Of a DNA stretch of 64,000 bases, positions 1 through 64,000 are shown piece by piece; within the stretch, counting starts at the first letter, position 1, and each line of letters starts with the position of its first letter. Below the pieces are notes generated by a model. The model ran no database searches. It was not told where the DNA came from and saw nothing but the letters and a program-made list of their open reading frames with translations. A program made the translations under genes and the position numbers. This DNA comes from Nocardia sp. BSTN01 (lineage in GTDB: Bacteria; Actinomycetota; Actinomycetes; Mycobacteriales; Mycobacteriaceae). The stretch spans positions 62,001 through 126,000 of the forward strand of contig NZ_JADKYP010000013.1 of assembly GCF_015354405.1 (NCBI RefSeq), read 5' to 3'.

Positions 1-215
1 GCCAGCAATACGCCACCGGCCACCTGGACACCCGCATTGACCTGCACCAGCAGCTTGTCGTCCTCGGGCAGCGGCACGACCGAGCGCACCGCGGCGAGGG
101 TCGGCGCCGCCGCCTCCGGCCGAGGTCCGGGCTCGCGCAACGCGTCCGCGCCGAGCACCGCGTAGGTGGAACCCATCAGCACGCGCGCCGCCGCACGCAT
201 CGGATCGAAGCGCAT
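1..215 (-). CDS. DoxX-like membrane protein, N-terminal part (gene cut by window edge)
   Basis: Only the first 71 or so codons are present; the gene continues off the left edge. The product begins MRFDPMRAAARVLMGSTY, then a helix reading AVLGADALREPGP, then a polar stretch with VPLPEDDKLLVQVNAGVQVAGGVLLA entering a second helix. That pattern (short N-terminus, first membrane helix, Pro-rich linker, N-A-G-V-Q-V-A-G-G helix) is what I know from actinobacterial DoxX-family proteins, small four-helix membrane proteins of uncertain redox role. The start at 215 is the first ATG after an in-frame stop-rich region. Function beyond family is not supported. Confidence 0.6.
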   Translation of the reverse strand, partial: MRFDPMRAAARVLMGSTYAVLGADALREPGPRPEAAAPTLAAVRSVVPLPEDDKLLVQVNAGVQVAGGVLL

Positions 216-344
216 ATCAACTCCATTCCAGCGACGATGCGGGACAGTTGCCGTCGTGGCGGCGACTACCCCGCTCGCCGGTCTCCATACGCGCGCCGTG
301 CCGACGGACGCGGTTCACGCTCGGTGACCCGGCGCTGGGGCGAC

Positions 345-797
345 TCAATGCTGAGCCGCCGCGGCATGCGGTCGCCGGTCGGTGACGGCCGTGGTCACCA
401 GCAACCCGGCTGCCGCCAGACCCAGAACGGTGACGATCGCACCCATCACCACATTGGTCCACAGCACGCCCGTGGGGCGTTCGCCGACGACCCAGGGGCT
501 GATGATCTGCCAGACACCGATCGGGATCAGGACCCAGCTCAGGCCGTAGCCGTGCGTCGGCATCGCGGTGATCACCAGGCCGATCACCGCCACGGCGAGA
601 CCGAGGATCAGGTTCTGGATGACCAATTTCGGGGCGACGGAGAAATCGTTGATCACCCACGGCGTGATGGCCGTGAACAGTCCCGCCAGCAGGACCAATC
701 CGTCGATCGTCACAACCGACGCACCACCCGGGCCGCCATGGCGAGCCTCCCGCCCGGTGGGCCGGTCCACTGCGGTGCTCTGTGGATAGCTGACCAT
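345..797 (-). CDS. SPW repeat membrane protein
   Basis: A 150-residue integral membrane protein with four hydrophobic segments arranged as two similar halves. Each half carries the family signature: TPWVI near residue 48 and SPWVVG near residue 108. SPW proteins are small bacterial membrane proteins without an established function. The start is placed at the ATG at 797 because a strong ribosome site (GGAAGGAGA) sits just upstream; a possible start 18 nt further up lacks one. It is a single gene, not coupled to its neighbours. Confidence 0.8.
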   Translation of the reverse strand: MVSYPQSTAVDRPTGREARHGGPGGASVVTIDGLVLLAGLFTAITPWVINDFSVAPKLVIQNLILGLAVAVIGLVITAMPTHGYGLSWVLIPIGVWQIISPWVVGERPTGVLWTNVVMGAIVTVLGLAAAGLLVTTAVTDRRPHAAAAQH

Positions 798-894
798 CTC
801 GAGTCTCCTTCCCAACTGTCGTTCGGTACCGTCCGATCGGCCGGCACTGTCGGGCTACCCGGTGTCGCCGCGATGAACCCGGGCGCGCACGGGA

Positions 895-1938
895 TCAGGA
901 GGTGCGGTCGGGGCGATCGGTTCGGATCGCGGCCGAGGCAGCGGCGCGGGAACGTACACCGAGCTTGGTGCGCGCGTTCGCGACGTGCCGGTGCACGGTA
1001 TGGGGACTCAAGGTCAGCCGCTCGCCGATCTGCGCGTCGGTCAGCCCCTCGGACACGAGGCGCAGAATCTCGCGCTCGCGATCGGTCACCGCTTCGGGGC
1101 CCGGCGGCGACGGCTGGGACCGCACCGGATATCCCAGCCCCCGCAGGATCGCCTCGGCGACCCCGGTCGCGTCACCGCGCCACGGGAAATGGTCCTCGCC
1201 GTACAGTTCGACGAAGGTCGCGCGGCGTACGCGGCGGGCGACGTCGACACCGAGGGCGAAGGGCACCGCGCGATCGTCCTTGCGGTGCAGCACGGTGGTC
1301 GGGACGGTCACGGCCGCCAGGTACTCGGTGGCGTCGAGTTCGTAAGTGGCGGACAATGATTGCGCGGCCTGCTCGGCCGTCGCGGACAGCCGCTGGAAGC
1401 GGGCGAACCGTTCGCGTTCGGCGCTGTCGGCGCCGGGGACGAACACATCGGCCAGCAATCGGGACCCCAGGCCCCAGTGCGCGGAAATCGCATCCACCAG
1501 CGCGCGGCGCGCTCCCTCCGGCGCGATGTCCGCGCCGCGGGCGAATGATCCGTAGAGGACGAGCCGGTGGACCCGGCGGGGCAGCCGGGCTGCGAGTCCG
1601 GCGGCGACCGCCGAGCCCGACGACGCGCCCAGCACGGCGACGCGCTCGAACCCCAGCGCATCGACGATATCCGCGGTCACGGCGATTTCGCCGTCCGGAT
1701 CGACCGGCGCCGCGGTGGCGGACATGCCGCGCCCGGGCTGGTCGTATCGGATGACGGTGAACCGAGTCGCCAGCCGGGACATGAAGGCCCGGAACAGCGG
1801 ATCCTTCCAGTTGAGGATCAGGTGGCTGCACCACCACCCGCCGATCAACAGCGCGGGACCGCCGCCGACCACCGAACACGCGACCTCGCCGCCGACGGTC
1901 CGCACCCGGTGGATCACCTGCTCCTCGGCGCGCACCAT
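895..1938 (-). CDS. alpha/beta-hydrolase fused to a C-terminal LuxR-type HTH
   Basis: 347 residues. Residues about 20-265 form an alpha/beta-hydrolase: oxyanion region GGWWCSH, nucleophile elbow GASSGS (Ser near 106), acid region HRKDD, and catalytic His in GEDHFPW. Residues about 280-340 form a GerE/LuxR helix-turn-helix (TDREREILRLVSEGLTDAQI, then LSPHTVHRHVANARTKLGV). In this known architecture the hydrolase fold probably senses or turns over a small ligand and the HTH binds DNA; both are inferences here. The gene is divergent from the methyltransferase at 2047, and a near-perfect palindrome at 1994-2011 lies in the shared intergenic region, a natural operator for this protein. Confidence 0.85.
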   Translation of the reverse strand: MVRAEEQVIHRVRTVGGEVACSVVGGGPALLIGGWWCSHLILNWKDPLFRAFMSRLATRFTVIRYDQPGRGMSATAAPVDPDGEIAVTADIVDALGFERVAVLGASSGSAVAAGLAARLPRRVHRLVLYGSFARGADIAPEGARRALVDAISAHWGLGSRLLADVFVPGADSAERERFARFQRLSATAEQAAQSLSATYELDATEYLAAVTVPTTVLHRKDDRAVPFALGVDVARRVRRATFVELYGEDHFPWRGDATGVAEAILRGLGYPVRSQPSPPGPEAVTDREREILRLVSEGLTDAQIGERLTLSPHTVHRHVANARTKLGVRSRAAASAAIRTDRPDRTS

Positions 1939-1993
1939 GCTGCCACCTCTCGTGCGGCGGCCGTCGAGGCCGGCGCATCATCCGGCATCGATT

Positions 1994-2011
1994 ATGGCCC
2001 GAACGGGCCAT
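1994..2011. promoter_or_regulatory. 18-nt palindrome between divergent genes, candidate operator
   Basis: ATGGCCCG and CGGGCCAT are exact inverted repeats around a central AA. The site lies 55 nt upstream of the LuxR-hydrolase start and 36 nt upstream of the methyltransferase start, so one bound dimer could control both. The link to the LuxR-type protein is inferred from position only. Confidence 0.5.
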
Positions 2012-2046
2012 GCCGCGAAGGGCCGCCGCCCCCCACACTCGTTCAC

Positions 2047-2676
2047 ATGACCACTGCAACTCTCGGCCAACGTTTCTTCGCCAGCTGGTATCCGGGCTTC
2101 ATGTCTCGTGTCGAACGTGCCGGACAGGCCGATCTGCGCCGGGCCCAGCTCTCCTACGCCTCCGGTCGCACCCTCGAAATCGGGGCCGGCGACGGACTGT
2201 CCGTCTCGCATTATCCGGACGGCCTGGACGAACTCGTCCTGCTCGAACCGAATCCGGCACTGCGCGCCCGATTGACGGCACGCGCCGGCAGCCTCACCGT
2301 GCCCGTCACCGTCGTGGACGGCGACGCGCACCGGCTGGATTTCCCGGCGGCCAGTTTCGATACCGTCACCGCGTCGCTGGTGTTCTGCTCGGTGCGCGAT
2401 CCGGCCCGGGCGCTGCGCGAGGTGCATCGCGTGCTGCGTCCCGGCGGCCGGTTCCTGTTCCACGAACACGTCCGTGGCACCGGCCTGCGCGCCGGCGTCC
2501 AGGACGTGCTGACGCCGCTGCAACGACGCCTCGCGGACGGCTGCCACGCCAATCGGGACTTCGAAAGCCTGCTCGCGGCAGCGGATTTCGCTATCGAGGA
2601 CATCGCGCACACCCGGATGCCGACGATGATGCCGACCATCGTGCCCCTGGTCGTCGGCACCGCGCGCCGACGGTGA
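2047..2676 (+). CDS. class I SAM-dependent methyltransferase
   Basis: 209 residues with a complete Rossmann methyltransferase core: motif I LEIGAGDG near residue 43, an acidic strand end in LLEPN, motif II region VVDGDAHRLDF, and motif post-II/IV ASLVFCSVRDPARALREVHRVLRPGGRFLF typical of the Methyltransf_11/UbiE-like group. Substrate is unknown; related small proteins act on quinones, lipids or thiols. Start chosen at the ATG at 2047, beginning MTTATLGQRFFAS; longer readings in this frame overlap the divergent hydrolase gene. It may share an operator with the LuxR-hydrolase. Its stop is 3 nt from the convergent end of the ATP-grasp gene. Confidence 0.85.
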   Translation: MTTATLGQRFFASWYPGFMSRVERAGQADLRRAQLSYASGRTLEIGAGDGLSVSHYPDGLDELVLLEPNPALRARLTARAGSLTVPVTVVDGDAHRLDFPAASFDTVTASLVFCSVRDPARALREVHRVLRPGGRFLFHEHVRGTGLRAGVQDVLTPLQRRLADGCHANRDFESLLAAADFAIEDIAHTRMPTMMPTIVPLVVGTARRR

Positions 2677-2679
2677 GCG

Positions 2680-3963
2680 CTATGCCCGGTCCACGTCGTC
2701 GAATTCGAAACGCAAGGCGTCGATGCAGCGTTCGTACTTGGCGACCAGATCCGCTTCACTGTCGGCGCCGATGAAGATGTCCGCCAGTTCGTAGCTGTAG
2801 CTGTCCTGCGCGGGCATCTCGGACAGGCGCCTTCCTTTGCCGGGAACCACGTCGATGGTGACGCCGGGGATGTCGTCCTGGATCCGCTCGATCTCCGCGG
2901 CCGTGGGGATTCTGGTCACGATTCCGTCGGAGAAGCGGCGGTAATAGCATTTGGCGGCGATGTCGTAGCGGCCCTGTCCCTTCGGCAGCCGCGGATCGAG
3001 GCCGAGCCCCAGTCGCACCATGCAGTGGTGGTTCGGCACGCCGTCCACGGCATAGAACATGTCGGCGTGCGACTGCGAATGCCGGGCGTTGATCTCCAGC
3101 ACCGACACCCGTCCGGTGTCCGGATCGCAGAAGAATTCGATGCTGAAGGTCGAATTGTCCAGGCCCATCTGCGCGATCACGCGCTCGGAGATATCGGTCA
3201 TCCGCGCCACGATCTCGGACGGCAACTGGGACGGATATTGATGCCGGAGAAAACACGGCGTATCCGGGTAGTTGATCGAATCCAGGGCGCCGTTCACGGT
3301 GACCTGGCCGCGATAGACGTATCCCTCGGTCGCGGCCTGCACGCCGGTGAGCGTTTCCTCGGCCAGACACGCCTGGCCGCCGATCGCGGCGATCTCCGGG
3401 GGAAGGTCGATCCGGTCGAGAACGAATTCGAACGGTTTGCCGACCCGGCCGACGCCCTCGCGGATCTGTTCGACCGCCGCCTCGAGCTCGCTGTCGTCGT
3501 GCACGTGGAACGCCAGTTCCGAGGAGAAGGACTTGACGGGTTTGAGCCACACCGGATACGTCATCCCCTCGGGCAGCCTGGCTTCGCCGTCGAGATCGAC
3601 GATCCCGAACTTGGGGATCTCGTCGATCACCTTGCTCTGCTCGATCCGGCTCCAATATTTGTGCTCACACTTGACCACTGCCTCGAGATCGGCGCTGGGC
3701 AATCCGAACCGCTCACACAACATCGGAACCAGGGCGGTCACCGGGAAATCCCAATAACCGACGACGGCCGCGATATCCCCGTCGAAGCCCTTCAGGGCCT
3801 CCTCGGCCTTGTGCAGCAGGTCCTCGATCGGAATCTCACCCTCCTGGGTTTCCTCGATTCCGAGCACCCCGTGGAACCGGAATCGCTGTGCGTCCGGAAT
3901 CAATTCGAGGGTGCGCAGATTTCCGTCGTCGAGACCGATCACGAAGATGTCGGCAGTACTCAC
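2680..3963 (-). CDS. ATP-grasp domain protein, third gene of a hydrolase operon
   Basis: 427 residues with an ATP-grasp fold: an N-terminal Rossmann-like segment (ADIFVIGLDDGNLRTLEL), a lysine-containing strand YPVWLKPVKSFSSE for nucleotide binding, and the Mg-binding strand SVLEINARHSQ near residues 286-296. ATP-grasp enzymes join a carboxylate to an amine, thiol or similar group through an acyl-phosphate. Start is GTG at 3963, preceded by GAGAGGAAG; this GTG overlaps the stop of the lipase gene (GTGA), so the two are translationally coupled. Neighbouring hydrolases suggest a ligation step paired with ester or amide hydrolysis, but the substrate is unknown. Confidence 0.75.
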   Translation of the reverse strand: MSTADIFVIGLDDGNLRTLELIPDAQRFRFHGVLGIEETQEGEIPIEDLLHKAEEALKGFDGDIAAVVGYWDFPVTALVPMLCERFGLPSADLEAVVKCEHKYWSRIEQSKVIDEIPKFGIVDLDGEARLPEGMTYPVWLKPVKSFSSELAFHVHDDSELEAAVEQIREGVGRVGKPFEFVLDRIDLPPEIAAIGGQACLAEETLTGVQAATEGYVYRGQVTVNGALDSINYPDTPCFLRHQYPSQLPSEIVARMTDISERVIAQMGLDNSTFSIEFFCDPDTGRVSVLEINARHSQSHADMFYAVDGVPNHHCMVRLGLGLDPRLPKGQGRYDIAAKCYYRRFSDGIVTRIPTAAEIERIQDDIPGVTIDVVPGKGRRLSEMPAQDSYSYELADIFIGADSEADLVAKYERCIDALRFEFDDVDRA

Positions 3964-4970
3964 AAGCTTCCTCTCTGTGAAACGTCCCCCGTCGGCGCGT
4001 ACATCGATTCCCCGGTGTCGGACCGGGGCGCCGGGCGTTGCACGAGCCGCACCAGCTGGCGCATCGCGTGGCGGGCCTCGGGAACCTCCGAGAGATGCCA
4101 CGCGTGGAACATCCCCGGATATTCGAAGTAACCGAGATCGACACCCTCACGCACACACCGCGCCCGGAAACGGCGGGCATCGGCCAGCAGGATGTCGCGG
4201 GTGCCGATGAACAGACCGAGTCGCCCGGGCGTCGCGGCGGGCGCATTCAGCGGGCTGATCATCGGATCGCGCCGGTCGAGGTCGCCGGCGTAGAGGCGAC
4301 CGGCCTCGGCCAATCCGGCGACGCCGAGATAGGGGTCGCACGGGTCGAGGGCCCGGGCCATGGGATCGGTCATGGTGACATCGAGCCACGGGGAGATCAT
4401 CACGACCTCCTTGGGCGTCACCGCGTCCGTCGCGCCGAGCCGGCGCGCCAGCACCAGCGCCAGCGCGGCACCGGCGGAATCCCCCATGAACACCTTGTTC
4501 TCCGACGCGGTGTGCGCGAAGACCTCGTCGTGCACGGCGCGCACCATCGCCACCGTGTCGTCGCCGTGGTACGCGGGGGCCAGCGGGTAGAGCGGCACGG
4601 TGACCGTGCACCCGGTCCGGTCGACCAAGCGGGCCAAGAACTTCCAGTGGTCGTGCTGGATCTGGTGGACGTAGGCGCCGCCGTGCAGGTAGAGCACGTG
4701 GCGGGAGGTGCCGCCCTCGAGCGGCCGGATGGTGTACACCGGCCGGCCCCGCATGTTCCGGCGCGTCACCCAGTAGTGGGTGTGCAATTCGGCCGGCGGG
4801 CGGTCCCGGTCGGGCCGCTGGCTTTTGCGGATACTCTCCCGCAGCGCATGGGCATCGGCAAAGGTCTTGTCCGCGTGCGTCATTCGCATTCCGGCGATCC
4901 GCATACGGCTGCGCAGGCTCGGTTTCGCGTGATTCACCGGTCCTACCGGTTCCAGGTCACACGTGGTCAC
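3960..4970 (-). CDS. HSL-family alpha/beta-hydrolase (esterase/lipase)
   Basis: 336 residues of the hormone-sensitive-lipase type: oxyanion motif LHGGAYVH near residue 96, nucleophile motif GDSAGAALAL near 164, acid region GTRDILLADARRF and catalytic His in GMFHAWHL. It would hydrolyse short or medium acyl esters in the cytoplasm. Start is GTG at 4970, 14 nt inside the end of the upstream CocE-like gene, with GAGGG upstream; the ATGs further in (MRIAGMRM) are less well placed. Middle gene of a tightly overlapping three-gene operon. Confidence 0.85.
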   Translation of the reverse strand: MTTCDLEPVGPVNHAKPSLRSRMRIAGMRMTHADKTFADAHALRESIRKSQRPDRDRPPAELHTHYWVTRRNMRGRPVYTIRPLEGGTSRHVLYLHGGAYVHQIQHDHWKFLARLVDRTGCTVTVPLYPLAPAYHGDDTVAMVRAVHDEVFAHTASENKVFMGDSAGAALALVLARRLGATDAVTPKEVVMISPWLDVTMTDPMARALDPCDPYLGVAGLAEAGRLYAGDLDRRDPMISPLNAPAATPGRLGLFIGTRDILLADARRFRARCVREGVDLGYFEYPGMFHAWHLSEVPEARHAMRQLVRLVQRPAPRSDTGESMYAPTGDVSQRGSL

Positions 4971-6981
4971 GGGGAATCACCCTCTTCCAGTTCCGCGAGA
5001 ACATTCGCTGTTCGCCCTCGAATCCGTCGAGTTCGGCGTGGACGTAGAAGTCGGTCGGGGTACAGGTGACGCGGGTCCGGGTTTCGGTGCGGGCCCGCCA
5101 CTCGCCGCGGGCGAAACTCATCGACCACGACGTTTCCGCTGTGGCGGAACAGAATTCGTCCGCTTTCCAGCTGTAGCGTTCGTGGACGCGGCGGTCGACG
5201 TCGAGATCGTGTTCGTCGAAGCGGATCAGGCCGGCGTCCTTGACGATGTCGAGGGCGGATCGGTAGTCGATCAGATCGCGCGAGACCGTCCACTTCTGCT
5301 CCCCCGGCCTGATCCGGGTGGTGCGCATCGGCTCGGCGCCTTCGGGTTCCTCGAACGGCCGCACCGCGACATCGTCGGATTCGGCGATCGGCCGGATCGG
5401 CAGCGTCAGGGCGCTGACCTCGGTGTACACGGTGACGAGGGCGGGTTCCGGCGGCGGCCACGCCAGCGGCCAGTACGAGGTCGACAGCGACAACCGGATC
5501 CGGTGACCCGCCGGAAAGGCCTGGGCCACGGCATTGAGCTGCACGGTGACGCGGTAGCGCCGGCCCGGTTCCAGCGGTCGCGGTTCGTCGTGCCCGTCAC
5601 GGTGAGTCAGATTGAGCAGGCCGTAGGTCACCCGGGTCGCGCGGCCGTCCGGGGCGACATCCGACAGTCTGGCCGCGATCATCGCCACCGGCTTGTCGGC
5701 CGACACCTCCAGCGTCACGGCCGGCGCGCCCACGATCTCGCAGCGTTCGGTCAGCTCGTCGGTATCGAACACCAGCGAGCCGCCGTCCTCTTCGCGCTGG
5801 TCGTAGGGCAGATCCGGGGGCGCGCTGTAGGACGCCCACTTCCCGGCGAACTGCCCCACCGACAGCGGCGACTCGACCGCGAGTGCCGCCGGGGACACCG
5901 GCTCGCCCGGACGCGTGATCCGGTTACGGGCCAGCGGGTGCGCCACGGCCCGCACGTGCGGCGAGGGCCACGCGGGCTCACCGACCCAGCGGCCGGGCCG
6001 CTGTTCGTACGACGTGGACGGCGGGACACTCTCCTGCATCCACGTCCGCAGCATCGGGCCGTCCATCACACCGTTGTCGATATCGCGCAGCCAGTGGTCC
6101 CACCAGCGCACCACTTCCTGCAGGTAGCCGATCGCGGGGCCGGGTTCGCCGAGATGCGGGTATTTGTGCGACCACGGGCCGATCAGGCCCTTGCGCGGGA
6201 CCTCCAGATTCTCGAGCAGCCGTGCGACGGCGTTCGAATAGCCGTCGGCCCAGCCGCTGGAGGCCAGCACCGGAATCTGGACGTCGGCGTAGTTCTCACA
6301 GACCGACGCCCGTCGCCAGTAGTCGTCGCGGCGCTGGTGCTCGAGCCACTTCGCGGCCCAGAGGCTGCAGTTCTCCAGCCGCTCCAGCCACATCTCCCGC
6401 CACCGGTCACCGACCAGCGCGGGATCGGGCGGCAGGGTGCTGTAGGCGAACATGGTCGCGGATTCGGCGATGTTGTCAGACAGCAGGGCGCCGCCCATGT
6501 AGTGCATGTCGTCGGAATAGCGATCGTCGGTGAACGAGGAGATCACGATCGCCTCCAGGCCCGCGGGTTTGCGGGCGGCCACCTGCAGCGCGTTGAATCC
6601 GCCCCAGGAGATGCCCATCATGCCGAGCCGGCCGTCGCACCACGGCTGCGCCGCCATCCAGGCGAGCACCGCTTCGGCGTCGAGGTGTTCCTGTTCGAGG
6701 TACTCGTCGGCGAGCACTCCCTCCGACTCGCCGGTCCCGCGCAGGTCGACCCGGACACAGCCGTAGCCGTGGCCGGCGAGATACGGGTGGTGAATCGAAT
6801 CCCGCACCGCGCTCAGGTCCCGCTTGCGATACGGGATGTATTCGAGAATGCCGGGCACCGGGGCGTCGTCGGAGCCGACCGGCCGCCATATCTTCGCGGC
6901 CAGCCGCACCCCGTCCGGCATCGGGATCCACACCTGTTCGTCCACGGTGATCTGCTGCGGCATGGACGTCACCGTCCGCAT
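4957..6981 (-). CDS. CocE/NonD-family hydrolase (X-Pro dipeptidyl-peptidase S15 type)
   Basis: 674 residues. The N-terminal S15 domain has RGTGESEG, the nucleophile elbow GISWGGFNALQ (Ser near residue 140), an Asp region SGWADGYSNAV and a His region GPWSHKYPH. The C-terminal jelly-roll domain (about 420-640) has the typical FAGKWASYSAPPDLPYDQREE start and the GHRIRLSLSTSYWP strand. Members cleave ester or amide bonds (cocaine esterase, glutaryl acylase, X-Pro peptidases); the substrate is not predictable here. Start at 6981 follows GAGGAGGGCT. First gene of the operon with the lipase and the ATP-grasp protein. Confidence 0.85.
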   Translation of the reverse strand: MRTVTSMPQQITVDEQVWIPMPDGVRLAAKIWRPVGSDDAPVPGILEYIPYRKRDLSAVRDSIHHPYLAGHGYGCVRVDLRGTGESEGVLADEYLEQEHLDAEAVLAWMAAQPWCDGRLGMMGISWGGFNALQVAARKPAGLEAIVISSFTDDRYSDDMHYMGGALLSDNIAESATMFAYSTLPPDPALVGDRWREMWLERLENCSLWAAKWLEHQRRDDYWRRASVCENYADVQIPVLASSGWADGYSNAVARLLENLEVPRKGLIGPWSHKYPHLGEPGPAIGYLQEVVRWWDHWLRDIDNGVMDGPMLRTWMQESVPPSTSYEQRPGRWVGEPAWPSPHVRAVAHPLARNRITRPGEPVSPAALAVESPLSVGQFAGKWASYSAPPDLPYDQREEDGGSLVFDTDELTERCEIVGAPAVTLEVSADKPVAMIAARLSDVAPDGRATRVTYGLLNLTHRDGHDEPRPLEPGRRYRVTVQLNAVAQAFPAGHRIRLSLSTSYWPLAWPPPEPALVTVYTEVSALTLPIRPIAESDDVAVRPFEEPEGAEPMRTTRIRPGEQKWTVSRDLIDYRSALDIVKDAGLIRFDEHDLDVDRRVHERYSWKADEFCSATAETSWSMSFARGEWRARTETRTRVTCTPTDFYVHAELDGFEGEQRMFSRNWKRVIPRDHV

Positions 6982-7292
6982 CAGCCCTCCTCGGTTCACA
7001 TCTCGGTGGTCTGTTCGGCGAAGCGGCGTCTCACCGCCCGCTGCCACCGCCCCCGTCGATTACGCACTTCCGGCGGCTACCCGCTCACGGCCGCGCTACA
7101 CCGGCAGCGCACCCGGGTGTGCGTTTTCGCACGAAACAACTTCTCGTACAGCATCTTTCGATACGCGGGGGCACGCTCGCGCGCGCTGCGCACCGACGGT
7201 GTGAGCTGGGTTACAACACTCGCCGAGCCGTGGCCCCTGGGGCATATGAGCACAGTTTGAATCTCGCACAGCGCGGCTATGACTGCGCCATC
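6982..7292. other. 311-nt divergent intergenic region without a gene
   Basis: Separates the CocE operon from the exchanger gene. It contains a small hairpin GTGCG-TTTT-CGCAC at 7119-7132, a GGCCCCTGGGGC palindrome at 7232-7243, and a locally AT-richer stretch at 7127-7160. No convincing open reading frame or sigma-A promoter pair was seen. Confidence 0.5.
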
Positions 7293-8193
7293 ATGAGCTC
7301 ACTGTCTTCCCCGTTGCTCCTGCTGATCTTCCTGGCCTGCGCCGCGGCCATCTGGATGGCCGGCGTGAAACTCTCCGACGCCACCGACGTGTTGTCGCAG
7401 CGCTGGCACCTCGGCGAGGCCCTCGGCGGGGTCCTGCTGCTGGCGATCGCCACCAATCTGCCCGAAATCGCGATCACCGCCAGTGCGGCGGCCGCGCATC
7501 AGCTCGACGTGGCTGTCGGCAACATCCTCGGCGGGATCGCGGTGCAAACCGTCGTCCTCGTCGCTCTCGACGCCGCCGGTGTGCGCCCGCGCGCGCCGCT
7601 GACCTATCTGGCCGCCTCGCTGACGTTGCTGCTGGAAGGTGCGCTGGTCGTGGCGTTGCTGCTGCTCGTGGTGATGTCCACCCAGATGCCGTCCGACGTC
7701 ATCGCCTGGCGGGTGACGCCGGGAGTCGTCCTCATCGCGCTGCTGTGGGCACTCGGCTTGCTTGGTCACCCTGGCCGCGGGCGTGTACATCGAGCGCAGT
7801 GGTGAGGAACTGTTCGGCCGCTGGGGAATGTCCGGAGTGGTGTTCGGCGCGACGGTCCTGGCCGCGGCCACGTCCCTGCCGGAACTGTCGACCGGTCTGA
7901 CCTCCACCCGGATGGGCGATCACAAACTCGCCGTCAGCGACATCTTCGGCGGAAACGCCTTCCTGCCCGTCCTGTTCCTGCTCGCGACGCTGCTCTCGGG
8001 CTCGTCGGTGCTCCCCCGAGCCCACAACACCGACATCTATCTCACCGCCCTCGGCGGCGTACTCACCCTCGTGTACATGACCGGGCTGGTGTTTCGCCCG
8101 CGGCGCCAATGGTTGCGGATGGGCCCGGATTCGCTGACCGTGCTGGTCATCTACATCATCGGCATCGTCGGTCTCGCGTTCGTCCCGAGCTGA
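7293..8193 (+). pseudogene. Na+/Ca2+-exchanger-like membrane protein, interrupted by a frameshift
   Basis: Two adjacent reading frames together make one CaCA-type exchanger. The first half (from ATG 7293, MSSLSSPLLLL) carries alpha-1 repeat LAIATNLPEIAITASA...VGNILGG; the second, one frame away, carries alpha-2 repeat FGATVLAAATSLPELSTGLTS...VSDIFGGNAF. The change of frame falls near 7750-7770 in GGCTTGCTTGGTCACC. Removing one base there would restore continuous reading (about 300 residues). As written the first half ends at 7805 after about 20 unrelated residues. It is either a real inactivation or a one-base sequencing error; conservation of both halves favours a recent event or an error. 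Confidence 0.75.
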
Positions 8194-8279
8194 CGGCGGC
8201 TCGGTGGCGCGGCGGCGGGGTTGCCCCGCATGCCTAGGATCGAGGTGATCCACTTGCCGAGGATGCGAACAGACAAGGG

Positions 8280-9122
8280 GTGCGGGTGATTTCAGCACGC
8301 GAGATGTGGACGTTGTTCGAGCCGATCCACGCGGTGACCTATTTCGCCCCGGAATGCCGGGCCGCATTCGAGCAGGCGGGGCTGCGCGGCTTCTGGCGTG
8401 GATACTTCGGCGGTCGCTCGGCGCCGTTCGGGGCGATCGGACCCGGCGTCGTGACAGCGACCTTCTTCGGCTTCTCCCCCGCCATGGTGGCCCGGGCGCT
8501 GCCGGGGGTGTGGGAGCTGGCGACGCCGCAGCGCGTCCTCGAGGCCCGCTCCGCCGGCGCCCGCGCCGCGCTGCTGCGGCTCGGCGGGAGCGACGACGAG
8601 TACGCCGAGGCGGCCGAACTGGCCCGGCAGGCCGCCACAGCGGTGGAGCTCGAAGGAAAACCCCTCGCCGCCGCCAATGCCGACCTGGCATGGCCCGAGG
8701 ACCCGCTGTCGATCCTGTGGCATGCCTGCACGGTGCTGCGCGAGCACCGGGGTGACGGCCACGTCGCGGCGCTGACCACCGCCGGACTGACCGGATGTCA
8801 GAGTCTGGCCTGGCGCGCCGCCACCGATTCCGGGCGCGACGTTCTGCAACCGGCTCGCGGCTGGGACGACGAGCACTGGGATCGCGCGCTCGCGGGCCTC
8901 ACCGAGCGAGGCTGGCTCGACACCGACGGCCGGCCCACGGCTGCCGGTTGTGCCGAATTCGACGAGATCGAAAGCCGCACCGACGATTTGGCCGCACGAC
9001 CGTGGCGAGCGGTCGGGGCCGCGTCGGCCGAACGCCTCGCCGAGCTGGTGCGACCGCTGGCCCGAGCCGCGCACACCGCGATGCCCGAGCGCACCCCCAT
9101 CGGCACCCTCCCCCGCCCCTGA
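8280..9122 (+). CDS. SCO6745-family protein of unknown function
   Basis: 280 residues beginning with the pattern AREMWTLFEPIHAVTYFAPECRAAFEQAGLRGFWRGYFGGRSAPFG, which I recognise from the actinobacterial SCO6745 family: a helical N-terminal half followed by a winged-helix-like C-terminal half (DRALAGLTERGWLDTDGRPTAAG). Function is not established. GTG at 8280 is the first start; GTG at 8286 is as plausible because AAGGGG lies at better distance from it. It stands alone between the exchanger and the lipase remnant. Confidence 0.65.
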   Translation: MRVISAREMWTLFEPIHAVTYFAPECRAAFEQAGLRGFWRGYFGGRSAPFGAIGPGVVTATFFGFSPAMVARALPGVWELATPQRVLEARSAGARAALLRLGGSDDEYAEAAELARQAATAVELEGKPLAAANADLAWPEDPLSILWHACTVLREHRGDGHVAALTTAGLTGCQSLAWRAATDSGRDVLQPARGWDDEHWDRALAGLTERGWLDTDGRPTAAGCAEFDEIESRTDDLAARPWRAVGAASAERLAELVRPLARAAHTAMPERTPIGTLPRP

Positions 9123-9166
9123 GCGGGATCGCTCGCCGTGCGGATCGAGCGGGTGAAAGGCGAGGT

Positions 9167-9466
9167 ATGACGTCCTGGCGTGCGCGGGCCGTGATCGCCC
9201 GGATGCGATGGCAGCGCAACAAGCGGTTCTACGCCGACCCCGCCGTCATGCGGGCGCGGTTGGCCGAGCATCAGGCGCCGCGGCGCTCCCGCCCACCGCA
9301 GCGCCTCGCCCGCCGGTGCGATATCGCCCATCGCACGGTCGACGGCCGCTCCGTCTACACCTTCACCCCGTTGGGCAGCCCCATGAAGAAGATCCCCGAA
9401 GCCCGTCGCGCCACCGACGAATTGGTGGCATCCCTCCACACCGCGGCGGCGCAGACCCTTCGGTAA
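9167..9466 (+). pseudogene. remnant of an HSL-type lipase with catalytic core deleted
   Basis: A 99-residue frame from ATG 9167. Its first 64 residues (ARMRWQRNKRFYADPAVMRA ... IAHRTVDGRSVYTFTPL) match in style the N-terminus of the HSL-type hydrolase at 3960-4970 (RNMRGRPVYTIRPLEGG). Its last 25 (IPEARRATDELVASL) match the C-terminal helix of such proteins (VPEARHAMRQLVRL). Everything between, including HGG, GDSAG and the catalytic His, is missing. The simplest reading is an in-frame internal deletion of about 230 residues. It is unlikely to be an enzyme. Confidence 0.55.
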
Positions 9467-9496
9467 CGCGAGGAGCGTTTCCGTTCGCCGAAAAAA

Positions 9497-9510
9497 CTGA
9501 CCAACGTCCC
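9497..9510 (+). promoter_or_regulatory. DosR-like box upstream of the phosphoribosyltransferase-hydrolase gene
   Basis: CTGACCAACGTCCC fits the pattern nnGAC-n4-GtCCC seen at eleven other places in this island. It ends 100 nt before the gene start; a possible -10 (CATAGT) lies about 55 nt further on, placing the box about 60 nt upstream of transcription, as is usual for DosR. Confidence 0.6.
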
Positions 9511-9610
9511 ACGCATCGGAGCCTTCGGCACGATTCGGCGTCGCCGGCGATCGCGCATAGTGGCCGTATGAGAACCGGCGGTATCGGAAGGGCCGGGCAG
9601 GAGGCATTCG

Positions 9611-10948
9611 ATGGTGTTTCGTGATCGCGTCGACGCGGGCAGCCGGCTCGCGACGCGTTTGATCGCCCTGCGTGACACCGATGTCGTCGTACTGGGCCTG
9701 CCGCGCGGCGGAGTACCGGTCGCCTTCGAAGTGGCCCGGGCACTGCACGCACCGCTGGACGTCCTGGTGATCCGCAAGCTGGGCGTCCCCTATCAGCCCG
9801 AACTCGCCTTCGGCGCGGTCGGCGAGGACGACACCCGCGTACTCAACAGTCTGGTCGTGCGCCGCGCCGGGTTGTCCGAGGACGACATCGATGCGGTGCT
9901 GCGGCACGAGCGGGCGGAACTGGCGCGTCGGGTGGACATGTACCGGCAGGGGCGCGACGGACCGTCGCTGCGTGGCCGGACCGTGGTGCTGGTCGACGAC
10001 GGCATCGCGACGGGGGCCACCGCCCGCGCCGCCTGCCGCGTGGCCCGTGCCCGCGGCGCCGCCCGTATCGTCCTGGCCACTCCCGTCGCCACACGCGAGG
10101 CGCTGGCGTCGCTGCGGCCGGAAGCCGACGACATCGTCTGCCTGAAAACGCCACTGCTCTTCGACGCGGTCGGCCAGTGGTACCGGCACTTCGGACAGAC
10201 GAGCGACGACGAAGTCGTCGATCTGCTCGCCCGGTCGGCGGTCGCCGCCCGCGAACCCCCCGGCGTGCCCGAGCCCGGCGATCCGCCGCTGGTCGACGAC
10301 GAGGTCACCATCACCATCGGGGAGGCCGAACTGAGCGGCCATCTGACGGTTCCGGAAGCCGCGACGGGCGTGGTCGTCTTCGCCCACGGCAGCGGCAGCA
10401 GCAGGCACAGTCCGCGCAACCGATTCGTCGCCACCTCCCTGCAGCGGGCCGGATTCGGAACGCTGCTGTTCGACCTGCTCACCTCCGCCGAAGAGCTCGA
10501 GCGCGCCAATGTCTTCGCCATCGGTCTGCTGGCGAATCGGCTGGCAGGTGTCACGCGGTGGCTCGCCGGGATGCACTACGCCGACGACCTCCCGATCGGG
10601 TACTTCGGCGCCAGCACCGGGGCCGCTGCCGCGCTGCGGGCGGCCGCCGATCCGGAACTGAGGATCGCCGCCGTCGTCTCCCGCGGCGGCCGGCCCGACC
10701 TCGCCGACCTCTTTCTGACCGCCGTGCGCGCGCCGACCCTGTTGATCGTGGGCGGAGACGATCCGGCGGTGATCGAACTGAACCGGTTTGCCCAGCGAGC
10801 GATGGCGTGCGAGACACGCGTCGAGATCGTGCCCGGCGCCACCCACCTGTTCGCCGAGCCCGGCACGCTGGAAGTCGTGGCCGAACTGGCCCGCGACTGG
10901 TTCCGCACCCATTTCCGCGGGTCGACGACCGACCGCACACGACCGTGA
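9611..10948 (+). CDS. phosphoribosyltransferase-dienelactone hydrolase-like fusion (Rv0571c-like)
   Basis: 445 residues. Residues 1-215 are a type I phosphoribosyltransferase: LGLPRGGVPVAFEVA near 28-42 and the PRPP loop VVLVDDGIATGATA at 125-138. Residues about 228-440 are an alpha/beta-hydrolase: FAHGSGSSRHSPRN, nucleophile GASTGAAA (Ser near 334), acid VGGDDPAV and His GATHLF. The same two-domain order occurs in M. tuberculosis Rv0571c, a DosR-regulon protein of unknown activity. A DosR-like box upstream supports equivalent control. Start ATG at 9611 follows GGCAGGAGGC. Confidence 0.85.
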   Translation: MVFRDRVDAGSRLATRLIALRDTDVVVLGLPRGGVPVAFEVARALHAPLDVLVIRKLGVPYQPELAFGAVGEDDTRVLNSLVVRRAGLSEDDIDAVLRHERAELARRVDMYRQGRDGPSLRGRTVVLVDDGIATGATARAACRVARARGAARIVLATPVATREALASLRPEADDIVCLKTPLLFDAVGQWYRHFGQTSDDEVVDLLARSAVAAREPPGVPEPGDPPLVDDEVTITIGEAELSGHLTVPEAATGVVVFAHGSGSSRHSPRNRFVATSLQRAGFGTLLFDLLTSAEELERANVFAIGLLANRLAGVTRWLAGMHYADDLPIGYFGASTGAAAALRAAADPELRIAAVVSRGGRPDLADLFLTAVRAPTLLIVGGDDPAVIELNRFAQRAMACETRVEIVPGATHLFAEPGTLEVVAELARDWFRTHFRGSTTDRTRP

Positions 10949-11089
10949 CCGGGTATTCCGCCGTACCGCCCGCCCTTCTCCGGCCGCGCGGCAGATTCGA
11001 AAGTCCTTGATAATTCCCGACTTCCGGCACCCGTGCGCCACCGGTATCGAGCACATCACCGCACCCCGGGCCACATGGTCCACATTCCG

Positions 11090-11103
11090 GTGACTTTGGT
11101 CCA
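11090..11103 (+). promoter_or_regulatory. DosR-like box upstream of the Rv2004c-like gene
   Basis: GTGACTTTGGTCCA, an imperfect GGGAC/GTCCC palindrome, ends 36 nt before the ATG at 11140. A second weaker GGGCC/GGTCC arrangement sits about 20 nt upstream near 11067-11081 and could be a secondary site. Confidence 0.6.
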
Positions 11104-11139
11104 TCACGAATTCTCCGGTCATCGGCGACGCTGGTACCG

Positions 11140-12603
11140 ATGGAGACCAACGATCCCTTCGCCGCGCTCGCCGAAACGCATTCGGCGGTGGTGGTGCTGT
11201 ACGGCGACCGGGCCTACAAGATCAAGAAGCCGGTGCGGACCGACTTTCTCGACTTCTCCACGCGCGCCGCGCGCGAAGCCGCGTGCCTTCGCGAACTCGA
11301 GCTCAATCGGCGGTTCGCTCCCGATGTGTACCTCGGCATCGGGCACCTGTCCGATCCGACGCGGGATGCGGACGAACCCGTGCTGCTGATGCGCCGGCTC
11401 CCCGATGCCGCCCGGTTGTCGCGGCGCCTCGACGATCCGGCCGTCGCCCGCGACATCCTGTCGGTGCTCGTTCGCGATGTGGCCGCCTGGCACGACCGGG
11501 CGCCGACCGGGACGGCGATCGAACGCGCGGCGACGGTGGCGGCCGTTCGGGAGCGCTGGAAGTCGTTGCTGTCCGGGATGACCCATCCCCCGATCGAACC
11601 CGCTGCGGCGCGGGAGCTGACCGACCTGGCGATGCGTTACCTCGACGGACGAAAGGCGTTGTTCGACAAGCGCATCGCTACCGGGCGCATCGTCGACGGC
11701 CACGGCGATCTGCGCGCCGACGACATCTTCGTCACCGACGACGGCGTGCGGGTCATCGACTGCCTCGACTTCGACGACGAACTCCGCCACGTCGATCGGC
11801 TCGACGACATCTGCTTTCTGGCCATGGATCTGGAACGACTCGGGTACCCGGACCTGGGCCGGGCCGTCGCCGAGGAGTACCTCGAAGCGACCGGCGACCC
11901 GGCGCCGGACTCGCTGTATCACCACTACGTCGCCTATCGGGCGGCGGTGCGCGCGAAGGTCGACTGCGTGCGGTTCGGGCAGGGGGAACGGCGAGCGGCG
12001 GCCGGTGCGGTGCGGCACGTCGAGGTCGCCCTGCGACACCTCGCCGCCGGCGCGGTGCGCCTCGTGCTGGTCGGTGGCCTGCCGGGTACCGGCAAATCGA
12101 CGATCGCCCGCCGCCTGGCCACCGCGACCGGCGCGATCCTGTTGTCCAGCGACCACATTCGCGCCGTTGCGCGCGCCGAAGGCGTCCTTGACGGCGCGAC
12201 CGGCGAATACGACCACGGCGCCTACACCCCCGCCGCCCGCGATCACGTCTACGCGGTCATGTGCGCCGAGGCACGGACCCTGCTCGCCGCGGGCCGCTCG
12301 GTCGTTCTGGACGCCAGCTGGATCGACGATGCGCAACGACGCCGCGCGTCTCGGCTCGCCATCGAGACCGCAGCCGACCTCGTCGAACTTTGTTGCAGCG
12401 CACCGGCTTCCGTGGCCGCCGCGCGCATCACGGCGCGCACCGGATCCGAATCCGACGCCACACCCACCGTCGCGGCGGCCATGGCCGCGGATCGCGACCC
12501 GTGGCCCGGTGCGGTGGTACTGGATACCACCGCACCGGTGGACGAGACCACCGAGGCCGCGCTGCGTAGTTATCGGCACATCGAGGAGGGGACGCGCTCA
12601 TGA
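11140..12603 (+). CDS. APH-like kinase / AAA-type kinase fusion (Rv2004c-like)
   Basis: 487 residues with two kinase folds. Residues 1-295 resemble aminoglycoside-phosphotransferase-like kinases: lysines in YKIKKPV, catalytic loop DGHGDLRADDIF and metal-binding IDCLDFDDELR. Residues 305-480 form a P-loop kinase with Walker A GLPGTGKS near 313-320 followed by an Asp-containing VVLDASWIDD strand. M. tuberculosis Rv2004c has this organisation and belongs to the DosR regulon; its substrate is unknown. A DosR-like box 36 nt upstream agrees. Confidence 0.85.
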   Translation: METNDPFAALAETHSAVVVLYGDRAYKIKKPVRTDFLDFSTRAAREAACLRELELNRRFAPDVYLGIGHLSDPTRDADEPVLLMRRLPDAARLSRRLDDPAVARDILSVLVRDVAAWHDRAPTGTAIERAATVAAVRERWKSLLSGMTHPPIEPAAARELTDLAMRYLDGRKALFDKRIATGRIVDGHGDLRADDIFVTDDGVRVIDCLDFDDELRHVDRLDDICFLAMDLERLGYPDLGRAVAEEYLEATGDPAPDSLYHHYVAYRAAVRAKVDCVRFGQGERRAAAGAVRHVEVALRHLAAGAVRLVLVGGLPGTGKSTIARRLATATGAILLSSDHIRAVARAEGVLDGATGEYDHGAYTPAARDHVYAVMCAEARTLLAAGRSVVLDASWIDDAQRRRASRLAIETAADLVELCCSAPASVAAARITARTGSESDATPTVAAAMAADRDPWPGAVVLDTTAPVDETTEAALRSYRHIEEGTRS

Positions 12604-12695
12604 CCGCGGAGCCGACCGGGACGCGCGCCCTGGGCGGTCGCCGCCGGGTACTGCTCGAACGGTGCGTGCACGGTGACGAGCGGCGATTGCCGTGA
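12600..12695 (+). CDS. possible 31-residue peptide coupled to the kinase gene
   Basis: An ATG overlaps the kinase stop (ATGA), giving MTAEPTGTRALGGRRR and ending at a TGA at 12693. It is Arg-rich with no recognisable domain. The overlap would allow coupled translation, but a reading frame this short arises easily by chance in high-GC DNA. Confidence 0.2.
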   Translation: MTAEPTGTRALGGRRRVLLERCVHGDERRLP

Positions 12696-12728
12696 TACCG
12701 GTGTCGCGGACCATGGTCGCGGCACCTC

Positions 12729-12742
12729 GGGACCAACGGCCC
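12729..12742 (+). promoter_or_regulatory. DosR-like box upstream of the first Acg gene
   Basis: GGGACCAACGGCCC ends 35 nt before the ATG at 12778. One of the best palindromes of the set. Confidence 0.7.
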
Positions 12743-12777
12743 CTCCGCGGCGCAGAGGGCGAACCTACCGTCGAGAT

Positions 12778-13767
12778 ATGAACACAGTGCCCTCACGCGA
12801 CGTCGTCGAGACAGCGGTCCGGATGGCAGGCCGTGCGCCGTCGCTGCACAACAGTCAGCCGTGGCGGTGGATGTTCGACGGGGCGCAGCTGCGGCTGTTC
12901 AGCGTGCACGAACGCATGCTGCCGACGACCGACGACACCGGCCGGCAGCTCGTGATCAGCTGCGGCGTCGTACTCGACCACCTGCGCGCGGCGATAGCCG
13001 CCCACGGGTGGCGCGCGATCGTGGCGACCTTCCAGAACCCCAACGACCGCACCCACCTCGCCGATGTCCGGTTCGAGCCGTCGCCGTACATCACCGACGG
13101 TGACCGCGAACGCGCCGACGCCATGGCGCGCCGGTACACCGACCGGCTCCCGTTCGACGAACCGGAGGGCTGGGAGCCGTTCGAGACCGTCCTGCGCACG
13201 GTGTTCGACCCCGAGGACACGATCGTCGACGTCCTGCCCGACGACAGCCGCGCGGAACTGGCCCGGGCGTCGGAGCTCACCGCGTCGGTGCGCCGCTACG
13301 ATGCCGACTATCACGCCGAATTGCATTGGTGGACAGGGCATGTGGTGGCCCAGACCGGCATTCCCCGGGAAGCGCTGGTGAGTGAGGAGGAACGCGGGCG
13401 CGTCGACGTCGGGCGGAGGTTGCCCACGGTCACCGGCGAACCACGTCGCACCGAGGTGCGCGCCGACCGGTCGAAGATCCTCGTGCTGTCGACCTACGGC
13501 GACAGCCCCGCCGAATGGCTGGCCTGCGGACGGGTGCTGTCCACCGTCCTGCTGGAGTGCACGCTCGCCGGCTACGCCACCTGCCCGCTGACCCATCTCA
13601 CGGAGGTCCCGCGCAGTCGCGGCGTGGTCACGCGGTTGCTCGGCCGCAATGCCTTCCCGCAGGTACTGATTCGCGTCGGGCGGGCGCCGGAGAATCAACC
13701 GCGCCCGGACCCGACGCCACGGCTGCCGTTGCGCGAGATCCTGCGCGTCACCGACGGCGCCGGCTAA
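12778..13767 (+). CDS. Acg-family FMN-binding nitroreductase-like protein (copy 1)
   Basis: 329 residues with the signature RAPSLHNSQPWRW near residues 19-31, LVISCGVVLDHLRAAI, an ELHWWTGH segment and ATCPLTHLTEVP near the C-terminus. Acg proteins (M. tuberculosis Rv2032, Rv3127, Rv3131) are DosR-regulon members of the nitroreductase fold; some have a lid over FMN and are thought to sequester flavin rather than reduce substrates. A second copy is at 21973-22971. Start ATG at 12778 lies 35 nt beyond a DosR-like box. Confidence 0.9.
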   Translation: MNTVPSRDVVETAVRMAGRAPSLHNSQPWRWMFDGAQLRLFSVHERMLPTTDDTGRQLVISCGVVLDHLRAAIAAHGWRAIVATFQNPNDRTHLADVRFEPSPYITDGDRERADAMARRYTDRLPFDEPEGWEPFETVLRTVFDPEDTIVDVLPDDSRAELARASELTASVRRYDADYHAELHWWTGHVVAQTGIPREALVSEEERGRVDVGRRLPTVTGEPRRTEVRADRSKILVLSTYGDSPAEWLACGRVLSTVLLECTLAGYATCPLTHLTEVPRSRGVVTRLLGRNAFPQVLIRVGRAPENQPRPDPTPRLPLREILRVTDGAG

Positions 13768-13881
13768 CCGATCGTCCCGGCGAATCGCTTGCCGTCAGCA
13801 CCGCGCCCGCTGTCACCGCACTGCCGGCACCGTTCGTCTCAGCGCTGCCCGCGGGTACTGGCGTGGTGTGCGGGCGCGGCG

Positions 13882-15156
13882 CTACCGTGCGAGAGATCGG
13901 CGCGCGAAGTAGATCGCCGCACCGATCGCCAGCACGACCGCGCCCGATACCACGGACGTGAGCGGGAGGGTGCAGGCCAGTACTACGCAGCCCACGGCGC
14001 CGACCACCGGAACCACGCGCGGCGGTCTGCCTTCCTCCGGAGTCAGCGTCCACGCGGAGGCGTTCGCGACGGCGTAGTAGCCGAGCACCGCGAAGGACGA
14101 GAATCCGATCGCGCCACGGAGATCGGCGGTCGCGGCGATCAGCGCCACGACCGCCCCGACCACCAGTTCGGCTCGATGCGGGACGGCGAAACGCGGATGG
14201 ACCGCGGCCAGCCGATGCGGCAGATGCCGATCCCGGGCCATGGCGAAGGTGGTGCGCGAGACCCCGAGGATCAATGCCAGCAGGGAGCCGAGCGCGGCGA
14301 CCGCCGCCCCGGCACGCACCACGGGCACGAGCCCGGGTCGCCCCGCCGCGCGCGCCGTCTCGGCGAGCGGCGCTGCGGCCGAGGCCAATTCGTGCGGCCC
14401 GAGCACCGTCAGCGCCGCGACGGCGACCACCGCGTAGACGACCAGCGTGATGCCGAGGGCCAGCGGGATCGCCCGCGGGATGATGCGGGCGGGGTCGCGG
14501 ACCTCCGCACCGAGGGTGGCGATGCGGGCGTAACCGGCGAACGCGAAGAACAACAGTCCGGCGGCCTGCAGAATGCCCCGGACCGATGTGTCGGCTCCGA
14601 TCGCCAACCGGCCCGCGTCGGCGGCGGAACCGGCGAACGCCGCGACGACGACCGCGGCCAGCACGGCCAGCACCAGCGCGACGACGATCCGGGTCAGCAG
14701 CGCCGACTTCTGCACGCCGCGATAGTTCACCGCGGTGAGCGCGACCACCGCCGCGACCGCCACCGCATGCGCATGGCCGGGCCAGGCGTAGGCACCGACG
14801 GTGAGTGCCATCGCCGCACACGAGGCCGTCTTACCGACGACGAAGCCCCAGCCGGCGAGATACCCCCAGAACTCCCCCAGGCGTTCCCGGCCGTAGACGT
14901 AGGTGCCGCCGGAGGCGGGATAGCGAGCGGCCAGACGGGCCGAGGAGGTGGCATTGCAGTAGGCGACGACGGCCGCGATCGCCAGCCCGATCAGCAGACC
15001 GGATCCCGCCGCGGCAGCCGCCGGGCCCAGCGCGGCGAAGATACCCGCGCCGATCATCGACCCGAGTCCGATCACCACCGCGTCGCCGAGGCCGAGCCGA
15101 CGGCACAGGCCGGCCGTTGCCTCGGAATCCATGAGCTCGAAGATAACGGAGTCCAC
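13882..15156 (-). CDS. APC-superfamily amino-acid permease
   Basis: 424 residues, about 12 hydrophobic segments. The first helix carries the family motif IGLGSMIGAGIFAALGPAA, followed by the second conserved segment YCNATSSARLAARYPASGGTYVYGRERLGEFWGYLAGW. This marks an amino-acid/polyamine/organocation transporter; the substrate is not predictable. Starts are GTG at 15156 or ATG at 15132 (MDSEATAG); neither has a clear ribosome site. It is the only ordinary transport gene inside the dormancy island and I see no DosR-like box for it. Confidence 0.85.
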   Translation of the reverse strand: MDSVIFELMDSEATAGLCRRLGLGDAVVIGLGSMIGAGIFAALGPAAAAAGSGLLIGLAIAAVVAYCNATSSARLAARYPASGGTYVYGRERLGEFWGYLAGWGFVVGKTASCAAMALTVGAYAWPGHAHAVAVAAVVALTAVNYRGVQKSALLTRIVVALVLAVLAAVVVAAFAGSAADAGRLAIGADTSVRGILQAAGLLFFAFAGYARIATLGAEVRDPARIIPRAIPLALGITLVVYAVVAVAALTVLGPHELASAAAPLAETARAAGRPGLVPVVRAGAAVAALGSLLALILGVSRTTFAMARDRHLPHRLAAVHPRFAVPHRAELVVGAVVALIAATADLRGAIGFSSFAVLGYYAVANASAWTLTPEEGRPPRVVPVVGAVGCVVLACTLPLTSVVSGAVVLAIGAAIYFARRSLAR

Positions 15157-15188
15157 GCGCGCCCGCCTGCCGGCCGCGCGTGACGCCG

Positions 15189-15614
15189 TCAGGCCTCGGT
15201 CGAAGCGCCGTCAGGCTCGGTCAGCGCATCGATGGCGTCGCGGAGTTTCGCGGCGGCCTCGGTCGCGATCGGTTGCAGTCCGGGATCACCGGTGACCTGC
15301 ACCATGACCTCGGGATCCATCGCTTCGACGATGACGGCTCCCGCGTCGCCCGGGTCGCGCCGCACGATCACGTTGCAGGGCAATAGCAATCCGATGCGGC
15401 GGTCGACGCCGACCGCGCGATGCGCCAGCGGCGGGTTGCACGCCCCGAGGATGAGGTAGTCCTCCATCTCCTCGCCGAGTTTGGCCTTCAGGGTCGCGGC
15501 CATATCGATCTCGGTCAGCACTCCGAAACCCTGCTCGGCCAGTGCGGCCCGCGTCCGCTGGACGGCATCGTCGAACCGGTCGGTGTGCAGCGTGGTGGAA
15601 ATCGCCAGATTCAT
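15189..15614 (-). CDS. DUF302 domain protein
   Basis: 141 residues, a single DUF302 fold: TDRFDDAVQRTRAALAEQGFGVLTEIDM near the N-terminus, GACNPPLAHRAVGVDRRIGLLLPCNVIVRR in the core and VQVTGDPGLQPIATEAAAKLRDAI at the end. DUF302 proteins are often encoded near sulfur-redox and persulfide-responsive genes; two Cys (GACNP and LPCN) are seen here. Last gene of the run CsoR-like repressor, DUF2892 protein, DUF302 protein, with 28-nt and 38-nt gaps. A related domain is fused to a GyrI-like domain at 34304-35185. Confidence 0.85.
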   Translation of the reverse strand: MNLAISTTLHTDRFDDAVQRTRAALAEQGFGVLTEIDMAATLKAKLGEEMEDYLILGACNPPLAHRAVGVDRRIGLLLPCNVIVRRDPGDAGAVIVEAMDPEVMVQVTGDPGLQPIATEAAAKLRDAIDALTEPDGASTEA

Positions 15615-15642
15615 GGTCGCCCGCTTTCTGTCGATGATGGGG

Positions 15643-15885
15643 TCAGGTTCGTGAGACGGCGCAGCCGGCGGTGGCCGGCAACCCCAGCCGCCGGAGCAGC
15701 AGGGTCGCCGGGCACCAGCCCGCGACGCCGTAGAGCAGCAGATTCGCGCCGACGAACCCGGTGAGAACGAGCCACCAGCCCGACCATGCCGCGGCCGCGA
15801 CCACACTGATCAGCACGAGGGTGCCGGCCAGCAGCGGTACGACGCGGGCGATGGACCAGCCCTGGTGGCGAGGTAGGTTCGGCAT
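15643..15885 (-). CDS. DUF2892 (YgaP-type) small membrane protein
   Basis: 80 residues with two hydrophobic helices (VVPLLAGTLVLISVVAAAAW and LVLTGFVGANLLLYGVAGWC) and a WCPATLLLRRLGL ending typical of DUF2892. This domain is the membrane anchor of YgaP-type rhodaneses and is common beside sulfide-responsive regulators. Start ATG at 15885 has GGAAGTG upstream. It sits between the CsoR/CstR-like repressor and the DUF302 gene. Confidence 0.8.
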   Translation of the reverse strand: MPNLPRHQGWSIARVVPLLAGTLVLISVVAAAAWSGWWLVLTGFVGANLLLYGVAGWCPATLLLRRLGLPATAGCAVSRT

Positions 15886-15923
15886 GCGTTCACTTCCGAA
15901 AATGGGTTGGGCGCCTTCGCTTT

Positions 15924-16214
<291 letters not shown>

Positions 16215-16218
16215 CTAC

Positions 16219-16252
16219 CCCTCCAGCATACCCCTGGGGGTATGCTGGAGGG
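16219..16252. promoter_or_regulatory. CsoR/CstR operator within a 34-nt perfect palindrome
   Basis: The core CATACCCC-TG-GGGGTATG (16227-16244) is extended to 16-nt arms with a 2-nt centre. It lies between the stop of the mmpL gene (16261) and the start of the repressor gene (16193), so it can serve as operator for the repressor and may also fold as a hairpin in the mmpL transcript. Confidence 0.8.
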
Positions 16253-16260
16253 TTGTGGCG

Positions 16261-18414
16261 TCAGTCATGCGCGAAGCTGATCGAGGGCAGGATCCGGCGC
16301 AACCACCGCGGTGACGCCCAGGCCCGGTGACCGGTCAGGCGCAACAGCACCGGCAGCAGCACCAGTCGCACCGCGGCGGCGTCCAGTAGCACGGCCACGC
16401 CGAGAATTACGCCCATCTCCTTGGGCGGTAGCGGATCGGCGAGCGAGAAGGTGAAGAACACCGCCACCATGACCGCCGCGGCGGCGAAGATCACCCGGCC
16501 CGAATGGGCCAGTCCGTCCACCAGGGCGCGGCTCGGGTCCCCGGACCGCTCGTAGTGCTCCTTCGCCGTCGCCAGCAGGAAGACCGTGTAGTCCATGGCG
16601 ATGGCGAAGATCATCGCGAAGAAGAACACCGGACCCCAGCCGTCGAGGAATCCCTGCGGGCGGAAACCGAGCAGGCCCGCCCCATGGCCGTCCTGGAAGA
16701 TCAGTTTCGCCACTCCGAACGCCGCCGCCGTCGACAGCAGACTCACCACCGTGCCCAGCGCCGCGATCAGCGGAGCCTGCAACGCCACCAGCAGCAGGGC
16801 GAAGCCGAGCACCAGGATGATTCCGACGATGATCGGGAAGTAGTGGTTCAGCGCGTGTTGCAGGTCCAGATTCTCCGCGGGTGCGCCGCCGACCAGCGCT
16901 CCGGCCGGCAGCCGGTCGCGCAGGTGATCGAGGATCGTGGCCATCCGCGCGTCGGAGGGATCGACGTTGGGCAGCGCCTGCATCATCGCCAGTCCGCTGC
17001 CGTCGCGGGCGGGCTGCGGCGGGGTGACCATCGCGATCCCGTCGACCGCCGAGGCGGCATTCGCCACCGCACCGGATTCCGTTGCGGGCGCGATGATCTG
17101 CAACATTCCGGGAGCGCCCTCGCCCATCTGCGCCTGCACCAACTCGTAACCCTGACGAACCGGCGCGTCCGCGGGCACGACCTGGATCGACGGCATCGCG
17201 ACCTTCAGCCCGGTCACCGGGATCGCGAGCGCGACCAGCACCAGCAGCGCGGCGATCGCGAACGGCCACGGCCGATCGTGCAGGATCCGGCCCCAGGCCG
17301 CGAACCGCGGTGAGCGGTGCTGCCGGCGGCCGATCCGCGGCAGCGATCCGGCGTTGATCCGGTCACCCAGCGCTCCCAGCGCGGCGGGAAGCAGAGTCAG
17401 CGTCGCCAGCAGCACGAACGCCACCGCGAACATGATGCCGACGGCCATCGTCCGCACCGCGGGAGCCGGCACGATCAGCACCGCCGACAAGCTGACCAGC
17501 ACCGTCAGCCCGGACAGCACCACGGCCTTACCCGCCGTGCTCATGGTCTCGGCGACCGCCGCACGTGGATCAGCACTCGCCGCGAGCGCGCCGCGGAAGC
17601 GGGCGACGATGAACAGGGCGTAGTCGATTCCCAGCGCCAGGGCGAACATCATCGCGAAGTTCATGGCCCACACCGAAATCGGCGTCACATGGTTGAGCAG
17701 CACCAGACCGCCGGCCGAGGCGATCAAGCCGGCCAGGGTGAGCAGCAGCGGCAGTCCGGCCGCCACCAGCGATCCGAAGGCGACCACCATGATCGCGAGG
17801 GTCACCGGCCAGGAGAACATCTCGGCCTTCAACATCGCATCGTGGTTGGCCTTGTTGAAGTCGCTCCACAACGCCGACGCACCGGTCGGATAGACCTCGA
17901 TTCCGTTGCCCGACAACGCCGTCAGCGCGTCCTTGTGGGCATCGACCGCCTTCACCATGTCGTCGGTCGAGGCCGCGGCGCCGGCGATGAGGATTCCGGT
18001 GTGCCCGTCCGGGCTGATCGACCTCCCCGGCTGGGGTGACACCACCTCGCCGAAGCGCGAATCACCGGCGAAGATCGCGGTCATCCGGCCGAGCACCGAC
18101 TGCACCTGCGGACTCTCGACGGTCCGGCTGTCGGAATGCACCACGACCTGCACCGCTGCCGACGAATTGCCGCCGAAGTGCTGCTGAGCCAGCTCACGCA
18201 CGCGCACCGAATCCGACCCGTTCGCCTGCCAGCCGGCGCCCGCGAGGGAATTGAACACACTCGGCGCCGCGGCTCCGAGCGCCACCAGCACGAGCAGCCA
18301 GACCCCGAACACGATCCGGGCGTGGCCGGCCATGGCGGCTCCCAGTCTGCTCAGCATTCCGCCGGGGCCTCGCGTCGTGGCCGCCGGCGGTGACACGACC
18401 TGCGTTTCGGTCAT
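16261..18414 (-). CDS. MmpL-family RND transporter
   Basis: 717 residues with the MmpL/YdfJ plan: first helix near 30-50, a large extracytoplasmic loop, a five-helix block with GIDYALFIVARFR near 270, a second loop, and a second block with AIAMDYTVFLLATAKEHYERSGD near 615. Such proteins export lipids, siderophores or toxic compounds using the proton gradient. Start ATG at 18414 follows GAGGAGGTG. Two CsoR/CstR-type operators lie 17-67 nt upstream, so expression is probably induced by the signal that releases the repressor, which is unusual for this family. Confidence 0.9.
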   Translation of the reverse strand: MTETQVVSPPAATTRGPGGMLSRLGAAMAGHARIVFGVWLLVLVALGAAAPSVFNSLAGAGWQANGSDSVRVRELAQQHFGGNSSAAVQVVVHSDSRTVESPQVQSVLGRMTAIFAGDSRFGEVVSPQPGRSISPDGHTGILIAGAAASTDDMVKAVDAHKDALTALSGNGIEVYPTGASALWSDFNKANHDAMLKAEMFSWPVTLAIMVVAFGSLVAAGLPLLLTLAGLIASAGGLVLLNHVTPISVWAMNFAMMFALALGIDYALFIVARFRGALAASADPRAAVAETMSTAGKAVVLSGLTVLVSLSAVLIVPAPAVRTMAVGIMFAVAFVLLATLTLLPAALGALGDRINAGSLPRIGRRQHRSPRFAAWGRILHDRPWPFAIAALLVLVALAIPVTGLKVAMPSIQVVPADAPVRQGYELVQAQMGEGAPGMLQIIAPATESGAVANAASAVDGIAMVTPPQPARDGSGLAMMQALPNVDPSDARMATILDHLRDRLPAGALVGGAPAENLDLQHALNHYFPIIVGIILVLGFALLLVALQAPLIAALGTVVSLLSTAAAFGVAKLIFQDGHGAGLLGFRPQGFLDGWGPVFFFAMIFAIAMDYTVFLLATAKEHYERSGDPSRALVDGLAHSGRVIFAAAAVMVAVFFTFSLADPLPPKEMGVILGVAVLLDAAAVRLVLLPVLLRLTGHRAWASPRWLRRILPSISFAHD

Positions 18415-18430
18415 AAAGCACACCTCCTCG

Positions 18431-18481
18431 ATACCCCTGGGGGTATATTTCATCTAGCGGCCAACATACCCCAGGGGGTAT
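18431..18481. promoter_or_regulatory. two CsoR/CstR-type operators between mmpL and the DsbA-like gene
   Basis: ATACCCCTGGGGGTAT at 18431-18446 and ATACCCCAGGGGGTAT at 18466-18481, centre-to-centre 35 nt. Each is an exact inverted repeat around a 2-nt centre and matches the core of the site at 16227-16244. They lie between divergent genes and could control both. Confidence 0.8.
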
Positions 18482-18546
18482 CTGGCACGCAAAGGTGCGC
18501 TCGGCCACATCCGGGTACACCGGCCGTGAAGACGAAAGGAGACGAC

Positions 18547-19155
18547 ATGACGGATATCGCGCTGTATGTGGACCCGGTCTGCCCGTTCAGCTGGGTCACC
18601 GCGCGCTGGCTGCAGACCAGCGCCGACGCTCACGTCACGCTGCGGCAGATGAGCCTGGCCGAACTCAACGAGGGACAGGACGTCGACGACGACCAACGGC
18701 CGATGATCGAACGATCGCGGCGCCTCGGGCGGGTCTTCGCCGCCGTCACCCGCCGACACGGAGACGACGGGTTCGACCGGCTGTATCAGGAGTTCGCAAC
18801 CGTGGCGCACACGCGCAAGGAACCGATCACCGACGAGACGATCGCCGCCGTGCTCACCCGCCTGAATCTGGATCCGGCGCTCGCCGCGGCCGCCGACGAC
18901 GCCGGCCTCGACGCTGTCGTCGCCGAGACGCATCGGGCCGCCCAGCAGGCCCTCGGGCAAACCAGCGGAAGTCCGATCGCCGTCGTCGACGGCCGCGCAT
19001 TCTCCGGACCCGTGTTGACGAAGATTCCCGATCCGCGGCAGGGAAAGCAGCTGTTCGAAGCGGTGGTCACCCTTGCCTCCACGCCGGAGTTCGCGGCTGT
19101 GCAGAGTCCGTACTCCGGGCCGCCGGACACCACCGAACCCGCCGCCGGCACCTGA
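18547..19155 (+). CDS. DsbA-fold thioredoxin-like protein
   Basis: 202 residues beginning TDIALYVDPVCPFSWVTARWL. This is the DsbA-like fold of the mycothiol-dependent reductase (Rv2466c) type, but the active site reads C12-P-F-S15 rather than CPWC, so only one redox Cys is present. A cis-proline-type segment GQTSGSPIAVVDGRAFSGPVLTKIP follows near 150. Monothiol members usually act as transferases or use mycothiol. Start ATG at 18547 follows GAAAGGAGACGAC. It is divergent from the mmpL gene across two CsoR/CstR operators. Confidence 0.8.
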   Translation: MTDIALYVDPVCPFSWVTARWLQTSADAHVTLRQMSLAELNEGQDVDDDQRPMIERSRRLGRVFAAVTRRHGDDGFDRLYQEFATVAHTRKEPITDETIAAVLTRLNLDPALAAAADDAGLDAVVAETHRAAQQALGQTSGSPIAVVDGRAFSGPVLTKIPDPRQGKQLFEAVVTLASTPEFAAVQSPYSGPPDTTEPAAGT

Positions 19156-19182
19156 GAGCGCGGACGAACTCGAGGCGGGCCG

Positions 19183-19196
19183 GTGACCTTCGGCCC
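19183..19196 (+). promoter_or_regulatory. DosR-like box upstream of the hibernation-factor gene
   Basis: GTGACCTTCGGCCC ends 49 nt before the ATG at 19246. Confidence 0.6.
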
Positions 19197-19245
19197 TGGC
19201 CCGAGCGCCGGCGATGCGGTGGTATCGACGCGAAGGAGCGTGACC

Positions 19246-20067
19246 ATGAACTTCGCGAGCATCGCGCCGGGCGCTCGGCACGGCACCGCACGCCGCGCCG
19301 AATCCGACGACCAGGGCCCCGGGTACGACCGGCCCACCGTCGACATCCGGCTCGGTGATCGAGTCCCCAGCATGTTCGGCGAATACGCGCGGCGGCGCAT
19401 CGGCGACGCCGCGCGTTGCGCACCTTCGCCGGTGGCGTCGATCCGGGTCCGCCTGGCCGACCATCGCGAGTCGGCGCTCGCGAATCCGTTCGTGGCACAG
19501 GCCGATATCGTCGCCGCGCGATTGCTGCGGGTGCAGGTGACCGGAGCAACGGCACGCGAGGCGGTGGATCTGCTGCAGACGCGGACACGCGCTCGGCTGC
19601 GCATGCCGACCGGCGGAGGAGCGGCGCAGCAGCAGCGATGTGATCCGCCGGCCGCCACGCTGCTCTATCTGCGCCCGGTCACACAACGGAAAATCATGCG
19701 CACCAAGTGTTTTCATCTGCTCGACCGAACGGCGGCAGAGGCCGCGGCCGATATGGCGCTGATGGACTACGACTTCTGGTTGTTCACCGAGTCCGGCGCG
19801 GATACCGAGAGCGTGCTCGCGCGCACCACCGGCGGTCACTACCGGTTGACTCGGCTCGACGAACGCGCGCCGACCGCCGATGCGGCGAATCTGCCGCTCA
19901 CCATCGCCGAGGCCCCGGCTCCGGTTCTCGACCGCGCCGAGGCCCTGACCCGGCTCCAGTTGAGCGGTTCACCGTTCCTCTTCTACCGCGATCGCGAACT
20001 CGATCGCGGCGGCGTGTTTTATCACCGCTACGACGGTCACTACGGATTCATCACCTCGCGACGATGA
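19246..20067 (+). CDS. ribosome hibernation factor, RafH/Rv0079-like (HPF family)
   Basis: 273 residues. The N-terminal half has an HPF-type pattern (VASIRVRLADHRESALANPFVAQADIVAARLLRVQVTG), the C-terminal half the dimer-forming domain repeated twice: AALMDYDFWLFTESGADTESVLART and LQLSGSPFLFYRDRELDRGGVFYHRYDGHYGFI. M. tuberculosis Rv0079, a DosR-regulon product, has the same ending style (AMDYDVHLFTDAETG, SRYDGNLGLI) and binds ribosomes in hypoxia. Start ATG at 19246 follows GAAGGAGCG. The upstream DosR-like box agrees with hypoxic control. Confidence 0.85.
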   Translation: MNFASIAPGARHGTARRAESDDQGPGYDRPTVDIRLGDRVPSMFGEYARRRIGDAARCAPSPVASIRVRLADHRESALANPFVAQADIVAARLLRVQVTGATAREAVDLLQTRTRARLRMPTGGGAAQQQRCDPPAATLLYLRPVTQRKIMRTKCFHLLDRTAAEAAADMALMDYDFWLFTESGADTESVLARTTGGHYRLTRLDERAPTADAANLPLTIAEAPAPVLDRAEALTRLQLSGSPFLFYRDRELDRGGVFYHRYDGHYGFITSRR

Positions 20068-20090
20068 ATCCGCCGAAGGCCTCCCAGCGG

Positions 20091-20104
20091 TGGACCTTCG
20101 CCCC
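20091..20104 (+). promoter_or_regulatory. weak DosR-like box upstream of the flavin-oxidase-fold gene
   Basis: TGGACCTTCGCCCC ends 68 nt before the GTG at 20173. The right half departs from GTCCC/GGCCC by one base, so support is moderate. Confidence 0.45.
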
Positions 20105-20172
20105 TAGCAGCACCGCCCGCGCGGTGGTGGCATGAACAGACCGGATGCTCAGCTCCCGAGAGGTACCGCATC

Positions 20173-20682
20173 GTGATACCGCCCGACCACACCGACGACG
20201 GCGCACCCAACTCCACGGTCGCCCTCGGCCGTGCGGAGGCGATGCGGCTGCTGGCCGGAATCGCTTACGGCCGAGTGGTTTTCACCCGCGACGCACTACC
20301 GGCCATTCGCCCCGTCAACCATGTCGTCGAAGCCGACGGGCGCGTCGTGGTGCGCACCCGGCTCACGTCCCGGCTGACCTCGGCGATCCGAGCCGATTCC
20401 GGAGTGGTCGTCGCCTACGAGGCCGACGACATCGACCCCGGCACCCACACCGGCTGGTCGGTCGTGGTGACCGGTCTGGCGCGGCCGGTCGCCGATCCGC
20501 ACCGGGTCGCGCGATACGAGCGACTGCTGCGACCGTGGACAGCGGCGGCCATGGATACGGTCGTCGAAATCGAACCCACCATCGTGACCGGTATCCGTCT
20601 CGTCGGCGCACCGGAGTCACCCGGCCCGCCGGCACCACCGATCCCCTCGCCGAAAGTCGAAAAGAATGACCTATCACGATGA
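20173..20682 (+). CDS. pyridoxamine-5'-phosphate-oxidase-fold flavoprotein (Rv3129-like)
   Basis: 169 residues with a split-barrel flavin fold: [46 protein letters not shown], then [30 protein letters not shown] and the closing strand [14 protein letters not shown]. This is the pattern of the PNPOx-like DosR-regulon protein Rv3129. Cofactor may be FMN, F420 or haem. GTG start at 20173 follows GAGAGG. The end overlaps the DUF2267 gene by 17 nt, so the two are probably one transcript. Confidence 0.8.
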
Positions 20683-21127
20683 TCCGTTCGCTCCGGCCCT
20701 GAACACCGCCCACACCTGGTTGCGAACCGTCGCCGACCGGCTGGCCACCGAGGACCGGACCTTCGCCCTGCGCGCGCTGCGCGCCTGGCTGCATACCGTG
20801 CGCGACCGCCTCGACGTCCCCGTGGCCGCGCATTTCAGCGCTCAATTGCCCGAATTGCTGCGCGGCATCTTCTACGAGGGCTGGGTGCCCGCCCATGTTC
20901 CCGTGCACCACGACGTCGCCTCCTTCGTCGACGCGTTCGCCCACGAGGCGGGCGTGAGCGCCGACGAGGCGGTGGCGTTGATCGGCGCCGTGACGATCGC
21001 ACTGTCCGATGTGTTCTCCCCCGGACATCTCGACCACGTTCTCGCGGTGGTCCCCGAGCCACTGCGTGCGGTGCTGGTCGGCAGCGAACTCAACGGAACC
21101 GCCGCGACGGTTCCCGGGGACGCGTAG
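20666..21127 (+). CDS. DUF2267 domain protein
   Basis: 153 residues, helical, with the DUF2267 pattern: [63 protein letters not shown] followed by a second similar unit ending [23 protein letters not shown]. Function unknown; such proteins are frequent in stress-inducible operons of actinobacteria. Its ATG lies inside the preceding gene, implying translational coupling and shared DosR control. Confidence 0.8.
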
Positions 21128-21162
21128 CCGCCGGCGACGAGGAAGTTCCAGCAACCAGGAAA

Positions 21163-21176
21163 AGGACTTTCGTCCA
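21163..21176 (+). promoter_or_regulatory. DosR-like box upstream of dosR (autoregulatory)
   Basis: AGGACTTTCGTCCA, whose inner 12 nt GGAC-TTTC-GTCC form an exact palindrome outside the centre, ends 67 nt before the dosR ATG. Autoregulation of dosR is known in mycobacteria. Confidence 0.7.
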
Positions 21177-21243
21177 TGATGAGTCGCTGAGCAGGCGATT
21201 ATGGTAGGTACATTCGCCGCTTCTCCGATTGGACGCACTCGCC

Positions 21244-21888
21244 ATGATCAAGGTGTTCCTGGTCGACGACCACGAAATCGTCCGCCGCGGACTGAGCGAC
21301 CTGCTCGACGGCGACCCGGAGTTGTCGGTCGTCGGTGAAGCGGGATCGGTGTCCCAGGCCCTCGCTCGCATCCCCGCGTTGCGGCCCGATGTCGCGGTGC
21401 TCGATGTCCGCCTGCCCGACGGAAACGGCATCGAGCTGTGCCGGGAGTTGCTGTCGAAGGTCGACGGCCTGCGCTGCCTGATCCTCACCTCCTTCACCGA
21501 CGAACACGCCATGCTCGACGCCATTCTGGCCGGTGCCAGCGGTTATGTGGTCAAGGACATCAAAGGCATGGAGCTGGCCCGCGCTGTGAAGGATGTCGGC
21601 GCCGGGAAATCGCTGCTGGACAACCGGGCCGCCGCCGCACTGATGGAGCAGCTGCGCCACGGCACCGAGCCCGACGGCCCGCTGGCGACGCTGACCGAGC
21701 AGGAACGCACACTGCTCGACCTGCTCGGCGAGGGTCTCACCAACCGCGAGATCGCCGACCGCATGTTCCTGGCCGAGAAGACCGTCAAGAACTACGTGTC
21801 GCGGCTGCTGGCCAAACTCGGTATGCAGCGGCGCACCCAGGCGGCCGTCTACGCCACCAAACTGCATTCGCGCACCGCCGCGGAGTAG
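21244..21888 (+). CDS. dosR: DosR/DevR-type response regulator
   Basis: 214 residues in NarL/LuxR order: receiver domain [17 protein letters not shown] with phosphoacceptor Asp54 in [10 protein letters not shown], then a LuxR HTH from about residue 150 ([22 protein letters not shown]). The DNA-contacting residues of mycobacterial DosR, Lys179, Lys182 and Asn183, occur at the same numbers (EKTVKNYV), which explains why the boxes resemble the mycobacterial consensus. ATG at 21244 is preferred over TTG at 21229. The kinase gene follows only after an intervening Acg gene. Function: master activator of the hypoxia/NO dormancy regulon. Confidence 0.95.
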
Positions 21889-21900
21889 CCCGGACCGCCG

Positions 21901-21914
21901 GTGACCATCGGCCC
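21901..21914 (+). promoter_or_regulatory. DosR-like box upstream of the second Acg gene
   Basis: GTGACCATCGGCCC starts 13 nt after the dosR stop and ends 58 nt before the ATG at 21973, giving this gene its own promoter inside the dosR-dosS interval. Confidence 0.65.
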
Positions 21915-21972
21915 CACCGTGCGGGATCAATGCCCGTATTCGCATCGCCGTGTGGTTGTGAGACTGGACACC

Positions 21973-22971
21973 ATGACCACGGCAAAGCATTCGACAATCG
22001 TCGACACGCCCGACGACCGGACGGTCGCGGCAGTGGTCGAGCTGGCGCAGCGAGCACCCTCGGTCCACAACACTCAACCCTGGCGCTGGGTCTTCGATCG
22101 GCATCAGCTGCTCTTGTACACCGATCCGGATCGCATCCTCGCCGGCGCGGACCCGCACGGCCGCGAGCAGGTGATCAGCTGCGGCACGGTACTGCATCAC
22201 GCCCGCACCGCCTTCGCCGCCCGGGACTGGCATACCGATATCGTGCGGATGCCCGATCCGCAGCGGCCCGGACTCATGGCGGTCCTCGAATTCCGGCCGT
22301 GGGGCGACCCGCCGGACGGAATCCCGCATCGCGCGGCGGCCATCACCCATCGATACGCCGACCGGCTGCCGATGGACGCACCCCGGCACTGGGAGCAAGT
22401 GGCGCCGAGGCTGCGCGCGCTCGTCACCCCGCACGACCTCGACTTCGACGAATTCCCCGCCGACATCCGCGCCCGGGTCGCCGCGATCTCGTGCGCCGCC
22501 GCGGCGGCTCGCCGTGACGACTGGATGTACCAGGACGAATTGCACTGGTGGGCAGGGCATGTCGATGGTTCCGAGGGCGTCCCCGCCAGCGGTCTGATCT
22601 CCGATGCCGAACTCGCGCGAGTCGACGTCGCCCGGGCCTTCCCGTCGGCGCCGCATTCGGAGCGCCGCGCCGGTCGCCTCGATCACGCCCGGCTCGTCGC
22701 GATCAGCTCACCGGAGGACGCACGGCCGTACTGGCTCCGCACCGGCGAGGCACTGTCCGCGGTACTGCTCGAGTGCACCGCCACGGGACTGGGAACCTGC
22801 CCGGTCACGCACCTCACGGAGGTGCCCGCGGGTCGCCGGGCCCTGGCCGCACTGCTCCCGCATCACGACTTCCCGCAGGTCCTGGTCCGCATCGGCAACT
22901 CCCCCACGGACGAGCCGATCCCGCCCTCGACCCCGCGCCGCGACGTCGACGAGGTGCTGACCTTCCTGTGA
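21973..22971 (+). CDS. Acg-family FMN-binding nitroreductase-like protein (copy 2)
   Basis: 332 residues, clearly paralogous to the protein at 12778-13767: RAPSVHNTQPWRW near residues 30-42, VISCGTVLHHARTAFAARDW, DELHWWAGHVDG and GTCPVTHLTEVPAGRRAL. Known relatives are DosR-controlled and may store or sequester FMN. It separates the dosR and dosS genes and has its own DosR-like box, so it may also help drive dosS as a polycistronic message; the 175-nt gap to dosS leaves room for another promoter. Confidence 0.9.
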   Translation: MTTAKHSTIVDTPDDRTVAAVVELAQRAPSVHNTQPWRWVFDRHQLLLYTDPDRILAGADPHGREQVISCGTVLHHARTAFAARDWHTDIVRMPDPQRPGLMAVLEFRPWGDPPDGIPHRAAAITHRYADRLPMDAPRHWEQVAPRLRALVTPHDLDFDEFPADIRARVAAISCAAAAARRDDWMYQDELHWWAGHVDGSEGVPASGLISDAELARVDVARAFPSAPHSERRAGRLDHARLVAISSPEDARPYWLRTGEALSAVLLECTATGLGTCPVTHLTEVPAGRRALAALLPHHDFPQVLVRIGNSPTDEPIPPSTPRRDVDEVLTFL

Positions 22972-23131
22972 CGCTGATATCGGAGGACTACGCCTGTCGA
23001 CGTTCTCCGCCACGAGCACTGTTCGAGCGCACACCCACCGTCCGACCGGCAGATATCTGTTGCGGCCAAGGGCATGGCGGTAGGCTTTGCGCAAGCGTAA
23101 ACACCGACGTTTCGCGTTACTCGGACAGTGA

Positions 23132-24865
<1,734 letters not shown>

Positions 24866-24905
24866 CCACCCCCGCCGACTGCCACCGAACCCGGTGCGAC
24901 GCAAT

Positions 24906-25817
24906 CTATTCGGCCGGTCGCCGCACCACGGTGATGGGGCATTCCACCGACTGCGCCAATGCCGCGCTGGTGGAGCCGAGGAGCATTCCGGTGAATCCGC
25001 CGCGGCCGTGGCTGCCGACGACCACCAGCTGCGCGTTCTCCGACGCATCGAGCAGGGAGCGCACCGGCCGGTCGAGCACCATTTCGCGACGCACCTTCAC
25101 GTCCGGATACCGTTCGGAGTATCCGGCCAGGTTCTCGGCCAGCACCGCGTCCTCGGACTCCCGGATCGCGTCCCAGCCGACGATCGCCGGGTCGAGGCCG
25201 CTGCTGCGGTCGCTCCACGCGTGCAGCACGACCAGTCCGACGGTGCGCCGCGACGCCTCCGCGAAGGCGAATTCGAGCGCCGGCGCACTGTTCGCCGTGC
25301 CGTCGACGCCGACCAGAACCGGCTTCACCGCCGTGACGGCGTCGGTCGCCGATATCGAATGCACCACGGTCACCGGGCAATTCGCGTGCCGGATGATCGC
25401 CGAGGACACCGAACCCAGCAGGCCACGCCGGATGGCGCCCAGGCCACGGCTGCCCACCACGATCCCCTCCGCCTGATCGGACTGTGCGATCAGATGCCCG
25501 ATGACGGCGTCGGTGGTGATCTCGGTGGTGATCACCGGCGTACGGTCCGGTGTCGCGGCGCGGGCGATGCGGGCGGCCTCGACGAGGATGCGTTCCGCGT
25601 CCACGCGCAGCCAGCTCATATCGTCCTCGGTGAGGATCGGGGCGGGCCCCAGCCCGCCCGCGACCGAGATCGAGGTGACCAGATGCAGGCGGCAGTCGCG
25701 CAGGGCGGCATCGGCGGCGGCCCAGGCGGCCGCGTGATAACCGACGGCCGAGCCGTCGACCGCGGCGACGATCGGCCGATCGATATGCCGCTGCGGTACG
25801 GCGGAATGCTCGGTCAT
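24906..25817 (-). CDS. tandem universal stress protein
   Basis: 303 residues, two USP domains. Both carry an ATP-binding G-2x-G-9x-G(S/T) motif: GSRGLGAIRRGLLGSVSS near 140 and GSHGRGGFTGMLLGSTSA near 275, so both may bind nucleotide as in Rv2623. Starts VAAVDGSAVGYHAA. Follows the Rv1733c-like gene by 25 nt on the same strand and is likely co-transcribed from the DosR-like box at 26509-26522. It ends convergently with dosS. Confidence 0.9.
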   Translation of the reverse strand: MTEHSAVPQRHIDRPIVAAVDGSAVGYHAAAWAAADAALRDCRLHLVTSISVAGGLGPAPILTEDDMSWLRVDAERILVEAARIARAATPDRTPVITTEITTDAVIGHLIAQSDQAEGIVVGSRGLGAIRRGLLGSVSSAIIRHANCPVTVVHSISATDAVTAVKPVLVGVDGTANSAPALEFAFAEASRRTVGLVVLHAWSDRSSGLDPAIVGWDAIRESEDAVLAENLAGYSERYPDVKVRREMVLDRPVRSLLDASENAQLVVVGSHGRGGFTGMLLGSTSAALAQSVECPITVVRRPAE

Positions 25818-25842
25818 GATGTTCTCCTCGTGAATCGTGTGT

Positions 25843-26436
25843 TTACGGAGTTCCTATGGGGCGACTGATTTTTCGCCATTCCCGGCCCCAGCCGGCACGA
25901 TGGCGCACGCCGAAGGCCCAGCCCGTCAGCCATACCAGTGCCGCCGTGGCGAAACAGATTTCGACGAAGGTGGCCATTCCCAGCCCGACGCCGCGCATCG
26001 CGGCGGTGTCGGCGGGCAGCGGCGCGGCGGTCGGGCGGCCGTCGGGGGCCAGCCACATGGTCACCTGCTGCCCGGGATGCGCCGAGGCGGCCACGGTTGT
26101 CGTGGCTTCGCCGGATCGCCCGTCGTGCGTCCACCGAACCGTGGCTTCGTAACGATCGGCGGACACGTCCATCGATGCCGCCGTCGTACGGACCGGATCG
26201 GTGACAATCGTGGCGGTAACCGCCGTCTTCGCCGCGTTCTCGCCGCGAATCTGCACGGCGGCATCGGTGTAGCGGGCCGTGCCCATCGCCGCGCAGATCG
26301 GCACCGCGGCGAGAACCACGACGACGGCCAGGATCCGGATGACGGACTCGATCCGGTCCGACGGCCGCATCAGCCGGTTCGCCGCCCAGGGACCGGTACG
26401 CCACGCGCGCAGGGCCAACGACGGATACCGAGTCAT
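25843..26436 (-). CDS. Rv1733c-like two-helix membrane protein
   Basis: 197 residues. Membrane helix about 34-54 (VIRILAVVVVLAAVPICAAMG), an extracytoplasmic stretch of about 95 residues (RYTDAAVQIRGENAAKTAVTATIV ... WLAPDGRPTAAPLP), then a second helix about 150-172 and a basic tail. This matches the known DosR-regulon antigen Rv1733c of M. tuberculosis in length, topology and wording (HPGQQVTMWLAPDG). Function unknown. Its promoter region has a DosR-like box 72 nt upstream. Confidence 0.85.
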   Translation of the reverse strand: MTRYPSLALRAWRTGPWAANRLMRPSDRIESVIRILAVVVVLAAVPICAAMGTARYTDAAVQIRGENAAKTAVTATIVTDPVRTTAASMDVSADRYEATVRWTHDGRSGEATTTVAASAHPGQQVTMWLAPDGRPTAAPLPADTAAMRGVGLGMATFVEICFATAALVWLTGWAFGVRHRAGWGREWRKISRPIGTP

Positions 26437-26508
26437 GTCGTCATCTCCTCACAGCCGGGTCACGACGTCGTTCGCACTCAGCATCGCGCCCGGACAGCGG
26501 GCGGGGCA

Positions 26509-26522
26509 CGGCCGAAAGTCAC
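26509..26522 (-). promoter_or_regulatory. DosR-like box upstream of the Rv1733c-like gene
   Basis: On the minus strand GTGACTTTCGGCCG, 72 nt upstream of the ATG at 26436. Confidence 0.6.
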
Positions 26523-26632
26523 CGGAACGCCGAGTCTTCGGACAGTCGTGGTCGTCGTGACGGTCGGCGCCGCGGTAACCGTCGGCCGGTCGCCGGGCGT
26601 CCGGCTCCGGTGGACCCTCGTGACGGCAGGGC

Positions 26633-26646
26633 GGGACCAAAGGCCC
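26633..26646 (+). promoter_or_regulatory. DosR-like box upstream of the USP-SRPBCC operon
   Basis: GGGACCAAAGGCCC, one of the strongest matches, ends 97 nt before the ATG at 26744. Confidence 0.7.
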
Positions 26647-26743
26647 TGGTGGCGCTTCCCTGTGTCGGGAAAGGTCGGGGTATGGCAGCAATCACTTGCG
26701 GGGTCGGCGCGCGGCGGGTCGATCCGGGTGAAAGGACATACCG

Positions 26744-27694
26744 ATGAGCTCTCAGTACGCGGACGACGCGCACCATCTCGCCTCCGCCCCGATCGTGGTC
26801 GGTGTCGACGGGTCGGCCGGTGCCCGCACCGCGCTGCTGTGGGCGGCAGAGGTCGCCCGCGATCGAGGACGCGATCTGCGCATCGCCTACGGACTCGACC
26901 TGCCGAGCGCGAACCGGGTGTTCAACAACTACGACCTGTCCGAGCCCGCGGTGCTGGAACGCCTGCGCGCCCACGGCGCCGCACTGGTTGCCCGCGAGGC
27001 TCTCGCCGTGCGCGGCACTCTGCCCGAGGTCCAGGTCAGCACGGAGGTCTCCTCGGAGCATCCGGCGCGAATGCTGTTGCGGCACAGCGCTACCGGATAT
27101 CTGGTCGCCCTGGGGACAGCGGGCGCCGGCGGCTTCGGCGCCCACATCGGTTCGATCCTGCTGTCGGTCACCAGTCATGCCGAGGGCCCGGTCGTGGTGG
27201 TACGCACCGAATCCGAGGACCAGCCACGACCGCGCGAGACCGGCCCGGTGGTGGTCGGCGTCGACGGCAGCCCGCTCAGCGAGGCCGCGGTGGCGGCCGC
27301 GTTCGAGGAAGCCGCCGAGCGTGGCGCCGAACTGGTCGCCGTCCACGCGTGGAGCGATCTGACGTTCGGCTCGTTCGTCGGCGACCCGTACACCTGGTTC
27401 CCGATGTCGGATATCGAGGTGAACGAGGAAGCGATCCTCGCGGAACGACTGGCCGGCTGGCAGGAGAAGTATCCGGACGTCCCGGTGCGCCGCCACATCA
27501 GCATGGCCGAGCCCGCTGCCCATCTGCAGCGGTGGAGCGACTCCGCACAGCTCATCGTCGTCGGCAGCCACGGCCGCGGCAGCTTCCGCGGGCTGCTGCT
27601 GGGTTCGGTGTCCAATTCCCTTGTCCAGCATGCGAAATGCCCCGTCATGGTAGTGCGTTCGCCGGAGGGAGAGCAGGCGCATGACGAGGACTGA
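26744..27694 (+). CDS. tandem universal stress protein
   Basis: 316 residues with two USP domains starting IVVGVDGSAGARTALLWAAE and VVVGVDGSPLSEAAVAAAFEEA. The second domain has a standard motif GSHGRGSFRGLLLGSVSN; in the first the last glycine of G-2x-G-9x-G is replaced by Ser (GTAGAGGFGAHIGS), so nucleotide binding there is less certain. First gene of a three-gene operon: its end overlaps the SRPBCC gene by 14 nt. The DosR-like box upstream predicts hypoxic induction. Confidence 0.9.
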   Translation: MSSQYADDAHHLASAPIVVGVDGSAGARTALLWAAEVARDRGRDLRIAYGLDLPSANRVFNNYDLSEPAVLERLRAHGAALVAREALAVRGTLPEVQVSTEVSSEHPARMLLRHSATGYLVALGTAGAGGFGAHIGSILLSVTSHAEGPVVVVRTESEDQPRPRETGPVVVGVDGSPLSEAAVAAAFEEAAERGAELVAVHAWSDLTFGSFVGDPYTWFPMSDIEVNEEAILAERLAGWQEKYPDVPVRRHISMAEPAAHLQRWSDSAQLIVVGSHGRGSFRGLLLGSVSNSLVQHAKCPVMVVRSPEGEQAHDED

Positions 27695-28364
27695 GCATTC
27701 GGCGGCCCGTCGCGGTGCGGCCGCGGCGGTCGGCGTCGCATCCTTTCTCGGCGGGCTCGCCACCGGCTACCGGCTCTTCGCCCGCCGCTGGTGTCTGAGC
27801 TGGGGCGCGACCGAGGAGGAGGTGCGGCGGCGTATGCCGGGCGACGATCTGCTCCTGCTGCCCGACCTGCTCTCGACCCGGGCGCTCACGATCGCGGCCG
27901 ATCCCGGCGCGGTCTGGCCTTGGCTCGTGCAGTTCGGACCACAACGCGGCGGAATCTACAGCTACGACTGGATCGACCGGCTCCTGGGCATCGACGTGCA
28001 CAGCGCCCGGGCGATCCTGCCGCAATTCCAGGACCTCGCCGTCGGTGACGCCGTCACGGTGAATTCCGACAGCACCCCGTCCCGGGTAGTGGTGCTCGAA
28101 CCCGAACGAGCGCTCGTCTTCCGCACCGACGACGGGAACTGGGTCTGGGCGTTCGGACTGTATCCGTGCCCGGAGGGCACCCGGCTGGTCAGCCGCAACC
28201 GGATCGCGACGCCCGGCGCCTCGCCCGTGCTGCGGCTGTTCGACACCTTCGTCCTGGAACCGGGCAGTCTGGTGATGGAGCAGAAGATGTTGCGCGGCAT
28301 CAAGGAACGCGCCGAAGCACACCGCGTCGCCCAGCCTGTCCCGATCGGAAGCACGACACCGTGA
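27681..28364 (+). CDS. SRPBCC (START-like) family protein
   Basis: 227 residues. An N-terminal hydrophobic stretch (RGAAAAVGVASFLGGLATGYRLF) may anchor it to the membrane. The rest reads as an SRPBCC lipid-binding fold: ALTIAADPGAVWPWLVQFGPQRGGIYSYDWIDRLLGIDVHSARAILPQFQDLAVGD and the closing strand WVWAFGLYPCPEGTRLVSRNRI. The ligand is unknown. Coupled at both ends: overlap of 14 nt with the stress protein and GTGA overlap with the next gene. Confidence 0.75.
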   Translation: MTRTEHSAARRGAAAAVGVASFLGGLATGYRLFARRWCLSWGATEEEVRRRMPGDDLLLLPDLLSTRALTIAADPGAVWPWLVQFGPQRGGIYSYDWIDRLLGIDVHSARAILPQFQDLAVGDAVTVNSDSTPSRVVVLEPERALVFRTDDGNWVWAFGLYPCPEGTRLVSRNRIATPGASPVLRLFDTFVLEPGSLVMEQKMLRGIKERAEAHRVAQPVPIGSTTP

Positions 28365-28936
28365 CCACCACGGGCACCCCGACACCACTGCCGAGCGCGA
28401 CCGCGTTCCGCGCGGTCGCCCGGTGCGTGGTCACGACCGCCGGCCTGCTGGCACGCCACCGCATCCGCTGCCCGTCCCGGAACGTCGGAACATGGCTGAG
28501 TTTCGGTGACGGAACCTCGGCCTACGTCTACCGGGAAACCGTGATCGATCGGATCCCGTCGCCCGAACCGTGTGTGCTGCTGGTGCGTTTCGAGTTGCGG
28601 GGCGTGCGCGGGCGCGGGCATGCGTGGTTCCGTCGCGAGAGCATTCTCAACACCGTGCTCTTCGCCGGGTTCCCTGGCCTGATCACCAAGTTGTGGCTGG
28701 CGCACGATCAACGCGGTGCGTATCGCGGGCTCTACGAATGGGACGGGGCGGCCTCCGCCGACGCCTATGCCCGCGCCCTGTGGCGGGTGCTGGCCCTCGT
28801 CAGTGTCCCGGGAACGATCGATTATCGGGTGCTGCCCGGCCTGCGCCGCCGCGACCTGCCGGTGGCGGCGACCGGTCACGCCGCGGGTGGCACGCAATGG
28901 TGGCGGGTCACCGAATTCCATTCGAGCGCAGCCTGA
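28361..28936 (+). CDS. conserved hypothetical protein, third gene of the USP operon
   Basis: 191 residues starting at the GTG that overlaps the SRPBCC stop. No family recognised with confidence. Visible features: a beta-rich first half (TWLSFGDGTSAYVYRETVIDR, VLLVRFELRGVRG), a segment FRRESILNTVLFAGFPGLITKLWLAHD, then YRGLYEWDGAASADAYARALWRVLALVS, which resembles dimeric alpha/beta-barrel (monooxygenase-like) proteins where the EWD strand is followed by an Ala-rich helix. That assignment is a guess. Expected to be expressed with the stress protein under DosR. Confidence 0.55.
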   Translation: MTTTGTPTPLPSATAFRAVARCVVTTAGLLARHRIRCPSRNVGTWLSFGDGTSAYVYRETVIDRIPSPEPCVLLVRFELRGVRGRGHAWFRRESILNTVLFAGFPGLITKLWLAHDQRGAYRGLYEWDGAASADAYARALWRVLALVSVPGTIDYRVLPGLRRRDLPVAATGHAAGGTQWWRVTEFHSSAA

Positions 28937-29020
28937 TTCGAAGCAGGGCACGCCGACCTTCACCCGGACGGCCGGCTTCCGCCCGGACGGTTCGGCGTTT
29001 CCATGCTCTCTGCTTTGCGA

Positions 29021-32000
29021 TCAGTGCTCGTCGGTCGCCGGCAGCGTGACGCTCTCTCCGGTCGCCAGTACGACGGTGTGGCCGCGGCATTCGATCGTGA
29101 TCGACCGCGCTCCGTCCGTATCGGAGCTGATCTCGATCCGGCGGGCGTCGATCCGCACGGTCAGGCGATGACCGTGGTAGATGATCGCGAAGGTCAGTGT
29201 GCCCAGCTGGGGCGGCCAGCACGGGGCGAAGATCAAGCGGTTGTCGCGGGTCTCGAGCCCGGTGAAGCAGCGCTGGACCAGATCGATACTGCCGGCCATC
29301 GCGCCCAGGTGGATCCCCTCGGCCGTGGTGCCGCCCTGGATGTCGGCGATATCGGATTCCAGCACGCTGCCGAAGAATTCCATCGCGCGGTCCCGGTTCG
29401 CCCGGGCCAGCACCCAGGCGTGGACGACGGCGCTCAGGGTGGAGCCGTGCGAGGTGCGGGCCAGGTAGTAGTCGACGGTGCGCGGGATGTCCGGGCCGCC
29501 GAAGTCGTAGCCGAGCCCGGCGAACAGCCGCCCCAGCTCGTCGGCCGAGAACAGATAGAACAGCATCAGGACGTCGGCCTGTTTCGCCACTCGATACCGG
29601 TCGACGTCGTCGCCTTCGGCCTCGAGGATGCGGTCGAGCCGGCTGGTATCGCCGTAGCGGCGCCGGTAGTCGTCCCAATCCAATTCGGCGAGCCGGTCGT
29701 ATCCGGCGAACTGGCTGATCACTCCCTCGTGGAAGGGCACGAACATCCGATCGGCGACCTCGGCCCAGCGTTCGGATTCGGCGGCCGGCACCGCGAGGCG
29801 GTCGAGCAGTTCCGACCGCACCCGCGGCGGCAGCAGTTCGACCGCGTCCAGGGCGCGCCGGATGACCCACACGGCCATGACATTGGTGTAGGCGTTGTCG
29901 TCGATGCCCTGGTAGGGCTGCCCGGGATAGCCGGAATGAAATTCGTCGGGTCCGATGACACCGCGGATGTGATATCGGTCGTCGGCCGGATCGTAGCTGG
30001 CCCGATCGGACCAGAACCGGGCGATCTCCACCAGTAGTTCGGCGCCGAACTCGGCGAGGAACGCCCGATCTCCGGTGGCCTGGTAGTAGTGCCACACGTT
30101 ATAGGCCACCGCCGGACCGGCATGTTGCGCGCGAGCGCTGGCGTCCGGATTCCAGTGTCCCGAGCGGGGATTCAGATGCAGGCGCTGACTCTCCTCGCGC
30201 CCGTCGCTGCCGGATTGCCAGGGGAACAAGGCGCCGCGGCAGCCCTGTGCGCGCGCCGCGGCCCGCGCCTGCGGCAGGCGGCGGTAGCGGTACCGCAACA
30301 GTTCTCGCGTCAGTGCCGGATCGCGCAGGCTCACCACCGGCAGGACGAACAGCTCGTCCCAGAACACGTGCCCCCGGTAGGCCTCGCCGTGCAGCCCTCG
30401 TGCGGGCACCCCGGCGTCGAGGTCGGCGGTATGGCGCGACAGCGTCTGCGCCACCTGCAGGACGTGCAGTCGCAGTGCGCGCACCGATTCCTCACTGGCG
30501 CCCAGATCGATGCGCAGCCGCCGCCACACATGCTCCCAGGCATCGGCGTGCGCGGCGCGGAGCGCGTCGTAGTCCGGCGCCTCGTCGAGCAGGCGCAGGG
30601 CGGCCTCGTCGGGTGCGGAGATCGCGCGGTCGCGGCCGGTGAACACCGCCGCCGTCTTGTCGACGACGATGGCGCTCCGGGACTCGGCACGCACGACGAA
30701 ATCGTGGGCGGCGGTACCGTCGGCGAGCGGCGAGCCGGCCGTCTGCCGCCCGTGCGATGTCACCGTGGTCCGAGTGGCCACCGCCACGGTAATCAGCGAC
30801 TGGGTGGTTCGCATCAGCGTGGATGCGGTGTGCGCGTCCGGGATATCGATGCGCAGCTCGCTCAGGTGCGTTCCGGACAGGTCGCGGTACCGCTCGACTC
30901 CGGCGTTGCGGACCGATGTGTCGATCGCCGACCGGACGGTGAGCGGCCCGCTCCAGTTCTCGGGCGTCAGCGTGGTTCGCATCGCGCACGCGTGGGGTGA
31001 GTCCATCGACGCGAAACGCTGCTGAACCACGGCCGTGATCCGGCCGGCGGCGTCGCGGCAGCGCAGCCTGCGGGTGAGCACCGCCTGGCGCAGATCGAAT
31101 TGCTGTGTGTAGTCCAGCAATTCGGCATCGTCGAGATCGAACCATTCGCCGTCGGCGATGCGCCAGGTCAGGGGAAGCCAGTTCGGCAGATTCACCAGGC
31201 TCTCGTTCTCGACGTGCCGCCCGGCGATATCGTCGCCGAGCCGGTTGTAGATTCCCGCGACATAGGTTCCGGGATAGTGGTGGATTCCCGCGCGCGTCTC
31301 CGGTGCGGCCGCGCGGGTGACGAGGTAGCCGTTGCCCACCGCGCACAACGCTTCGCGCAGCCGCTCGGCGCCGGGGTCGTAGCCGTCGTAGGTGAGCAGC
31401 CACGAGCGTCCGACCGCCCAGTCGCTCTCCCCGGTCAGCAATTCGGCCATCCGCTGCAGGAATTCGCCGGCCCGCGCGGGACTGTCGAGGGCAAACCGTG
31501 CCGCGGTGCGCCGGTCGCCGGTGTCGCCGTGGCGAACCACCAGCGGCACTCCGGTGACCTGGATCGCGTCGAAGGCGTCCTCGTCGGTCAGATCGTCGCC
31601 GAGGTACATCGGCATCACCGGGCGGCCCACCAGATCCAGCACCCAGTGCAACGCCCGTCCCTTGTCCCAGTCCACATCGGGACGCAATTCGGTGACCTTG
31701 CGGCCGGCGGTCACGCGCAATCCCTGCCCGCGGGCGATATCGTGCACGGTGGCCACGACCGTCGAGACGGCATCGGCGGCGACCTTGCGGTGATGGACGG
31801 CGACCGCGAATCGTTTCGGCTCGATCAGCACCCCCGGAATCCGGCTCAACCGGTCGGCGAGTTCGGCCGCCGCCCGCACCAGCGCCCGCTCCGCCTTCGG
31901 GCCGCCGTCGTGCACGTGTTCGGTGCCGTCGGGCGCCATCAGTTCGAAACCGTGGCTACCGGCGTACCAGATGCCCTCGACGCCCACGCGCGTGCGCAGA

Positions 32001-32992
32001 TCCTCGAGTCCGCGACCGCTGATCACGGCGACGGGACACCGCGCCGCCAGTGTGACCAGGGTGGCGCGCACATTCTCGATCGGGATCGCCGCCTCGGGAT
32101 CGGGCACGATCTCCGAGATCGTGCCGTCGAAATCCAGCAGCACCGCGATGTGCTCGTCCTCGACGGCGTCGGCGATCGACGTCCAGCACGCCAGCGCGTC
32201 CGCGATCTCCGACAGGCGGCGGAATCCACTGCGCACCCGGATCTCCTCGGCGTCGGCGACCACCACGTCGGCTCCGGTGCACAGCAGCCGGTCCGGATCG
32301 CCGGCGCGCTCGATGCCGATCACCAGTCCGAAACCGCCGCGACGCCCGGCGCTCACCCCAGCCTCGGCATCCTCGACGACGACCGTCCGCTCGGGCTCGA
32401 CGTCCAGCCGTTGCGTGGCCAGCACCATGGTGGCCGGATCCGGCTTCCCCGGCAGGTCGAGTTCTTCGGCCACGACACCGTCCACCCGGACGGCGAACAG
32501 GTCCCCGAGCCCCGCGGCGTCGAGTACCTGAGCCGCATTGCGGCTCGCCGAGAACACCGCGGTCCGCACCCCCGCCGCGCGCAGGCGGCGCACCAGCGCC
32601 ACCGTGGTGGCGAACACCGGGACGCCCGACTCGGCGATCCGGGCGAGGAACATCTCGTCCTTGCCGTTGCCGAGTCCGCAGATCGTGGCGTCGGCCGCCG
32701 TGTCCGACGGTTCGCCCCGCGGCAGTGAGATCGCCCGGGAGGCAAGGAAATCCGCGACGCCGTCGTAGCGCGGTTTGCCGTCGACGTAGTCCTGGTAGTC
32801 GGAGGCGGTGAACGGCGCGCAGTTCTCGCCCGGCCCGGGTGTGCGCGCGGCGAGGAATCCGTCGAAGACCTGCGTCCAGGCGGCGGCGTGGATCGACGCC
32901 GTGTCGGTGACCACACCGTCCATATCGAAGATCACCGCGTCGTAGCGACGCGCGTCGATCACCGGCCCAGCCACCGATTTGTCAGGGTGCAC
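29021..32992 (-). CDS. OtsB1/Rv2006-like three-domain HAD - trehalose-phosphatase - GH65 protein
   Basis: About 1323 residues. Domain 1 (15-270): beta-phosphoglucomutase-like HAD with VIFDMDGVVTDT and GKPDPATMVLA. Domain 2 (280-520): trehalose-6-phosphate phosphatase-type HAD with LLDFDGTISEIVPDPE and YLGDDLTDEDAFDAI. Domain 3 (540-1323): GH65 glycoside phosphorylase with RGHVFWDELFVLPV and the general-acid segment GVIGPDEFHSGYPG (Glu near 1017). M. tuberculosis Rv2006 has the same order and length. Together these could phosphorolyse a disaccharide and handle the sugar phosphates. Start uncertain: GTG at 32992 or 32974. A DosR-like box lies 36 nt upstream. Confidence 0.88.
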   Translation of the reverse strand: MHPDKSVAGPVIDARRYDAVIFDMDGVVTDTASIHAAAWTQVFDGFLAARTPGPGENCAPFTASDYQDYVDGKPRYDGVADFLASRAISLPRGEPSDTAADATICGLGNGKDEMFLARIAESGVPVFATTVALVRRLRAAGVRTAVFSASRNAAQVLDAAGLGDLFAVRVDGVVAEELDLPGKPDPATMVLATQRLDVEPERTVVVEDAEAGVSAGRRGGFGLVIGIERAGDPDRLLCTGADVVVADAEEIRVRSGFRRLSEIADALACWTSIADAVEDEHIAVLLDFDGTISEIVPDPEAAIPIENVRATLVTLAARCPVAVISGRGLEDLRTRVGVEGIWYAGSHGFELMAPDGTEHVHDGGPKAERALVRAAAELADRLSRIPGVLIEPKRFAVAVHHRKVAADAVSTVVATVHDIARGQGLRVTAGRKVTELRPDVDWDKGRALHWVLDLVGRPVMPMYLGDDLTDEDAFDAIQVTGVPLVVRHGDTGDRRTAARFALDSPARAGEFLQRMAELLTGESDWAVGRSWLLTYDGYDPGAERLREALCAVGNGYLVTRAAAPETRAGIHHYPGTYVAGIYNRLGDDIAGRHVENESLVNLPNWLPLTWRIADGEWFDLDDAELLDYTQQFDLRQAVLTRRLRCRDAAGRITAVVQQRFASMDSPHACAMRTTLTPENWSGPLTVRSAIDTSVRNAGVERYRDLSGTHLSELRIDIPDAHTASTLMRTTQSLITVAVATRTTVTSHGRQTAGSPLADGTAAHDFVVRAESRSAIVVDKTAAVFTGRDRAISAPDEAALRLLDEAPDYDALRAAHADAWEHVWRRLRIDLGASEESVRALRLHVLQVAQTLSRHTADLDAGVPARGLHGEAYRGHVFWDELFVLPVVSLRDPALTRELLRYRYRRLPQARAAARAQGCRGALFPWQSGSDGREESQRLHLNPRSGHWNPDASARAQHAGPAVAYNVWHYYQATGDRAFLAEFGAELLVEIARFWSDRASYDPADDRYHIRGVIGPDEFHSGYPGQPYQGIDDNAYTNVMAVWVIRRALDAVELLPPRVRSELLDRLAVPAAESERWAEVADRMFVPFHEGVISQFAGYDRLAELDWDDYRRRYGDTSRLDRILEAEGDDVDRYRVAKQADVLMLFYLFSADELGRLFAGLGYDFGGPDIPRTVDYYLARTSHGSTLSAVVHAWVLARANRDRAMEFFGSVLESDIADIQGGTTAEGIHLGAMAGSIDLVQRCFTGLETRDNRLIFAPCWPPQLGTLTFAIIYHGHRLTVRIDARRIEISSDTDGARSITIECRGHTVVLATGESVTLPATDEH

Positions 32993-33027
32993 TCCCCCAG
33001 GCTCCGCTCGCGTGCGGGCCCCGGCAA

Positions 33028-33041
33028 GGTACACAAGTCCC
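33028..33041 (-). promoter_or_regulatory. DosR-like box upstream of the OtsB1-like gene
   Basis: On the minus strand GGGACTTGTGTACC: one perfect half (GGGAC), one half with a single change. It lies 35 nt upstream of the GTG at 32992. Confidence 0.5.
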
Positions 33042-33208
33042 CATCCACACGGACACCGGTCCCCGGCCGCTTCAGGCGGCGGCGGCCACGCGCGTATGCC
33101 GGTCGGCCGGGACATCGCTTCGAACGGACCACCCGAACCGGCGTCGCCGGCTCCGAGTGTTGCTGTCGCACAGCTGATTCGGGCCGGGCACACACATCCC
33201 GGCCGGGC

Positions 33209-34093
33209 CTACCGCGGCTCCACGTGCTCCGGCACCACGAGTGTCGGGCAGTGGGCGCGATGCAGGACCGCGGCCCGCGTGGACCGCATCGTGGTTCCGA
33301 CCAGGCCCGTCCAGCGGTGCCGGCCCACCACCAGCAGCTGGGCGTCGCCCGCTCGTTCCAGCAGGACCTGCGCCGGACCGCCGAACATGACCTCCGACTC
33401 CAGCGCGACGTCCGGATACTTCCGGTGCCACGGATCCAATTGCCGATCCAGCGCCCGCGTCTCGTCCGCGCGGAACTGCTGGAGTTCCCCGTCCAGGACG
33501 AACCCGCCGACGTCGTCATCGCAGCATCGGACAGCCCGCAGACCGACCCCGCGCAACGCCGCCTCCTCGAACGCACAGCCGACCGCGGTGCCCTCCTCGT
33601 CGACGCCGACCACCACCGGCCGCCCGTCCTCGCCGACGGTGAACAGGCTTTCGCGGTGGACGACCGCGACCGGGCACCGGGCCTGCCGGGTGACCGCCGA
33701 GCTGACCGAGCCCAGCAGCGCCCGGCGGACCGCACCGCGGCCGTGGCTGCCGACCACGATCATCGGCGTGCGCGCCGAGCGCTCCACCAGTGTGTCGATC
33801 ACCGGATCAGCGGTGAGTTCGGTCGTGACCTCCACACCGTCGGCCACATGCCGGGCCATGGCCGCCGCCTCCGACAGCACGCCTTCGCCGTTCCAGTACA
33901 ACCATTCCCGGCCGCCGACGATCTCCATCGCGCTGAGTCCGGTGCGCGGGGCCGAGGCCGACGAGAGCAGGATCCGCAATCCCCACCGGCGCACGGCCGC
34001 CTCAGCCGCCGCCCACCGCACCGCCTGCAGCGCCGTACCGGATCCGTCGACCGCCGCGACGATCGTCCGCTCGGTCCCGTTGTCAGTGCTCAT
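33209..34093 (-). CDS. tandem universal stress protein (Rv2005c-like position)
   Basis: 294 residues. The N-terminal USP domain has VAAVDGSGTALQAVRWAAAEA and a full ATP motif GSHGRGAVRRALLGSVSS near 143. The C-terminal domain keeps the fold (VVVGVDEEGTAVGCAFEEAALRG) but its motif reads GRHRWTGLVGTTMRSTRA, lacking the G-2x-G spacing, so only one nucleotide site is likely. Start ATG at 34093 follows AGGAGGCGGCG. It precedes the OtsB1-like gene, as Rv2005c precedes Rv2006. DosR-like box 58 nt upstream. Confidence 0.9.
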   Translation of the reverse strand: MSTDNGTERTIVAAVDGSGTALQAVRWAAAEAAVRRWGLRILLSSASAPRTGLSAMEIVGGREWLYWNGEGVLSEAAAMARHVADGVEVTTELTADPVIDTLVERSARTPMIVVGSHGRGAVRRALLGSVSSAVTRQARCPVAVVHRESLFTVGEDGRPVVVGVDEEGTAVGCAFEEAALRGVGLRAVRCCDDDVGGFVLDGELQQFRADETRALDRQLDPWHRKYPDVALESEVMFGGPAQVLLERAGDAQLLVVGRHRWTGLVGTTMRSTRAAVLHRAHCPTLVVPEHVEPR

Positions 34094-34151
34094 CGCCGCC
34101 TCCTGCTGCCGGGCCTGCTCCGATCGTCCGGCTGCGGTGACCGACGATCTA

Positions 34152-34165
34152 GGGCCGAAAGTCGC
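34152..34165 (-). promoter_or_regulatory. DosR-like box upstream of the universal stress gene
   Basis: On the minus strand GCGACTTTCGGCCC, 58 nt upstream of the ATG at 34093. Confidence 0.6.
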
Positions 34166-34232
34166 CATCGCGGGCCGCCTTCGTCCGCGGCCCGCCACCG
34201 GGGCGAAGTCGGCGCGTTCGTCCCGGCAGGAC

Positions 34233-34246
34233 AGGCCCTTGGTCCC
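34233..34246 (+). promoter_or_regulatory. DosR-like box upstream of the GyrI-DUF302 gene
   Basis: AGGCCCTTGGTCCC (reverse complement GGGACCAAGGGCCT), ending 57 nt before the ATG at 34304. With the box at 34152 it gives each divergent gene its own site. Confidence 0.65.
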
Positions 34247-34303
34247 TCGCGCATCGGCGTGACCGCGGGCATTGTCGAGGCAGACACCGAGAAAGAGGAC
34301 GCC

Positions 34304-35185
34304 ATGGACTACCGGGTGGACGTGTGCGAAGTGCCGCCGCAGGCTCTGTTGCGACTACCTCGCGCGATCCGGACGGATCGGCCCGGTGAGGACATCACCG
34401 CGGGTATGCGCGAACTGTTCGCGACCGTCGCCCGATCCGGCCTCACCGCCAGCGGCCCGACCGCGATCACCTACACCGACACCGAACGATCGACGGTCGC
34501 GACGAGCGTCGACTTCCGTGTGCCGGTCGAGCCCGCCGCCGAGTTGAGTCTGGCCTCGGGTGCCGAAGTGCTCGTCACCCCCGGCACGACGGTGGCTCGC
34601 GCCTGCCACCACGGCGGTTACCGCGATCTCGGCGCCGCCTACCGGAGCCTCGCCGAGTGGGTGGATCGCAATGCCTACCGAGTCGTCGGCCCACCGACCG
34701 AGGTCTATCTCGTCGGCCCCGACGAGGTGAGCGATCCGCGCCAGCTCGTCACCGAGATCCGGCTGCCCGTGGCTCCCTCGCCGACGATCGTCACCCGAGT
34801 GCTCTCCGACTTCGACACCGCGCTGAATCGGACCCGGAACGCGTTGCGCTCCAACGGCTTCACCATCCTCGCGGAGGTCGACCTGAACACGGCGCGGTAC
34901 GACGGCCGCACCCGGCGCCTGGCCCACCACACCATCCTGGAGGTCTGCCGCCGCAATCTGCTCGTGGCCGAACTCGCGGACGACGACCGGGCCGACATGA
35001 TCGTGCCGCATCCGGTGGTCGTGCGTGAACGCTGCGAGACCGTCGTCGTCGAGGCCGTCGATCCGACGATCTGGGCCCGCGCACTGGACGACGAGGAACT
35101 CCTGCTCCTCGCCGCCGACAGCCGCCGCCACCTCATCGCGGCGATCGACGACCTCGCCACGACGGCAACGGCCCACGACGGTTAG
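34304..35185 (+). CDS. GyrI-like ligand-binding domain fused to DUF302
   Basis: 293 residues. Residues 1-150 look like a GyrI-like/AraC effector-binding domain: VDVCEVPPQALLRLPRAIRTDRPGEDITAGMRELFATVARSG, SGPTAITYTDTE, GTTVARACHHGGYRDLGAAYRSLAEWVDRNAYRVVGPPTEVYLVGPDEV. Residues about 160-285 are DUF302: VTRVLSDFDTALNRTRNALRSNGFTILAEVDL and AHHTILEVCRRNLL. No HTH is present, so it is not itself a typical regulator. ATG at 34304 follows GAAAGAGGAC. The upstream box suggests DosR control. The fusion is unusual to me. Confidence 0.75.
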   Translation: MDYRVDVCEVPPQALLRLPRAIRTDRPGEDITAGMRELFATVARSGLTASGPTAITYTDTERSTVATSVDFRVPVEPAAELSLASGAEVLVTPGTTVARACHHGGYRDLGAAYRSLAEWVDRNAYRVVGPPTEVYLVGPDEVSDPRQLVTEIRLPVAPSPTIVTRVLSDFDTALNRTRNALRSNGFTILAEVDLNTARYDGRTRRLAHHTILEVCRRNLLVAELADDDRADMIVPHPVVVRERCETVVVEAVDPTIWARALDDEELLLLAADSRRHLIAAIDDLATTATAHDG

Positions 35186-35305
35186 GTTCTCGCGCAACCC
35201 CTTCGGCGATCGCACGCGCGCCCGTGGCGAGCCGTGCGGTGGCGGGCCGCCGCTCCACCTCCTACGGTTGATCTTGTCACCGGCAGTCACCGAAGGAGCC
35301 CGCGC

Positions 35306-36154
35306 ATGTCCGACGATCAGTGGCTGAACGCCGAAACCCGCCGCGTCACCACCGATTCCGTGGAGCTGGCGGTGACCGACGCCGGAGCCGGCCCACCGCT
35401 GGTCCTGCTGCACGGCTGGCCGCACACCCGCGGGATCTGGCATCGCGTGGCACCGGCGCTGGCGCGGTCCCACCGGATCATCGCGCCGGATCTGCGCGGG
35501 CTCGGTGAGAGCGAGCGCCCCGCCGACGGGTACGACGCCGGCACCGTCTCCGCCGATATCGTGAGCCTGCTCGACCACCTGGGCGTCGAGCGCGCCTCGA
35601 TCATGGCAGTGGACGCCTCGGTGCCGGCCGCGGTACTGACCGCACTGCACCGGCCCGATCGGGTCGACCGCCTGGTGGTGATGGAATCCCTGCTCGGCAC
35701 GCTGCCCGGCGCCGAGGATTTCCTGGCCGCCGGGCCGCCGTGGTGGTTCGGTTTCCATTCGGTGCCGGGCCTGGCCGAAACCGTGCTGCTCGGCCACGAG
35801 TCCGACTACATCGACTGGTTCCTCCGGGTCGGCGTCCCGCATGAGCCGATCGATCCCGTTCTGCGAGCACGCATCCTGAACGCCTATACCGGTGCGGACG
35901 CGTTGCGGGCCGGCTTCGAATACTACCGCGCCCTTCCCCGGACGGCCCGGCTGCTGGCCGAGGCGACCGCGTCAGCGCGCCTCACGGTGCCGACCCTCGC
36001 GCTGGGCGCGGGCTCGGTCGGCGACGCACTGCATCGCCAACTGAGGCCGATCACGAAAGACGTTGTCGGGCAGGTGATTCCGGACTGCGGTCACATCGTC
36101 CCACTGGACGGCCCCGAGGCACTGCTGGAACTGGTCACACCGTTTCTGGCGTGA
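35306..36154 (+). CDS. alpha/beta-hydrolase, dehalogenase-like with degenerate nucleophile elbow
   Basis: 282 residues of the haloacetate dehalogenase/epoxide hydrolase group: PLVLLHGWPHTRGIWHRVAPAL and APDLRGLGESERPADGYDAGTVSADIVSLLDHLGVE. The elbow that normally reads GHDRG is AVDAS here: Asp103 is retained as possible nucleophile but the flanking His and Gly are gone. The catalytic His lies in DCGHIVPLDGPEALLE. Activity is therefore uncertain. ATG at 35306 follows GAAGGAGCC. No DosR-like box seen. Confidence 0.75.
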   Translation: MSDDQWLNAETRRVTTDSVELAVTDAGAGPPLVLLHGWPHTRGIWHRVAPALARSHRIIAPDLRGLGESERPADGYDAGTVSADIVSLLDHLGVERASIMAVDASVPAAVLTALHRPDRVDRLVVMESLLGTLPGAEDFLAAGPPWWFGFHSVPGLAETVLLGHESDYIDWFLRVGVPHEPIDPVLRARILNAYTGADALRAGFEYYRALPRTARLLAEATASARLTVPTLALGAGSVGDALHRQLRPITKDVVGQVIPDCGHIVPLDGPEALLELVTPFLA

Positions 36155-36161
36155 CGCACGC

Positions 36162-37271
36162 TCACATCGAATAGCGCAGGATGGCGGCGGCCGACGCCTC
36201 GTCCGGGATATCTGCCTTGCGCACCGCGAGCACCCGCGCGCCCGAAAGCAGTGCGCGGCGGGCGATCTCGTCGAGGATCCCCGGTATCTCGGTCTCGGAT
36301 GCGGGACCGAAATCGATCGCACCGGTGTCCTCGGCGACCGTGCCGGGCACGGCGGTGTCGATGTCGACCAGCAACGTCTGCACGCTGCCGAAGGTGGCCG
36401 CACGGGCGATATCGGCGAGGTCGGCGGTGGCACGGGCCTCGCTGCGGCGTTTGTCGAACAACCGGCGCAGATCGGCCAGTTGCGCCGCGTAGTGACCGTC
36501 GAGGATGTGACGGGCCCTGTCGGCCAGTTCCTGATCCGACAGGTGTTCCGGGTTGCCGGGAATTCCGTCGTCGAGCAGTTCGCCGTAGGTGGCCACCGAG
36601 CGGTAGATCGCGTCGATCGGCTCGGGCGCCGCCAGGATGAGCGGCGTGTCGCGCCCGGAGAGAATGTCGCGCAACGCGCGGTCGACGCCGCGCGCGTACT
36701 GCCGGACCAGAATCTTCTTCCCTTCGCTGCCGGTCAGCCGCCGCTTGGGCGAACGATCGCCGATCGAGGCCTTCCGCGCGAAATCCGCGGCGTCACTGGG
36801 CATGTCGGGCACCCGCACGTCCTCGGCAGGCCGATCGGGGGTCACCTCGACCAGCCGCACGGACCCCTCGGCCAGCGCGAGGACGAAGGCGGCCTGCGGG
36901 AAGGTGACGGCCCGCAGCAGCGGCTTGAGCAGGAACCGATCCGAGACGGTGACCGCCGCGCCCAGGCGGTTCGGGATCCGGAAGGTCCACATCCGCTGCG
37001 GCGATACGTGCACCACCAGAGTGTGCGACTGGAAGCGCCAGAAATCCTCGTCGTCGGCCAGATCGTCGAGCTGTTCGGCGATGGCCGCGCGACTGTCACT
37101 GTCGGTGACCAGGTCGACCGCCTCCCGGACCTGATTGGAGAACGCGATCCGGTTCGCCTCCGGATTCGGGGTGGCGGCCTCGGTGGGCAGGTAGATCGAC
37201 ACCGACCAGGGGCCGGTCCATTCGGCGAGGATTTCGATCTCGCGGCGGGTCGGGATGTCGGTGTGCAGCAC
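36162..37271 (-). CDS. bacterial eRF1-like (baeRF) family protein
   Basis: 369 residues from a GTG at 37271 preceded by GAAGGAGGAT. N-terminal segment LHTDIPTRREIEILAEWTGPWSVSIYLPTEAATPNPEANRIAFSNQVREAV, central LLKPLLRAVTFPQAAFVLALAEGSVRLVEV and C-terminal FGSVQTLLVDIDTAVPG ... GARVLAVRKADIPDEASAAAILRY match the three-domain release-factor-like baeRF proteins. Mycobacterial Rv2629, a DosR-regulon protein, is a distant member. These are presumed to act at the ribosome or in stress, without proven activity. I found no DosR-like box upstream. Its stop faces that of the hydrolase 8 nt away. Confidence 0.75.
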   Translation of the reverse strand: MLHTDIPTRREIEILAEWTGPWSVSIYLPTEAATPNPEANRIAFSNQVREAVDLVTDSDSRAAIAEQLDDLADDEDFWRFQSHTLVVHVSPQRMWTFRIPNRLGAAVTVSDRFLLKPLLRAVTFPQAAFVLALAEGSVRLVEVTPDRPAEDVRVPDMPSDAADFARKASIGDRSPKRRLTGSEGKKILVRQYARGVDRALRDILSGRDTPLILAAPEPIDAIYRSVATYGELLDDGIPGNPEHLSDQELADRARHILDGHYAAQLADLRRLFDKRRSEARATADLADIARAATFGSVQTLLVDIDTAVPGTVAEDTGAIDFGPASETEIPGILDEIARRALLSGARVLAVRKADIPDEASAAAILRYSM

Positions 37272-37441
37272 TTCGATCCTCCTTCGTTGCCCCGAACTGT
37301 TCGACGGGCGCACGGGCCGCGCGAAGAGCCGCCGCCGCGTTTGCCGATTCGTAACCACATCGACGCTACTGGACATCGGCACCGGCAGGCACACGTACGG
37401 GCATCGGATGCCGAACTGTTGCTGCTTTCGTGCCGATCGGC

Positions 37442-38836
37442 TCACCGAGTGGGCGTCGGCGCGCTGGTCGGCGACAGCGGGGTCGGCGCGGCCGGGGGTG
37501 TGACAGCGGGGCTGGTGGCGGTGGCCGCACTCGTCGCCCCGGGCGAGACGGTCGCCGATCCGGCGGGCAGTGCGCCCGTCCCGTACAGATGCTCGATGAT
37601 CTGCTTGGCGATCGCACTCGCCGCCGCGTTCCCGTCGGCGGTGGGTTCCAGATTCGCCCACACCACCACGGTCACCTTGTGCGCCGGATCGGATCCGGCG
37701 AAGGTGTTGAAGCCCGGCAGCTCACCCGTATGTCCGTACAGCGCACCGAATTTGGCGATGGCGAGGCCGTATTGCGGCGCCTCCGGCGGGTTGGCCGGAT
37801 CGGTCGCCTGCAGACTGCCCATGCGCTTGGCCTGCATGTCCACATCGAGGACCTTGCCGTCGGTGAGCGCCTCGGCCCAGGTGGCCAGATCCGCGACCGT
37901 GGAGATCCCGGCGCCCGCGGCCCACGCCCAGGAGGGATTGTCCGCGGTGCGATCACCGGGCAGCAGCCGGCCCGCCTTGGCCTCGGCCTGCATCTCGGGC
38001 GGCAGCGCCGGCGGCGTCCCCATGGTCAAGACGTTGGTGCCGTACATGTAGCCCTGCGGGTGCGGGTCGGGTAAGGCCGCGGACGTGCGCGCCGGGAACG
38101 AGCTCTGGGTCAGCCCGAGCGGCCCGAACAACCGATCCCGCATGATCTGCTCGAGCGGTTTGCCGTCCAGCTGTTCGGCGATCAGCCCGAGCAGGATCGT
38201 ATTGGTGTTCGAGTAGTGATAGCCCTGTCCCGGTGCGAAATACGGCGGATGCGCATAGGCCATGGCGAGCAGTTCGTCGGGCTGCCACACCCGGCCCGGG
38301 TCGGCGTCCATGGCCTCGGCCAGTTCCCGGGTCTCGCTGTAGTTGTAGAGGCCGCTGCGCATATCGAGCAGTTGCGCGATGGTGATCGCCGCGCCGCCGG
38401 GCACATCGGTCCGGTACTTCGAGACCGGATCGTCGAGGGCCAGTTTGTGTTCCTGGACCTGTTGCAGGATCACGGTGCCGGTCCAGGTCTTGGTGATCGA
38501 TCCGATGCGCACATGGTCGGCCGCGGTGACCGCCGGGCCGCCGCCGAAGGTCCGGGTGCCGTAGGAGGTGCCGACCTCGCCGGCGGCGGTGCGGACGAAG
38601 GCCACCACTCCCGGCACCGACGCCGGACGCGCCACCGACTCGACGATGCCGCGCAGCGTGGGCTCGTCGAGCGGATGGACGGCCGGGGCCGGCGAGGTGG
38701 TCGCGGCGGCGGACGAGGTGCTCGCGGGCGCGGGTTTCGACGACGATCCGCACCCGCAGGCAACGAACAGAACTGCGACGCCGGTCAGCGCCCCGGCGAT
38801 CAGCCGGGGCGGGATCGGCACGGAAACCACTGGCAC
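37442..38836 (-). CDS. serine beta-lactamase/D,D-peptidase-like lipoprotein
   Basis: 464 residues. Signal peptide with a lipobox-like VACGCG near residue 25-29, then a Ser/Ala/Pro-rich linker, then a class C beta-lactamase-like domain: SxxK as SITK near 115, YSN as YHYSNTN near 205 and the KTG-equivalent HTG in YGHTGELPG near 390. Likely an exported D-alanyl-D-alanine carboxypeptidase or esterase. The C-terminal 45 residues are Pro/Thr/Ser/Ala-rich with no domain. No operon partner is evident. Confidence 0.85.
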   Translation of the reverse strand: MPVVSVPIPPRLIAGALTGVAVLFVACGCGSSSKPAPASTSSAAATTSPAPAVHPLDEPTLRGIVESVARPASVPGVVAFVRTAAGEVGTSYGTRTFGGGPAVTAADHVRIGSITKTWTGTVILQQVQEHKLALDDPVSKYRTDVPGGAAITIAQLLDMRSGLYNYSETRELAEAMDADPGRVWQPDELLAMAYAHPPYFAPGQGYHYSNTNTILLGLIAEQLDGKPLEQIMRDRLFGPLGLTQSSFPARTSAALPDPHPQGYMYGTNVLTMGTPPALPPEMQAEAKAGRLLPGDRTADNPSWAWAAGAGISTVADLATWAEALTDGKVLDVDMQAKRMGSLQATDPANPPEAPQYGLAIAKFGALYGHTGELPGFNTFAGSDPAHKVTVVVWANLEPTADGNAAASAIAKQIIEHLYGTGALPAGSATVSPGATSAATATSPAVTPPAAPTPLSPTSAPTPTR

Positions 38837-38881
38837 TGCACGACCTCCCTCATCGGGAACGGTGGAGCCGGGATTGAAACT

Positions 38882-40204
38882 CTACTGCGCCAGCGCCTCT
38901 CGCGGACGCGGTTGGCGAATGCTCAGCGACATCACCGCCGCCACCGCGCACAGACCTCCGGCGATGAACCAGGCGAGCTGGTAGCTGCCCTGCATGTCCC
39001 GGATGACGCCGGCGCCGGACGCGGCGATCGCGGCACCGATCTGATGTGAGGCGAACACCCAGCCGAAGGCGATCGGCCCGTCGGCGCCGAAGTGTTCGCG
39101 GCACAGCGCGACCGTCGGCGGCACCGTCGCGATCCAGTCCAGGCCGTAGAAGATGACGAACACCCACATGCTCGGCCGCACATCGGGAGCGAACAGCATC
39201 GGCAGGATCACCAGCGACAGACCGCGCAGCGCGTAGTACATCGTCAGCAGATACCGCGAGCCGATGCGGTCGGTGAGCCAGCCCGAGGCGATGGTGCCCG
39301 CGACGTCGAAGATGCCGACGGTGGCCAGCAGTCCGGCCGCGGTGGTGGGCGGCATGCCGTGATCGTGTGCTGCACTGACGAAATGGGTGCCGACCAATCC
39401 ATTCGTGGAGGCGCCGCAGATTGCGAAACCGCCTGCCAGCAACCAGAATACGGGCCGGCGCACGATCGCGGCCAAAACGGTCAGCGCCCGCGCCGCCCCG
39501 CCTGCCGCCGCGGTGCGCAGGCCCGCGTCGCTGCCGGGACCGGCGCCGTAGGCGGTGCGTCCGATGTCGCTGGGGAAGTCGCGGATGAACAGCACCACCA
39601 GCGGCACCACGGCCAGTGCGGTCGCCGCGACGACCAGGGCCGGGGCCCGCCAGCCGTGATCGCGGGCCAGCATCGAGACGAGCGGCAGGAACACCAGCTG
39701 ACCGGTGGCACCGGCGGCGGTCAGTACCCCCGTGACGAGGCCGCGGTGCCGGACGAACCAGCGTCCGGTGATGGTGGCGACGAACGGCATCGACATCGAT
39801 CCCACGCCGACGCCGACCAGCAGCCCCCACGTCGCCATCAACTGCCACGGCTGGGTCATGAAGACGGTGAGCCCGCTGCCGGCGGCGACGAGCAACAACG
39901 CGCACGCGACCACCAGCCGAATGCCGAACCGGTCCATCACAGCGGCCGCGAACGGCGAAATCACCCCGTACAAGAGCATATTCACCGAAACCGCGGCGCC
40001 GATGGTGCCGTGCGACCAGCCGAATTCCTCGTGCAGCGGATCCATCAGCACGCTCGGCACCGAGCGGAACGCGGCCGCGCCCAGCAGCGCGACGAAGCCG
40101 ACGGCGGCGACGGTCCACGCCGGATGCGGACCACGCGCGAATCGCGTCGTGGGCCGCTGGGGCGGTGGCGAAGGGACGGGGTCGGTGAGGCGAATCTCGG
40201 TCAC
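38882..40204 (-). CDS. MFS transporter
   Basis: 440 residues from GTG 40204; first helix AWTVAAVGFVALLGAAAF, then about 12 hydrophobic segments. The MFS loop 2-3 signature appears as AAAVMDRFGIRL and its second-half counterpart as GWLTDRIGSRYLL. The pattern EEFGWSHGTIGAAVSVNMLLYGVISPF suggests the monocarboxylate/oxalate-formate antiporter branch. ATG at 40255 is an alternative start but would nearly touch the divergent regulator. Substrate unknown; the divergent GlxA-like regulator may control it. Confidence 0.85.
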   Translation of the reverse strand: MTEIRLTDPVPSPPPQRPTTRFARGPHPAWTVAAVGFVALLGAAAFRSVPSVLMDPLHEEFGWSHGTIGAAVSVNMLLYGVISPFAAAVMDRFGIRLVVACALLLVAAGSGLTVFMTQPWQLMATWGLLVGVGVGSMSMPFVATITGRWFVRHRGLVTGVLTAAGATGQLVFLPLVSMLARDHGWRAPALVVAATALAVVPLVVLFIRDFPSDIGRTAYGAGPGSDAGLRTAAAGGAARALTVLAAIVRRPVFWLLAGGFAICGASTNGLVGTHFVSAAHDHGMPPTTAAGLLATVGIFDVAGTIASGWLTDRIGSRYLLTMYYALRGLSLVILPMLFAPDVRPSMWVFVIFYGLDWIATVPPTVALCREHFGADGPIAFGWVFASHQIGAAIAASGAGVIRDMQGSYQLAWFIAGGLCAVAAVMSLSIRQPRPREALAQ

Positions 40205-40304
40205 CGGACGAGCGTGCCGAATCACGCGGTCGCCGACGAGTGGCCTGAATGCCATAATGCGTAAAGATTCAGCCATTCCCGGTATCCACGACGAGGAGGC
40301 GACC

Positions 40305-41300
40305 GTGCCGGACCCGCATCTGGTGGCCGTATTGGCCTTGGCGCCCATCGTCGGCTTCGATCTGACGATTCCGCCGACCGTGCTCGGCGCGGCCACCGCC
40401 GACGACGGCACCGCGCTCTACGACGTGCGGATCTGCGGTCTGGACCGGTCCCCGATCCCGTCCACCAACGGTTATGCCATCACCCCGGAGTACGGCGCCG
40501 AACTGCTGGGTCGCGCCGACACCGTGATCGTGCCGGGGACGGCCATGCCGGGCCCGCGCCGCGACGGCGTCCTGCCGCCCGAGGTGACGGCCGCGCTGGC
40601 GTCGGTCCGGCCCGATGCGCGCCTCGTCTCGATCTGTACCGGCGCGTTCGTCCTGGGCGCGGCGGGTCTTCTCGACGGCCGCCGCGCCACCACGCACTGG
40701 AAGTACGCGGCGGAGTTTCGCACCCTGTTTCCCGCCGTACTGCTCGACGAGGATCTGCTGTTCGTCGAGGACGGCACTGTCTCCACCGCAGCGGGTCTGG
40801 CGGCCGGGGTGGATCTGTGCCTGCATCTGGTGCGCTCCGATCACGGCAGCGCGGCCGCGAACCGGGCCGCGCGCTACTGCGTCGTACCGCCCTGGCGCGA
40901 AGGCGGGCAGTCGCAGTTCATCGAACAGCAGGTCCCGGATCCGGGCGCGGAAAGCACCGCCGAGACCCGGGAATGGGCCCTCGCGCGACTGGACGAGGAT
41001 CTGGATCTCACCACCCTCGCCGCGCACGCCCGGATGAGCGTGCGCACGTTCACCCGCCGTTTCAAGGCCGAGACCGGCACGGCGCCCGGCGCCTGGATCC
41101 TGCACCAGCGGATGCGCCACGCCCGCCATCTGCTGGAAACCACCGCACTCACCGTGGACGAGGTCGCCCGCGCGTCCGGTATGGGTACCGCGGCCTCGCT
41201 GCGCCATCACCTGCGCACCCAGCTCGGCGTCGCGCCGATCGCCTATCGCAAGACGTTCCGGCAGCCGAGGCCGGAGCACGATCAGCCGGTCGCGCGGTGA
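40305..41300 (+). CDS. GlxA-family transcriptional regulator (DJ-1/PfpI plus AraC HTH)
   Basis: 331 residues. The N-terminal DJ-1/PfpI domain has VIVPGTAMPG and the nucleophile-like Cys in VSICTGAFVLGAAGLLDGRRATTHW. The C-terminal AraC HTH begins LDLTTLAAHARMSVRTFTRRFKAETGTAPGAWI with a second helix pair LTVDEVARASGMGTAASLRHHL. GTG at 40305 is chosen because GACGAGGAGGCGACC precedes it; ATG at 40257 has no such site. Divergent from the MFS gene, with about 100 nt between starts, so it probably regulates that gene. Confidence 0.85.
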   Translation: MPDPHLVAVLALAPIVGFDLTIPPTVLGAATADDGTALYDVRICGLDRSPIPSTNGYAITPEYGAELLGRADTVIVPGTAMPGPRRDGVLPPEVTAALASVRPDARLVSICTGAFVLGAAGLLDGRRATTHWKYAAEFRTLFPAVLLDEDLLFVEDGTVSTAAGLAAGVDLCLHLVRSDHGSAAANRAARYCVVPPWREGGQSQFIEQQVPDPGAESTAETREWALARLDEDLDLTTLAAHARMSVRTFTRRFKAETGTAPGAWILHQRMRHARHLLETTALTVDEVARASGMGTAASLRHHLRTQLGVAPIAYRKTFRQPRPEHDQPVAR

Positions 41301-41343
41301 GCGGCGCTCGGCATGCAGCATGTGCGCGACGCGCGCCGACCCA

Positions 41344-41374
41344 TTGACAACCCCCGCTCCCCGGGTGCTACCTT
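41344..41374 (+). promoter_or_regulatory. promoter of the bacterioferritin locus
   Basis: TTGACA at 41344-41349 and TACCTT at 41369-41374, 19 nt apart. The -10 region runs directly into the first iron box, so a bound repressor would block polymerase. Confidence 0.55.
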
Positions 41375-41410
41375 AGGCAAGGGTTACCTGTTTAGGCGAG
41401 GCTTACCTCC
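41373..41410 (+). promoter_or_regulatory. two tandem IdeR/DtxR-type iron boxes
   Basis: TTAGGCAAGGGTTACCTGT at 41373-41391 and TTAGGCGAGGCTTACCTCC at 41392-41410 match the consensus TTAGGTTAGGCTAACCTAA at most positions and abut exactly, as for cooperative binding of two dimers pairs. They lie 45-83 nt upstream of the bfd start. Confidence 0.85.
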
Positions 41411-41455
41411 CGAAGCGACCCCGCAATTGTCATACAGAGCAATCCGAGGCCGACC

Positions 41456-41647
41456 GTGTACATCTGCATCTGCAACGCCGTCTCCGAGGCAGACGTGCAC
41501 ACCTGCGTCGCCGCCGGCGCCTGTTCGACCAGACAAGTCAAGAAGGCCTGTGGCTGGAAGCCGGGCTGCGGCTCGTGCACCGCCCGATTGGCCGAGGCGA
41601 TAGGGCGGGCGCGCACCGACGCACCGGCCGAGCCGACTGCTGCCTGA
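41456..41647 (+). CDS. bfd: bacterioferritin-associated ferredoxin
   Basis: 63 residues with the Bfd [2Fe-2S] pattern: YICICNAVSEADV, then GACSTRQVKKACGWKPGCGSCTARL, giving four ligand cysteines (CIC ... GCGSC). Bfd reduces the mineral core of bacterioferritin to release iron. GTG start at 41456 follows GAGGCCGACC. Tandem iron boxes upstream indicate repression by IdeR when iron is plentiful. The bacterioferritin gene follows 58 nt downstream. Confidence 0.9.
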   Translation: MYICICNAVSEADVHTCVAAGACSTRQVKKACGWKPGCGSCTARLAEAIGRARTDAPAEPTAA

Positions 41648-41705
41648 CACCGACACGCACCCCGCTCATTCCCCTGATCTGTGATATGTGCCACGATCAC
41701 ACGTC

Positions 41706-42188
41706 ATGGAAGGCGACAAGGAAATCATCGCGCTGCTCAACGAGCAGTTGACGGCCGAACTCACGGCGATCAATCAGTACTTCCTGCACGCCAAGATGCA
41801 GGAGAACTGGGGCTATCCCAAGCTGGCCAGGCACACGCGTCACGAATCCATCGATGAGATGAAGCACGCCGAGGTCCTCACCGATCGGATCCTGTTCCTC
41901 GACGGTCTGCCGAACTACCAGAAGCTGAATCCGCTGCGGATCGGCCAGACCGTTCCGGAACAGTTGCGGGCCGACCTGCAGATCGAGATGGAGGCCGTGA
42001 CCCGGCTGCGCGGCGGTATCGAGCTGATGCGCTCGCGCGGCGATGTCACCTCCGCCCGCATCTTCGAGTCGATCCTCGAGGACGAGGAAAGCCACGTCGA
42101 CTACCTCGAAACCGAGATCGCACTGCTGGACGCGCTGGGCGAGCAGCTCTATCTGCAGCGCTACACCGATACCCCCGAAGGGGACTGA
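41706..42188 (+). CDS. bfr: bacterioferritin
   Basis: 160 residues. All ferroxidase ligands are at canonical numbers: Glu18, Glu51, His54, Glu94, Glu127, His130; the haem ligand Met52 is present in IDEMKHAE. It forms a 24-subunit haem-containing cage that oxidises and stores iron. ATG at 41706 gives this standard numbering; an in-frame GTG at 41688 would add six residues. Lies after bfd, probably in the same transcript. Whether it also has its own promoter in the 58-nt gap is unclear. Confidence 0.95.
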   Translation: MEGDKEIIALLNEQLTAELTAINQYFLHAKMQENWGYPKLARHTRHESIDEMKHAEVLTDRILFLDGLPNYQKLNPLRIGQTVPEQLRADLQIEMEAVTRLRGGIELMRSRGDVTSARIFESILEDEESHVDYLETEIALLDALGEQLYLQRYTDTPEGD

Positions 42189-42248
42189 CGCCGGCACGCC
42201 ACCCGGCCGCCGAGCGCTCGCGGCCGGGTGTTCGTGTGCCGGAAACGC

Positions 42249-43397
42249 TTACAACGCCAGCGATTTGGCGATGATCGTCTTCATCACCTCACTGGTTCCG
42301 GCGTAGATGCGCGCCACCCGGGCATCGGTGTAGAGCCGCGCGATCGGATATTCCATCATGTAGCCGTAACCGCCGAACAACTGCAGGCAGCGATCGACCA
42401 CCCGGGCCTGCACCTCCGTGCAGAACAGCTTCACGCGGGCGGCGTCGGCCCCGGAGAGCACCCCGTCGACCAGGTCGGCGACCGCCCGGTCCAGCATGGT
42501 CTGGGCCGCCTCGATCTCTGCGGACATGGCCGCCACTTCGAATTTGGTGTTCTGGAACGAGGCGACCGGCGTGCCGAATGCCTTGCGCTCCTTCACATAT
42601 GCGACGGTCGCGGTGAGCGCGGCGCGCGATTGCGCCACCGAGCCGACGGCGACGGTCAGCCGTTCCTGGGGCAGATTGTGGCCGAGGTAGCCGAAGCCCG
42701 CGCCCTCCTCGCCGAGCCGGTTCGCCACCGGCACCCGCACCTCGTCGAACGACAGCTCGACGGTGTCCTGCACCTTGCAGCCCATCTTCTCCAGCACCCG
42801 GCCACGAGCGAAGCCGGGCATGCCGTCCTCGACGACCAGCAGTGTCAGCCCGTGCCGGCGGTTGCCCGGGTCGGTGGAGGTCCGGCACACCACGATCACC
42901 AGATCGGCCAGCAGCCCACCGGTGATGAACGTCTTGGCCCCGCTGAGTACGTAGTGGTCACCGTCGCGGACGGCGGTGGTTCGCACCCCGGCCAGATCCG
43001 AACCGGTGCCGGGTTCGGTCATGGCGATGGCGGTCAGCAGCTGCCCCGAGGCCAGGCCGGGAAACCAGCGCTCGCGCTGGCCGGCGTCGGCGTAATCGAG
43101 GAAGTACGGCAGGATCACGTCCAACTGGGTGCGCACGGTCGACAGCGTGACCAGCGCCCGCGCGGCCTCCTCCTGCAGCACCACGTTGTAGCGGTAGTCG
43201 CGCAGCCCCGCTCCCCCGTACTGTTCGGGGATCGCGATGCCGAGCAGACCCAATTCGCCCAGCCGCGTGAAGATCTCGCGCGGCATCCGGCCGGCGCGTT
43301 CCCAGTCCGGGTAGTTCTCGACCACATGTTTCTCGATGAATTCGCGGGCCAGTGCCCGGAACGATTCGTGGTCGGCGGTGAACAGTTCTCGGCGCAC
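42249..43397 (-). CDS. acyl-CoA dehydrogenase (FadE type)
   Basis: 382 residues, complete ACAD fold: IPEQYGGAGL, FAD-binding TAIAMTEPGTGSDLAGVRTTAVRDGDHYVLSGAKTFITGG, core RKAFGTPVASFQNTKFEVAAM, LQLFGGYGYMMEYPIARLYTDARVARIYAGTSEVMKTIIAK with the catalytic-region Glu in GTSE. It would introduce the alpha-beta double bond into an acyl-CoA. Last gene of a seven-gene minus-strand operon starting at 48901; 13 nt after the thiolase stop. Confidence 0.9.
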   Translation of the reverse strand: MRRELFTADHESFRALAREFIEKHVVENYPDWERAGRMPREIFTRLGELGLLGIAIPEQYGGAGLRDYRYNVVLQEEAARALVTLSTVRTQLDVILPYFLDYADAGQRERWFPGLASGQLLTAIAMTEPGTGSDLAGVRTTAVRDGDHYVLSGAKTFITGGLLADLVIVVCRTSTDPGNRRHGLTLLVVEDGMPGFARGRVLEKMGCKVQDTVELSFDEVRVPVANRLGEEGAGFGYLGHNLPQERLTVAVGSVAQSRAALTATVAYVKERKAFGTPVASFQNTKFEVAAMSAEIEAAQTMLDRAVADLVDGVLSGADAARVKLFCTEVQARVVDRCLQLFGGYGYMMEYPIARLYTDARVARIYAGTSEVMKTIIAKSLAL

Positions 43398-43410
43398 GCC
43401 GGATCTCCGA

Positions 43411-44556
43411 TCAGTTCAGCAGTTCGACGACGGTGGCGTTGGCGGTACCGCCGCCCTCGCACATGGTTTGCAGGCCGTAGCGAATGCCGTTGTCGCGCAT
43501 GTGATGAATCATGCGGGTCAGCAGTACCGCGCCCGAGGCTCCGAGCGGATGGCCGAGTGCGATCGCTCCGCCCAGCCGATTCACCCGGTCGAGGTCGGCG
43601 CCGGTTTCGGCCAGCCAGGCCAGCGGCACCGGCGCGAACGCCTCGTTCACCTCGAACACCCCGATGTCGGCGAGCGACAGCCCGCACCGGCGCAGGACCT
43701 TCTCCGTCGCCGGGATCGGGCCGGTGAGCATCAACACCGGATCGGCCCCGGTCACCGCGCCCGCGCGGTAGCGGACCAGCGGGGTCAGGCCCAGCTCACG
43801 CGCCCGGTCCGGGGTGGTGACCAGCACCGCGGCCGCGCCGTCGGAGATCTGCGACGAATTGCCGGCGTGGATCACGCCGTCGTCGCGGAAGGCCGGTTTC
43901 AGCCTGGCCAGCGTCTCGGCGGAGGTGCCGCGGCGAATGCCCTCGTCGGCAGCGATCGTGGCGGAACCAGCGGGCACGTCGACGATCTGATCGTCGAAGG
44001 CCCCACGGTCGACGGCCGCGGCAGCCAGCTCGTGTGAGCGCGCGGCGTAGTCGTCGAGGCGCGTACGGCTGAAACCCCACTTCTCGGCGATCAGTTCGGC
44101 CGATATCCCCTGGTCGAAGGAGAAATCGTCATAGCGGGCACGGGCTTTCGGCCCGTACGGCATGCCGGTGGCGCGGGCCGAGCCCAGCGGCACCCGGCTC
44201 ATCACCTCCACACCGCCGGCGATCACCAGGTCCTGCTGCCCCGAACCGACCACGGCGGCGGCGAAATCGACTGCCTGCTGGCTGGATCCGCACGCGCGGT
44301 TGATCGTGGTGCCGGGGACGGCTTCCGGCCAGCCCGCGGCCAGTACCGCGTAGCGGCCGATATTCGAGGACTGGTCGCCGACCTGGGAGACACATCCCCA
44401 GATCACGTCCTCGACGAGGGCCGGGTCCAGACCGGTGCGCTCGGCCAGCGCGGACAGCACCCGCGCGGACAGGTCCGCGGGGTGGATGCCGGCCAGGGCG
44501 CCGTTGCGTTTGCCGATCGGGGTGCGGACCGCCGCGGCGATGACTACCTCACGCAT
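43411..44556 (-). CDS. acetyl-CoA acyltransferase (thiolase)
   Basis: 381 residues with the thiolase active site: nucleophile Cys in NRACGSSQQAVDFAA near residue 88, NEAFAPVPLAW, His in GHPLGASGAVLL, and the second Cys in MCEGGGTANA. Performs thiolytic release of acetyl- or propionyl-CoA, or the reverse. Start ATG at 44556 overlaps the hydratase gene by 8 nt. Fits as the terminal beta-oxidation step of the operon. Confidence 0.92.
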   Translation of the reverse strand: MREVVIAAAVRTPIGKRNGALAGIHPADLSARVLSALAERTGLDPALVEDVIWGCVSQVGDQSSNIGRYAVLAAGWPEAVPGTTINRACGSSQQAVDFAAAVVGSGQQDLVIAGGVEVMSRVPLGSARATGMPYGPKARARYDDFSFDQGISAELIAEKWGFSRTRLDDYAARSHELAAAAVDRGAFDDQIVDVPAGSATIAADEGIRRGTSAETLARLKPAFRDDGVIHAGNSSQISDGAAAVLVTTPDRARELGLTPLVRYRAGAVTGADPVLMLTGPIPATEKVLRRCGLSLADIGVFEVNEAFAPVPLAWLAETGADLDRVNRLGGAIALGHPLGASGAVLLTRMIHHMRDNGIRYGLQTMCEGGGTANATVVELLN

Positions 44557-45388
44557 CTGTTCGACTTTCCTTGTCGGGCCGATCCGTACGGCGGATCGGC
44601 GGCCTGGTCACCGTCCAGCGGCCGGTGAACCGAGGTGGACGTTTCTCGGCGAAGGCGGCGAAGGCCTCCGGTGCGTCGGCGGTGGCGAAATTGATGCCCT
44701 GTGCCCGTGCCTCCCCGGCCAGCGCCTCCCGCAGACTGCGGTCGGCGCCCTCGTTGAGCAGGGCCTTGGTCTGGGCCAGCGCCACCGGCGGGCCCCCCGC
44801 CAGCCGCGCCGCCAGATCGTCGACGAACGCGTCGATCTCGGCGTCCTCGCGCAGCCACGTCACGAGGTTCAGCTCACGCGCCTGTTCGCCGTCGATCGTC
44901 TCGCCCAGCAGCGCAAGCCTTTTCGCCTGCTGCAACCCGGCGATCCTGGGCAGCAGCCAGGTGCCGCCCAGATCCGGGGACAGTCCGCGCCGGGCGAAGA
45001 TCTGGGAGAACCGGGCCTGCGGGGTCGCCACGACGAAGTCGCAACCGAGCGCGAGATTCCACCCGGCACCGACGGCCACGCCGCGCACCTTCGCCACGGT
45101 CGGCATCGGTAGCTCGTGCAGGGCCAGCGCCACCTCGGTCAGCGCCCGCATCCGGTAGGTCGGATGGGTGTTGTCGGGGGTGGAAATGTCGGCGCCGGAA
45201 CAGAATTCACCACCCGCGCCGGTGAGAACCACCACACGCACTTCCAGGTCTGTCGCGGTGGCGCGCAGCACGTCCTGCAGCGCGGCCCACAGTTCGGCGT
45301 CGATCGCGTTCTTGTGATGCGGCCGATTCAAGGTCAGCGTCCGCACACCCGCGTGATCGGCGCAGTGCAGGACCGTGTCATCGGACAT
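44549..45388 (-). CDS. enoyl-CoA hydratase/isomerase family protein
   Basis: 279 residues from ATG 45388 (MSDDTVLHCADH). Crotonase features: oxyanion segments GAGGEFCSGADI and GAGWNLALGCDFVVA, and RRGLSPDLGGTWLLPRIAG. The Asp in SPDLGG occupies the place used by isomerases and some hydrolases, and a classical hydratase Glu pair is not obvious, so the exact reaction is open. Overlaps both neighbours (11 nt with the CoA-transferase, 8 nt with the thiolase). Confidence 0.88.
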   Translation of the reverse strand: MSDDTVLHCADHAGVRTLTLNRPHHKNAIDAELWAALQDVLRATATDLEVRVVVLTGAGGEFCSGADISTPDNTHPTYRMRALTEVALALHELPMPTVAKVRGVAVGAGWNLALGCDFVVATPQARFSQIFARRGLSPDLGGTWLLPRIAGLQQAKRLALLGETIDGEQARELNLVTWLREDAEIDAFVDDLAARLAGGPPVALAQTKALLNEGADRSLREALAGEARAQGINFATADAPEAFAAFAEKRPPRFTGRWTVTRPPIRRTDRPDKESRTDA

Positions 45389-46622
45389 TGGCGGCACCGG
45401 TCCCGAGGTATCGGCGTCCGATCGCGCCCGCCGCTCGCCATCGGTCGATGTCGTCTGCGCTGCAGCCGATTTCGGCCAGTACGGCATCGGTGTGCTCCCC
45501 CAGGCCCGGTACCGCGCCCATCGGCGGGTGGAAGCCCTCGATCACGGCCGGGGGCAGCAGGGAGGGAATCGGCCCGGCCGGGGTGTCGATACCGCGCCAG
45601 CGGTCGCGTTCGGACAGTTGCGGGTGGGCCAGGACCTCGCTCGGCCGGTTGTAGCGCGCGTTGCCGATTCCGGCGGTGTCGGCCGCCGCTTGGATTTCGG
45701 CCAGACCGTGTCGCGCACACCAGGTCCCGATCGCGTCGTCGAGTTCGCCGCGATGGGCGACACGGCCGGGATTGGTGCGGAAACGGTCGTCGGCGGCGAG
45801 ATCGGGGCGTTCGAGAATGTCGCGGGCCAGCCGCTGCCATTCCCGGTCGTTCGTCGTCCCCAGCACCACGGTCTGCCCGTCGGCCGTGGCATATGCGCCG
45901 TAGGGCGCTACCGCCGGAGAACTCATACCGAGCGGCTGCTGGTCGATTCCGCTGTGCCGGGCGTAGGTGAGGTGATAGCCCATCATCTCGGCCATGGTGT
46001 CGAACAGGCTCACCGATATCGCGGTGCCCGGGCCCGGCCCGCGCCGCAGCCGCCCGCACAGCGAGGCCACGATCGACAGGGCCGCGTACAGTCCCGTGGT
46101 CACATCCGCCACCGGCGGGCCGGGTTTGGCGGGCGCGCCGGCCGTGCCGGTCACCGCGCACACTCCGGCCTCGGCTTGGACCAGCAGGTCGTAGGCGCGT
46201 TTGTGCGACAGGGGCCCGCCCGCGCCGAATCCGTCGATGGTCAGCGAGATCAGATCCGGGTGCCGGCTCTCCAACTGCGCGGTCGACAATCCCAGCCGGT
46301 CGAGGGCGCCGGGGGCGAGATTGGCGACCAGCACATCGGCACGGTCCAGCAGTCGATGCAGAAGATCGACGCCCGCAACCGATTTCAGGTCGAGCGTCAC
46401 CGATTCCTTACCGCGGTTGACCCAGACGAAATGCGCGGCCTGGCCCTCGACCACGTCGTCGTAGTAGCGGGCGAAATCGCCGCCGTCCGGGTTCTCCACC
46501 TTGATCACCCGGGCTCCGAAGTCGGCGAGGGTGCGCGTGCACATCGGCGCGGACACCGCCTGTTCCAGCGTCACCACCGTCACCCCGGCGAGTGGGCCCG
46601 CCGCCTGCGGATCGATGATCAT
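45378..46622 (-). CDS. type III CoA-transferase (CaiB/BaiF family)
   Basis: 414 residues. PLAGVTVVTLEQAVSAPMCTRTLADFGARVIKVENPDGGDFAR is the family N-terminus; the catalytic Asp lies in PPVADVTTGLYAALSIVASL near 170. It moves CoA between carboxylic acids, the likely activation step of this cluster, which has no acyl-CoA ligase. ATG at 46622 shares one base with the SDR stop (TGATG), so the genes are coupled. Confidence 0.9.
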   Translation of the reverse strand: MIIDPQAAGPLAGVTVVTLEQAVSAPMCTRTLADFGARVIKVENPDGGDFARYYDDVVEGQAAHFVWVNRGKESVTLDLKSVAGVDLLHRLLDRADVLVANLAPGALDRLGLSTAQLESRHPDLISLTIDGFGAGGPLSHKRAYDLLVQAEAGVCAVTGTAGAPAKPGPPVADVTTGLYAALSIVASLCGRLRRGPGPGTAISVSLFDTMAEMMGYHLTYARHSGIDQQPLGMSSPAVAPYGAYATADGQTVVLGTTNDREWQRLARDILERPDLAADDRFRTNPGRVAHRGELDDAIGTWCARHGLAEIQAAADTAGIGNARYNRPSEVLAHPQLSERDRWRGIDTPAGPIPSLLPPAVIEGFHPPMGAVPGLGEHTDAVLAEIGCSADDIDRWRAAGAIGRRYLGTGAANVR

Positions 46623-47386
46623 CACATCACCATGCCGCCGTCCACCGGCAGCACCTGCCCGGTGACGAACGAGGCGGCGTCGGAGGCCAGGAAGACGAAC
46701 GCACCGGCCACCTCGTCCGGTTCGGCCCAGCGGCGCAACGGAATTCGGTTCAGCATCTGCGCAGCGAACTTCTCGTCGGTGCGGATGGTCGTGGTCATCG
46801 GGGTGGCCGCCAGCGGCGCCAGCGCGTTCACCAGGATGTTCTTGCGGGCCAGCTCCCGGGCCAGCGATTTGGTGATGCCCACGATCGCGGCCTTGGCGGC
46901 CGAATAGTTCACCTGCCCCAGAGTTCCGGTCAGCCCGGCCGAGGAGGTGACATTGATGATGCGCCCGGTGCCGTCGGTCGGCAGGTAGGGCAGCGCCGCC
47001 TGTGCGCAGTTGAAGGTGCCCAGGGCGTGGATGTCGTAGAGGCGGCGCATCGAATCCACGGTGGTGGCGCCGAACATCGCCGGCGCCGTCACACCGGCGT
47101 TGTTGACCACGATGTGCAGCGTCCCGCCGGCCAGCGCCGCGCCCTGTTCGGCCGCGGAATCGGCTGCGGCACGGTCGGATACGTCCAGTGCACAACTCGC
47201 AGCGCGCCCACCGGCGCCGACGATCTTGTCGGCCACCGCCGCCGCGGCGGCGGCGTCGACGTCGGTGACCAGTACCGCGGCGCCAGCGGTCGCGAGCGCC
47301 TGCGCCACTGCCGATCCGATGCCGCCCGCGGCGCCGGTGACCATGGCCGCGCGCCCGGTCAGATCGAAAAGTCCTCGTGCCGGCAT
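46622..47386 (-). CDS. short-chain dehydrogenase/reductase
   Basis: 254 residues, classical SDR: cofactor loop TGAAGGIGSA near 17-26, NNAGV near 90, catalytic Ser region INVTSSAGLTG, YxxxK as YSAAK near 155 and C-terminal PVDGGMVM. The Asp in LVTDVDAA favours NAD(H). Likely oxidises a 3-hydroxyacyl-CoA or a ring alcohol. ATG overlaps the acyl-CoA dehydrogenase stop (TGATG). Confidence 0.92.
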   Translation of the reverse strand: MPARGLFDLTGRAAMVTGAAGGIGSAVAQALATAGAAVLVTDVDAAAAAAVADKIVGAGGRAASCALDVSDRAAADSAAEQGAALAGGTLHIVVNNAGVTAPAMFGATTVDSMRRLYDIHALGTFNCAQAALPYLPTDGTGRIINVTSSAGLTGTLGQVNYSAAKAAIVGITKSLARELARKNILVNALAPLAATPMTTTIRTDEKFAAQMLNRIPLRRWAEPDEVAGAFVFLASDAASFVTGQVLPVDGGMVM

Positions 47387-48564
47387 CAGTAGCTCCTCGG
47401 CAATCCCAATGTGTGCGAACCCAGGTAGTTCAAGATCATTTCCTGGCTGACGGGGGCGATGCGCATGACGCGCGCCTCGCGGAAGTAGCGGGCCACGTGG
47501 TATTCCTCGGCGTATCCCATCCCGCCGTGGGTCTGCATGGCGCGGTCGGCGGCGGTGAAGCCGGCGTCGGCACACAGGTATTTGGCCGTATTCGCCTCGC
47601 GGCCACAGGGTTTGCCGTGGTCGTAGAGCCAGGTCGCCTTGCGCAGCACCAGTTCCGCGGCATCCAGGTGGGCCAGTGAGTCGGCGAGCGGGAACTGGAT
47701 GCCCTGATTCATGCCGATCGGCCGGTCGAAGACCACGCGCTCACCGGCGTATTTGACCGCCCGGTCCAGCGCGACGCGCCCGATGCCGAGCGCCTCGGCG
47801 GCGATGAGCATCCGCTCCGGATTCAGTCCGTCGAGCAGATAGCGGAACCCCTCGCCCTCTTCGCCCACGCGATCCTCGACCGGGATCCGCAGGTCGTCGA
47901 TGAACACCTCGTTGGAGGAGACCGCGTTGCGGCCCATCTTGGTGATCGGGCGGATGTCGATGTGCGCGCGGTCGATATCGGTGAGGAACAGGGTCATTCC
48001 GTCGGTTTTGCGCGTCACTTCGTCGTAGCCGGTGGTCCGGGTCAGCAGCAGGATCTTCTCCGACTCCAGTGCCTTGGAAATCCACACCTTGCGGCCGTTG
48101 ACGATGTAGTGGTCGCCGTCGCGGCGGGCGAAGGTCGTGATCCGGCTGGTGTCCAGGCCCGCGCCCGGTTCGGTGACCCCGAAGCAGACGTGCAGGTCTC
48201 CGGCCGCCACTCGCGGCAGCGTGCGCCGCTTGAGTTCCTCGGAGCCATATCTGACCACCGGCTGCATGCCGAAGATGGACAGGTGAATCGCGGTGGCGGC
48301 GTTCATTCCGCCACCCGAGCGGGCGACCTCTTCGGCGAGGATGGTCGCCTCGGTCAGGCCCAGCCCGTGGCCGCCGTACTCCTCGGGGATGGTGATGCCG
48401 AGCCAGCCGCCGGCGGCGATCGCCTGATAGAACTCCGTGGGGAATTCGTGGTCCTGATCCTTCCGCATCCAGTAGCGGTCGTCGAATTTGCGGCACAGTT
48501 CGGCCACCGCCGAGCGGATCAACTGCTGGTCCTCGGTCGGTTCGAAGGTCATTCCGGCGGACAT
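47386..48564 (-). CDS. acyl-CoA dehydrogenase (FadE type)
   Basis: 392 residues: ITIPEEYGGHGLGLTEATIL, FAD segment CFGVTEPGAGLDTSRITTFARRDGDHYIVNGRKVWISKA, RVVFDRPIGMNQGIQFPLADSLAHLDAAEL and THGGMGYAEEYHVARYFREARVMRIAPVSQEMILNYLG. In the last segment Gln-Glu (VSQE) stands where other members have GTxE. ATG at 48564 follows CAGGAGTGCGC. Second gene of the minus operon, 31 nt after the small Cys-containing protein. Confidence 0.9.
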   Translation of the reverse strand: MSAGMTFEPTEDQQLIRSAVAELCRKFDDRYWMRKDQDHEFPTEFYQAIAAGGWLGITIPEEYGGHGLGLTEATILAEEVARSGGGMNAATAIHLSIFGMQPVVRYGSEELKRRTLPRVAAGDLHVCFGVTEPGAGLDTSRITTFARRDGDHYIVNGRKVWISKALESEKILLLTRTTGYDEVTRKTDGMTLFLTDIDRAHIDIRPITKMGRNAVSSNEVFIDDLRIPVEDRVGEEGEGFRYLLDGLNPERMLIAAEALGIGRVALDRAVKYAGERVVFDRPIGMNQGIQFPLADSLAHLDAAELVLRKATWLYDHGKPCGREANTAKYLCADAGFTAADRAMQTHGGMGYAEEYHVARYFREARVMRIAPVSQEMILNYLGSHTLGLPRSY

Positions 48565-48595
48565 GCGCACTCCTGCTCTCCGGTCACCACACCCC

Positions 48596-48901
48596 TCAGT
48601 CCGAGGCCGGCAGCGCCTTGGCCGCCTTGATCGTCATGGGGGCGCCGTCGCAGCTCAGTTCGCCGGAACCCGAACTGGTGCAGAGCAATTCGACGGTATC
48701 GGCGGCGTCGACGTAGCGCTTGCCGATCAGTGTCACCGGATCCCCCGCGGCGGGGGCGACCGGCGGCGCGCTCGCGGCGGGAACCAGAGGGCTTCCGCCA
48801 CAGGTCACTACGGGATCGGCATCGGCGGGCGCGCGCACCACCACCACCTTGGTGCCGCAGACGGTGCTGGCGAGCTGTTCACCGGGACGCAGGGCTGCCA
48901 T
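48596..48901 (-). CDS. small four-cysteine protein of unknown function, first gene of the catabolic operon
   Basis: 101 residues, no family recognised. Four cysteines: Cys15 (STVCGTKVVVVRAPADADPVVTCGG gives the second near 34), and a pair near the C-terminus (LLCTSSGSGELSCDGAP). The first pair sits in a short beta-hairpin-like stretch; together they could bind zinc or iron-sulfur, but spacing is not a standard ligand motif. A Pro/Ala linker (AASAPPVAPAAGDP) separates the halves. It lacks a signal peptide. Position upstream of FadE suggests a role in the same pathway. Confidence 0.6.
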   Translation of the reverse strand: MAALRPGEQLASTVCGTKVVVVRAPADADPVVTCGGSPLVPAASAPPVAPAAGDPVTLIGKRYVDAADTVELLCTSSGSGELSCDGAPMTIKAAKALPASD

Positions 48902-49196
48902 GCTCTCGACTCCTCTTTCCTGGACTATCCAACTAGAAAACTATCTTCTCATATTTGGAGAATCAACCTTCTACTTCTGCGCTGGGATCGCCTGCCACCC
49001 GCTGCCGCCGGCCTCGCCGAACGAGTGGCGCCGCCGACGACGGCAACCGGCCGACACTCCGCACACCTCGATCGGACCGGCTCTGATCAGGGATTTTCAC
49101 AAGGTTCGCGCCGAACGTTGACGAGTCGGCCCCTCACGTGAAAATCTATTGGTCCGTTGAGGAGAATGTCATTCTCCTGAATGAGAGGAGGAGAGG
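48902..49196. promoter_or_regulatory. divergent promoter region of the catabolic cluster with two inverted repeats
   Basis: 295 nt between the two divergent operons, locally AT-richer than its surroundings at 48920-48980. It holds TTCTC-n7-GAGAA at 48946-48962 and GGAGAATG-T-CATTCTCC at 49161-49177. The second is an exact 8-1-8 palindrome 20 nt before the plus-operon start. Both share the half-site GAGAA(T), which suggests one TetR-type regulator; no regulator gene is in the cluster. Confidence 0.6.
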
Positions 49197-49727
49197 ATGC
49201 GCCTGCCGCCCCTGCCGGCCGATCAATGGGACGATCGGACCCGCGGCGCCCTGGCCGCTCTGCTGCCACGTGCTCGGCGCAATCCCGACGGCGCCGGACC
49301 CGCGATGGCGGCTCTGGCCAGACATCCGGACCTGGCCGAGGCGTATCTCGGCTTCGGTGTCTACTTGCTGTTCCGATCCACCTTGCCGCCGCGCGTGCGC
49401 GAGATCGCGATCCTGCGTATCGCGCACCGCCGTCAGTGCGCCTACGAATGGGCCCACCATGTCGCGATGGCCGATTCCACCGGTCTGTCCGACGCCGATG
49501 TCGACGGGATCCGCGACGGGCGGCTCACCGGCGAGTTCGATCGGCTGCTGCTCGCGGCGGTCGACGAACTCGACGAGAAGTCGCAGCTGTCGGACACCAC
49601 CTGGGCCGCGTTGAGCGACTACCTCGACGAACGCCAGCGCATGGATCTGGTCTTCACCGTCGGCGGCTACGCCATGGTCGCGATGGCCTTCAACACCTTC
49701 GGCATCCAGCCCGATCACGAGAGGTAA
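49197..49727 (+). CDS. carboxymuconolactone decarboxylase (CMD) family protein
   Basis: 176 residues. Core segment STLPPRVREIAILRIAHRRQCAYEWAHHVAMADSTGLSDADVDGIRDG matches CMD-family proteins, with one Cys before WAHH instead of the CxxC of AhpD peroxidases. The function could be decarboxylation, redox chemistry or ring handling; it often accompanies ring-degradation genes. ATG at 49197 follows GGAGGAGAGG. First gene of the plus-strand operon, directly behind the palindrome at 49161. Confidence 0.8.
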   Translation: MRLPPLPADQWDDRTRGALAALLPRARRNPDGAGPAMAALARHPDLAEAYLGFGVYLLFRSTLPPRVREIAILRIAHRRQCAYEWAHHVAMADSTGLSDADVDGIRDGRLTGEFDRLLLAAVDELDEKSQLSDTTWAALSDYLDERQRMDLVFTVGGYAMVAMAFNTFGIQPDHER

Positions 49728-49731
49728 ACCC

Positions 49732-50997
49732 TTGCCGCACTTCAGCAAACCAGCCGCCGGAAGCTGGACCGAGAACTATCCCGAATTGGGGACCGGCACC
49801 GTCGACTACACCGATTCGATCGACCCGCAGTTCTACGAGGACGAGCGCAACGCCATCTTCCGCAAGAGTTGGCTGTGCGTCGGCCGCGACGTGCTGCTGC
49901 CGCGCAGAGGCAGCTACTTCACCAAGGAACTGGCCTGCATCGGGACTTCGCTGATCATCGTGCGCGGCACCGACGATGTGATCCGCGCCTTCCACAACAT
50001 CTGCCGCCACCGCGGCAACAAACTCGTGTGGGACGACTTCCCGAACGAGGAGACCTCCGGCACCTGCCGGCAGTTCACCTGCAAGTACCACGCCTGGCGC
50101 TACAACCTCGACGGCACCTGCACCTTCGTCCAGCAGGAGAAGGAATTCTTCGGCATGGACAAGGCCGACTACGGCCTCGCCGATGTGCGCTGCGAGGTGT
50201 GGGAGGGGTTCATCTTCGTCAATGTCGACCCCGAGGCCCCGCCGCTGCAGGATTACCTCGGCCCGATGGTGAAGGGACTGGAAGGATTTCCCTTCCACGA
50301 ATTCACCGAGGTCTACAGCTACAAGGCCGAGGTGAGCAGCAACTGGAAACTGTTCATCGACGCTTTCGCCGAGTTCTACCACGCGCCGATCCTGCATATG
50401 AAGCAAGCCGTGAAGGACGAGGCCGACAAACTGGCCGACGTCGGCTTCGAGGCCCTGCACTATCAGATCGACACTCCCCATTCCATGGTGTCCTCGTGGG
50501 GCGGTATGGCACCGCCGAAGGACCTGGACATGGTCAAGCCGATCGAGCGCGTGCTGCGCTCGGGGCTGTTCGGACCGTGGGACCGGCCCGATATCGAGGG
50601 GCTGGATCCCATGCCCCCCGGCATCAATCCGTCCGGCCATCGTGCGTGGGGCGTGGACGAATTCGATGTATTTCCCAATTTCGCGATCCTGGTGTGGGCG
50701 CCGGGCTGGTTCCTCACCTACAACTGGTGGCCCACCTCGGTGCGCACGCACATCTTCGAGGCGAACCTGTATTTCACACCGCCCAAGAACGCCCGCGAAC
50801 GGCTGCGCCAGGAATTGACCGGCGTGACGTTCAAGGAATACGCGTTGCAGGACGCCAACACACTGGAGGCCACCCAGACGATGCTGGAAACCAGTGTCGT
50901 CAAGGAATTCCCGCTCAACGACCAGGAAGTTCTGCTGCGGCATCTGCATCATGTCGCGCAGCGCAAAGTTCAGGAGTACCGCGATGCCGACGTCTGA
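49732..50997 (+). CDS. Rieske non-haem iron oxygenase, alpha subunit
   Basis: 421 residues. Rieske cluster ligands Cys91-x-His93 and Cys117-x2-His120 (CRHRGNKLVW ... CRQFTCKYHAW); the spacing between the pairs, 23 residues, is longer than the usual 15-17 and includes an extra Cys. The mononuclear iron site is DAFAEFYHAPILH near 205. It would hydroxylate a ring using electrons from a reductase not encoded nearby. TTG start at 49732 follows GAGAGGTAAACC. The CMD stop is 4 nt upstream; the next gene starts inside this one. Confidence 0.9.
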   Translation: MPHFSKPAAGSWTENYPELGTGTVDYTDSIDPQFYEDERNAIFRKSWLCVGRDVLLPRRGSYFTKELACIGTSLIIVRGTDDVIRAFHNICRHRGNKLVWDDFPNEETSGTCRQFTCKYHAWRYNLDGTCTFVQQEKEFFGMDKADYGLADVRCEVWEGFIFVNVDPEAPPLQDYLGPMVKGLEGFPFHEFTEVYSYKAEVSSNWKLFIDAFAEFYHAPILHMKQAVKDEADKLADVGFEALHYQIDTPHSMVSSWGGMAPPKDLDMVKPIERVLRSGLFGPWDRPDIEGLDPMPPGINPSGHRAWGVDEFDVFPNFAILVWAPGWFLTYNWWPTSVRTHIFEANLYFTPPKNARERLRQELTGVTFKEYALQDANTLEATQTMLETSVVKEFPLNDQEVLLRHLHHVAQRKVQEYRDADV

Positions 50998-51325
50998 GAC
51001 GAAGAAACTGCCCGGGGAATTCGCCGAACTGGAGAAGTTCTCCGACTGGATCATCGACACCGAGCCCGAACGCTATCGCAAGCGGCTCGCCTCCGATATG
51101 GCGCAGATGCAAGCGTTCTACGACGCCGTATTCCCCCGGCTCGAGGAGGCGCTCGACTATCTGGACCAGTTCCCGCTCGACGATATGCCCGACGACGCAC
51201 GGTATCTGACGCATCTGATGCAGTCGTTGATCATGGTGTCGTTCCCGGTCGAGGTGTGGAAGCAGCCGCGGGTGCCCGATTCGGGCGCGGCCTATCTGAA
51301 TCTCGTGCGCGAGACGGTGGTGTAG
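50984..51325 (+). CDS. hypothetical protein coupled to the Rieske oxygenase
   Basis: 113 residues, mostly helical and acidic: GEFAELEKFSDWIIDTEPERYRKRLASDMAQMQAFYDAVFPRLEEALDYLDQFPLDDMPDDARYLTHLMQSLIMVSFPVEVWKQPRVPDSG. No family recognised. Starting 14 nt inside the oxygenase and followed after 4 nt by the amidohydrolase, it is probably made in step with both and may be an accessory subunit of the oxygenase; it does not resemble the SnoaL-like beta subunits. Confidence 0.65.
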   Translation: MPTSETKKLPGEFAELEKFSDWIIDTEPERYRKRLASDMAQMQAFYDAVFPRLEEALDYLDQFPLDDMPDDARYLTHLMQSLIMVSFPVEVWKQPRVPDSGAAYLNLVRETVV

Positions 51326-51329
51326 GCCG

Positions 51330-52541
51330 ATGCTGACGCTGAAGGCCGCCGGTGTGCTCGACATCGATTCCGGTGAGATCATCCGTCCCGGCGTGGTCCG
51401 GGTGGCAGACGACCGCATCGTCGGCGTGGGCGGCGAACCCGAGGGCGAGATCGTCGATCTCGGCGATCTGGTGCTCTTACCCGGCCTGATGGATATGGAA
51501 GTCAACCTGCTCATGGGCGGGCGCGGGGAAACCGGACTGGCCTCCAGCGTCACCGACGATCCGGCCACGCGGGTGCTGCGCGCGGTGGGTAACGCCCGCC
51601 GCACCCTGCGTGCGGGATTCACCACCGTGCGCAATCTGGGCCTGTTCGTCAAAACCGGTGGCTATCTGCTCGATGTGGCGCTGGGCAAGGCGATCGACAA
51701 GGGATGGGTGGACGGTCCCAGGATCGTGCCGGCCGGGCACGCCATCACCCCCACGGGTGGTCATCTGGATCCGACCATGTTCTCCGCGTTCATGCCCGAC
51801 GTCCTGCATCTCACCATCGAGGAGGGCATCGCCAACGGTGTGGACGAGGTGCGCCGGGCGGTGCGCTACCAGATCAAGTACGGCGCCCAGCTGATCAAGA
51901 TCTGTGTCTCCGGCGGCGTCATGTCGCTCACCGGAGCGCCTGGCGCACAACACTATTCGGACGAGGAACTGCGCGCGATCGTCGACGAGGCGCATCGGCG
52001 CGGGCTCAAGGTCGCCGCGCACACGCACGGAGCGGAGGCGGTCCGGCACGCCATCGCCGCCGGAATCGACTGCATCGAACACGGTTTCCTGATCGACGAC
52101 GAGACCATCGCGCAGATGGTCGCCGCCCGCACCTGGCTGGTGCCCACCACCCGCCTGGCCGACGCCATGGATGTCTCCAAGGCCGATCCGGCGCTGCGGG
52201 CCAAGGCCGCCGAAATGTTCCCGAAGGCGCGCCTGTCGGTCAAGGCCGCCTACGACGCGGGGGTACGCATCGCGGTCGGCACCGATGCGCCGGCCATCCC
52301 GCACGGCCGCAACGCCGACGAACTGGTGGCGCTGGTCGACCGCGGACTGAAGCCCATCGACGTGTTGCGAGCGGGCACGGTCAACGCCGCCGAACTCATC
52401 GACGCCGACGACCGCGGCCGGATCGCCCCCGGCCTGCTCGCCGACATCATCGGTGTGCCAGGCGATCCCGTCGACGACATCACCGTGACCCAGGACGTGC
52501 GATTCGTGATGAAAGGCGGAAAAGTGTATGTCCAGAAATGA
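51330..52541 (+). CDS. amidohydrolase-superfamily protein lacking the HxH metal motif
   Basis: 403 residues of the imidazolonepropionase/Xaa-Pro dipeptidase-like branch. The beta-barrel's first strand normally reads D-x-H-x-H; here it is LMDMEVNLL, with Glu57 and Asn59 at the two His positions. The other metal and catalytic residues look intact: Lys190 (LIKICVSGG), His231/His233 (AAHTHGAEAV), His251 (IEHGFLI) and Asp319 (VGTDAPAIPHG). So it either uses one metal or has lost hydrolysis. C-terminal small domain LGDLVLLPG/APGLLADIIGV is present. Overlaps the SnoaL-like gene by 14 nt. Confidence 0.82.
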   Translation: MLTLKAAGVLDIDSGEIIRPGVVRVADDRIVGVGGEPEGEIVDLGDLVLLPGLMDMEVNLLMGGRGETGLASSVTDDPATRVLRAVGNARRTLRAGFTTVRNLGLFVKTGGYLLDVALGKAIDKGWVDGPRIVPAGHAITPTGGHLDPTMFSAFMPDVLHLTIEEGIANGVDEVRRAVRYQIKYGAQLIKICVSGGVMSLTGAPGAQHYSDEELRAIVDEAHRRGLKVAAHTHGAEAVRHAIAAGIDCIEHGFLIDDETIAQMVAARTWLVPTTRLADAMDVSKADPALRAKAAEMFPKARLSVKAAYDAGVRIAVGTDAPAIPHGRNADELVALVDRGLKPIDVLRAGTVNAAELIDADDRGRIAPGLLADIIGVPGDPVDDITVTQDVRFVMKGGKVYVQK

Positions 52542-52944
52542 CGATCTGCTCGAGATCCAGCAGCTGCTGGCGCGCTATGCGGTGACCATCACGAAAGGCG
52601 ATATCGAGGGACTGGTCAAGGTTTTCGCATCCGACGGTACCTACAGCGCCTTCGGCGACACCTACACCCTCGACATCTTCCCCGAGTTGGTGGCCGCCGC
52701 GCCCAAGGGCCTGTTCATGACCGGCACTCCGGTGCTCGAACTCGACGGTGACAACGCCTCCGGCACGCAGACGTTGTGTTTCGTCGAGCACTCCACCCAC
52801 GACATGCGAATCGGCTACTACAGCGACACCTACGTACGCACCGAGGAGGGCTGGCGGATCAAGACCCGCGCGATGACCTTCATCCGGCGCAGCGGCGACC
52901 ACGACTCGGGTATTCCGCACGCATTCGACCGTCCTGCCGTCTGA
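52528..52944 (+). CDS. SnoaL/NTF2-like protein
   Basis: 138 residues with the cone-shaped NTF2 fold pattern: LLEIQQLLARYAVTITKGDIEGLVKVFASDGTYSAFGDTYT, then beta strands TGTPVLELDGDNASGTQTLCFVEHS and RIGYYSDTYVRTEEGWRIKTRAMTFIRR. Such proteins serve as isomerases, dehydratases or oxygenase small subunits; it may be the beta-type partner of the Rieske oxygenase, though it is somewhat short for that. ATG at 52528 lies within the amidohydrolase gene. Confidence 0.8.
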   Translation: MSRNDDLLEIQQLLARYAVTITKGDIEGLVKVFASDGTYSAFGDTYTLDIFPELVAAAPKGLFMTGTPVLELDGDNASGTQTLCFVEHSTHDMRIGYYSDTYVRTEEGWRIKTRAMTFIRRSGDHDSGIPHAFDRPAV

Positions 52945-52999
52945 GCGGCATCCGGCCCGAAAGTGGCGTTCGCACAGAGTGATCGAGGCAATCACAGAT

Positions 53000-54097
53000 A
53001 TGGGTATCACGGAAATCGCGACGTTCCGGGACGAGCTGCGCCGGTGGCTGGTCGACCACGACCTCACGCCGGGCCCGGACCGCACCCTCGACGGCCAGGT
53101 CGCCCAGCTGGCCCGGGTGCGGCGCGCCCTCTTCGACGCGGGCTGGATGCGCTACGGCTGGCCCGAACAGGTCGGCGGGCTCGGCGGGCCGGCGGTGCTG
53201 CGAGCGGTGCTCGGTGAGGAAGTCGCCACCCGCGGCCTGGCCGAACCCGGCATCTACTCGATGGTGGAAGTGCTGGCGCCCACGATGATCTCCTACGCCC
53301 GGCCGGAACTGGCCGCCGCGATGGTGCCGGCGCTGCTGTCGGGGCGCGAACAGTGGTGCCAGGGGTTCTCCGAACCGGGTTCCGGTAGCGATCTGGCATC
53401 GCTGAGCACCAAAGCCGTTGCCGACGGCGACAAATGGATCGTCAGCGGCCAGAAGGTGTGGACCAGCTTGGCCCAGTACTCCGCCCGCTGTGTCCTGCTG
53501 ACCCGCACCGCGCCGGGCCACGAGGGCATTACCGCGTTCTTCGTCGATATGGACTCCCCCGGGATTACCGTGCGCCCACTGCGGACCATGCACGGCGTCG
53601 ACGAATTCGCCGAAGTGTATTTCGACGACGTCGTCGTGCCCGGCGAGCGCATGCTCGGCAAGCCCGGAGACGGGTGGCGAGTGGCGATGGATCTGCTGCC
53701 GCACGAACGGTCCACCTGCTTCTGGCACCGCATCGCCTACCTGTTCACCCGATTGGACGCGCTGGTCGCGGACACGGACCTGCGCGACGACGCCGCTCTG
53801 GGGACCGCCTATCTGGCCCTGCACACCGTGCGCTGCCGTTCGCACGCCACCCAGCGACGGCCGGCAAAGGGGCAGCGTCTCGGCCCCGAAACCTCGATCG
53901 ACAAGGTGCTGCTGGCCACCGCCGAACAGCAGCTCTTCGACACCGCGCGCGATATGCTCCCGGGCGCGGTCGAATTCGACGACGAGGAATGGCGCACCGA
54001 ATATCTGTATTCGCGTGCGGCCACGATCTACGGCGGGACCGCCGAGATCCAGCGCAACATCATCGCGCGCCGCCTGCTCGACCTGGGCCGAGAATGA
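53000..54097 (+). CDS. acyl-CoA dehydrogenase (FadE, larger partner)
   Basis: 365 residues from ATG 53000, or seven more from GTG 52979. ACAD features: WPEQVGGLGGPAVLRAVLGEEVA, CQGFSEPGSGSDLASLSTKAVADGDKWIVSGQKVWTS, MHGVDEFAEVYFDDVVVPGERMLGKPGDGW and the C-terminal YSRAATIYGGTAEIQRNIIARRLL with the standard GTxEIQ end. Lies in the plus operon before a second, shorter ACAD-like gene; the two probably form a heteromeric enzyme like the steroid FadE pairs of mycobacteria. Confidence 0.88.
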   Translation: MGITEIATFRDELRRWLVDHDLTPGPDRTLDGQVAQLARVRRALFDAGWMRYGWPEQVGGLGGPAVLRAVLGEEVATRGLAEPGIYSMVEVLAPTMISYARPELAAAMVPALLSGREQWCQGFSEPGSGSDLASLSTKAVADGDKWIVSGQKVWTSLAQYSARCVLLTRTAPGHEGITAFFVDMDSPGITVRPLRTMHGVDEFAEVYFDDVVVPGERMLGKPGDGWRVAMDLLPHERSTCFWHRIAYLFTRLDALVADTDLRDDAALGTAYLALHTVRCRSHATQRRPAKGQRLGPETSIDKVLLATAEQQLFDTARDMLPGAVEFDDEEWRTEYLYSRAATIYGGTAEIQRNIIARRLLDLGRE

Positions 54098-54157
54098 GAC
54101 GCGGTGTTCGCATGCCCCGCGTGACCGTCCAGTGTGGCCCGAAACCTCGACTCCCTC

Positions 54158-54217
54158 TGCGGTGCAACCGGGGTCCCGGTCCGGCCGACACCGGACCGCG
54201 ACCCCGGTTGCACCGCA
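54158..54217. repeat. long inverted repeat between the paired FadE genes
   Basis: 27-nt arms (54158-54184 and 54191-54217) with a single mismatch and a 6-nt loop. RNA from either strand would fold into a very stable hairpin. No run of T follows, so it could be an intrinsic terminator of the non-canonical actinobacterial type, an attenuator, or a processing site that sets the ratio of the two FadE subunits. Confidence 0.8.
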
Positions 54218-54237
54218 CCACACCACGTTTCGAACGG

Positions 54238-55035
54238 ATGACCATGGACGCCGATGAGATCGCGCTGCTGACCCACAGCCTGCGCGCCACCATGACCGGC
54301 AACACCGGTGAGGCGCTCGATCGCGCACTCCTCGACTTCGGCTGGCTCGACCTGCTCACCGACACACCGGAAGTGGCAATACCTCTGGTATTCCGGCTGC
54401 TCGGTGAGACCGGCGCCCACGCTCCCGTACTCAACGACGTCATCGCGCACGCCGCAGGCCGCGACCTGCCGGCCATCGTCGCGCTCCCCTTCACCGGTGG
54501 CCGCTGGATGGTGTGGGAGCGGGCCGCTGTCTCGTCCTCCGCTCCACCGGTGCTCGACCCGGAGCTACCGCTGCGCCGAGCGCCCGCCGGGGAGACGCTC
54601 CCGTTGGCCGAGGGCCGCCGCGCGCTCTCCTGGTGGCTGGCAGGAACGAGCCGCGCGATGCTGAACCTCGCCCACCGCCACGCCCTCGACCGGGTCCAAT
54701 TCGGCCGCCCGCTGGCCGCCCACCAGGCCGTCCGGCACCGCCTGGCCGAAACCCTGGTAGCCATCGAGGGCGCCGAGGCCACCCTCACCACCGCCGACAC
54801 CGACCTCGGCGCGTTGCTGGCCAAAGCCGCCGCCGGCCACGCCGCCCGTCTCGCCGCCCGCCACTGCCAACAGGTCCTGGGCGGTATCGGATTCACCGCC
54901 GAACACGACTTCCATCGCCACGCTCGCCGGGCCCTGATCCTCGACGGATTGCTCGGCAGCGCAGTGGAACTGACACGGGAAGCGGGCGCCTGGGTGCGCA
55001 CGCGCGGCACCGCACCGCGGCTCGCGCAGCTGTGA
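54238..55035 (+). CDS. acyl-CoA dehydrogenase-like protein, smaller partner without the catalytic end
   Basis: 265 residues. Recognisable ACAD helices: LAGTSRAMLNLAHRHALDRVQFGRPLAAHQAVRHRLAETLVAIEGAEATL and AARHCQQVLGGIGFTAEHDFHRHARRALILDGLLG. The middle beta domain is reduced and the C-terminal GTxE segment is absent, as in the non-catalytic partners of heteromeric steroid-type FadE enzymes. Start ATG at 54238 (MTMDADE) has a weak ribosome site; ATG 54244 is possible. The long hairpin at 54158-54217 lies just before it. Confidence 0.78.
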   Translation: MTMDADEIALLTHSLRATMTGNTGEALDRALLDFGWLDLLTDTPEVAIPLVFRLLGETGAHAPVLNDVIAHAAGRDLPAIVALPFTGGRWMVWERAAVSSSAPPVLDPELPLRRAPAGETLPLAEGRRALSWWLAGTSRAMLNLAHRHALDRVQFGRPLAAHQAVRHRLAETLVAIEGAEATLTTADTDLGALLAKAAAGHAARLAARHCQQVLGGIGFTAEHDFHRHARRALILDGLLGSAVELTREAGAWVRTRGTAPRLAQL

Positions 55036-55079
55036 GATGTCCGCGGCCGGCGCCTGCGGTGCTCGGGGGCGAACAGATC

Positions 55080-55133
55080 GTGCAAACCTCGGCGAATCAT
55101 GCGGAAAACCGCGCAATGCCCCGAGGTTTGCAC
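55080..55133. terminator. perfect 13-nt inverted repeat with an inner hairpin, likely terminator
   Basis: GTGCAAACCTCGG at 55080-55092 and CCGAGGTTTGCAC at 55121-55133 are exact reverse complements. The 28-nt loop holds a second stem GCGG-AAAA-CCGC at 55101-55112. It follows the last catabolic gene by 45 nt and precedes the HisN-like gene, so a terminator role is natural, although no T-tract follows. Confidence 0.55.
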
Positions 55134-55196
55134 GCCTGGTTCAGCATGAGCCCACTCGAGGCGGTGGCAGTGTCCATCGGCTGCGGATAGCTTGCA

Positions 55197-56003
55197 GTGG
55201 TGCACGACCACCTCGACGATGATCTCCGTTTCGCCCATGTCCTCGCCGATTCCGCCGACGCGGTGAATATGGACCGGTTCAAGGGCCTCGATCTCGCAGT
55301 CCGGGCGAGACCGGATATGGCCGCGGTGACCGACGCCGAGAACGCCGTGGAGAAGCTTGTCCGCGGCCAGCTGCGCCGGTCCCGGCCGCGGGACGCGGTC
55401 CTGGGTGCGGGCGACGGACTGGAGGGTGGCGGTCCGCGCTGCTGGGTGGTCGACGCCATCACGGGACTCGAGAACTATGTGCGCGGTGTCCCGCTGTGGG
55501 CCACGCAGATCTCCCTGCTGGAGGTGTCCGCGGGCGGATATCGCCCCATCGTCGGTGTCGTCTCCGCGCCCGCCCTCGCCCGCCGCTGGTGGGCCGCCAA
55601 GGACCACGGCGCCTTCACCGGCCGCAGCCTGACCTCGGCGTCGCGCCTGCGGGTCTCCAGCGTTTCCAACCTCACCGACGCCTCGTTCGCGTACTCCACC
55701 GTCACCGCCTGGGATGGGGACGGCCGGCTGAACAGCTTCCTCGCCCTGTCCCGCGATGTGTGGCGCACCCGCGCCTATGGTGAATTCTGGTCGTACATGA
55801 TGCTCGCGGAGGGCGCGATCGACATCTGTGCCGATCCGCGGCTGTCCCCGGGCGATATGGCCGCGAACGCGGTCATCGTCACCGAGGCGGGCGGCACCTT
55901 CACCGACTTCGACGGCACCCCGAGCCCGCTCAGCGGGGGTGCGGGCGCGTCGAACGGGTTGTTGCACAACGAGTTACTGGAGTATGTGCGCCGCCGCGAC
56001 TGA
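55197..56003 (+). CDS. HisN/inositol-monophosphatase-like protein with altered metal ligands
   Basis: 268 residues clearly built like actinobacterial HisN (histidinol-phosphate phosphatase): FAHVLADSADAV near the start, VRGVPLWATQISLLE, GVVSAPALARRWWAAKDHGAF, FWSYMMLAEGAIDICADP and NGLLHNELLEYV. But the metal motifs are changed. The Glu of GEE is replaced (LGAGDG, Ala71); DPIDGT reads DAITGL (Asp86 kept, second Asp is Thr89); the W before the last Asp is Gly (PGDMAA). It is probably inactive or has a different function. A normal paralogue, CysQ, is at 59938-60657. GTG 55197 or 55200 start. Confidence 0.85.
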   Translation: MVHDHLDDDLRFAHVLADSADAVNMDRFKGLDLAVRARPDMAAVTDAENAVEKLVRGQLRRSRPRDAVLGAGDGLEGGGPRCWVVDAITGLENYVRGVPLWATQISLLEVSAGGYRPIVGVVSAPALARRWWAAKDHGAFTGRSLTSASRLRVSSVSNLTDASFAYSTVTAWDGDGRLNSFLALSRDVWRTRAYGEFWSYMMLAEGAIDICADPRLSPGDMAANAVIVTEAGGTFTDFDGTPSPLSGGAGASNGLLHNELLEYVRRRD

Positions 56004-56078
56004 TATCCCGGCCGCCCACACAGAATCTCCACAACTGATACCGGTTCTCTCCACACGAGATCGCTAGGCTCCCGGAGC

Positions 56079-56780
56079 ATGGAACAGAACCCACTGGTGG
56101 AGGGCACGCCGGCGCGGCGGATCCTGGTCGTGGACGACGAATCCACGATCGCGGAATCGGTCGCGGCGCGGCTGCGAGCCGAAGGGTTCACGGTCGCCAC
56201 GGCCCCGGACGGACCGGCGGCGGTGGCGTCCGCGCAGACGTTCGAGCCGGACCTGGTGGTCCTCGACGTCATGCTGCCCGGCTACGACGGCCTGGAGGTG
56301 TGCCGGCGGATCCAGGCCGAGCGCTCGATACCGGTGCTGATGCTCACCGCGCGGACCGACGAAACCGACCAGCTGATCGGACTCGGTGTGGGCGCGGACG
56401 ACTATCTGACCAAACCGTTCTCACTGCGGGTGCTCACCGCGCGTGTGCATGCGCTGCTGCGGCGGGTCGAACGCGCCGGTGATCAGCGCGGGGCGGTCAC
56501 CGTGGTCGGCGATCTGCGCATCGACAGCGATCAGCGCAGGGTCTGGCGCGGCGGGGTCGAAGCCCAGCTCACGCCGCTGGAATTCGATCTGCTGGCCCGT
56601 CTCGCCCGGCGTCCGCGCGCCGTGCTCGCCCGGGAGCGGCTCCTCGAAGAGGTCTGGGACTGGGCTGATGCGGCTGGTACCCGGGCCGTCGACAGCCACA
56701 TCAAGGCGTTACGACGCAAACTCGGCGCCGACCTGATCCGCACCGTCCACGGCGTGGGCTATGCCCTGGAGACCCGATGA
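56079..56780 (+). CDS. OmpR-family response regulator
   Basis: 233 residues: receiver RILVVDDESTIAESVAARLRAEGF with phosphoacceptor Asp63 (VVLDVMLPGYDG) and conserved Lys in YLTKPFS, then a winged-helix OmpR domain from about 138 (LRIDSDQRRVWRGGVEAQLTPLEFDLLARLARRP ... VDSHIKALRRKLGADLIRTVHGVGYALE). Upstream 70 nt are AT-richer. Co-transcribed with the kinase gene through an ATGA overlap. Confidence 0.92.
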   Translation: MEQNPLVEGTPARRILVVDDESTIAESVAARLRAEGFTVATAPDGPAAVASAQTFEPDLVVLDVMLPGYDGLEVCRRIQAERSIPVLMLTARTDETDQLIGLGVGADDYLTKPFSLRVLTARVHALLRRVERAGDQRGAVTVVGDLRIDSDQRRVWRGGVEAQLTPLEFDLLARLARRPRAVLARERLLEEVWDWADAAGTRAVDSHIKALRRKLGADLIRTVHGVGYALETR

Positions 56781-57859
56781 GCGAGCGGACCGGCATCGCC
56801 GCCGGCGACCGTGCCGATGTCCGGGCTTCGAGCCTGGTGACTCAGCTGTCGGATCGGCTACCGCGACCGCTGGATCGAATCCGATCCATCAAACTCAAAC
56901 TGGCCGTTCTGATGACCTTCTCGGGTGGGCTCGCCTTCGCCTGGTTCAGTCACCGGATCGGCTGGCTGCCGCCGATGACCACACTGACCGCGATGCTCAT
57001 CGCCCTGGTGTCGTCCCAATTCCTGGCGCACGGCATCACCACGCCGCTGCGTGAGATGACCGCCGCGGCGCAACGCATGGCACACGGCGACTACACCAGC
57101 CGGGTGCGCGCGTCCTCCCGTGACGAGGTGGGCCAGCTGGCCGACGCGTTCAATCGGATGGCGACCGACCTCGCCGCCGCCGACCGGCAGCGCCGCGAAC
57201 TGATCGCCAATGTCTCGCACGAGTTGCGCACCCCGATCACCGCTTTGCACGCCGTGCTGGAGAACCTGGTGGACGGCGTATCCGAACCTGATCCGAAAAC
57301 ACTGGAAACCGCACTGGCACAGACCGAACGGCTCGGCCGGCTCGTCTCCGAGCTCCTCGATCTGTCCAGCATCGAGGCCGGAGCGATCCCGCTCGACCGC
57401 GAACAATTCGATATCGCACCGACTTTCGCGACGGTGACCGCCGAGGCGGAGGTCATGACCGCGGCGCTGGGCCGCGGTATCCACTTCCGCAGCACTATCG
57501 ATCCCGCCACCGCCACCGTCTACGCCGACCGCGCCCGCCTACACCAGGTGTTGCTGAACCTGCTGGACAACGCCGCCCGGCACGGCCCCGCCGGCGGCGA
57601 AGTCCGCCTGCTCGCCCACACCGCGGGCGCACACCTGGTCATCGATGTCGAGGACGACGGCCCCGGCATCCCTCCCGCGCAACGCGAACGCATCTTCGAC
57701 CGCTTCACCCGTGGCGGCAGCACCGACGGCGGCGGCACCGGACTCGGTCTCGCCATCGCGCGCTGGGTGGTCGACCTGCACCACGGCTCCATCGCGATGG
57801 CCGACCCCGGCTCACGGATCCGCGTGATACTCCCGGCCACCGCGCCGCACCACCACTGA
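56777..57859 (+). CDS. sensor histidine kinase with minimal extracytoplasmic part
   Basis: 360 residues. Two membrane helices (LAVLMTFSGGLAFAWFSH and TLTAMLIALVSSQFLAHGI) are separated by only a few residues, so there is no external sensor domain; it may sense the membrane itself or a partner. Then HAMP (TTPLREMTAAAQRMAHGDYTSRV), HisKA with the phosphoacceptor in NVSHELRTPITALHA, and HATPase boxes NLLDNAARHG, DDGPGI and GGTGLGLAIARW. Partner of the response regulator at 56079. The following membrane-protein gene may be a target. Confidence 0.92.
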   Translation: MSERTGIAAGDRADVRASSLVTQLSDRLPRPLDRIRSIKLKLAVLMTFSGGLAFAWFSHRIGWLPPMTTLTAMLIALVSSQFLAHGITTPLREMTAAAQRMAHGDYTSRVRASSRDEVGQLADAFNRMATDLAAADRQRRELIANVSHELRTPITALHAVLENLVDGVSEPDPKTLETALAQTERLGRLVSELLDLSSIEAGAIPLDREQFDIAPTFATVTAEAEVMTAALGRGIHFRSTIDPATATVYADRARLHQVLLNLLDNAARHGPAGGEVRLLAHTAGAHLVIDVEDDGPGIPPAQRERIFDRFTRGGSTDGGGTGLGLAIARWVVDLHHGSIAMADPGSRIRVILPATAPHHH

Positions 57860-57934
57860 CACCCCGAAACCCGCAGCCCGCCAGACCGATTCGGTCCCGG
57901 GCCGGTATCGCACACCCTCAGAAGGGAACAGCCT

Positions 57935-59872
57935 GTGCCCGAAGAACCCACCCCCGACCGCACGCGAACACCGGAACAGGTGGTCTCCGCCGCCCACGAT
58001 CGTCCGGCACGCTCCGGCGCCTCCTCGGAACCGGAGCGAGCCGGAACCCCGCCGGCCCTGGACGGCCCCCTGGGCCCGGACGTCCCGGAGGTTTCGGATG
58101 ATCAGGTCACATCCGCACCGGCATCTCCTGCGGCGGGTGAAGCGAAACCGGTTGCGCCGCAACCCTGTTCATCCGCGGACACCGCGGGTGGCAACGATGT
58201 GGGCGATACGACAGGAGGCGCGTCGAACGACTTCCCCGCCGCCGGCGCCTCGGCCGCAGCCGGGCACAGCGATCCACCGGTGTGGTCCCGGAACGCCGGT
58301 ACCGCCGCAGTCGTGACAGCCGACCCACCGCGCTGGGGCTCGAAGGACGATCGGCTGACCGCCGGCAGCGGCGCCTGGCTACCCGGGCAAGCTCCCGGAC
58401 CGCAGCACTCCCGGTCCGGCAGGCAGTGGGCACCGGGCGATCCCGGATCTGCGCCACCTGTTCCGCCGCGCCGGCGACGGGTCGTCTACCCGGCGGGCGT
58501 GCTGCCCGCCGCGGGGGTCGCGGGTCTGGTCGCGGCGGCCACCGTGCCCCTGGACCGGCCCGGAATCGGCTGGCTGCTGGCGGGTTCCGTTACCGCGGTC
58601 GCGGTCGGCACCGTCCATCGGCGCGCCGCGGTCCGGTCGGATACACCCGCTGAGCGCCGGATCCGGCCCGGCCGCTGGTGGGCGGCCGCCGCACTCGCAC
58701 TGCTCGCGGTGGGCACGTTCCGGGCCGCGGGGTGGTTGTTCGTGCTCTGCGTGATCGCGGCGGCCGTGTGCGGGTCGCTGGCGGTGGTCGGGCGGCCGTC
58801 GGCGCGCGGAGTGTTCCACGACGCGATCGCGGTCCCGCTGGCCTCGGCCGGCGCCCTCGCCTGGGTGTACGCGGCGCAGGGCAGGCGGCAGGGCAGCACC
58901 GGAGCACGGCACTGGCGGCTCGGAACGTCCGTGGTCGCCACGGTGGTGCTCCTGGCGGTGTTCGTGCCGCTGCTCGCGGGCGCCGACGCTACCTTCGCCG
59001 CCATCGTCGCCGGGCTGGTGCCGCGCATGGACGCCGCCACCACCACTCGATGGATCGTGCTGTTCCTGCTCGCCGGTACGGCAACCCTGGGCGCGTTGTA
59101 TCTGCTCGCCGGTCCCCTGGCTCCTGCCGAGGCACAACGCGCACCCGCGAAACGCACACTGGCACGACTGGAATGGGCGCTGCCGGTCGGCGCGCTGACG
59201 GTGTTGTTCGCGTCGTTCCTCAGCGCCCAGCTGGTGGCCCTGTTCGGTGGCGACGACTATGTGCAGCGCACCGCCGGGCTGACCTACGCCGACTACGCGC
59301 GCAGCGGGTTCTGGCAACTGGCCGCGGTCACCCTGCTCACCCCCGCCGTCATCCTGCCCGTATTGCACCGGGCCACCAGGGATTCGGCGACCGACCGCAT
59401 CTGGCTGCGCGGACTGCTCTGCACGATCAGCGGGCTCACCCTGGTGATCATCGCCTCCGCGCTCGGCCGCATGTGGACCTATCAGCAGGCATACGGATTC
59501 ACCGTGCTGCGTCTGCTGGTCGGAACCTGTGAACTCTGGCTCGGTGTCGTCTACCTGCTGGTGATCGTCGCGGTTCTGCGCCTGGAAACGGCGTGGCTGC
59601 CGCGCACCACCCTCGCGACCGCGGTGATCGCGCTGCTGCTCCTCGCGGTCGCGAATCCCGAGGCGCTGGTCGCTTCGGAGAACATCGATCGCTGGCAGCG
59701 TGGTGAAGACCTCGACGTGGACTATCTGTCCGGGCTGTCGGCCGATATCGTCCCCGTCCTCGACCGTCTTCCCGCACCTATCCGTCTCGACCTGCGGCAG
59801 CGGCTCACGCACGGACCCGATGACGAGACCTGGAACAGCTGGAACCTGGCCCGGATGCGCGCGGGCGAATGA
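57935..59872 (+). CDS. DUF4173/DUF4153-like polytopic membrane protein
   Basis: 645 residues. The first about 185 are Pro/Ala/Ser-rich and low-complexity (TPDRTRTPEQ, APGPQHSRSGRQW), probably cytoplasmic and disordered. From residue 185 there are about ten to twelve hydrophobic helices, including VAAATVPLDRPGIGWLLAGS and LLAGADATFAAIVAGLVP. The ending NPEALVASENIDRWQRGEDLDVDYLSGLSADIVPVLDRLP is typical of DUF4173-type proteins. GTG at 57935 follows GAAGGGAAC. Lies 75 nt behind the two-component genes. Function unknown. Confidence 0.75.
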   Translation: MPEEPTPDRTRTPEQVVSAAHDRPARSGASSEPERAGTPPALDGPLGPDVPEVSDDQVTSAPASPAAGEAKPVAPQPCSSADTAGGNDVGDTTGGASNDFPAAGASAAAGHSDPPVWSRNAGTAAVVTADPPRWGSKDDRLTAGSGAWLPGQAPGPQHSRSGRQWAPGDPGSAPPVPPRRRRVVYPAGVLPAAGVAGLVAAATVPLDRPGIGWLLAGSVTAVAVGTVHRRAAVRSDTPAERRIRPGRWWAAAALALLAVGTFRAAGWLFVLCVIAAAVCGSLAVVGRPSARGVFHDAIAVPLASAGALAWVYAAQGRRQGSTGARHWRLGTSVVATVVLLAVFVPLLAGADATFAAIVAGLVPRMDAATTTRWIVLFLLAGTATLGALYLLAGPLAPAEAQRAPAKRTLARLEWALPVGALTVLFASFLSAQLVALFGGDDYVQRTAGLTYADYARSGFWQLAAVTLLTPAVILPVLHRATRDSATDRIWLRGLLCTISGLTLVIIASALGRMWTYQQAYGFTVLRLLVGTCELWLGVVYLLVIVAVLRLETAWLPRTTLATAVIALLLLAVANPEALVASENIDRWQRGEDLDVDYLSGLSADIVPVLDRLPAPIRLDLRQRLTHGPDDETWNSWNLARMRAGE

Positions 59873-59937
59873 CCGGGAGCACCACGCAGTGACGGCGGCC
59901 CCGGCACACGGATCGCGGCGCCGAGGGCCGCAACTAC

Positions 59938-60657
59938 TCAGATGCCGAAGTCCCGCAAGGCTTCCAGGACTTCGTCCGCCAGCTCCGGCCGGCAGATGAG
60001 CAGATCCGGGAGGTAGGGGTCGGGCTGGTTGTAGATCAGCGGTGAGCCGTCCAGGCGCGAGGTGTGCAGGCCCGCGGCGGCGGCCACCGCGACGGGGGCG
60101 CAGGAGTCCCATTCGTACTGCCCGCCGGAGTGGGCGTAGATGTCGGCTTCGCCACGAACGACCGCCATCGCTTTGGCGCCGGCCGAACCCATGGGGATGG
60201 TCTCGGCGCCGAGCGCGGCGGTGAGGTGGTGCACGCAGGCGGGTGGGCGGCTGCGGGAGACGACGATGCGCGGCGGGCCGTCGTGGGCGGGCGGGAGTAC
60301 CGGCGGCGCACCGGTTTCCAGCACCAGCCCGGGCACCGGAAGCGCGACGGCGCCGATCTCGGCGCGGCCGTCCACCGCCAGCGCCACGTGCACGGCCCAA
60401 TCCGCTCGCGGGGGCTGGCCGTATTCGCGCGTGCCGTCGAGCGGGTCGACGATCCAGACCCGGCTGCGGGACAGGCGAATCGGATCGTCGGTGCTCTCCT
60501 CCGAGAGAACCGCGTCGTCGGGCCGCAGCTCCGCGAGCCGCTTCAGCAGCAGTTCGTCGGAACGCCGGTCCCCGACCGCACCACCCTGGTCACGGATCTC
60601 GAGCAGGAGCTCACCGGCTTCCCGGGCGAGCTCGGCGGCCACCGCGTGGTCGTCCAT
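59938..60657 (-). CDS. cysQ: 3'(2'),5'-bisphosphate nucleotidase
   Basis: 239 residues of the inositol-phosphatase superfamily with an intact metal site: LSEEST near 52, WIVDPLDGTREYGQ near 68-81, and the C-terminal Asp in QYEWDSCAPVAVA. It would dephosphorylate PAP/PAPS, keeping sulfate assimilation running. Length and GGQYEWDSCAP match the mycobacterial CysQ type rather than HisN or SuhB. Upstream 188 nt to the next gene contains no further gene that I can see. Confidence 0.88.
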   Translation of the reverse strand: MDDHAVAAELAREAGELLLEIRDQGGAVGDRRSDELLLKRLAELRPDDAVLSEESTDDPIRLSRSRVWIVDPLDGTREYGQPPRADWAVHVALAVDGRAEIGAVALPVPGLVLETGAPPVLPPAHDGPPRIVVSRSRPPACVHHLTAALGAETIPMGSAGAKAMAVVRGEADIYAHSGGQYEWDSCAPVAVAAAAGLHTSRLDGSPLIYNQPDPYLPDLLICRPELADEVLEALRDFGI

Positions 60658-60845
60658 ATTCGGTTCTCACTCTCCCGCCGGACGGCGAACCGACGCCGGC
60701 CGGGCGCACCTGGCGCGCCGGCGTTCGGCCGGCGCTCGCATCGCCCCGCGGTGATCGGCGGGACCCTTGCAGTGTGCCAGCCGGTGCGGCCGCGGCGGCG
60801 TGCCCCCTGCCGCTGCGGGGCGATCAGGGGGCCGGGAGCAGCCGA

Positions 60846-61367
60846 TCAGCAGGCGGGTGCGGTGCCGCCCTGCAACTTCAGCAGAGCGCAGAAGGTGGTG
60901 GCGGCGACCTTCCACTGCCCGTTCTCCTGCACGGCCTGCCCGGCCTGATCCGGCAGCACCGGATTGCCGCCCATCAGCAGCGTGTAGGTCACATCGGCAT
61001 GATCGGCGTCGACGGTGGTGACCTTGGAGACCGTCGCGGAGGTGCCCTGTGCCTGCGGGTTGCCGGCCTGGGCGGCCAGCACCGGCGCGAACACGTCGCC
61101 CTTCTCCACCGCGGCGGCGCGTTTGTCGGCGGGCTGTTTGGCGTCGAAGAACAGCACATAGGCGTCGGTGACCGCCTTGGTGGTCGCCGGGTCGGCCGCC
61201 GCCGATCCCGCGGCGGGCGCGGCGGCGGAGGTCGTCGCCGCGGCGGTCGCCGTGGTGGTGGAGGCGGTGCTGTCGGACTTGTCGTCACTACAGCCGGTGA
61301 CGGTCGCCGCCGCGATCACCGCGATACCGCACAGACCCGCCGCGCCGCGAATCATCTTGTTGCGCAT
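60846..61367 (-). CDS. MTB12/Cfp2-like lipoprotein
   Basis: 173 residues. Signal peptide with lipobox TVTGC near residue 27, a Thr/Ala/Ser-rich linker, then the low-molecular-weight-antigen MTB12 domain: DPATTKAVTDAYVLFFDAKQPADKRAAAVEKGDVFAPVLAAQA, TSATVSKVTTVDADHADVTYTLLMGGNPVLPDQAGQAVQENGQWKVAATTFCALLKLQGG. Such proteins are secreted or surface-attached with unknown function and are characteristic of Mycobacteriales. ATG at 61367 has AAGGG upstream; GTG at 61382 would add five residues and overlap the hydratase stop. Confidence 0.88.
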   Translation of the reverse strand: MRNKMIRGAAGLCGIAVIAAATVTGCSDDKSDSTASTTTATAAATTSAAAPAAGSAAADPATTKAVTDAYVLFFDAKQPADKRAAAVEKGDVFAPVLAAQAGNPQAQGTSATVSKVTTVDADHADVTYTLLMGGNPVLPDQAGQAVQENGQWKVAATTFCALLKLQGGTAPAC

Positions 61368-61378
61368 GGATATGCCCT

Positions 61379-62167
61379 TCACTCGATTTTCTGTTTCATC
61401 TCGTCCAGGTTCACCAGAATCGGATAACCGTTGACGCTGAGCGCATTACCGTGCCCGGTCTGGTGCACGTCGAACACCGACTGGATGGCCGCGTAGAAGC
61501 CCTGCACATCGAGGGTCTGGTTGACCGCGCGCTTGGCCTGGCGCAGACCGAACGGCGGCATCGCGGCGATGCGTCCGGCCAGTGTCCGGGTGCGGGAGTC
61601 CAGTTCGTCGCGCGGGACGACACTGTTGACCATGCCGATCTGTTCGGCCTCGCGCGCGGTGACCGCCCGGCCGGTGAACAGGATCTCCTTGGCCTTACGC
61701 GGCCCGAGTTCCCAGGTGTGCCCGTGATATTCGACGCCTCCGATCCCCATCATCACCACCGGATCGGAGAACTGGGCGTCCTCGGCGGCGACGATCAGAT
61801 CGCACGGCCAGCACAGCAGCAAACCACCCGCGATGCAGCGGCCCTGCACCGCGGCGATGGACGGTTTCGGGATGTTGCGCCAGCGCAGCGAGAATTCGAG
61901 GTACTTCCTCGATTCGATGGCGTAGATGCGTTCCAGGGTGATCGTCGACGGATCCGGCCACGAACGGTCCTTGAGATCGTGCCCGGCGGAGAAGTGTTTC
62001 CCGTTGGCGCGCAACACGATCACCGCGACATCGTCGTCGGCGCCCGCCTTCTGCCAGGCGGCATCCAATTCTTCCAGTAGTTCGCCGTTCTGGGCGTTGG
62101 CGGCCTCCGGGCGGTTGAGCGAGATGGTCGCGATCTTGTCGGCGACCTCGTATTCGATGTAGGACAT
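61379..62167 (-). CDS. enoyl-CoA hydratase/isomerase family protein
   Basis: 262 residues: SLNRPEAANAQNGELLEELDAAWQKA, ANGKHFSAGHDLKDR (oxyanion loop), AVQGRCIAGGLLLCWPCDLIVAAEDAQFSDPVVMMGIGGVEYHGHTWELG, then AKEILFTGRAVTAREAEQIGMVNSVVP. A crotonase fold whose usual Glu pair is not evident, so hydratase or isomerase chemistry is uncertain. It follows the acyl-CoA dehydrogenase by 9 nt in an operon that enters from the right edge. Confidence 0.87.
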   Translation of the reverse strand: MSYIEYEVADKIATISLNRPEAANAQNGELLEELDAAWQKAGADDDVAVIVLRANGKHFSAGHDLKDRSWPDPSTITLERIYAIESRKYLEFSLRWRNIPKPSIAAVQGRCIAGGLLLCWPCDLIVAAEDAQFSDPVVMMGIGGVEYHGHTWELGPRKAKEILFTGRAVTAREAEQIGMVNSVVPRDELDSRTRTLAGRIAAMPPFGLRQAKRAVNQTLDVQGFYAAIQSVFDVHQTGHGNALSVNGYPILVNLDEMKQKIE

Positions 62168-62176
62168 GGCGATTCC

Positions 62177-63355
62177 TCAGCCTCGGGGCAGGCCGAGCAC
62201 GCGCTCGGCGATGATGTTGCGCTGGATTTCGGAGGTGCCGCCGGCGATCGTCCCGGCGAAACTGCGGGTGTAGCGTTCGAACCAGCTGGCGCCGAAGGCA
62301 TCCAGATTCAGCGGGTTGAACGGCGTGGTCCGCGCCGGATGGATCAAGCCACCGGCTGCCTGCGCGCGCAGGGCGTGGCCGGAGGCGGTCTGCACCGCCT
62401 CGGAACCGAAGACCTTCAGCACCGACAGCGCCGCCACATCCTGTTCTCCGCGCGCGGCGCGGGCCAGCGCCGCCGAACCGAGCAGCCGCAGGGCATAGCT
62501 GTCCATGATCAATGTGGCGTAATGATCGCGATCGAGCACCGTCTCCGGGGCGAAATCGGCGGCCAGTTCCTCGAGCCGGTCCGCGTAGGACAACCACAGC
62601 AGTGTGCGTTCGTGTCCGAGCGAACCATTCGCGACGCCCCACCCCCCGTGCAGCGGGCCGACCAGGTTCTCCGCCGGCACCCGCGCACCTTCGAAGAACA
62701 CCTCGTTGAAATCCAGATCGTGCGGACCGCAGACCGAGGCGAACGGTCGTCGTGTCACGCCGGGGGTGTCGGTGGGAATCAGCAGCACGCTGATCCCCTT
62801 GTGTTTCGGCGCGTCCGGGTCGGTGCGCACGAAGGTCAGCAGCACATCGGCGTCGTGGGCGCCGGAGGTCCACACCTTCTGCCCGTCGACGACGAATTCG
62901 TCGCCGTCACGCACGGCGCGGGTGCGCAGACCGGCCAGATCCGATCCCGCGCCGGGTTCGCTCATGCCGAGCGCGGCGGTGATCTCGGCGCGCAGAATCC
63001 TTCTCGCCCAACGGGTTTTCTGCTCGTCGGTGCCGAACGACAGCAGCGAGGCGGCGACGATTCCGACGCCCTGCGGATTGAAGCTGTGATAAATGCGCCG
63101 GTTCGACAGTTCCTGCAGATGCACGTACTGCTGCAGGATGGTGGCATTGCGCCCGCCGAATTCGGGCGGATTGCCGGGCAGCAGCCAGCCGTGATCGAAC
63201 TGCAGACGCTGCCAGTCGCGCGCCCATCCGGGCACGTCGGCACTGGAATGCGACCGCCGCCGGCTCGCGGTGGCCGCATCGGGCAGATGGGCGTCGAGGA
63301 AGGCCACGAATTCGGCCCGGAACCGCTCGACGTCGTCGTCAAATCTCAGTTGCAC
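62177..63355 (-). CDS. acyl-CoA dehydrogenase (FadE, catalytic partner)
   Basis: 392 residues: PGNPPEFGGRNATILQQYVHLQELSNRR, AALGMSEPGAGSDLAGLRTRAVRDGDEFVVDGQKVWTSGAHDADVLL, CGPHDLDFNEVFFEGARVPAENLVGPLHGGWGVAN and RSFAGTIAGGTSEIQRNIIAERVLGLPRG with the standard GTSEIQ ending. Start ATG at 63355 overlaps the preceding FadE-like gene by 17 nt; the two likely form a heteromeric dehydrogenase. Confidence 0.9.
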   Translation of the reverse strand: MQLRFDDDVERFRAEFVAFLDAHLPDAATASRRRSHSSADVPGWARDWQRLQFDHGWLLPGNPPEFGGRNATILQQYVHLQELSNRRIYHSFNPQGVGIVAASLLSFGTDEQKTRWARRILRAEITAALGMSEPGAGSDLAGLRTRAVRDGDEFVVDGQKVWTSGAHDADVLLTFVRTDPDAPKHKGISVLLIPTDTPGVTRRPFASVCGPHDLDFNEVFFEGARVPAENLVGPLHGGWGVANGSLGHERTLLWLSYADRLEELAADFAPETVLDRDHYATLIMDSYALRLLGSAALARAARGEQDVAALSVLKVFGSEAVQTASGHALRAQAAGGLIHPARTTPFNPLNLDAFGASWFERYTRSFAGTIAGGTSEIQRNIIAERVLGLPRG

Positions 63356-64000
63356 GGCACTCCTCGGCGATCAGCGCCCGGTGTTCGGCCGCACCGCCGA
63401 GCATCAGCTCGCCGGCCTGGGCTCGTTTGAGCGCGAACTGCAGGTCGTTCTCCCAGGTGAATCCCATGGCTCCGAACAGCTGTAAACCGTTGCGGAACAC
63501 CACGTTCTGGCACTCCCCGGCGCCGGCCTTCGCCATCGAGGCCGCCAGCGCCCGGCGCGGGTCGTCCTCGGCGATGGTCAGCGCCGCGAAATAGGCCAGT
63601 ACCCGGGCCCGCTCGATGGCCACATGCATATCGGCGGCCTTGTGTTTGACCGCCTGCAGCGACCCGATCGGCACACCGAACTGGTGGCGGGTGCGCACAT
63701 GGTCGAGCACCAGGTCGAGAATCCGCCGGCAGGCGCCGACGATCGTCAGGGCCATCCCGGTGGCGGCGAACTGGCGCGCCCGCGCCACATCCACGGTGCT
63801 GCGCCGATCGTGTCCGGCGCGCACGCCGTCGAAGCGCACCTCGGCGATGTGCAGCACCGGATCGAAGACCGCGCTGCGGCGCACCTGCACCTCGGCCGCC
63901 GGCACCACGAACACACCCGCCTTGGTCACCACCGCGAACCGTTCTGCCCGGTCGCCGTCGAGGACGTGGTGGGCGGTGCCGCCGAGCACCCAGCCATCGG
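63339..64000 (-). CDS. acyl-CoA dehydrogenase-like protein, C-terminal part (gene cut by window edge)
   Basis: About 220 residues are visible; the N-terminus lies beyond 64000. Seen are WVLGGTAHHVLDGDRAERFAVVTKAG, AEVRFDGVRAGHDRR, CRRILDLVLDHVRTRHQFGVPIGSLQAVKHKAADMHVAIERARVLAYFAAL and FRNGLQLFGAMGFTWENDLQFALKRAQAGELMLGGAAEH. The final segment has GGAAEH instead of GTxEIQ, so this is probably the non-catalytic partner of the FadE encoded at 62177. Confidence 0.85.
   Translation of the reverse strand, partial: DGWVLGGTAHHVLDGDRAERFAVVTKAGVFVVPAAEVQVRRSAVFDPVLHIAEVRFDGVRAGHDRRSTVDVARARQFAATGMALTIVGACRRILDLVLDHVRTRHQFGVPIGSLQAVKHKAADMHVAIERARVLAYFAALTIAEDDPRRALAASMAKAGAGECQNVVFRNGLQLFGAMGFTWENDLQFALKRAQAGELMLGGAAEHRALIAEECRATEI

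Follow-up and report, generated by a model that had tools for sequence, protein, structure and literature searches.

The window, a 64-kb stretch of DNA from Nocardia sp. BSTN01, harbors a 25-kb block that combines a predicted oxygen-sensing switch with the stress genes that are most likely its targets. The block is a well-preserved relative of the systems of tuberculosis bacteria and Streptomyces, and plasmids of other soil bacteria carry related blocks. A preliminary description had placed DosR, DosS, two Acg proteins, three stress proteins and relatives of several M. tuberculosis Rv genes within these 25 kb, and profile matches recover all of the families: DosR, DosS, two Acg proteins (NF047509), three double-domain universal stress proteins (Usp), S30AE_C, PRT plus hydrolase, the Rv1733c family, AAA_33, HAD plus OtsB plus GH65, and Pyridox_ox_2. 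The Rv1733c name is that of the NCBIfam model itself (NF050032); the likenesses to Rv0079, Rv0571c, Rv2004c, Rv2006 and Rv3129 are presumed from domain order. On the plus strand, the block opens with a PRT and dienelactone-hydrolase-like protein (Rv0571c-like; Pfam; 9611..10948), an AAA_33 kinase-like protein (Rv2004c-like; Pfam; 11140..12603) and acg1, encoding the first Acg family FMN-binding oxidoreductase (start inferred; 12778..13767). There follow five passengers without a box (13882..19155), comprising amino-acid permease, DUF302, YgaP-like transmembrane and MMPL genes on the minus strand and an Rv2466c-like gene on the plus strand, a region in which the mycobacterial matrix scan described below finds no site of at least 7 bits. 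The plus strand continues with a hibernation-factor-like protein carrying an S30AE C-terminal domain (PF16321; Rv0079-like; start inferred; 19246..20067), a pyridoxamine 5'-phosphate oxidase (PNPOx) family protein (PF12900; Rv3129-like; 20173..20682), a DUF2267 protein (20666..21127), the DosR response regulator (21229..21888), acg2 (start inferred; 21973..22971), which sits between dosR and dosS, and the DosS/DosT-like GAF sensor kinase (23147..24865). An ORF at 20145-20669 was rejected as a shadow frame, the real gene being 20173-20682. Farther along are Usp1 (24906..25817) and the Rv1733c family protein (25843..26436), both on the minus strand; Usp2 (26744..27694), a protein without Pfam family that is kept in relatives' islands (27681..28364) and a weakly YdhR-like protein whose match falls below the Pfam cut-off (28361..28936), all on the plus strand; and, again on the minus strand, the HAD, trehalose-phosphatase and GH65 fusion of Rv2006-like architecture (start inferred; 29021..32962) and Usp3 (start inferred; 33209..34093). 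The three Usp genes are separated from one another (24.9, 26.7 and 33.2 kb). Neither Hsp20 nor wax-ester synthase families are found among the island proteins scanned, and no nitrate reductase among the proteins scanned. The block does not qualify as a mobile genomic island: the proteins scanned include no integrase or transposase domain, the 64-kb window contains no tRNA, and G+C stays at 0.666-0.713 per 5 kb across the whole window, with no deviant base composition.

DosR is closest to DevR (3c3w, E 1.3e-104) and keeps its recognition-helix stretch; the second-best regulator of the same genome shares 40% identity with it. DosS features two GAF stretches followed by HisKA_3 and HATPase domains (Pfam), and its GAF-A is closest to that of DosT (2vzw, E 1.9e-68), with preservation of the HHPPM stretch that presumably holds the haem-ligand histidine. 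This resemblance argues against a kinase that senses redox or another ligand rather than oxygen, in which case the system would be a general stress or developmental switch; such a reading we consider unlikely, even though haem binding is not provable from sequence and, in Streptomyces coelicolor, OsdR governs both development and stress (PMC5069765). The island presents a DevR-orthologous NarL-type regulator and a sensor kinase with two GAF domains, the first of them of DosS/DosT type, together with Usp and Acg target families and, upstream of the targets, boxes above background.

The twelve 14-mers previously proposed as DosR boxes were all found at their coordinates, four of them on the minus strand (26509, 33028, 34152 and 34233). 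Their proposed form, nnGAC-n4-G(t/g)CCn, fits ten of the twelve on one strand, the deviants being 20091, with right half GCCCC, and 33028, which reads GTACC on the minus strand. From box centre to presumed start, as picked by the analyst, the distance is 42-107 nt at eleven sites and 147 nt at 34233. Scored with an independent matrix from 43 mycobacterial loci, Nocardia excluded, the twelve range from 7.0 to 20.1 bits. On the plus strand, the candidate box of the PRT-hydrolase gene (9497..9510; 7.0 bits) shows 0-1 mismatch in three relatives and no -10 at +30 (offsets are counted in nt from the centre of the box toward its GKCC half); that of the AAA_33 gene (11090..11103; 10.7 bits; GACGCT at +30) is identical in L160 and three further stretches; and that of acg1 (12729..12742; 14.3 bits; TACCGT at +30) has 0-1 mismatch in four relatives. 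The Rv0079-like gene is preceded by the 20.1-bit site (19183..19196; TGGTAT at +30; 0-1 mismatch in six relatives' stretches), the PNPOx gene by the GCCCC-type site (20091..20104; 10.0 bits; 0-2 mismatches in seven relatives' stretches), dosR itself by a near-palindrome (21163..21176; 14.5 bits; TATGGT at +30), acg2 by a site without -10 at +30 (21901..21914; 14.7 bits; 0-1 mismatch in eight stretches, three in G085) and Usp2 by one that is identical in 9/9 stretches found (26633..26646; 16.9 bits; AAAGGT at +30). The minus-strand candidates serve the Rv1733c-family gene with Usp1 (26509..26522; 11.6 bits; GATGCT at +30; 0-1 mismatch in ten stretches), the HAD-OtsB-GH65 fusion gene, where the site is off consensus (33028..33041; 8.1 bits; GAGCCT at +30; one mismatch in five stretches), and Usp3, which has a proximal site (34152..34165; 15.3 bits; GACGAT at +30; 0-1 mismatch in six stretches) and a distal one, the weakest case (34233..34246; 7.5 bits; 0-1 mismatch in four near stretches, three in G085 and five in G124). 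A 12.3-bit matrix match at 10994 is not counted among the boxes, since two of three relatives have lost or altered it and the third has one change. Nor are second boxes claimed at 15-28 nt upstream of the twelve, where the top score is 3.1 bits.

The pattern GACYWWNGKCC occurs 171 times in the 7.79-Mb genome and 12 times in the 24.9-kb island, against 0.51 expected (Poisson 4e-13), a count that is partly circular because the YWW core was taken from the sites themselves; ten of these island matches are sites already described and the other two lie at 12707 (-) and 18689 (+). The background for the mycobacterial matrix was 800 kb from elsewhere in the genome, taken as 40 stretches that were regularly spaced on the larger contigs rather than random; against it the island yields 12 matches versus 0.84 expected at 9 bits and 7 versus 0.12 at 12 bits or more. 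The 9-bit matches that are not among the twelve proposed sites are 10994, 27608 and 33387, the latter two within Usp genes. These numbers bear on whether the 14-mers are chance matches chosen by eye in a G+C-rich genome, with passive clustering of stress genes, as might be supposed from the 159 occurrences of GACYWWNGKCC outside the island and from the two departures from the stated form; this explanation is contradicted by the independent-matrix enrichment, as it is by the conservation and -10 spacing given below, and appears extremely improbable.

Among Nocardia relatives (leaving out L171, which is the same assembly as L010), the boxes diverge at 31 of 882 bases (3.5%) versus 807 of 6074 (13.3%) in their flanks. 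Some boxes drift in the more distant relatives, 34233 and 21901 among them. Divergence dips again from +24 to +35, toward the gene; this dip is not unique, as the bin from +54 to +59 is equally low. Seven of the twelve sites have a -10-like NAnnnT whose first base lies precisely at +30 and five lack it there, with four sites at the second-best offset and three at the best mirrored one. Both motif and offset were picked on the window after viewing its 12 hexamers, and other clades provide the independent test: across actinobacterial loci, where the threshold was 11 bits, polarity is 173 sites versus 12, of 286, with a peak at +30/+31 common to mycobacteria, other Nocardia, Rhodococcus-type and Amycolatopsis-type loci, and the strict TAnnnT at +30/31 is found at 48/286 sites on the GKCC side versus 7 mirrored. 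In the background, 45 sites at a threshold of 8 bits have a -10 on the GKCC side only in five cases and on the GAC side only in one, and sites of at least 7 bits with a -10 number 8 in the island versus 6 in the 800 kb. Orientation by gene calls is a weaker test, its starts coming from a crude G+C-based caller; at 12 bits in four sets, 85 sites point with the nearest gene versus 34 against, the remainder being between divergent genes (48), within genes (8) or elsewhere (92). Together, box conservation and -10 spacing suggest that the candidate boxes are functional.

The view of the block as a DosR-type clustered regulon is supported: its boxes show enrichment and conservation, and many of them lie 30 nt from a -10-like hexamer. 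We consider it probable that the island is a clustered DosR regulon with predicted boxes. In the corresponding model, the GAF kinase DosS would bind haem, react when O2 is lost or NO/CO is present, autophosphorylate and then phosphorylate DosR at its conserved aspartate, whereupon DosR dimers would bind the boxes. As the boxes are polar, with the GKCC half toward the gene and, at seven of the twelve, a -10-like hexamer at 30 nt, DosR would be positioned over the -35 and recruit RNA polymerase, and the box of dosR itself would create a positive loop. By family, the products of the boxed units are Acg oxidoreductases, a factor resembling those of ribosome hibernation, double Usp proteins, the trehalose-phosphatase/GH65 fusion and members of other DosR-regulon families.

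Whether the regulon extends beyond the island is a matter on which we are less sure. Nine other Usp/Acg loci of the genome have no box with a -10, which suggests that the regulon may be largely local; a 10.8-bit site without -10 adjoins one outlying acg gene and is oriented away from it. Background sites carry a -10 in 3/27 cases at 9 bits, 6/79 at 7 bits and 0/4 at 12 bits, and confinement is uncertain since those at 7-9 bits scale to dozens genome-wide. The cluster could then be real and the regulon not local, with working boxes at many promoters elsewhere and the island as its densest part, in a manner similar to OsdR, for which 43 sites are predicted, many of them distant from osdR (PMC5069765). 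The 159 outside occurrences of GACYWWNGKCC and the 27 9-bit sites in 800 kb, three of them with a -10, are compatible with such dispersal, to which the nine outlying loci, the lack of a -10 at all four background sites of at least 12 bits and the location of 16 of the 27 inside genes are opposed; on balance we place it a little short of an even chance. The matrix scan covered about 12% of the genome, within which enrichment around the regulator is strong, and we infer, with less assurance, that the regulon of the present genome is largely confined to one place.

The idea that the block is inherited as one unit is partly right: it fits the N. nova clade, where the block is kept, and elsewhere the cluster is reshuffled. 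A distance of 525 kb separates the OtsB-GH65 gene of G124 from the DosR listed there, in G084 the right half is kept and no DosR was found at 1e-60, the families recur in different orders in more distant Nocardia, and sister genomes carry members missing from the present one. Nocardia genomes contain up to 5 DosR copies; stops within some of their DosR matches may only reflect alignments overrunning the natural stop. Counting loci of at least 15 kb, with L009 and L010 outside the Nocardia set, target families lie at most 10 kb from DosR in 35/36, 16/16, 7/7, 6/6 and 8/9 loci, set by set, versus 1/40 background stretches, and the same families are also grouped around DosR in the mycobacterial loci L032, L034 and L035. 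In 38 genomes, the present one included, 16 of 69 fusion genes are without DosR among the matches listed, which is not absence (G116, for example, has DosR); this survey left out partial fusion matches (G022, G042, G044, G099 and the second of G102) and partial GH65-only ones (G030 and G065). Sixteen Rhodococcus plasmid records carry DosR, and target families adjoin it in eight of the nine examined. Ten DosR matches are listed in phage records, all below 45% identity. A broader proposal, which we advance tentatively and hold to be somewhat improbable, is that DosR regulons outside tubercle bacilli are portable cis-clusters that duplicate, swap members and move as units on chromosomes and Rhodococcus plasmids, with the polar module of asymmetric box, 30-31 nt and -10 as their glue; the scattered M. 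tuberculosis state would be derived, and DosR here would be the dedicated regulator of one island. The existence of relatives on plasmids points to a testable possibility, namely that bacteria might acquire a dormancy programme in one step. More generally, a clustered Nocardia regulon offers a compact model for switching on low-oxygen survival outside the tubercle bacillus, and polar boxes at a fixed distance from the -10 would, if confirmed, provide a simple rule that sharpens DosR-target prediction in actinobacteria.

The preliminary description has the M. tuberculosis counterparts of these genes scattered over the chromosome. The Nocardia island has the regulator and the GAF kinase in common with the Mycobacterium DosR/DosS/DosT (DevR/DevS) system, as well as the box and the target families, and it differs in forming one 25-kb block without Hsp20 or wax-ester synthase among the proteins scanned. 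Publications on the mycobacterial system give an asymmetric consensus, GGGACTTNNGNCCCT (PMC6448022), and place the proximal box over the -35 (PMC3029386). The GGCCC right half, previously taken for a local variant of the mycobacterial consensus, is no such thing, since mycobacterial loci have it more often than any other right half: of 56 GGGACnnnnGnCCC sites from the 43 loci, 25 carry G after the G, 18 carry T, 7 carry A and 6 carry C, and in the Rhodococcus-type set the base is T in 8/10. DosR-type systems outside Mycobacterium, of which the island is one, are already in print, as a clustered regulon for OsdR and as predicted boxes for R. equi. The OsdR/OsdK core regulon, SCO0167-SCO0219, of S. 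coelicolor, which has AGGGACCTTCGGCCCC, has in common with the island the regulator, the kinase, Usp and nitroreductase-family targets that are gathered around the regulator, and GGCCC right halves; in contrast to the Nocardia boxes, OsdR has a palindromic consensus, AGGGCCGATCGGCCCT, whose left side reads GGGCC, and the OsdR cluster includes a nitrate reductase, a family not found among the Nocardia island proteins scanned (PMC5069765). For Rhodococcus equi 103S, likewise outside Mycobacterium, DosR boxes of the form NNNGGGHCNWWNGNCCCBNN have been predicted (PMC2947987). Finally, Rhodococcus plasmids such as pRWAY01 and pDK1 carry boxes and, in addition to DosR and DosS, relatives of Usp, Acg or OtsB-GH65, and differ from the Nocardia island in being plasmid-borne and in gene order, the neighbours on different plasmids comprising wax-ester synthases, hydrogenase, Hsp20, encapsulin and nitrate reductase.

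All twelve 14-mers proposed in the preliminary description as DosR boxes are found in the sequence; ten conform to the form nnGAC-n4-G(t/g)CCn given for them, whereas those at 20091 and 33028 deviate. The pattern GACYWWNGKCC has 171 matches in the genome and 12 in the island (24.9 kb, about 9497-34246), against 0.51 expected there, a count that is partly circular as the pattern was derived from these same sites. Because the reversed control pattern gave 434 genome matches, GACYWWNGKCC is not over-represented genome-wide, and the clustering is the striking part. For less circularity, we used a 20-column matrix built from 135 distinct sites of 43 mycobacterial loci, with Nocardia excluded. All twelve sites score at least 7.0 bits in this matrix, and sites of at least 12 bits number seven in the island, none in the remaining window and four in 800 kb of background sequence, sampled as 40 stretches of this genome.

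Boxes accompany the Rv0571c-like gene, the Rv2004c-like gene, acg1, the Rv0079-like gene, the PNPOx gene with DUF2267, dosR, acg2 followed by dosS (which has no site of 7 bits of its own), the Rv1733c family gene and Usp1 as one unit, Usp2 together with two small genes, the Rv2006-like trehalose-phosphatase/GH65 fusion, and Usp3, which has two sites; operon membership in these units is presumed from gene order. Five genes at 13.88-19.16 kb show no matrix site of at least 7 bits, and the Hsp20, wax-ester synthase and nitrate reductase families are absent among the proteins scanned. The interval between dosR and dosS (21888-23147) holds an acg gene preceded by a box of its own, an order common to the N. 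nova clade and the Nocardia relatives G085 and G124.

The island boxes look functional. The comparison covers 63 box-relative pairs (11 sites; 14 stretches from 10 genomes): 31 of 882 box positions (3.5%) are changed versus 807 of 6074 flanking ones (13.3%), and the box interval is the fourth lowest of 100, the three lower ones adjoining it at shifts of 1-2 bases. The twelfth site, 9497, has 0-1 mismatch in three relatives. Boxes 34233 and 21901 are altered in more distant relatives, so not all boxes are rigid. A second trough on the gene side, from +24 to +35 (0.064-0.074 versus 0.138-0.209 in mirrored bins), is not alone, the bin from +54 to +59 being equally low.

In M. tuberculosis, a DosR box is centred near -42. 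At seven of the twelve window sites the distance from the box centre to the start of the -10-like hexamer NAnnnT is precisely 30 nt, with a chance probability of 3e-9 at a single offset and 4e-7 when 134 offsets are allowed for. As hexamer and offset were chosen on these sites, other clades provide the independent test: peaks at +30 and +31 comprise 67 and 34 sites among the 141 from mycobacteria, 17 and 13 among the 64 from Nocardia (the window among them), 21 and 12 among the 62 of Rhodococcus type, and 7 and 8 among the 19 of Amycolatopsis type, with medians across offsets of 0-4 in these groups. The arrangement is polar: among 286 sites the hexamer is found on the GKCC side only at 173, on the GAC side only at 12, on both at 2 and on neither at 99, the corresponding figures for 45 weaker background sites of the same genome being 5, 1, 0 and 39. 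Stronger sites have the hexamer more often, 15 of 50 doing so at 11-13 bits and 92 of 137 above 17 bits; the contexts, less than 80% identical to each other, are not independent events because the genomes are related. Mycobacterial contexts display secondary peaks at about +51/52 and mirrored at 52/53, which would be consistent with another box, of whichever orientation, lying 21-22 nt upstream of the first; no such box is found at the window's own sites. In the literature searched, mostly outside subscription journals, DosR motif orientation led to one paper, PMC6448022, and its accessible portion states no such rule on orientation.

The regulon is probably concentrated in the island, since sites bearing a -10 are frequent there (8/16 at 7 bits, 7/12 at 9, 4/7 at 12) and scarce in the background (6/79, 3/27 and 0/4) and at outlying loci; it may not be wholly local. 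The three double-Usp genes of the island account for six of the genome's 17 Usp-domain matches, and two of the genome's four Acg genes above the cut-off also lie in the island. Nine outlying Usp/Acg stretches (120 kb) contain nine sites of at least 7 bits, none with a -10 at +30/31; one of the nine, of 10.8 bits, adjoins the outlying acg gene on contig 110 but faces away from it.

The window is 62001-126000 of contig 35 in a 7.79-Mb genome, whose host is placed in the N. nova group because its DosR matches those of its nearest named relatives, Nocardia africana NBRC 100379 and N. nova MDA0897, at 99% each. The genome has one close DosR, the next-best match reaching 40% identity, and a single full-length DosS match; two small open frames of 209 and 181 aa, at G000:C45:102955-103317 and G000:C177:16986-17327, share 40-42% identity with the DosS ATPase part only. 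The suggestion that the regulon is inherited as one unit agrees with the N. nova clade, where the block is kept; in more distant members of the genus the same families surround DosR in other arrangements. G085 and G124 (DosR 93%) retain the order dosR-acg2-dosS-Usp1-Rv1733c-Usp2-Usp3, the fusion gene lying 525 kb away in G124. In the N. nova clade, locus L165 (G084:C107) still has the island's right half and three boxes of that half, and G084 yields no DosR at 1e-60, perhaps because the regulator was lost recently or because the assembly has a gap. Of 151 Nocardia genomes, 142 yield between 1 and 5 DosR matches at 1e-60. Where the fusion gene and a DosR among the matches listed share a contig, 40 kb or less separates them in 36 of 38 cases (a further 15 have DosR on another contig, and 16 have none among the matches listed); for GH65-only paralogues the figure is 0 of 6. 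Target families occur within 10 kb of DosR at 35/36 mycobacterial, 16/16 Nocardia, 7/7 Rhodococcus-type, 6/6 Amycolatopsis-type and 8/9 plasmid loci, the same test giving 1/40 in background stretches. From this conserved proximity and the reshuffled orders, the unit is best described as a neighbourhood with changing members. Its compactness here is partly secondary, because sister genomes hold extra genes at two gaps: an Acg-like gene between Rv1733c and Usp2 (26437-26743), and, between the Rv2004c-like gene and acg1 (12604-12777), several additional kb containing a Usp-like gene, joined in some genomes by one that is PRT-like. A contig with DosR (79%), DosS, Usp and OtsB-GH65 relatives in a record titled Bifidobacterium breve MAG (L027) appears to belong to another actinobacterium and to have been mis-binned.

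DosR also matches at 1e-70 on 24 plasmid records, 16 of them from Rhodococcus. We examined stretches of nine Rhodococcus records (L089-L093, L177-L180) and one Streptomyces record, one record being unannotated. The Rhodococcus stretches contain 61 sites of at least 12 bits, roughly fivefold the number in shuffled sequence, and 40 of the 61 have a -10; L178 (3 sites) and L179 (2) barely exceed their shuffles (1.3 and 1.1), and the Streptomyces stretch has one site. DosS lies within 10 kb of plasmid DosR in eight of the nine, and neighbours include Usp, the trehalose fusion (L090, L091, L178), wax-ester synthases (L090), Hsp20 with encapsulin (L092, L177), hydrogenase (L091) and nitrate reductase (L179). 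Such Rhodococcus plasmids, with DosR, stress genes and boxes, may carry dormancy regulons. Plasmid-borne DosR appears in no title or abstract opening among the literature matches listed.

A literature search for DosR with Nocardia returned no Nocardia DosR regulon in titles or abstract openings. In their accessible parts, PMC5322544, PMC10034137, PMC11876180 and PMC3388012 deal with mycobacteria and contain no description of a Nocardia island, and a N. seriolae gene list includes devR/dosR (PMC12414942, in part). Specialists may take interest in the polar promoter module, in how the regulon is gathered at a single locus, and in its plasmid-borne relatives. Taken together, the island is a real and probably functional clustered DosR regulon, of a type of system already known: DosR homologues and boxes are reported for R. 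equi (PMC2947987, in part), and for OsdR/OsdK the accessible text of PMC5069765 attributes control of 20 of the 22 genes near osdR to eight predicted sites.
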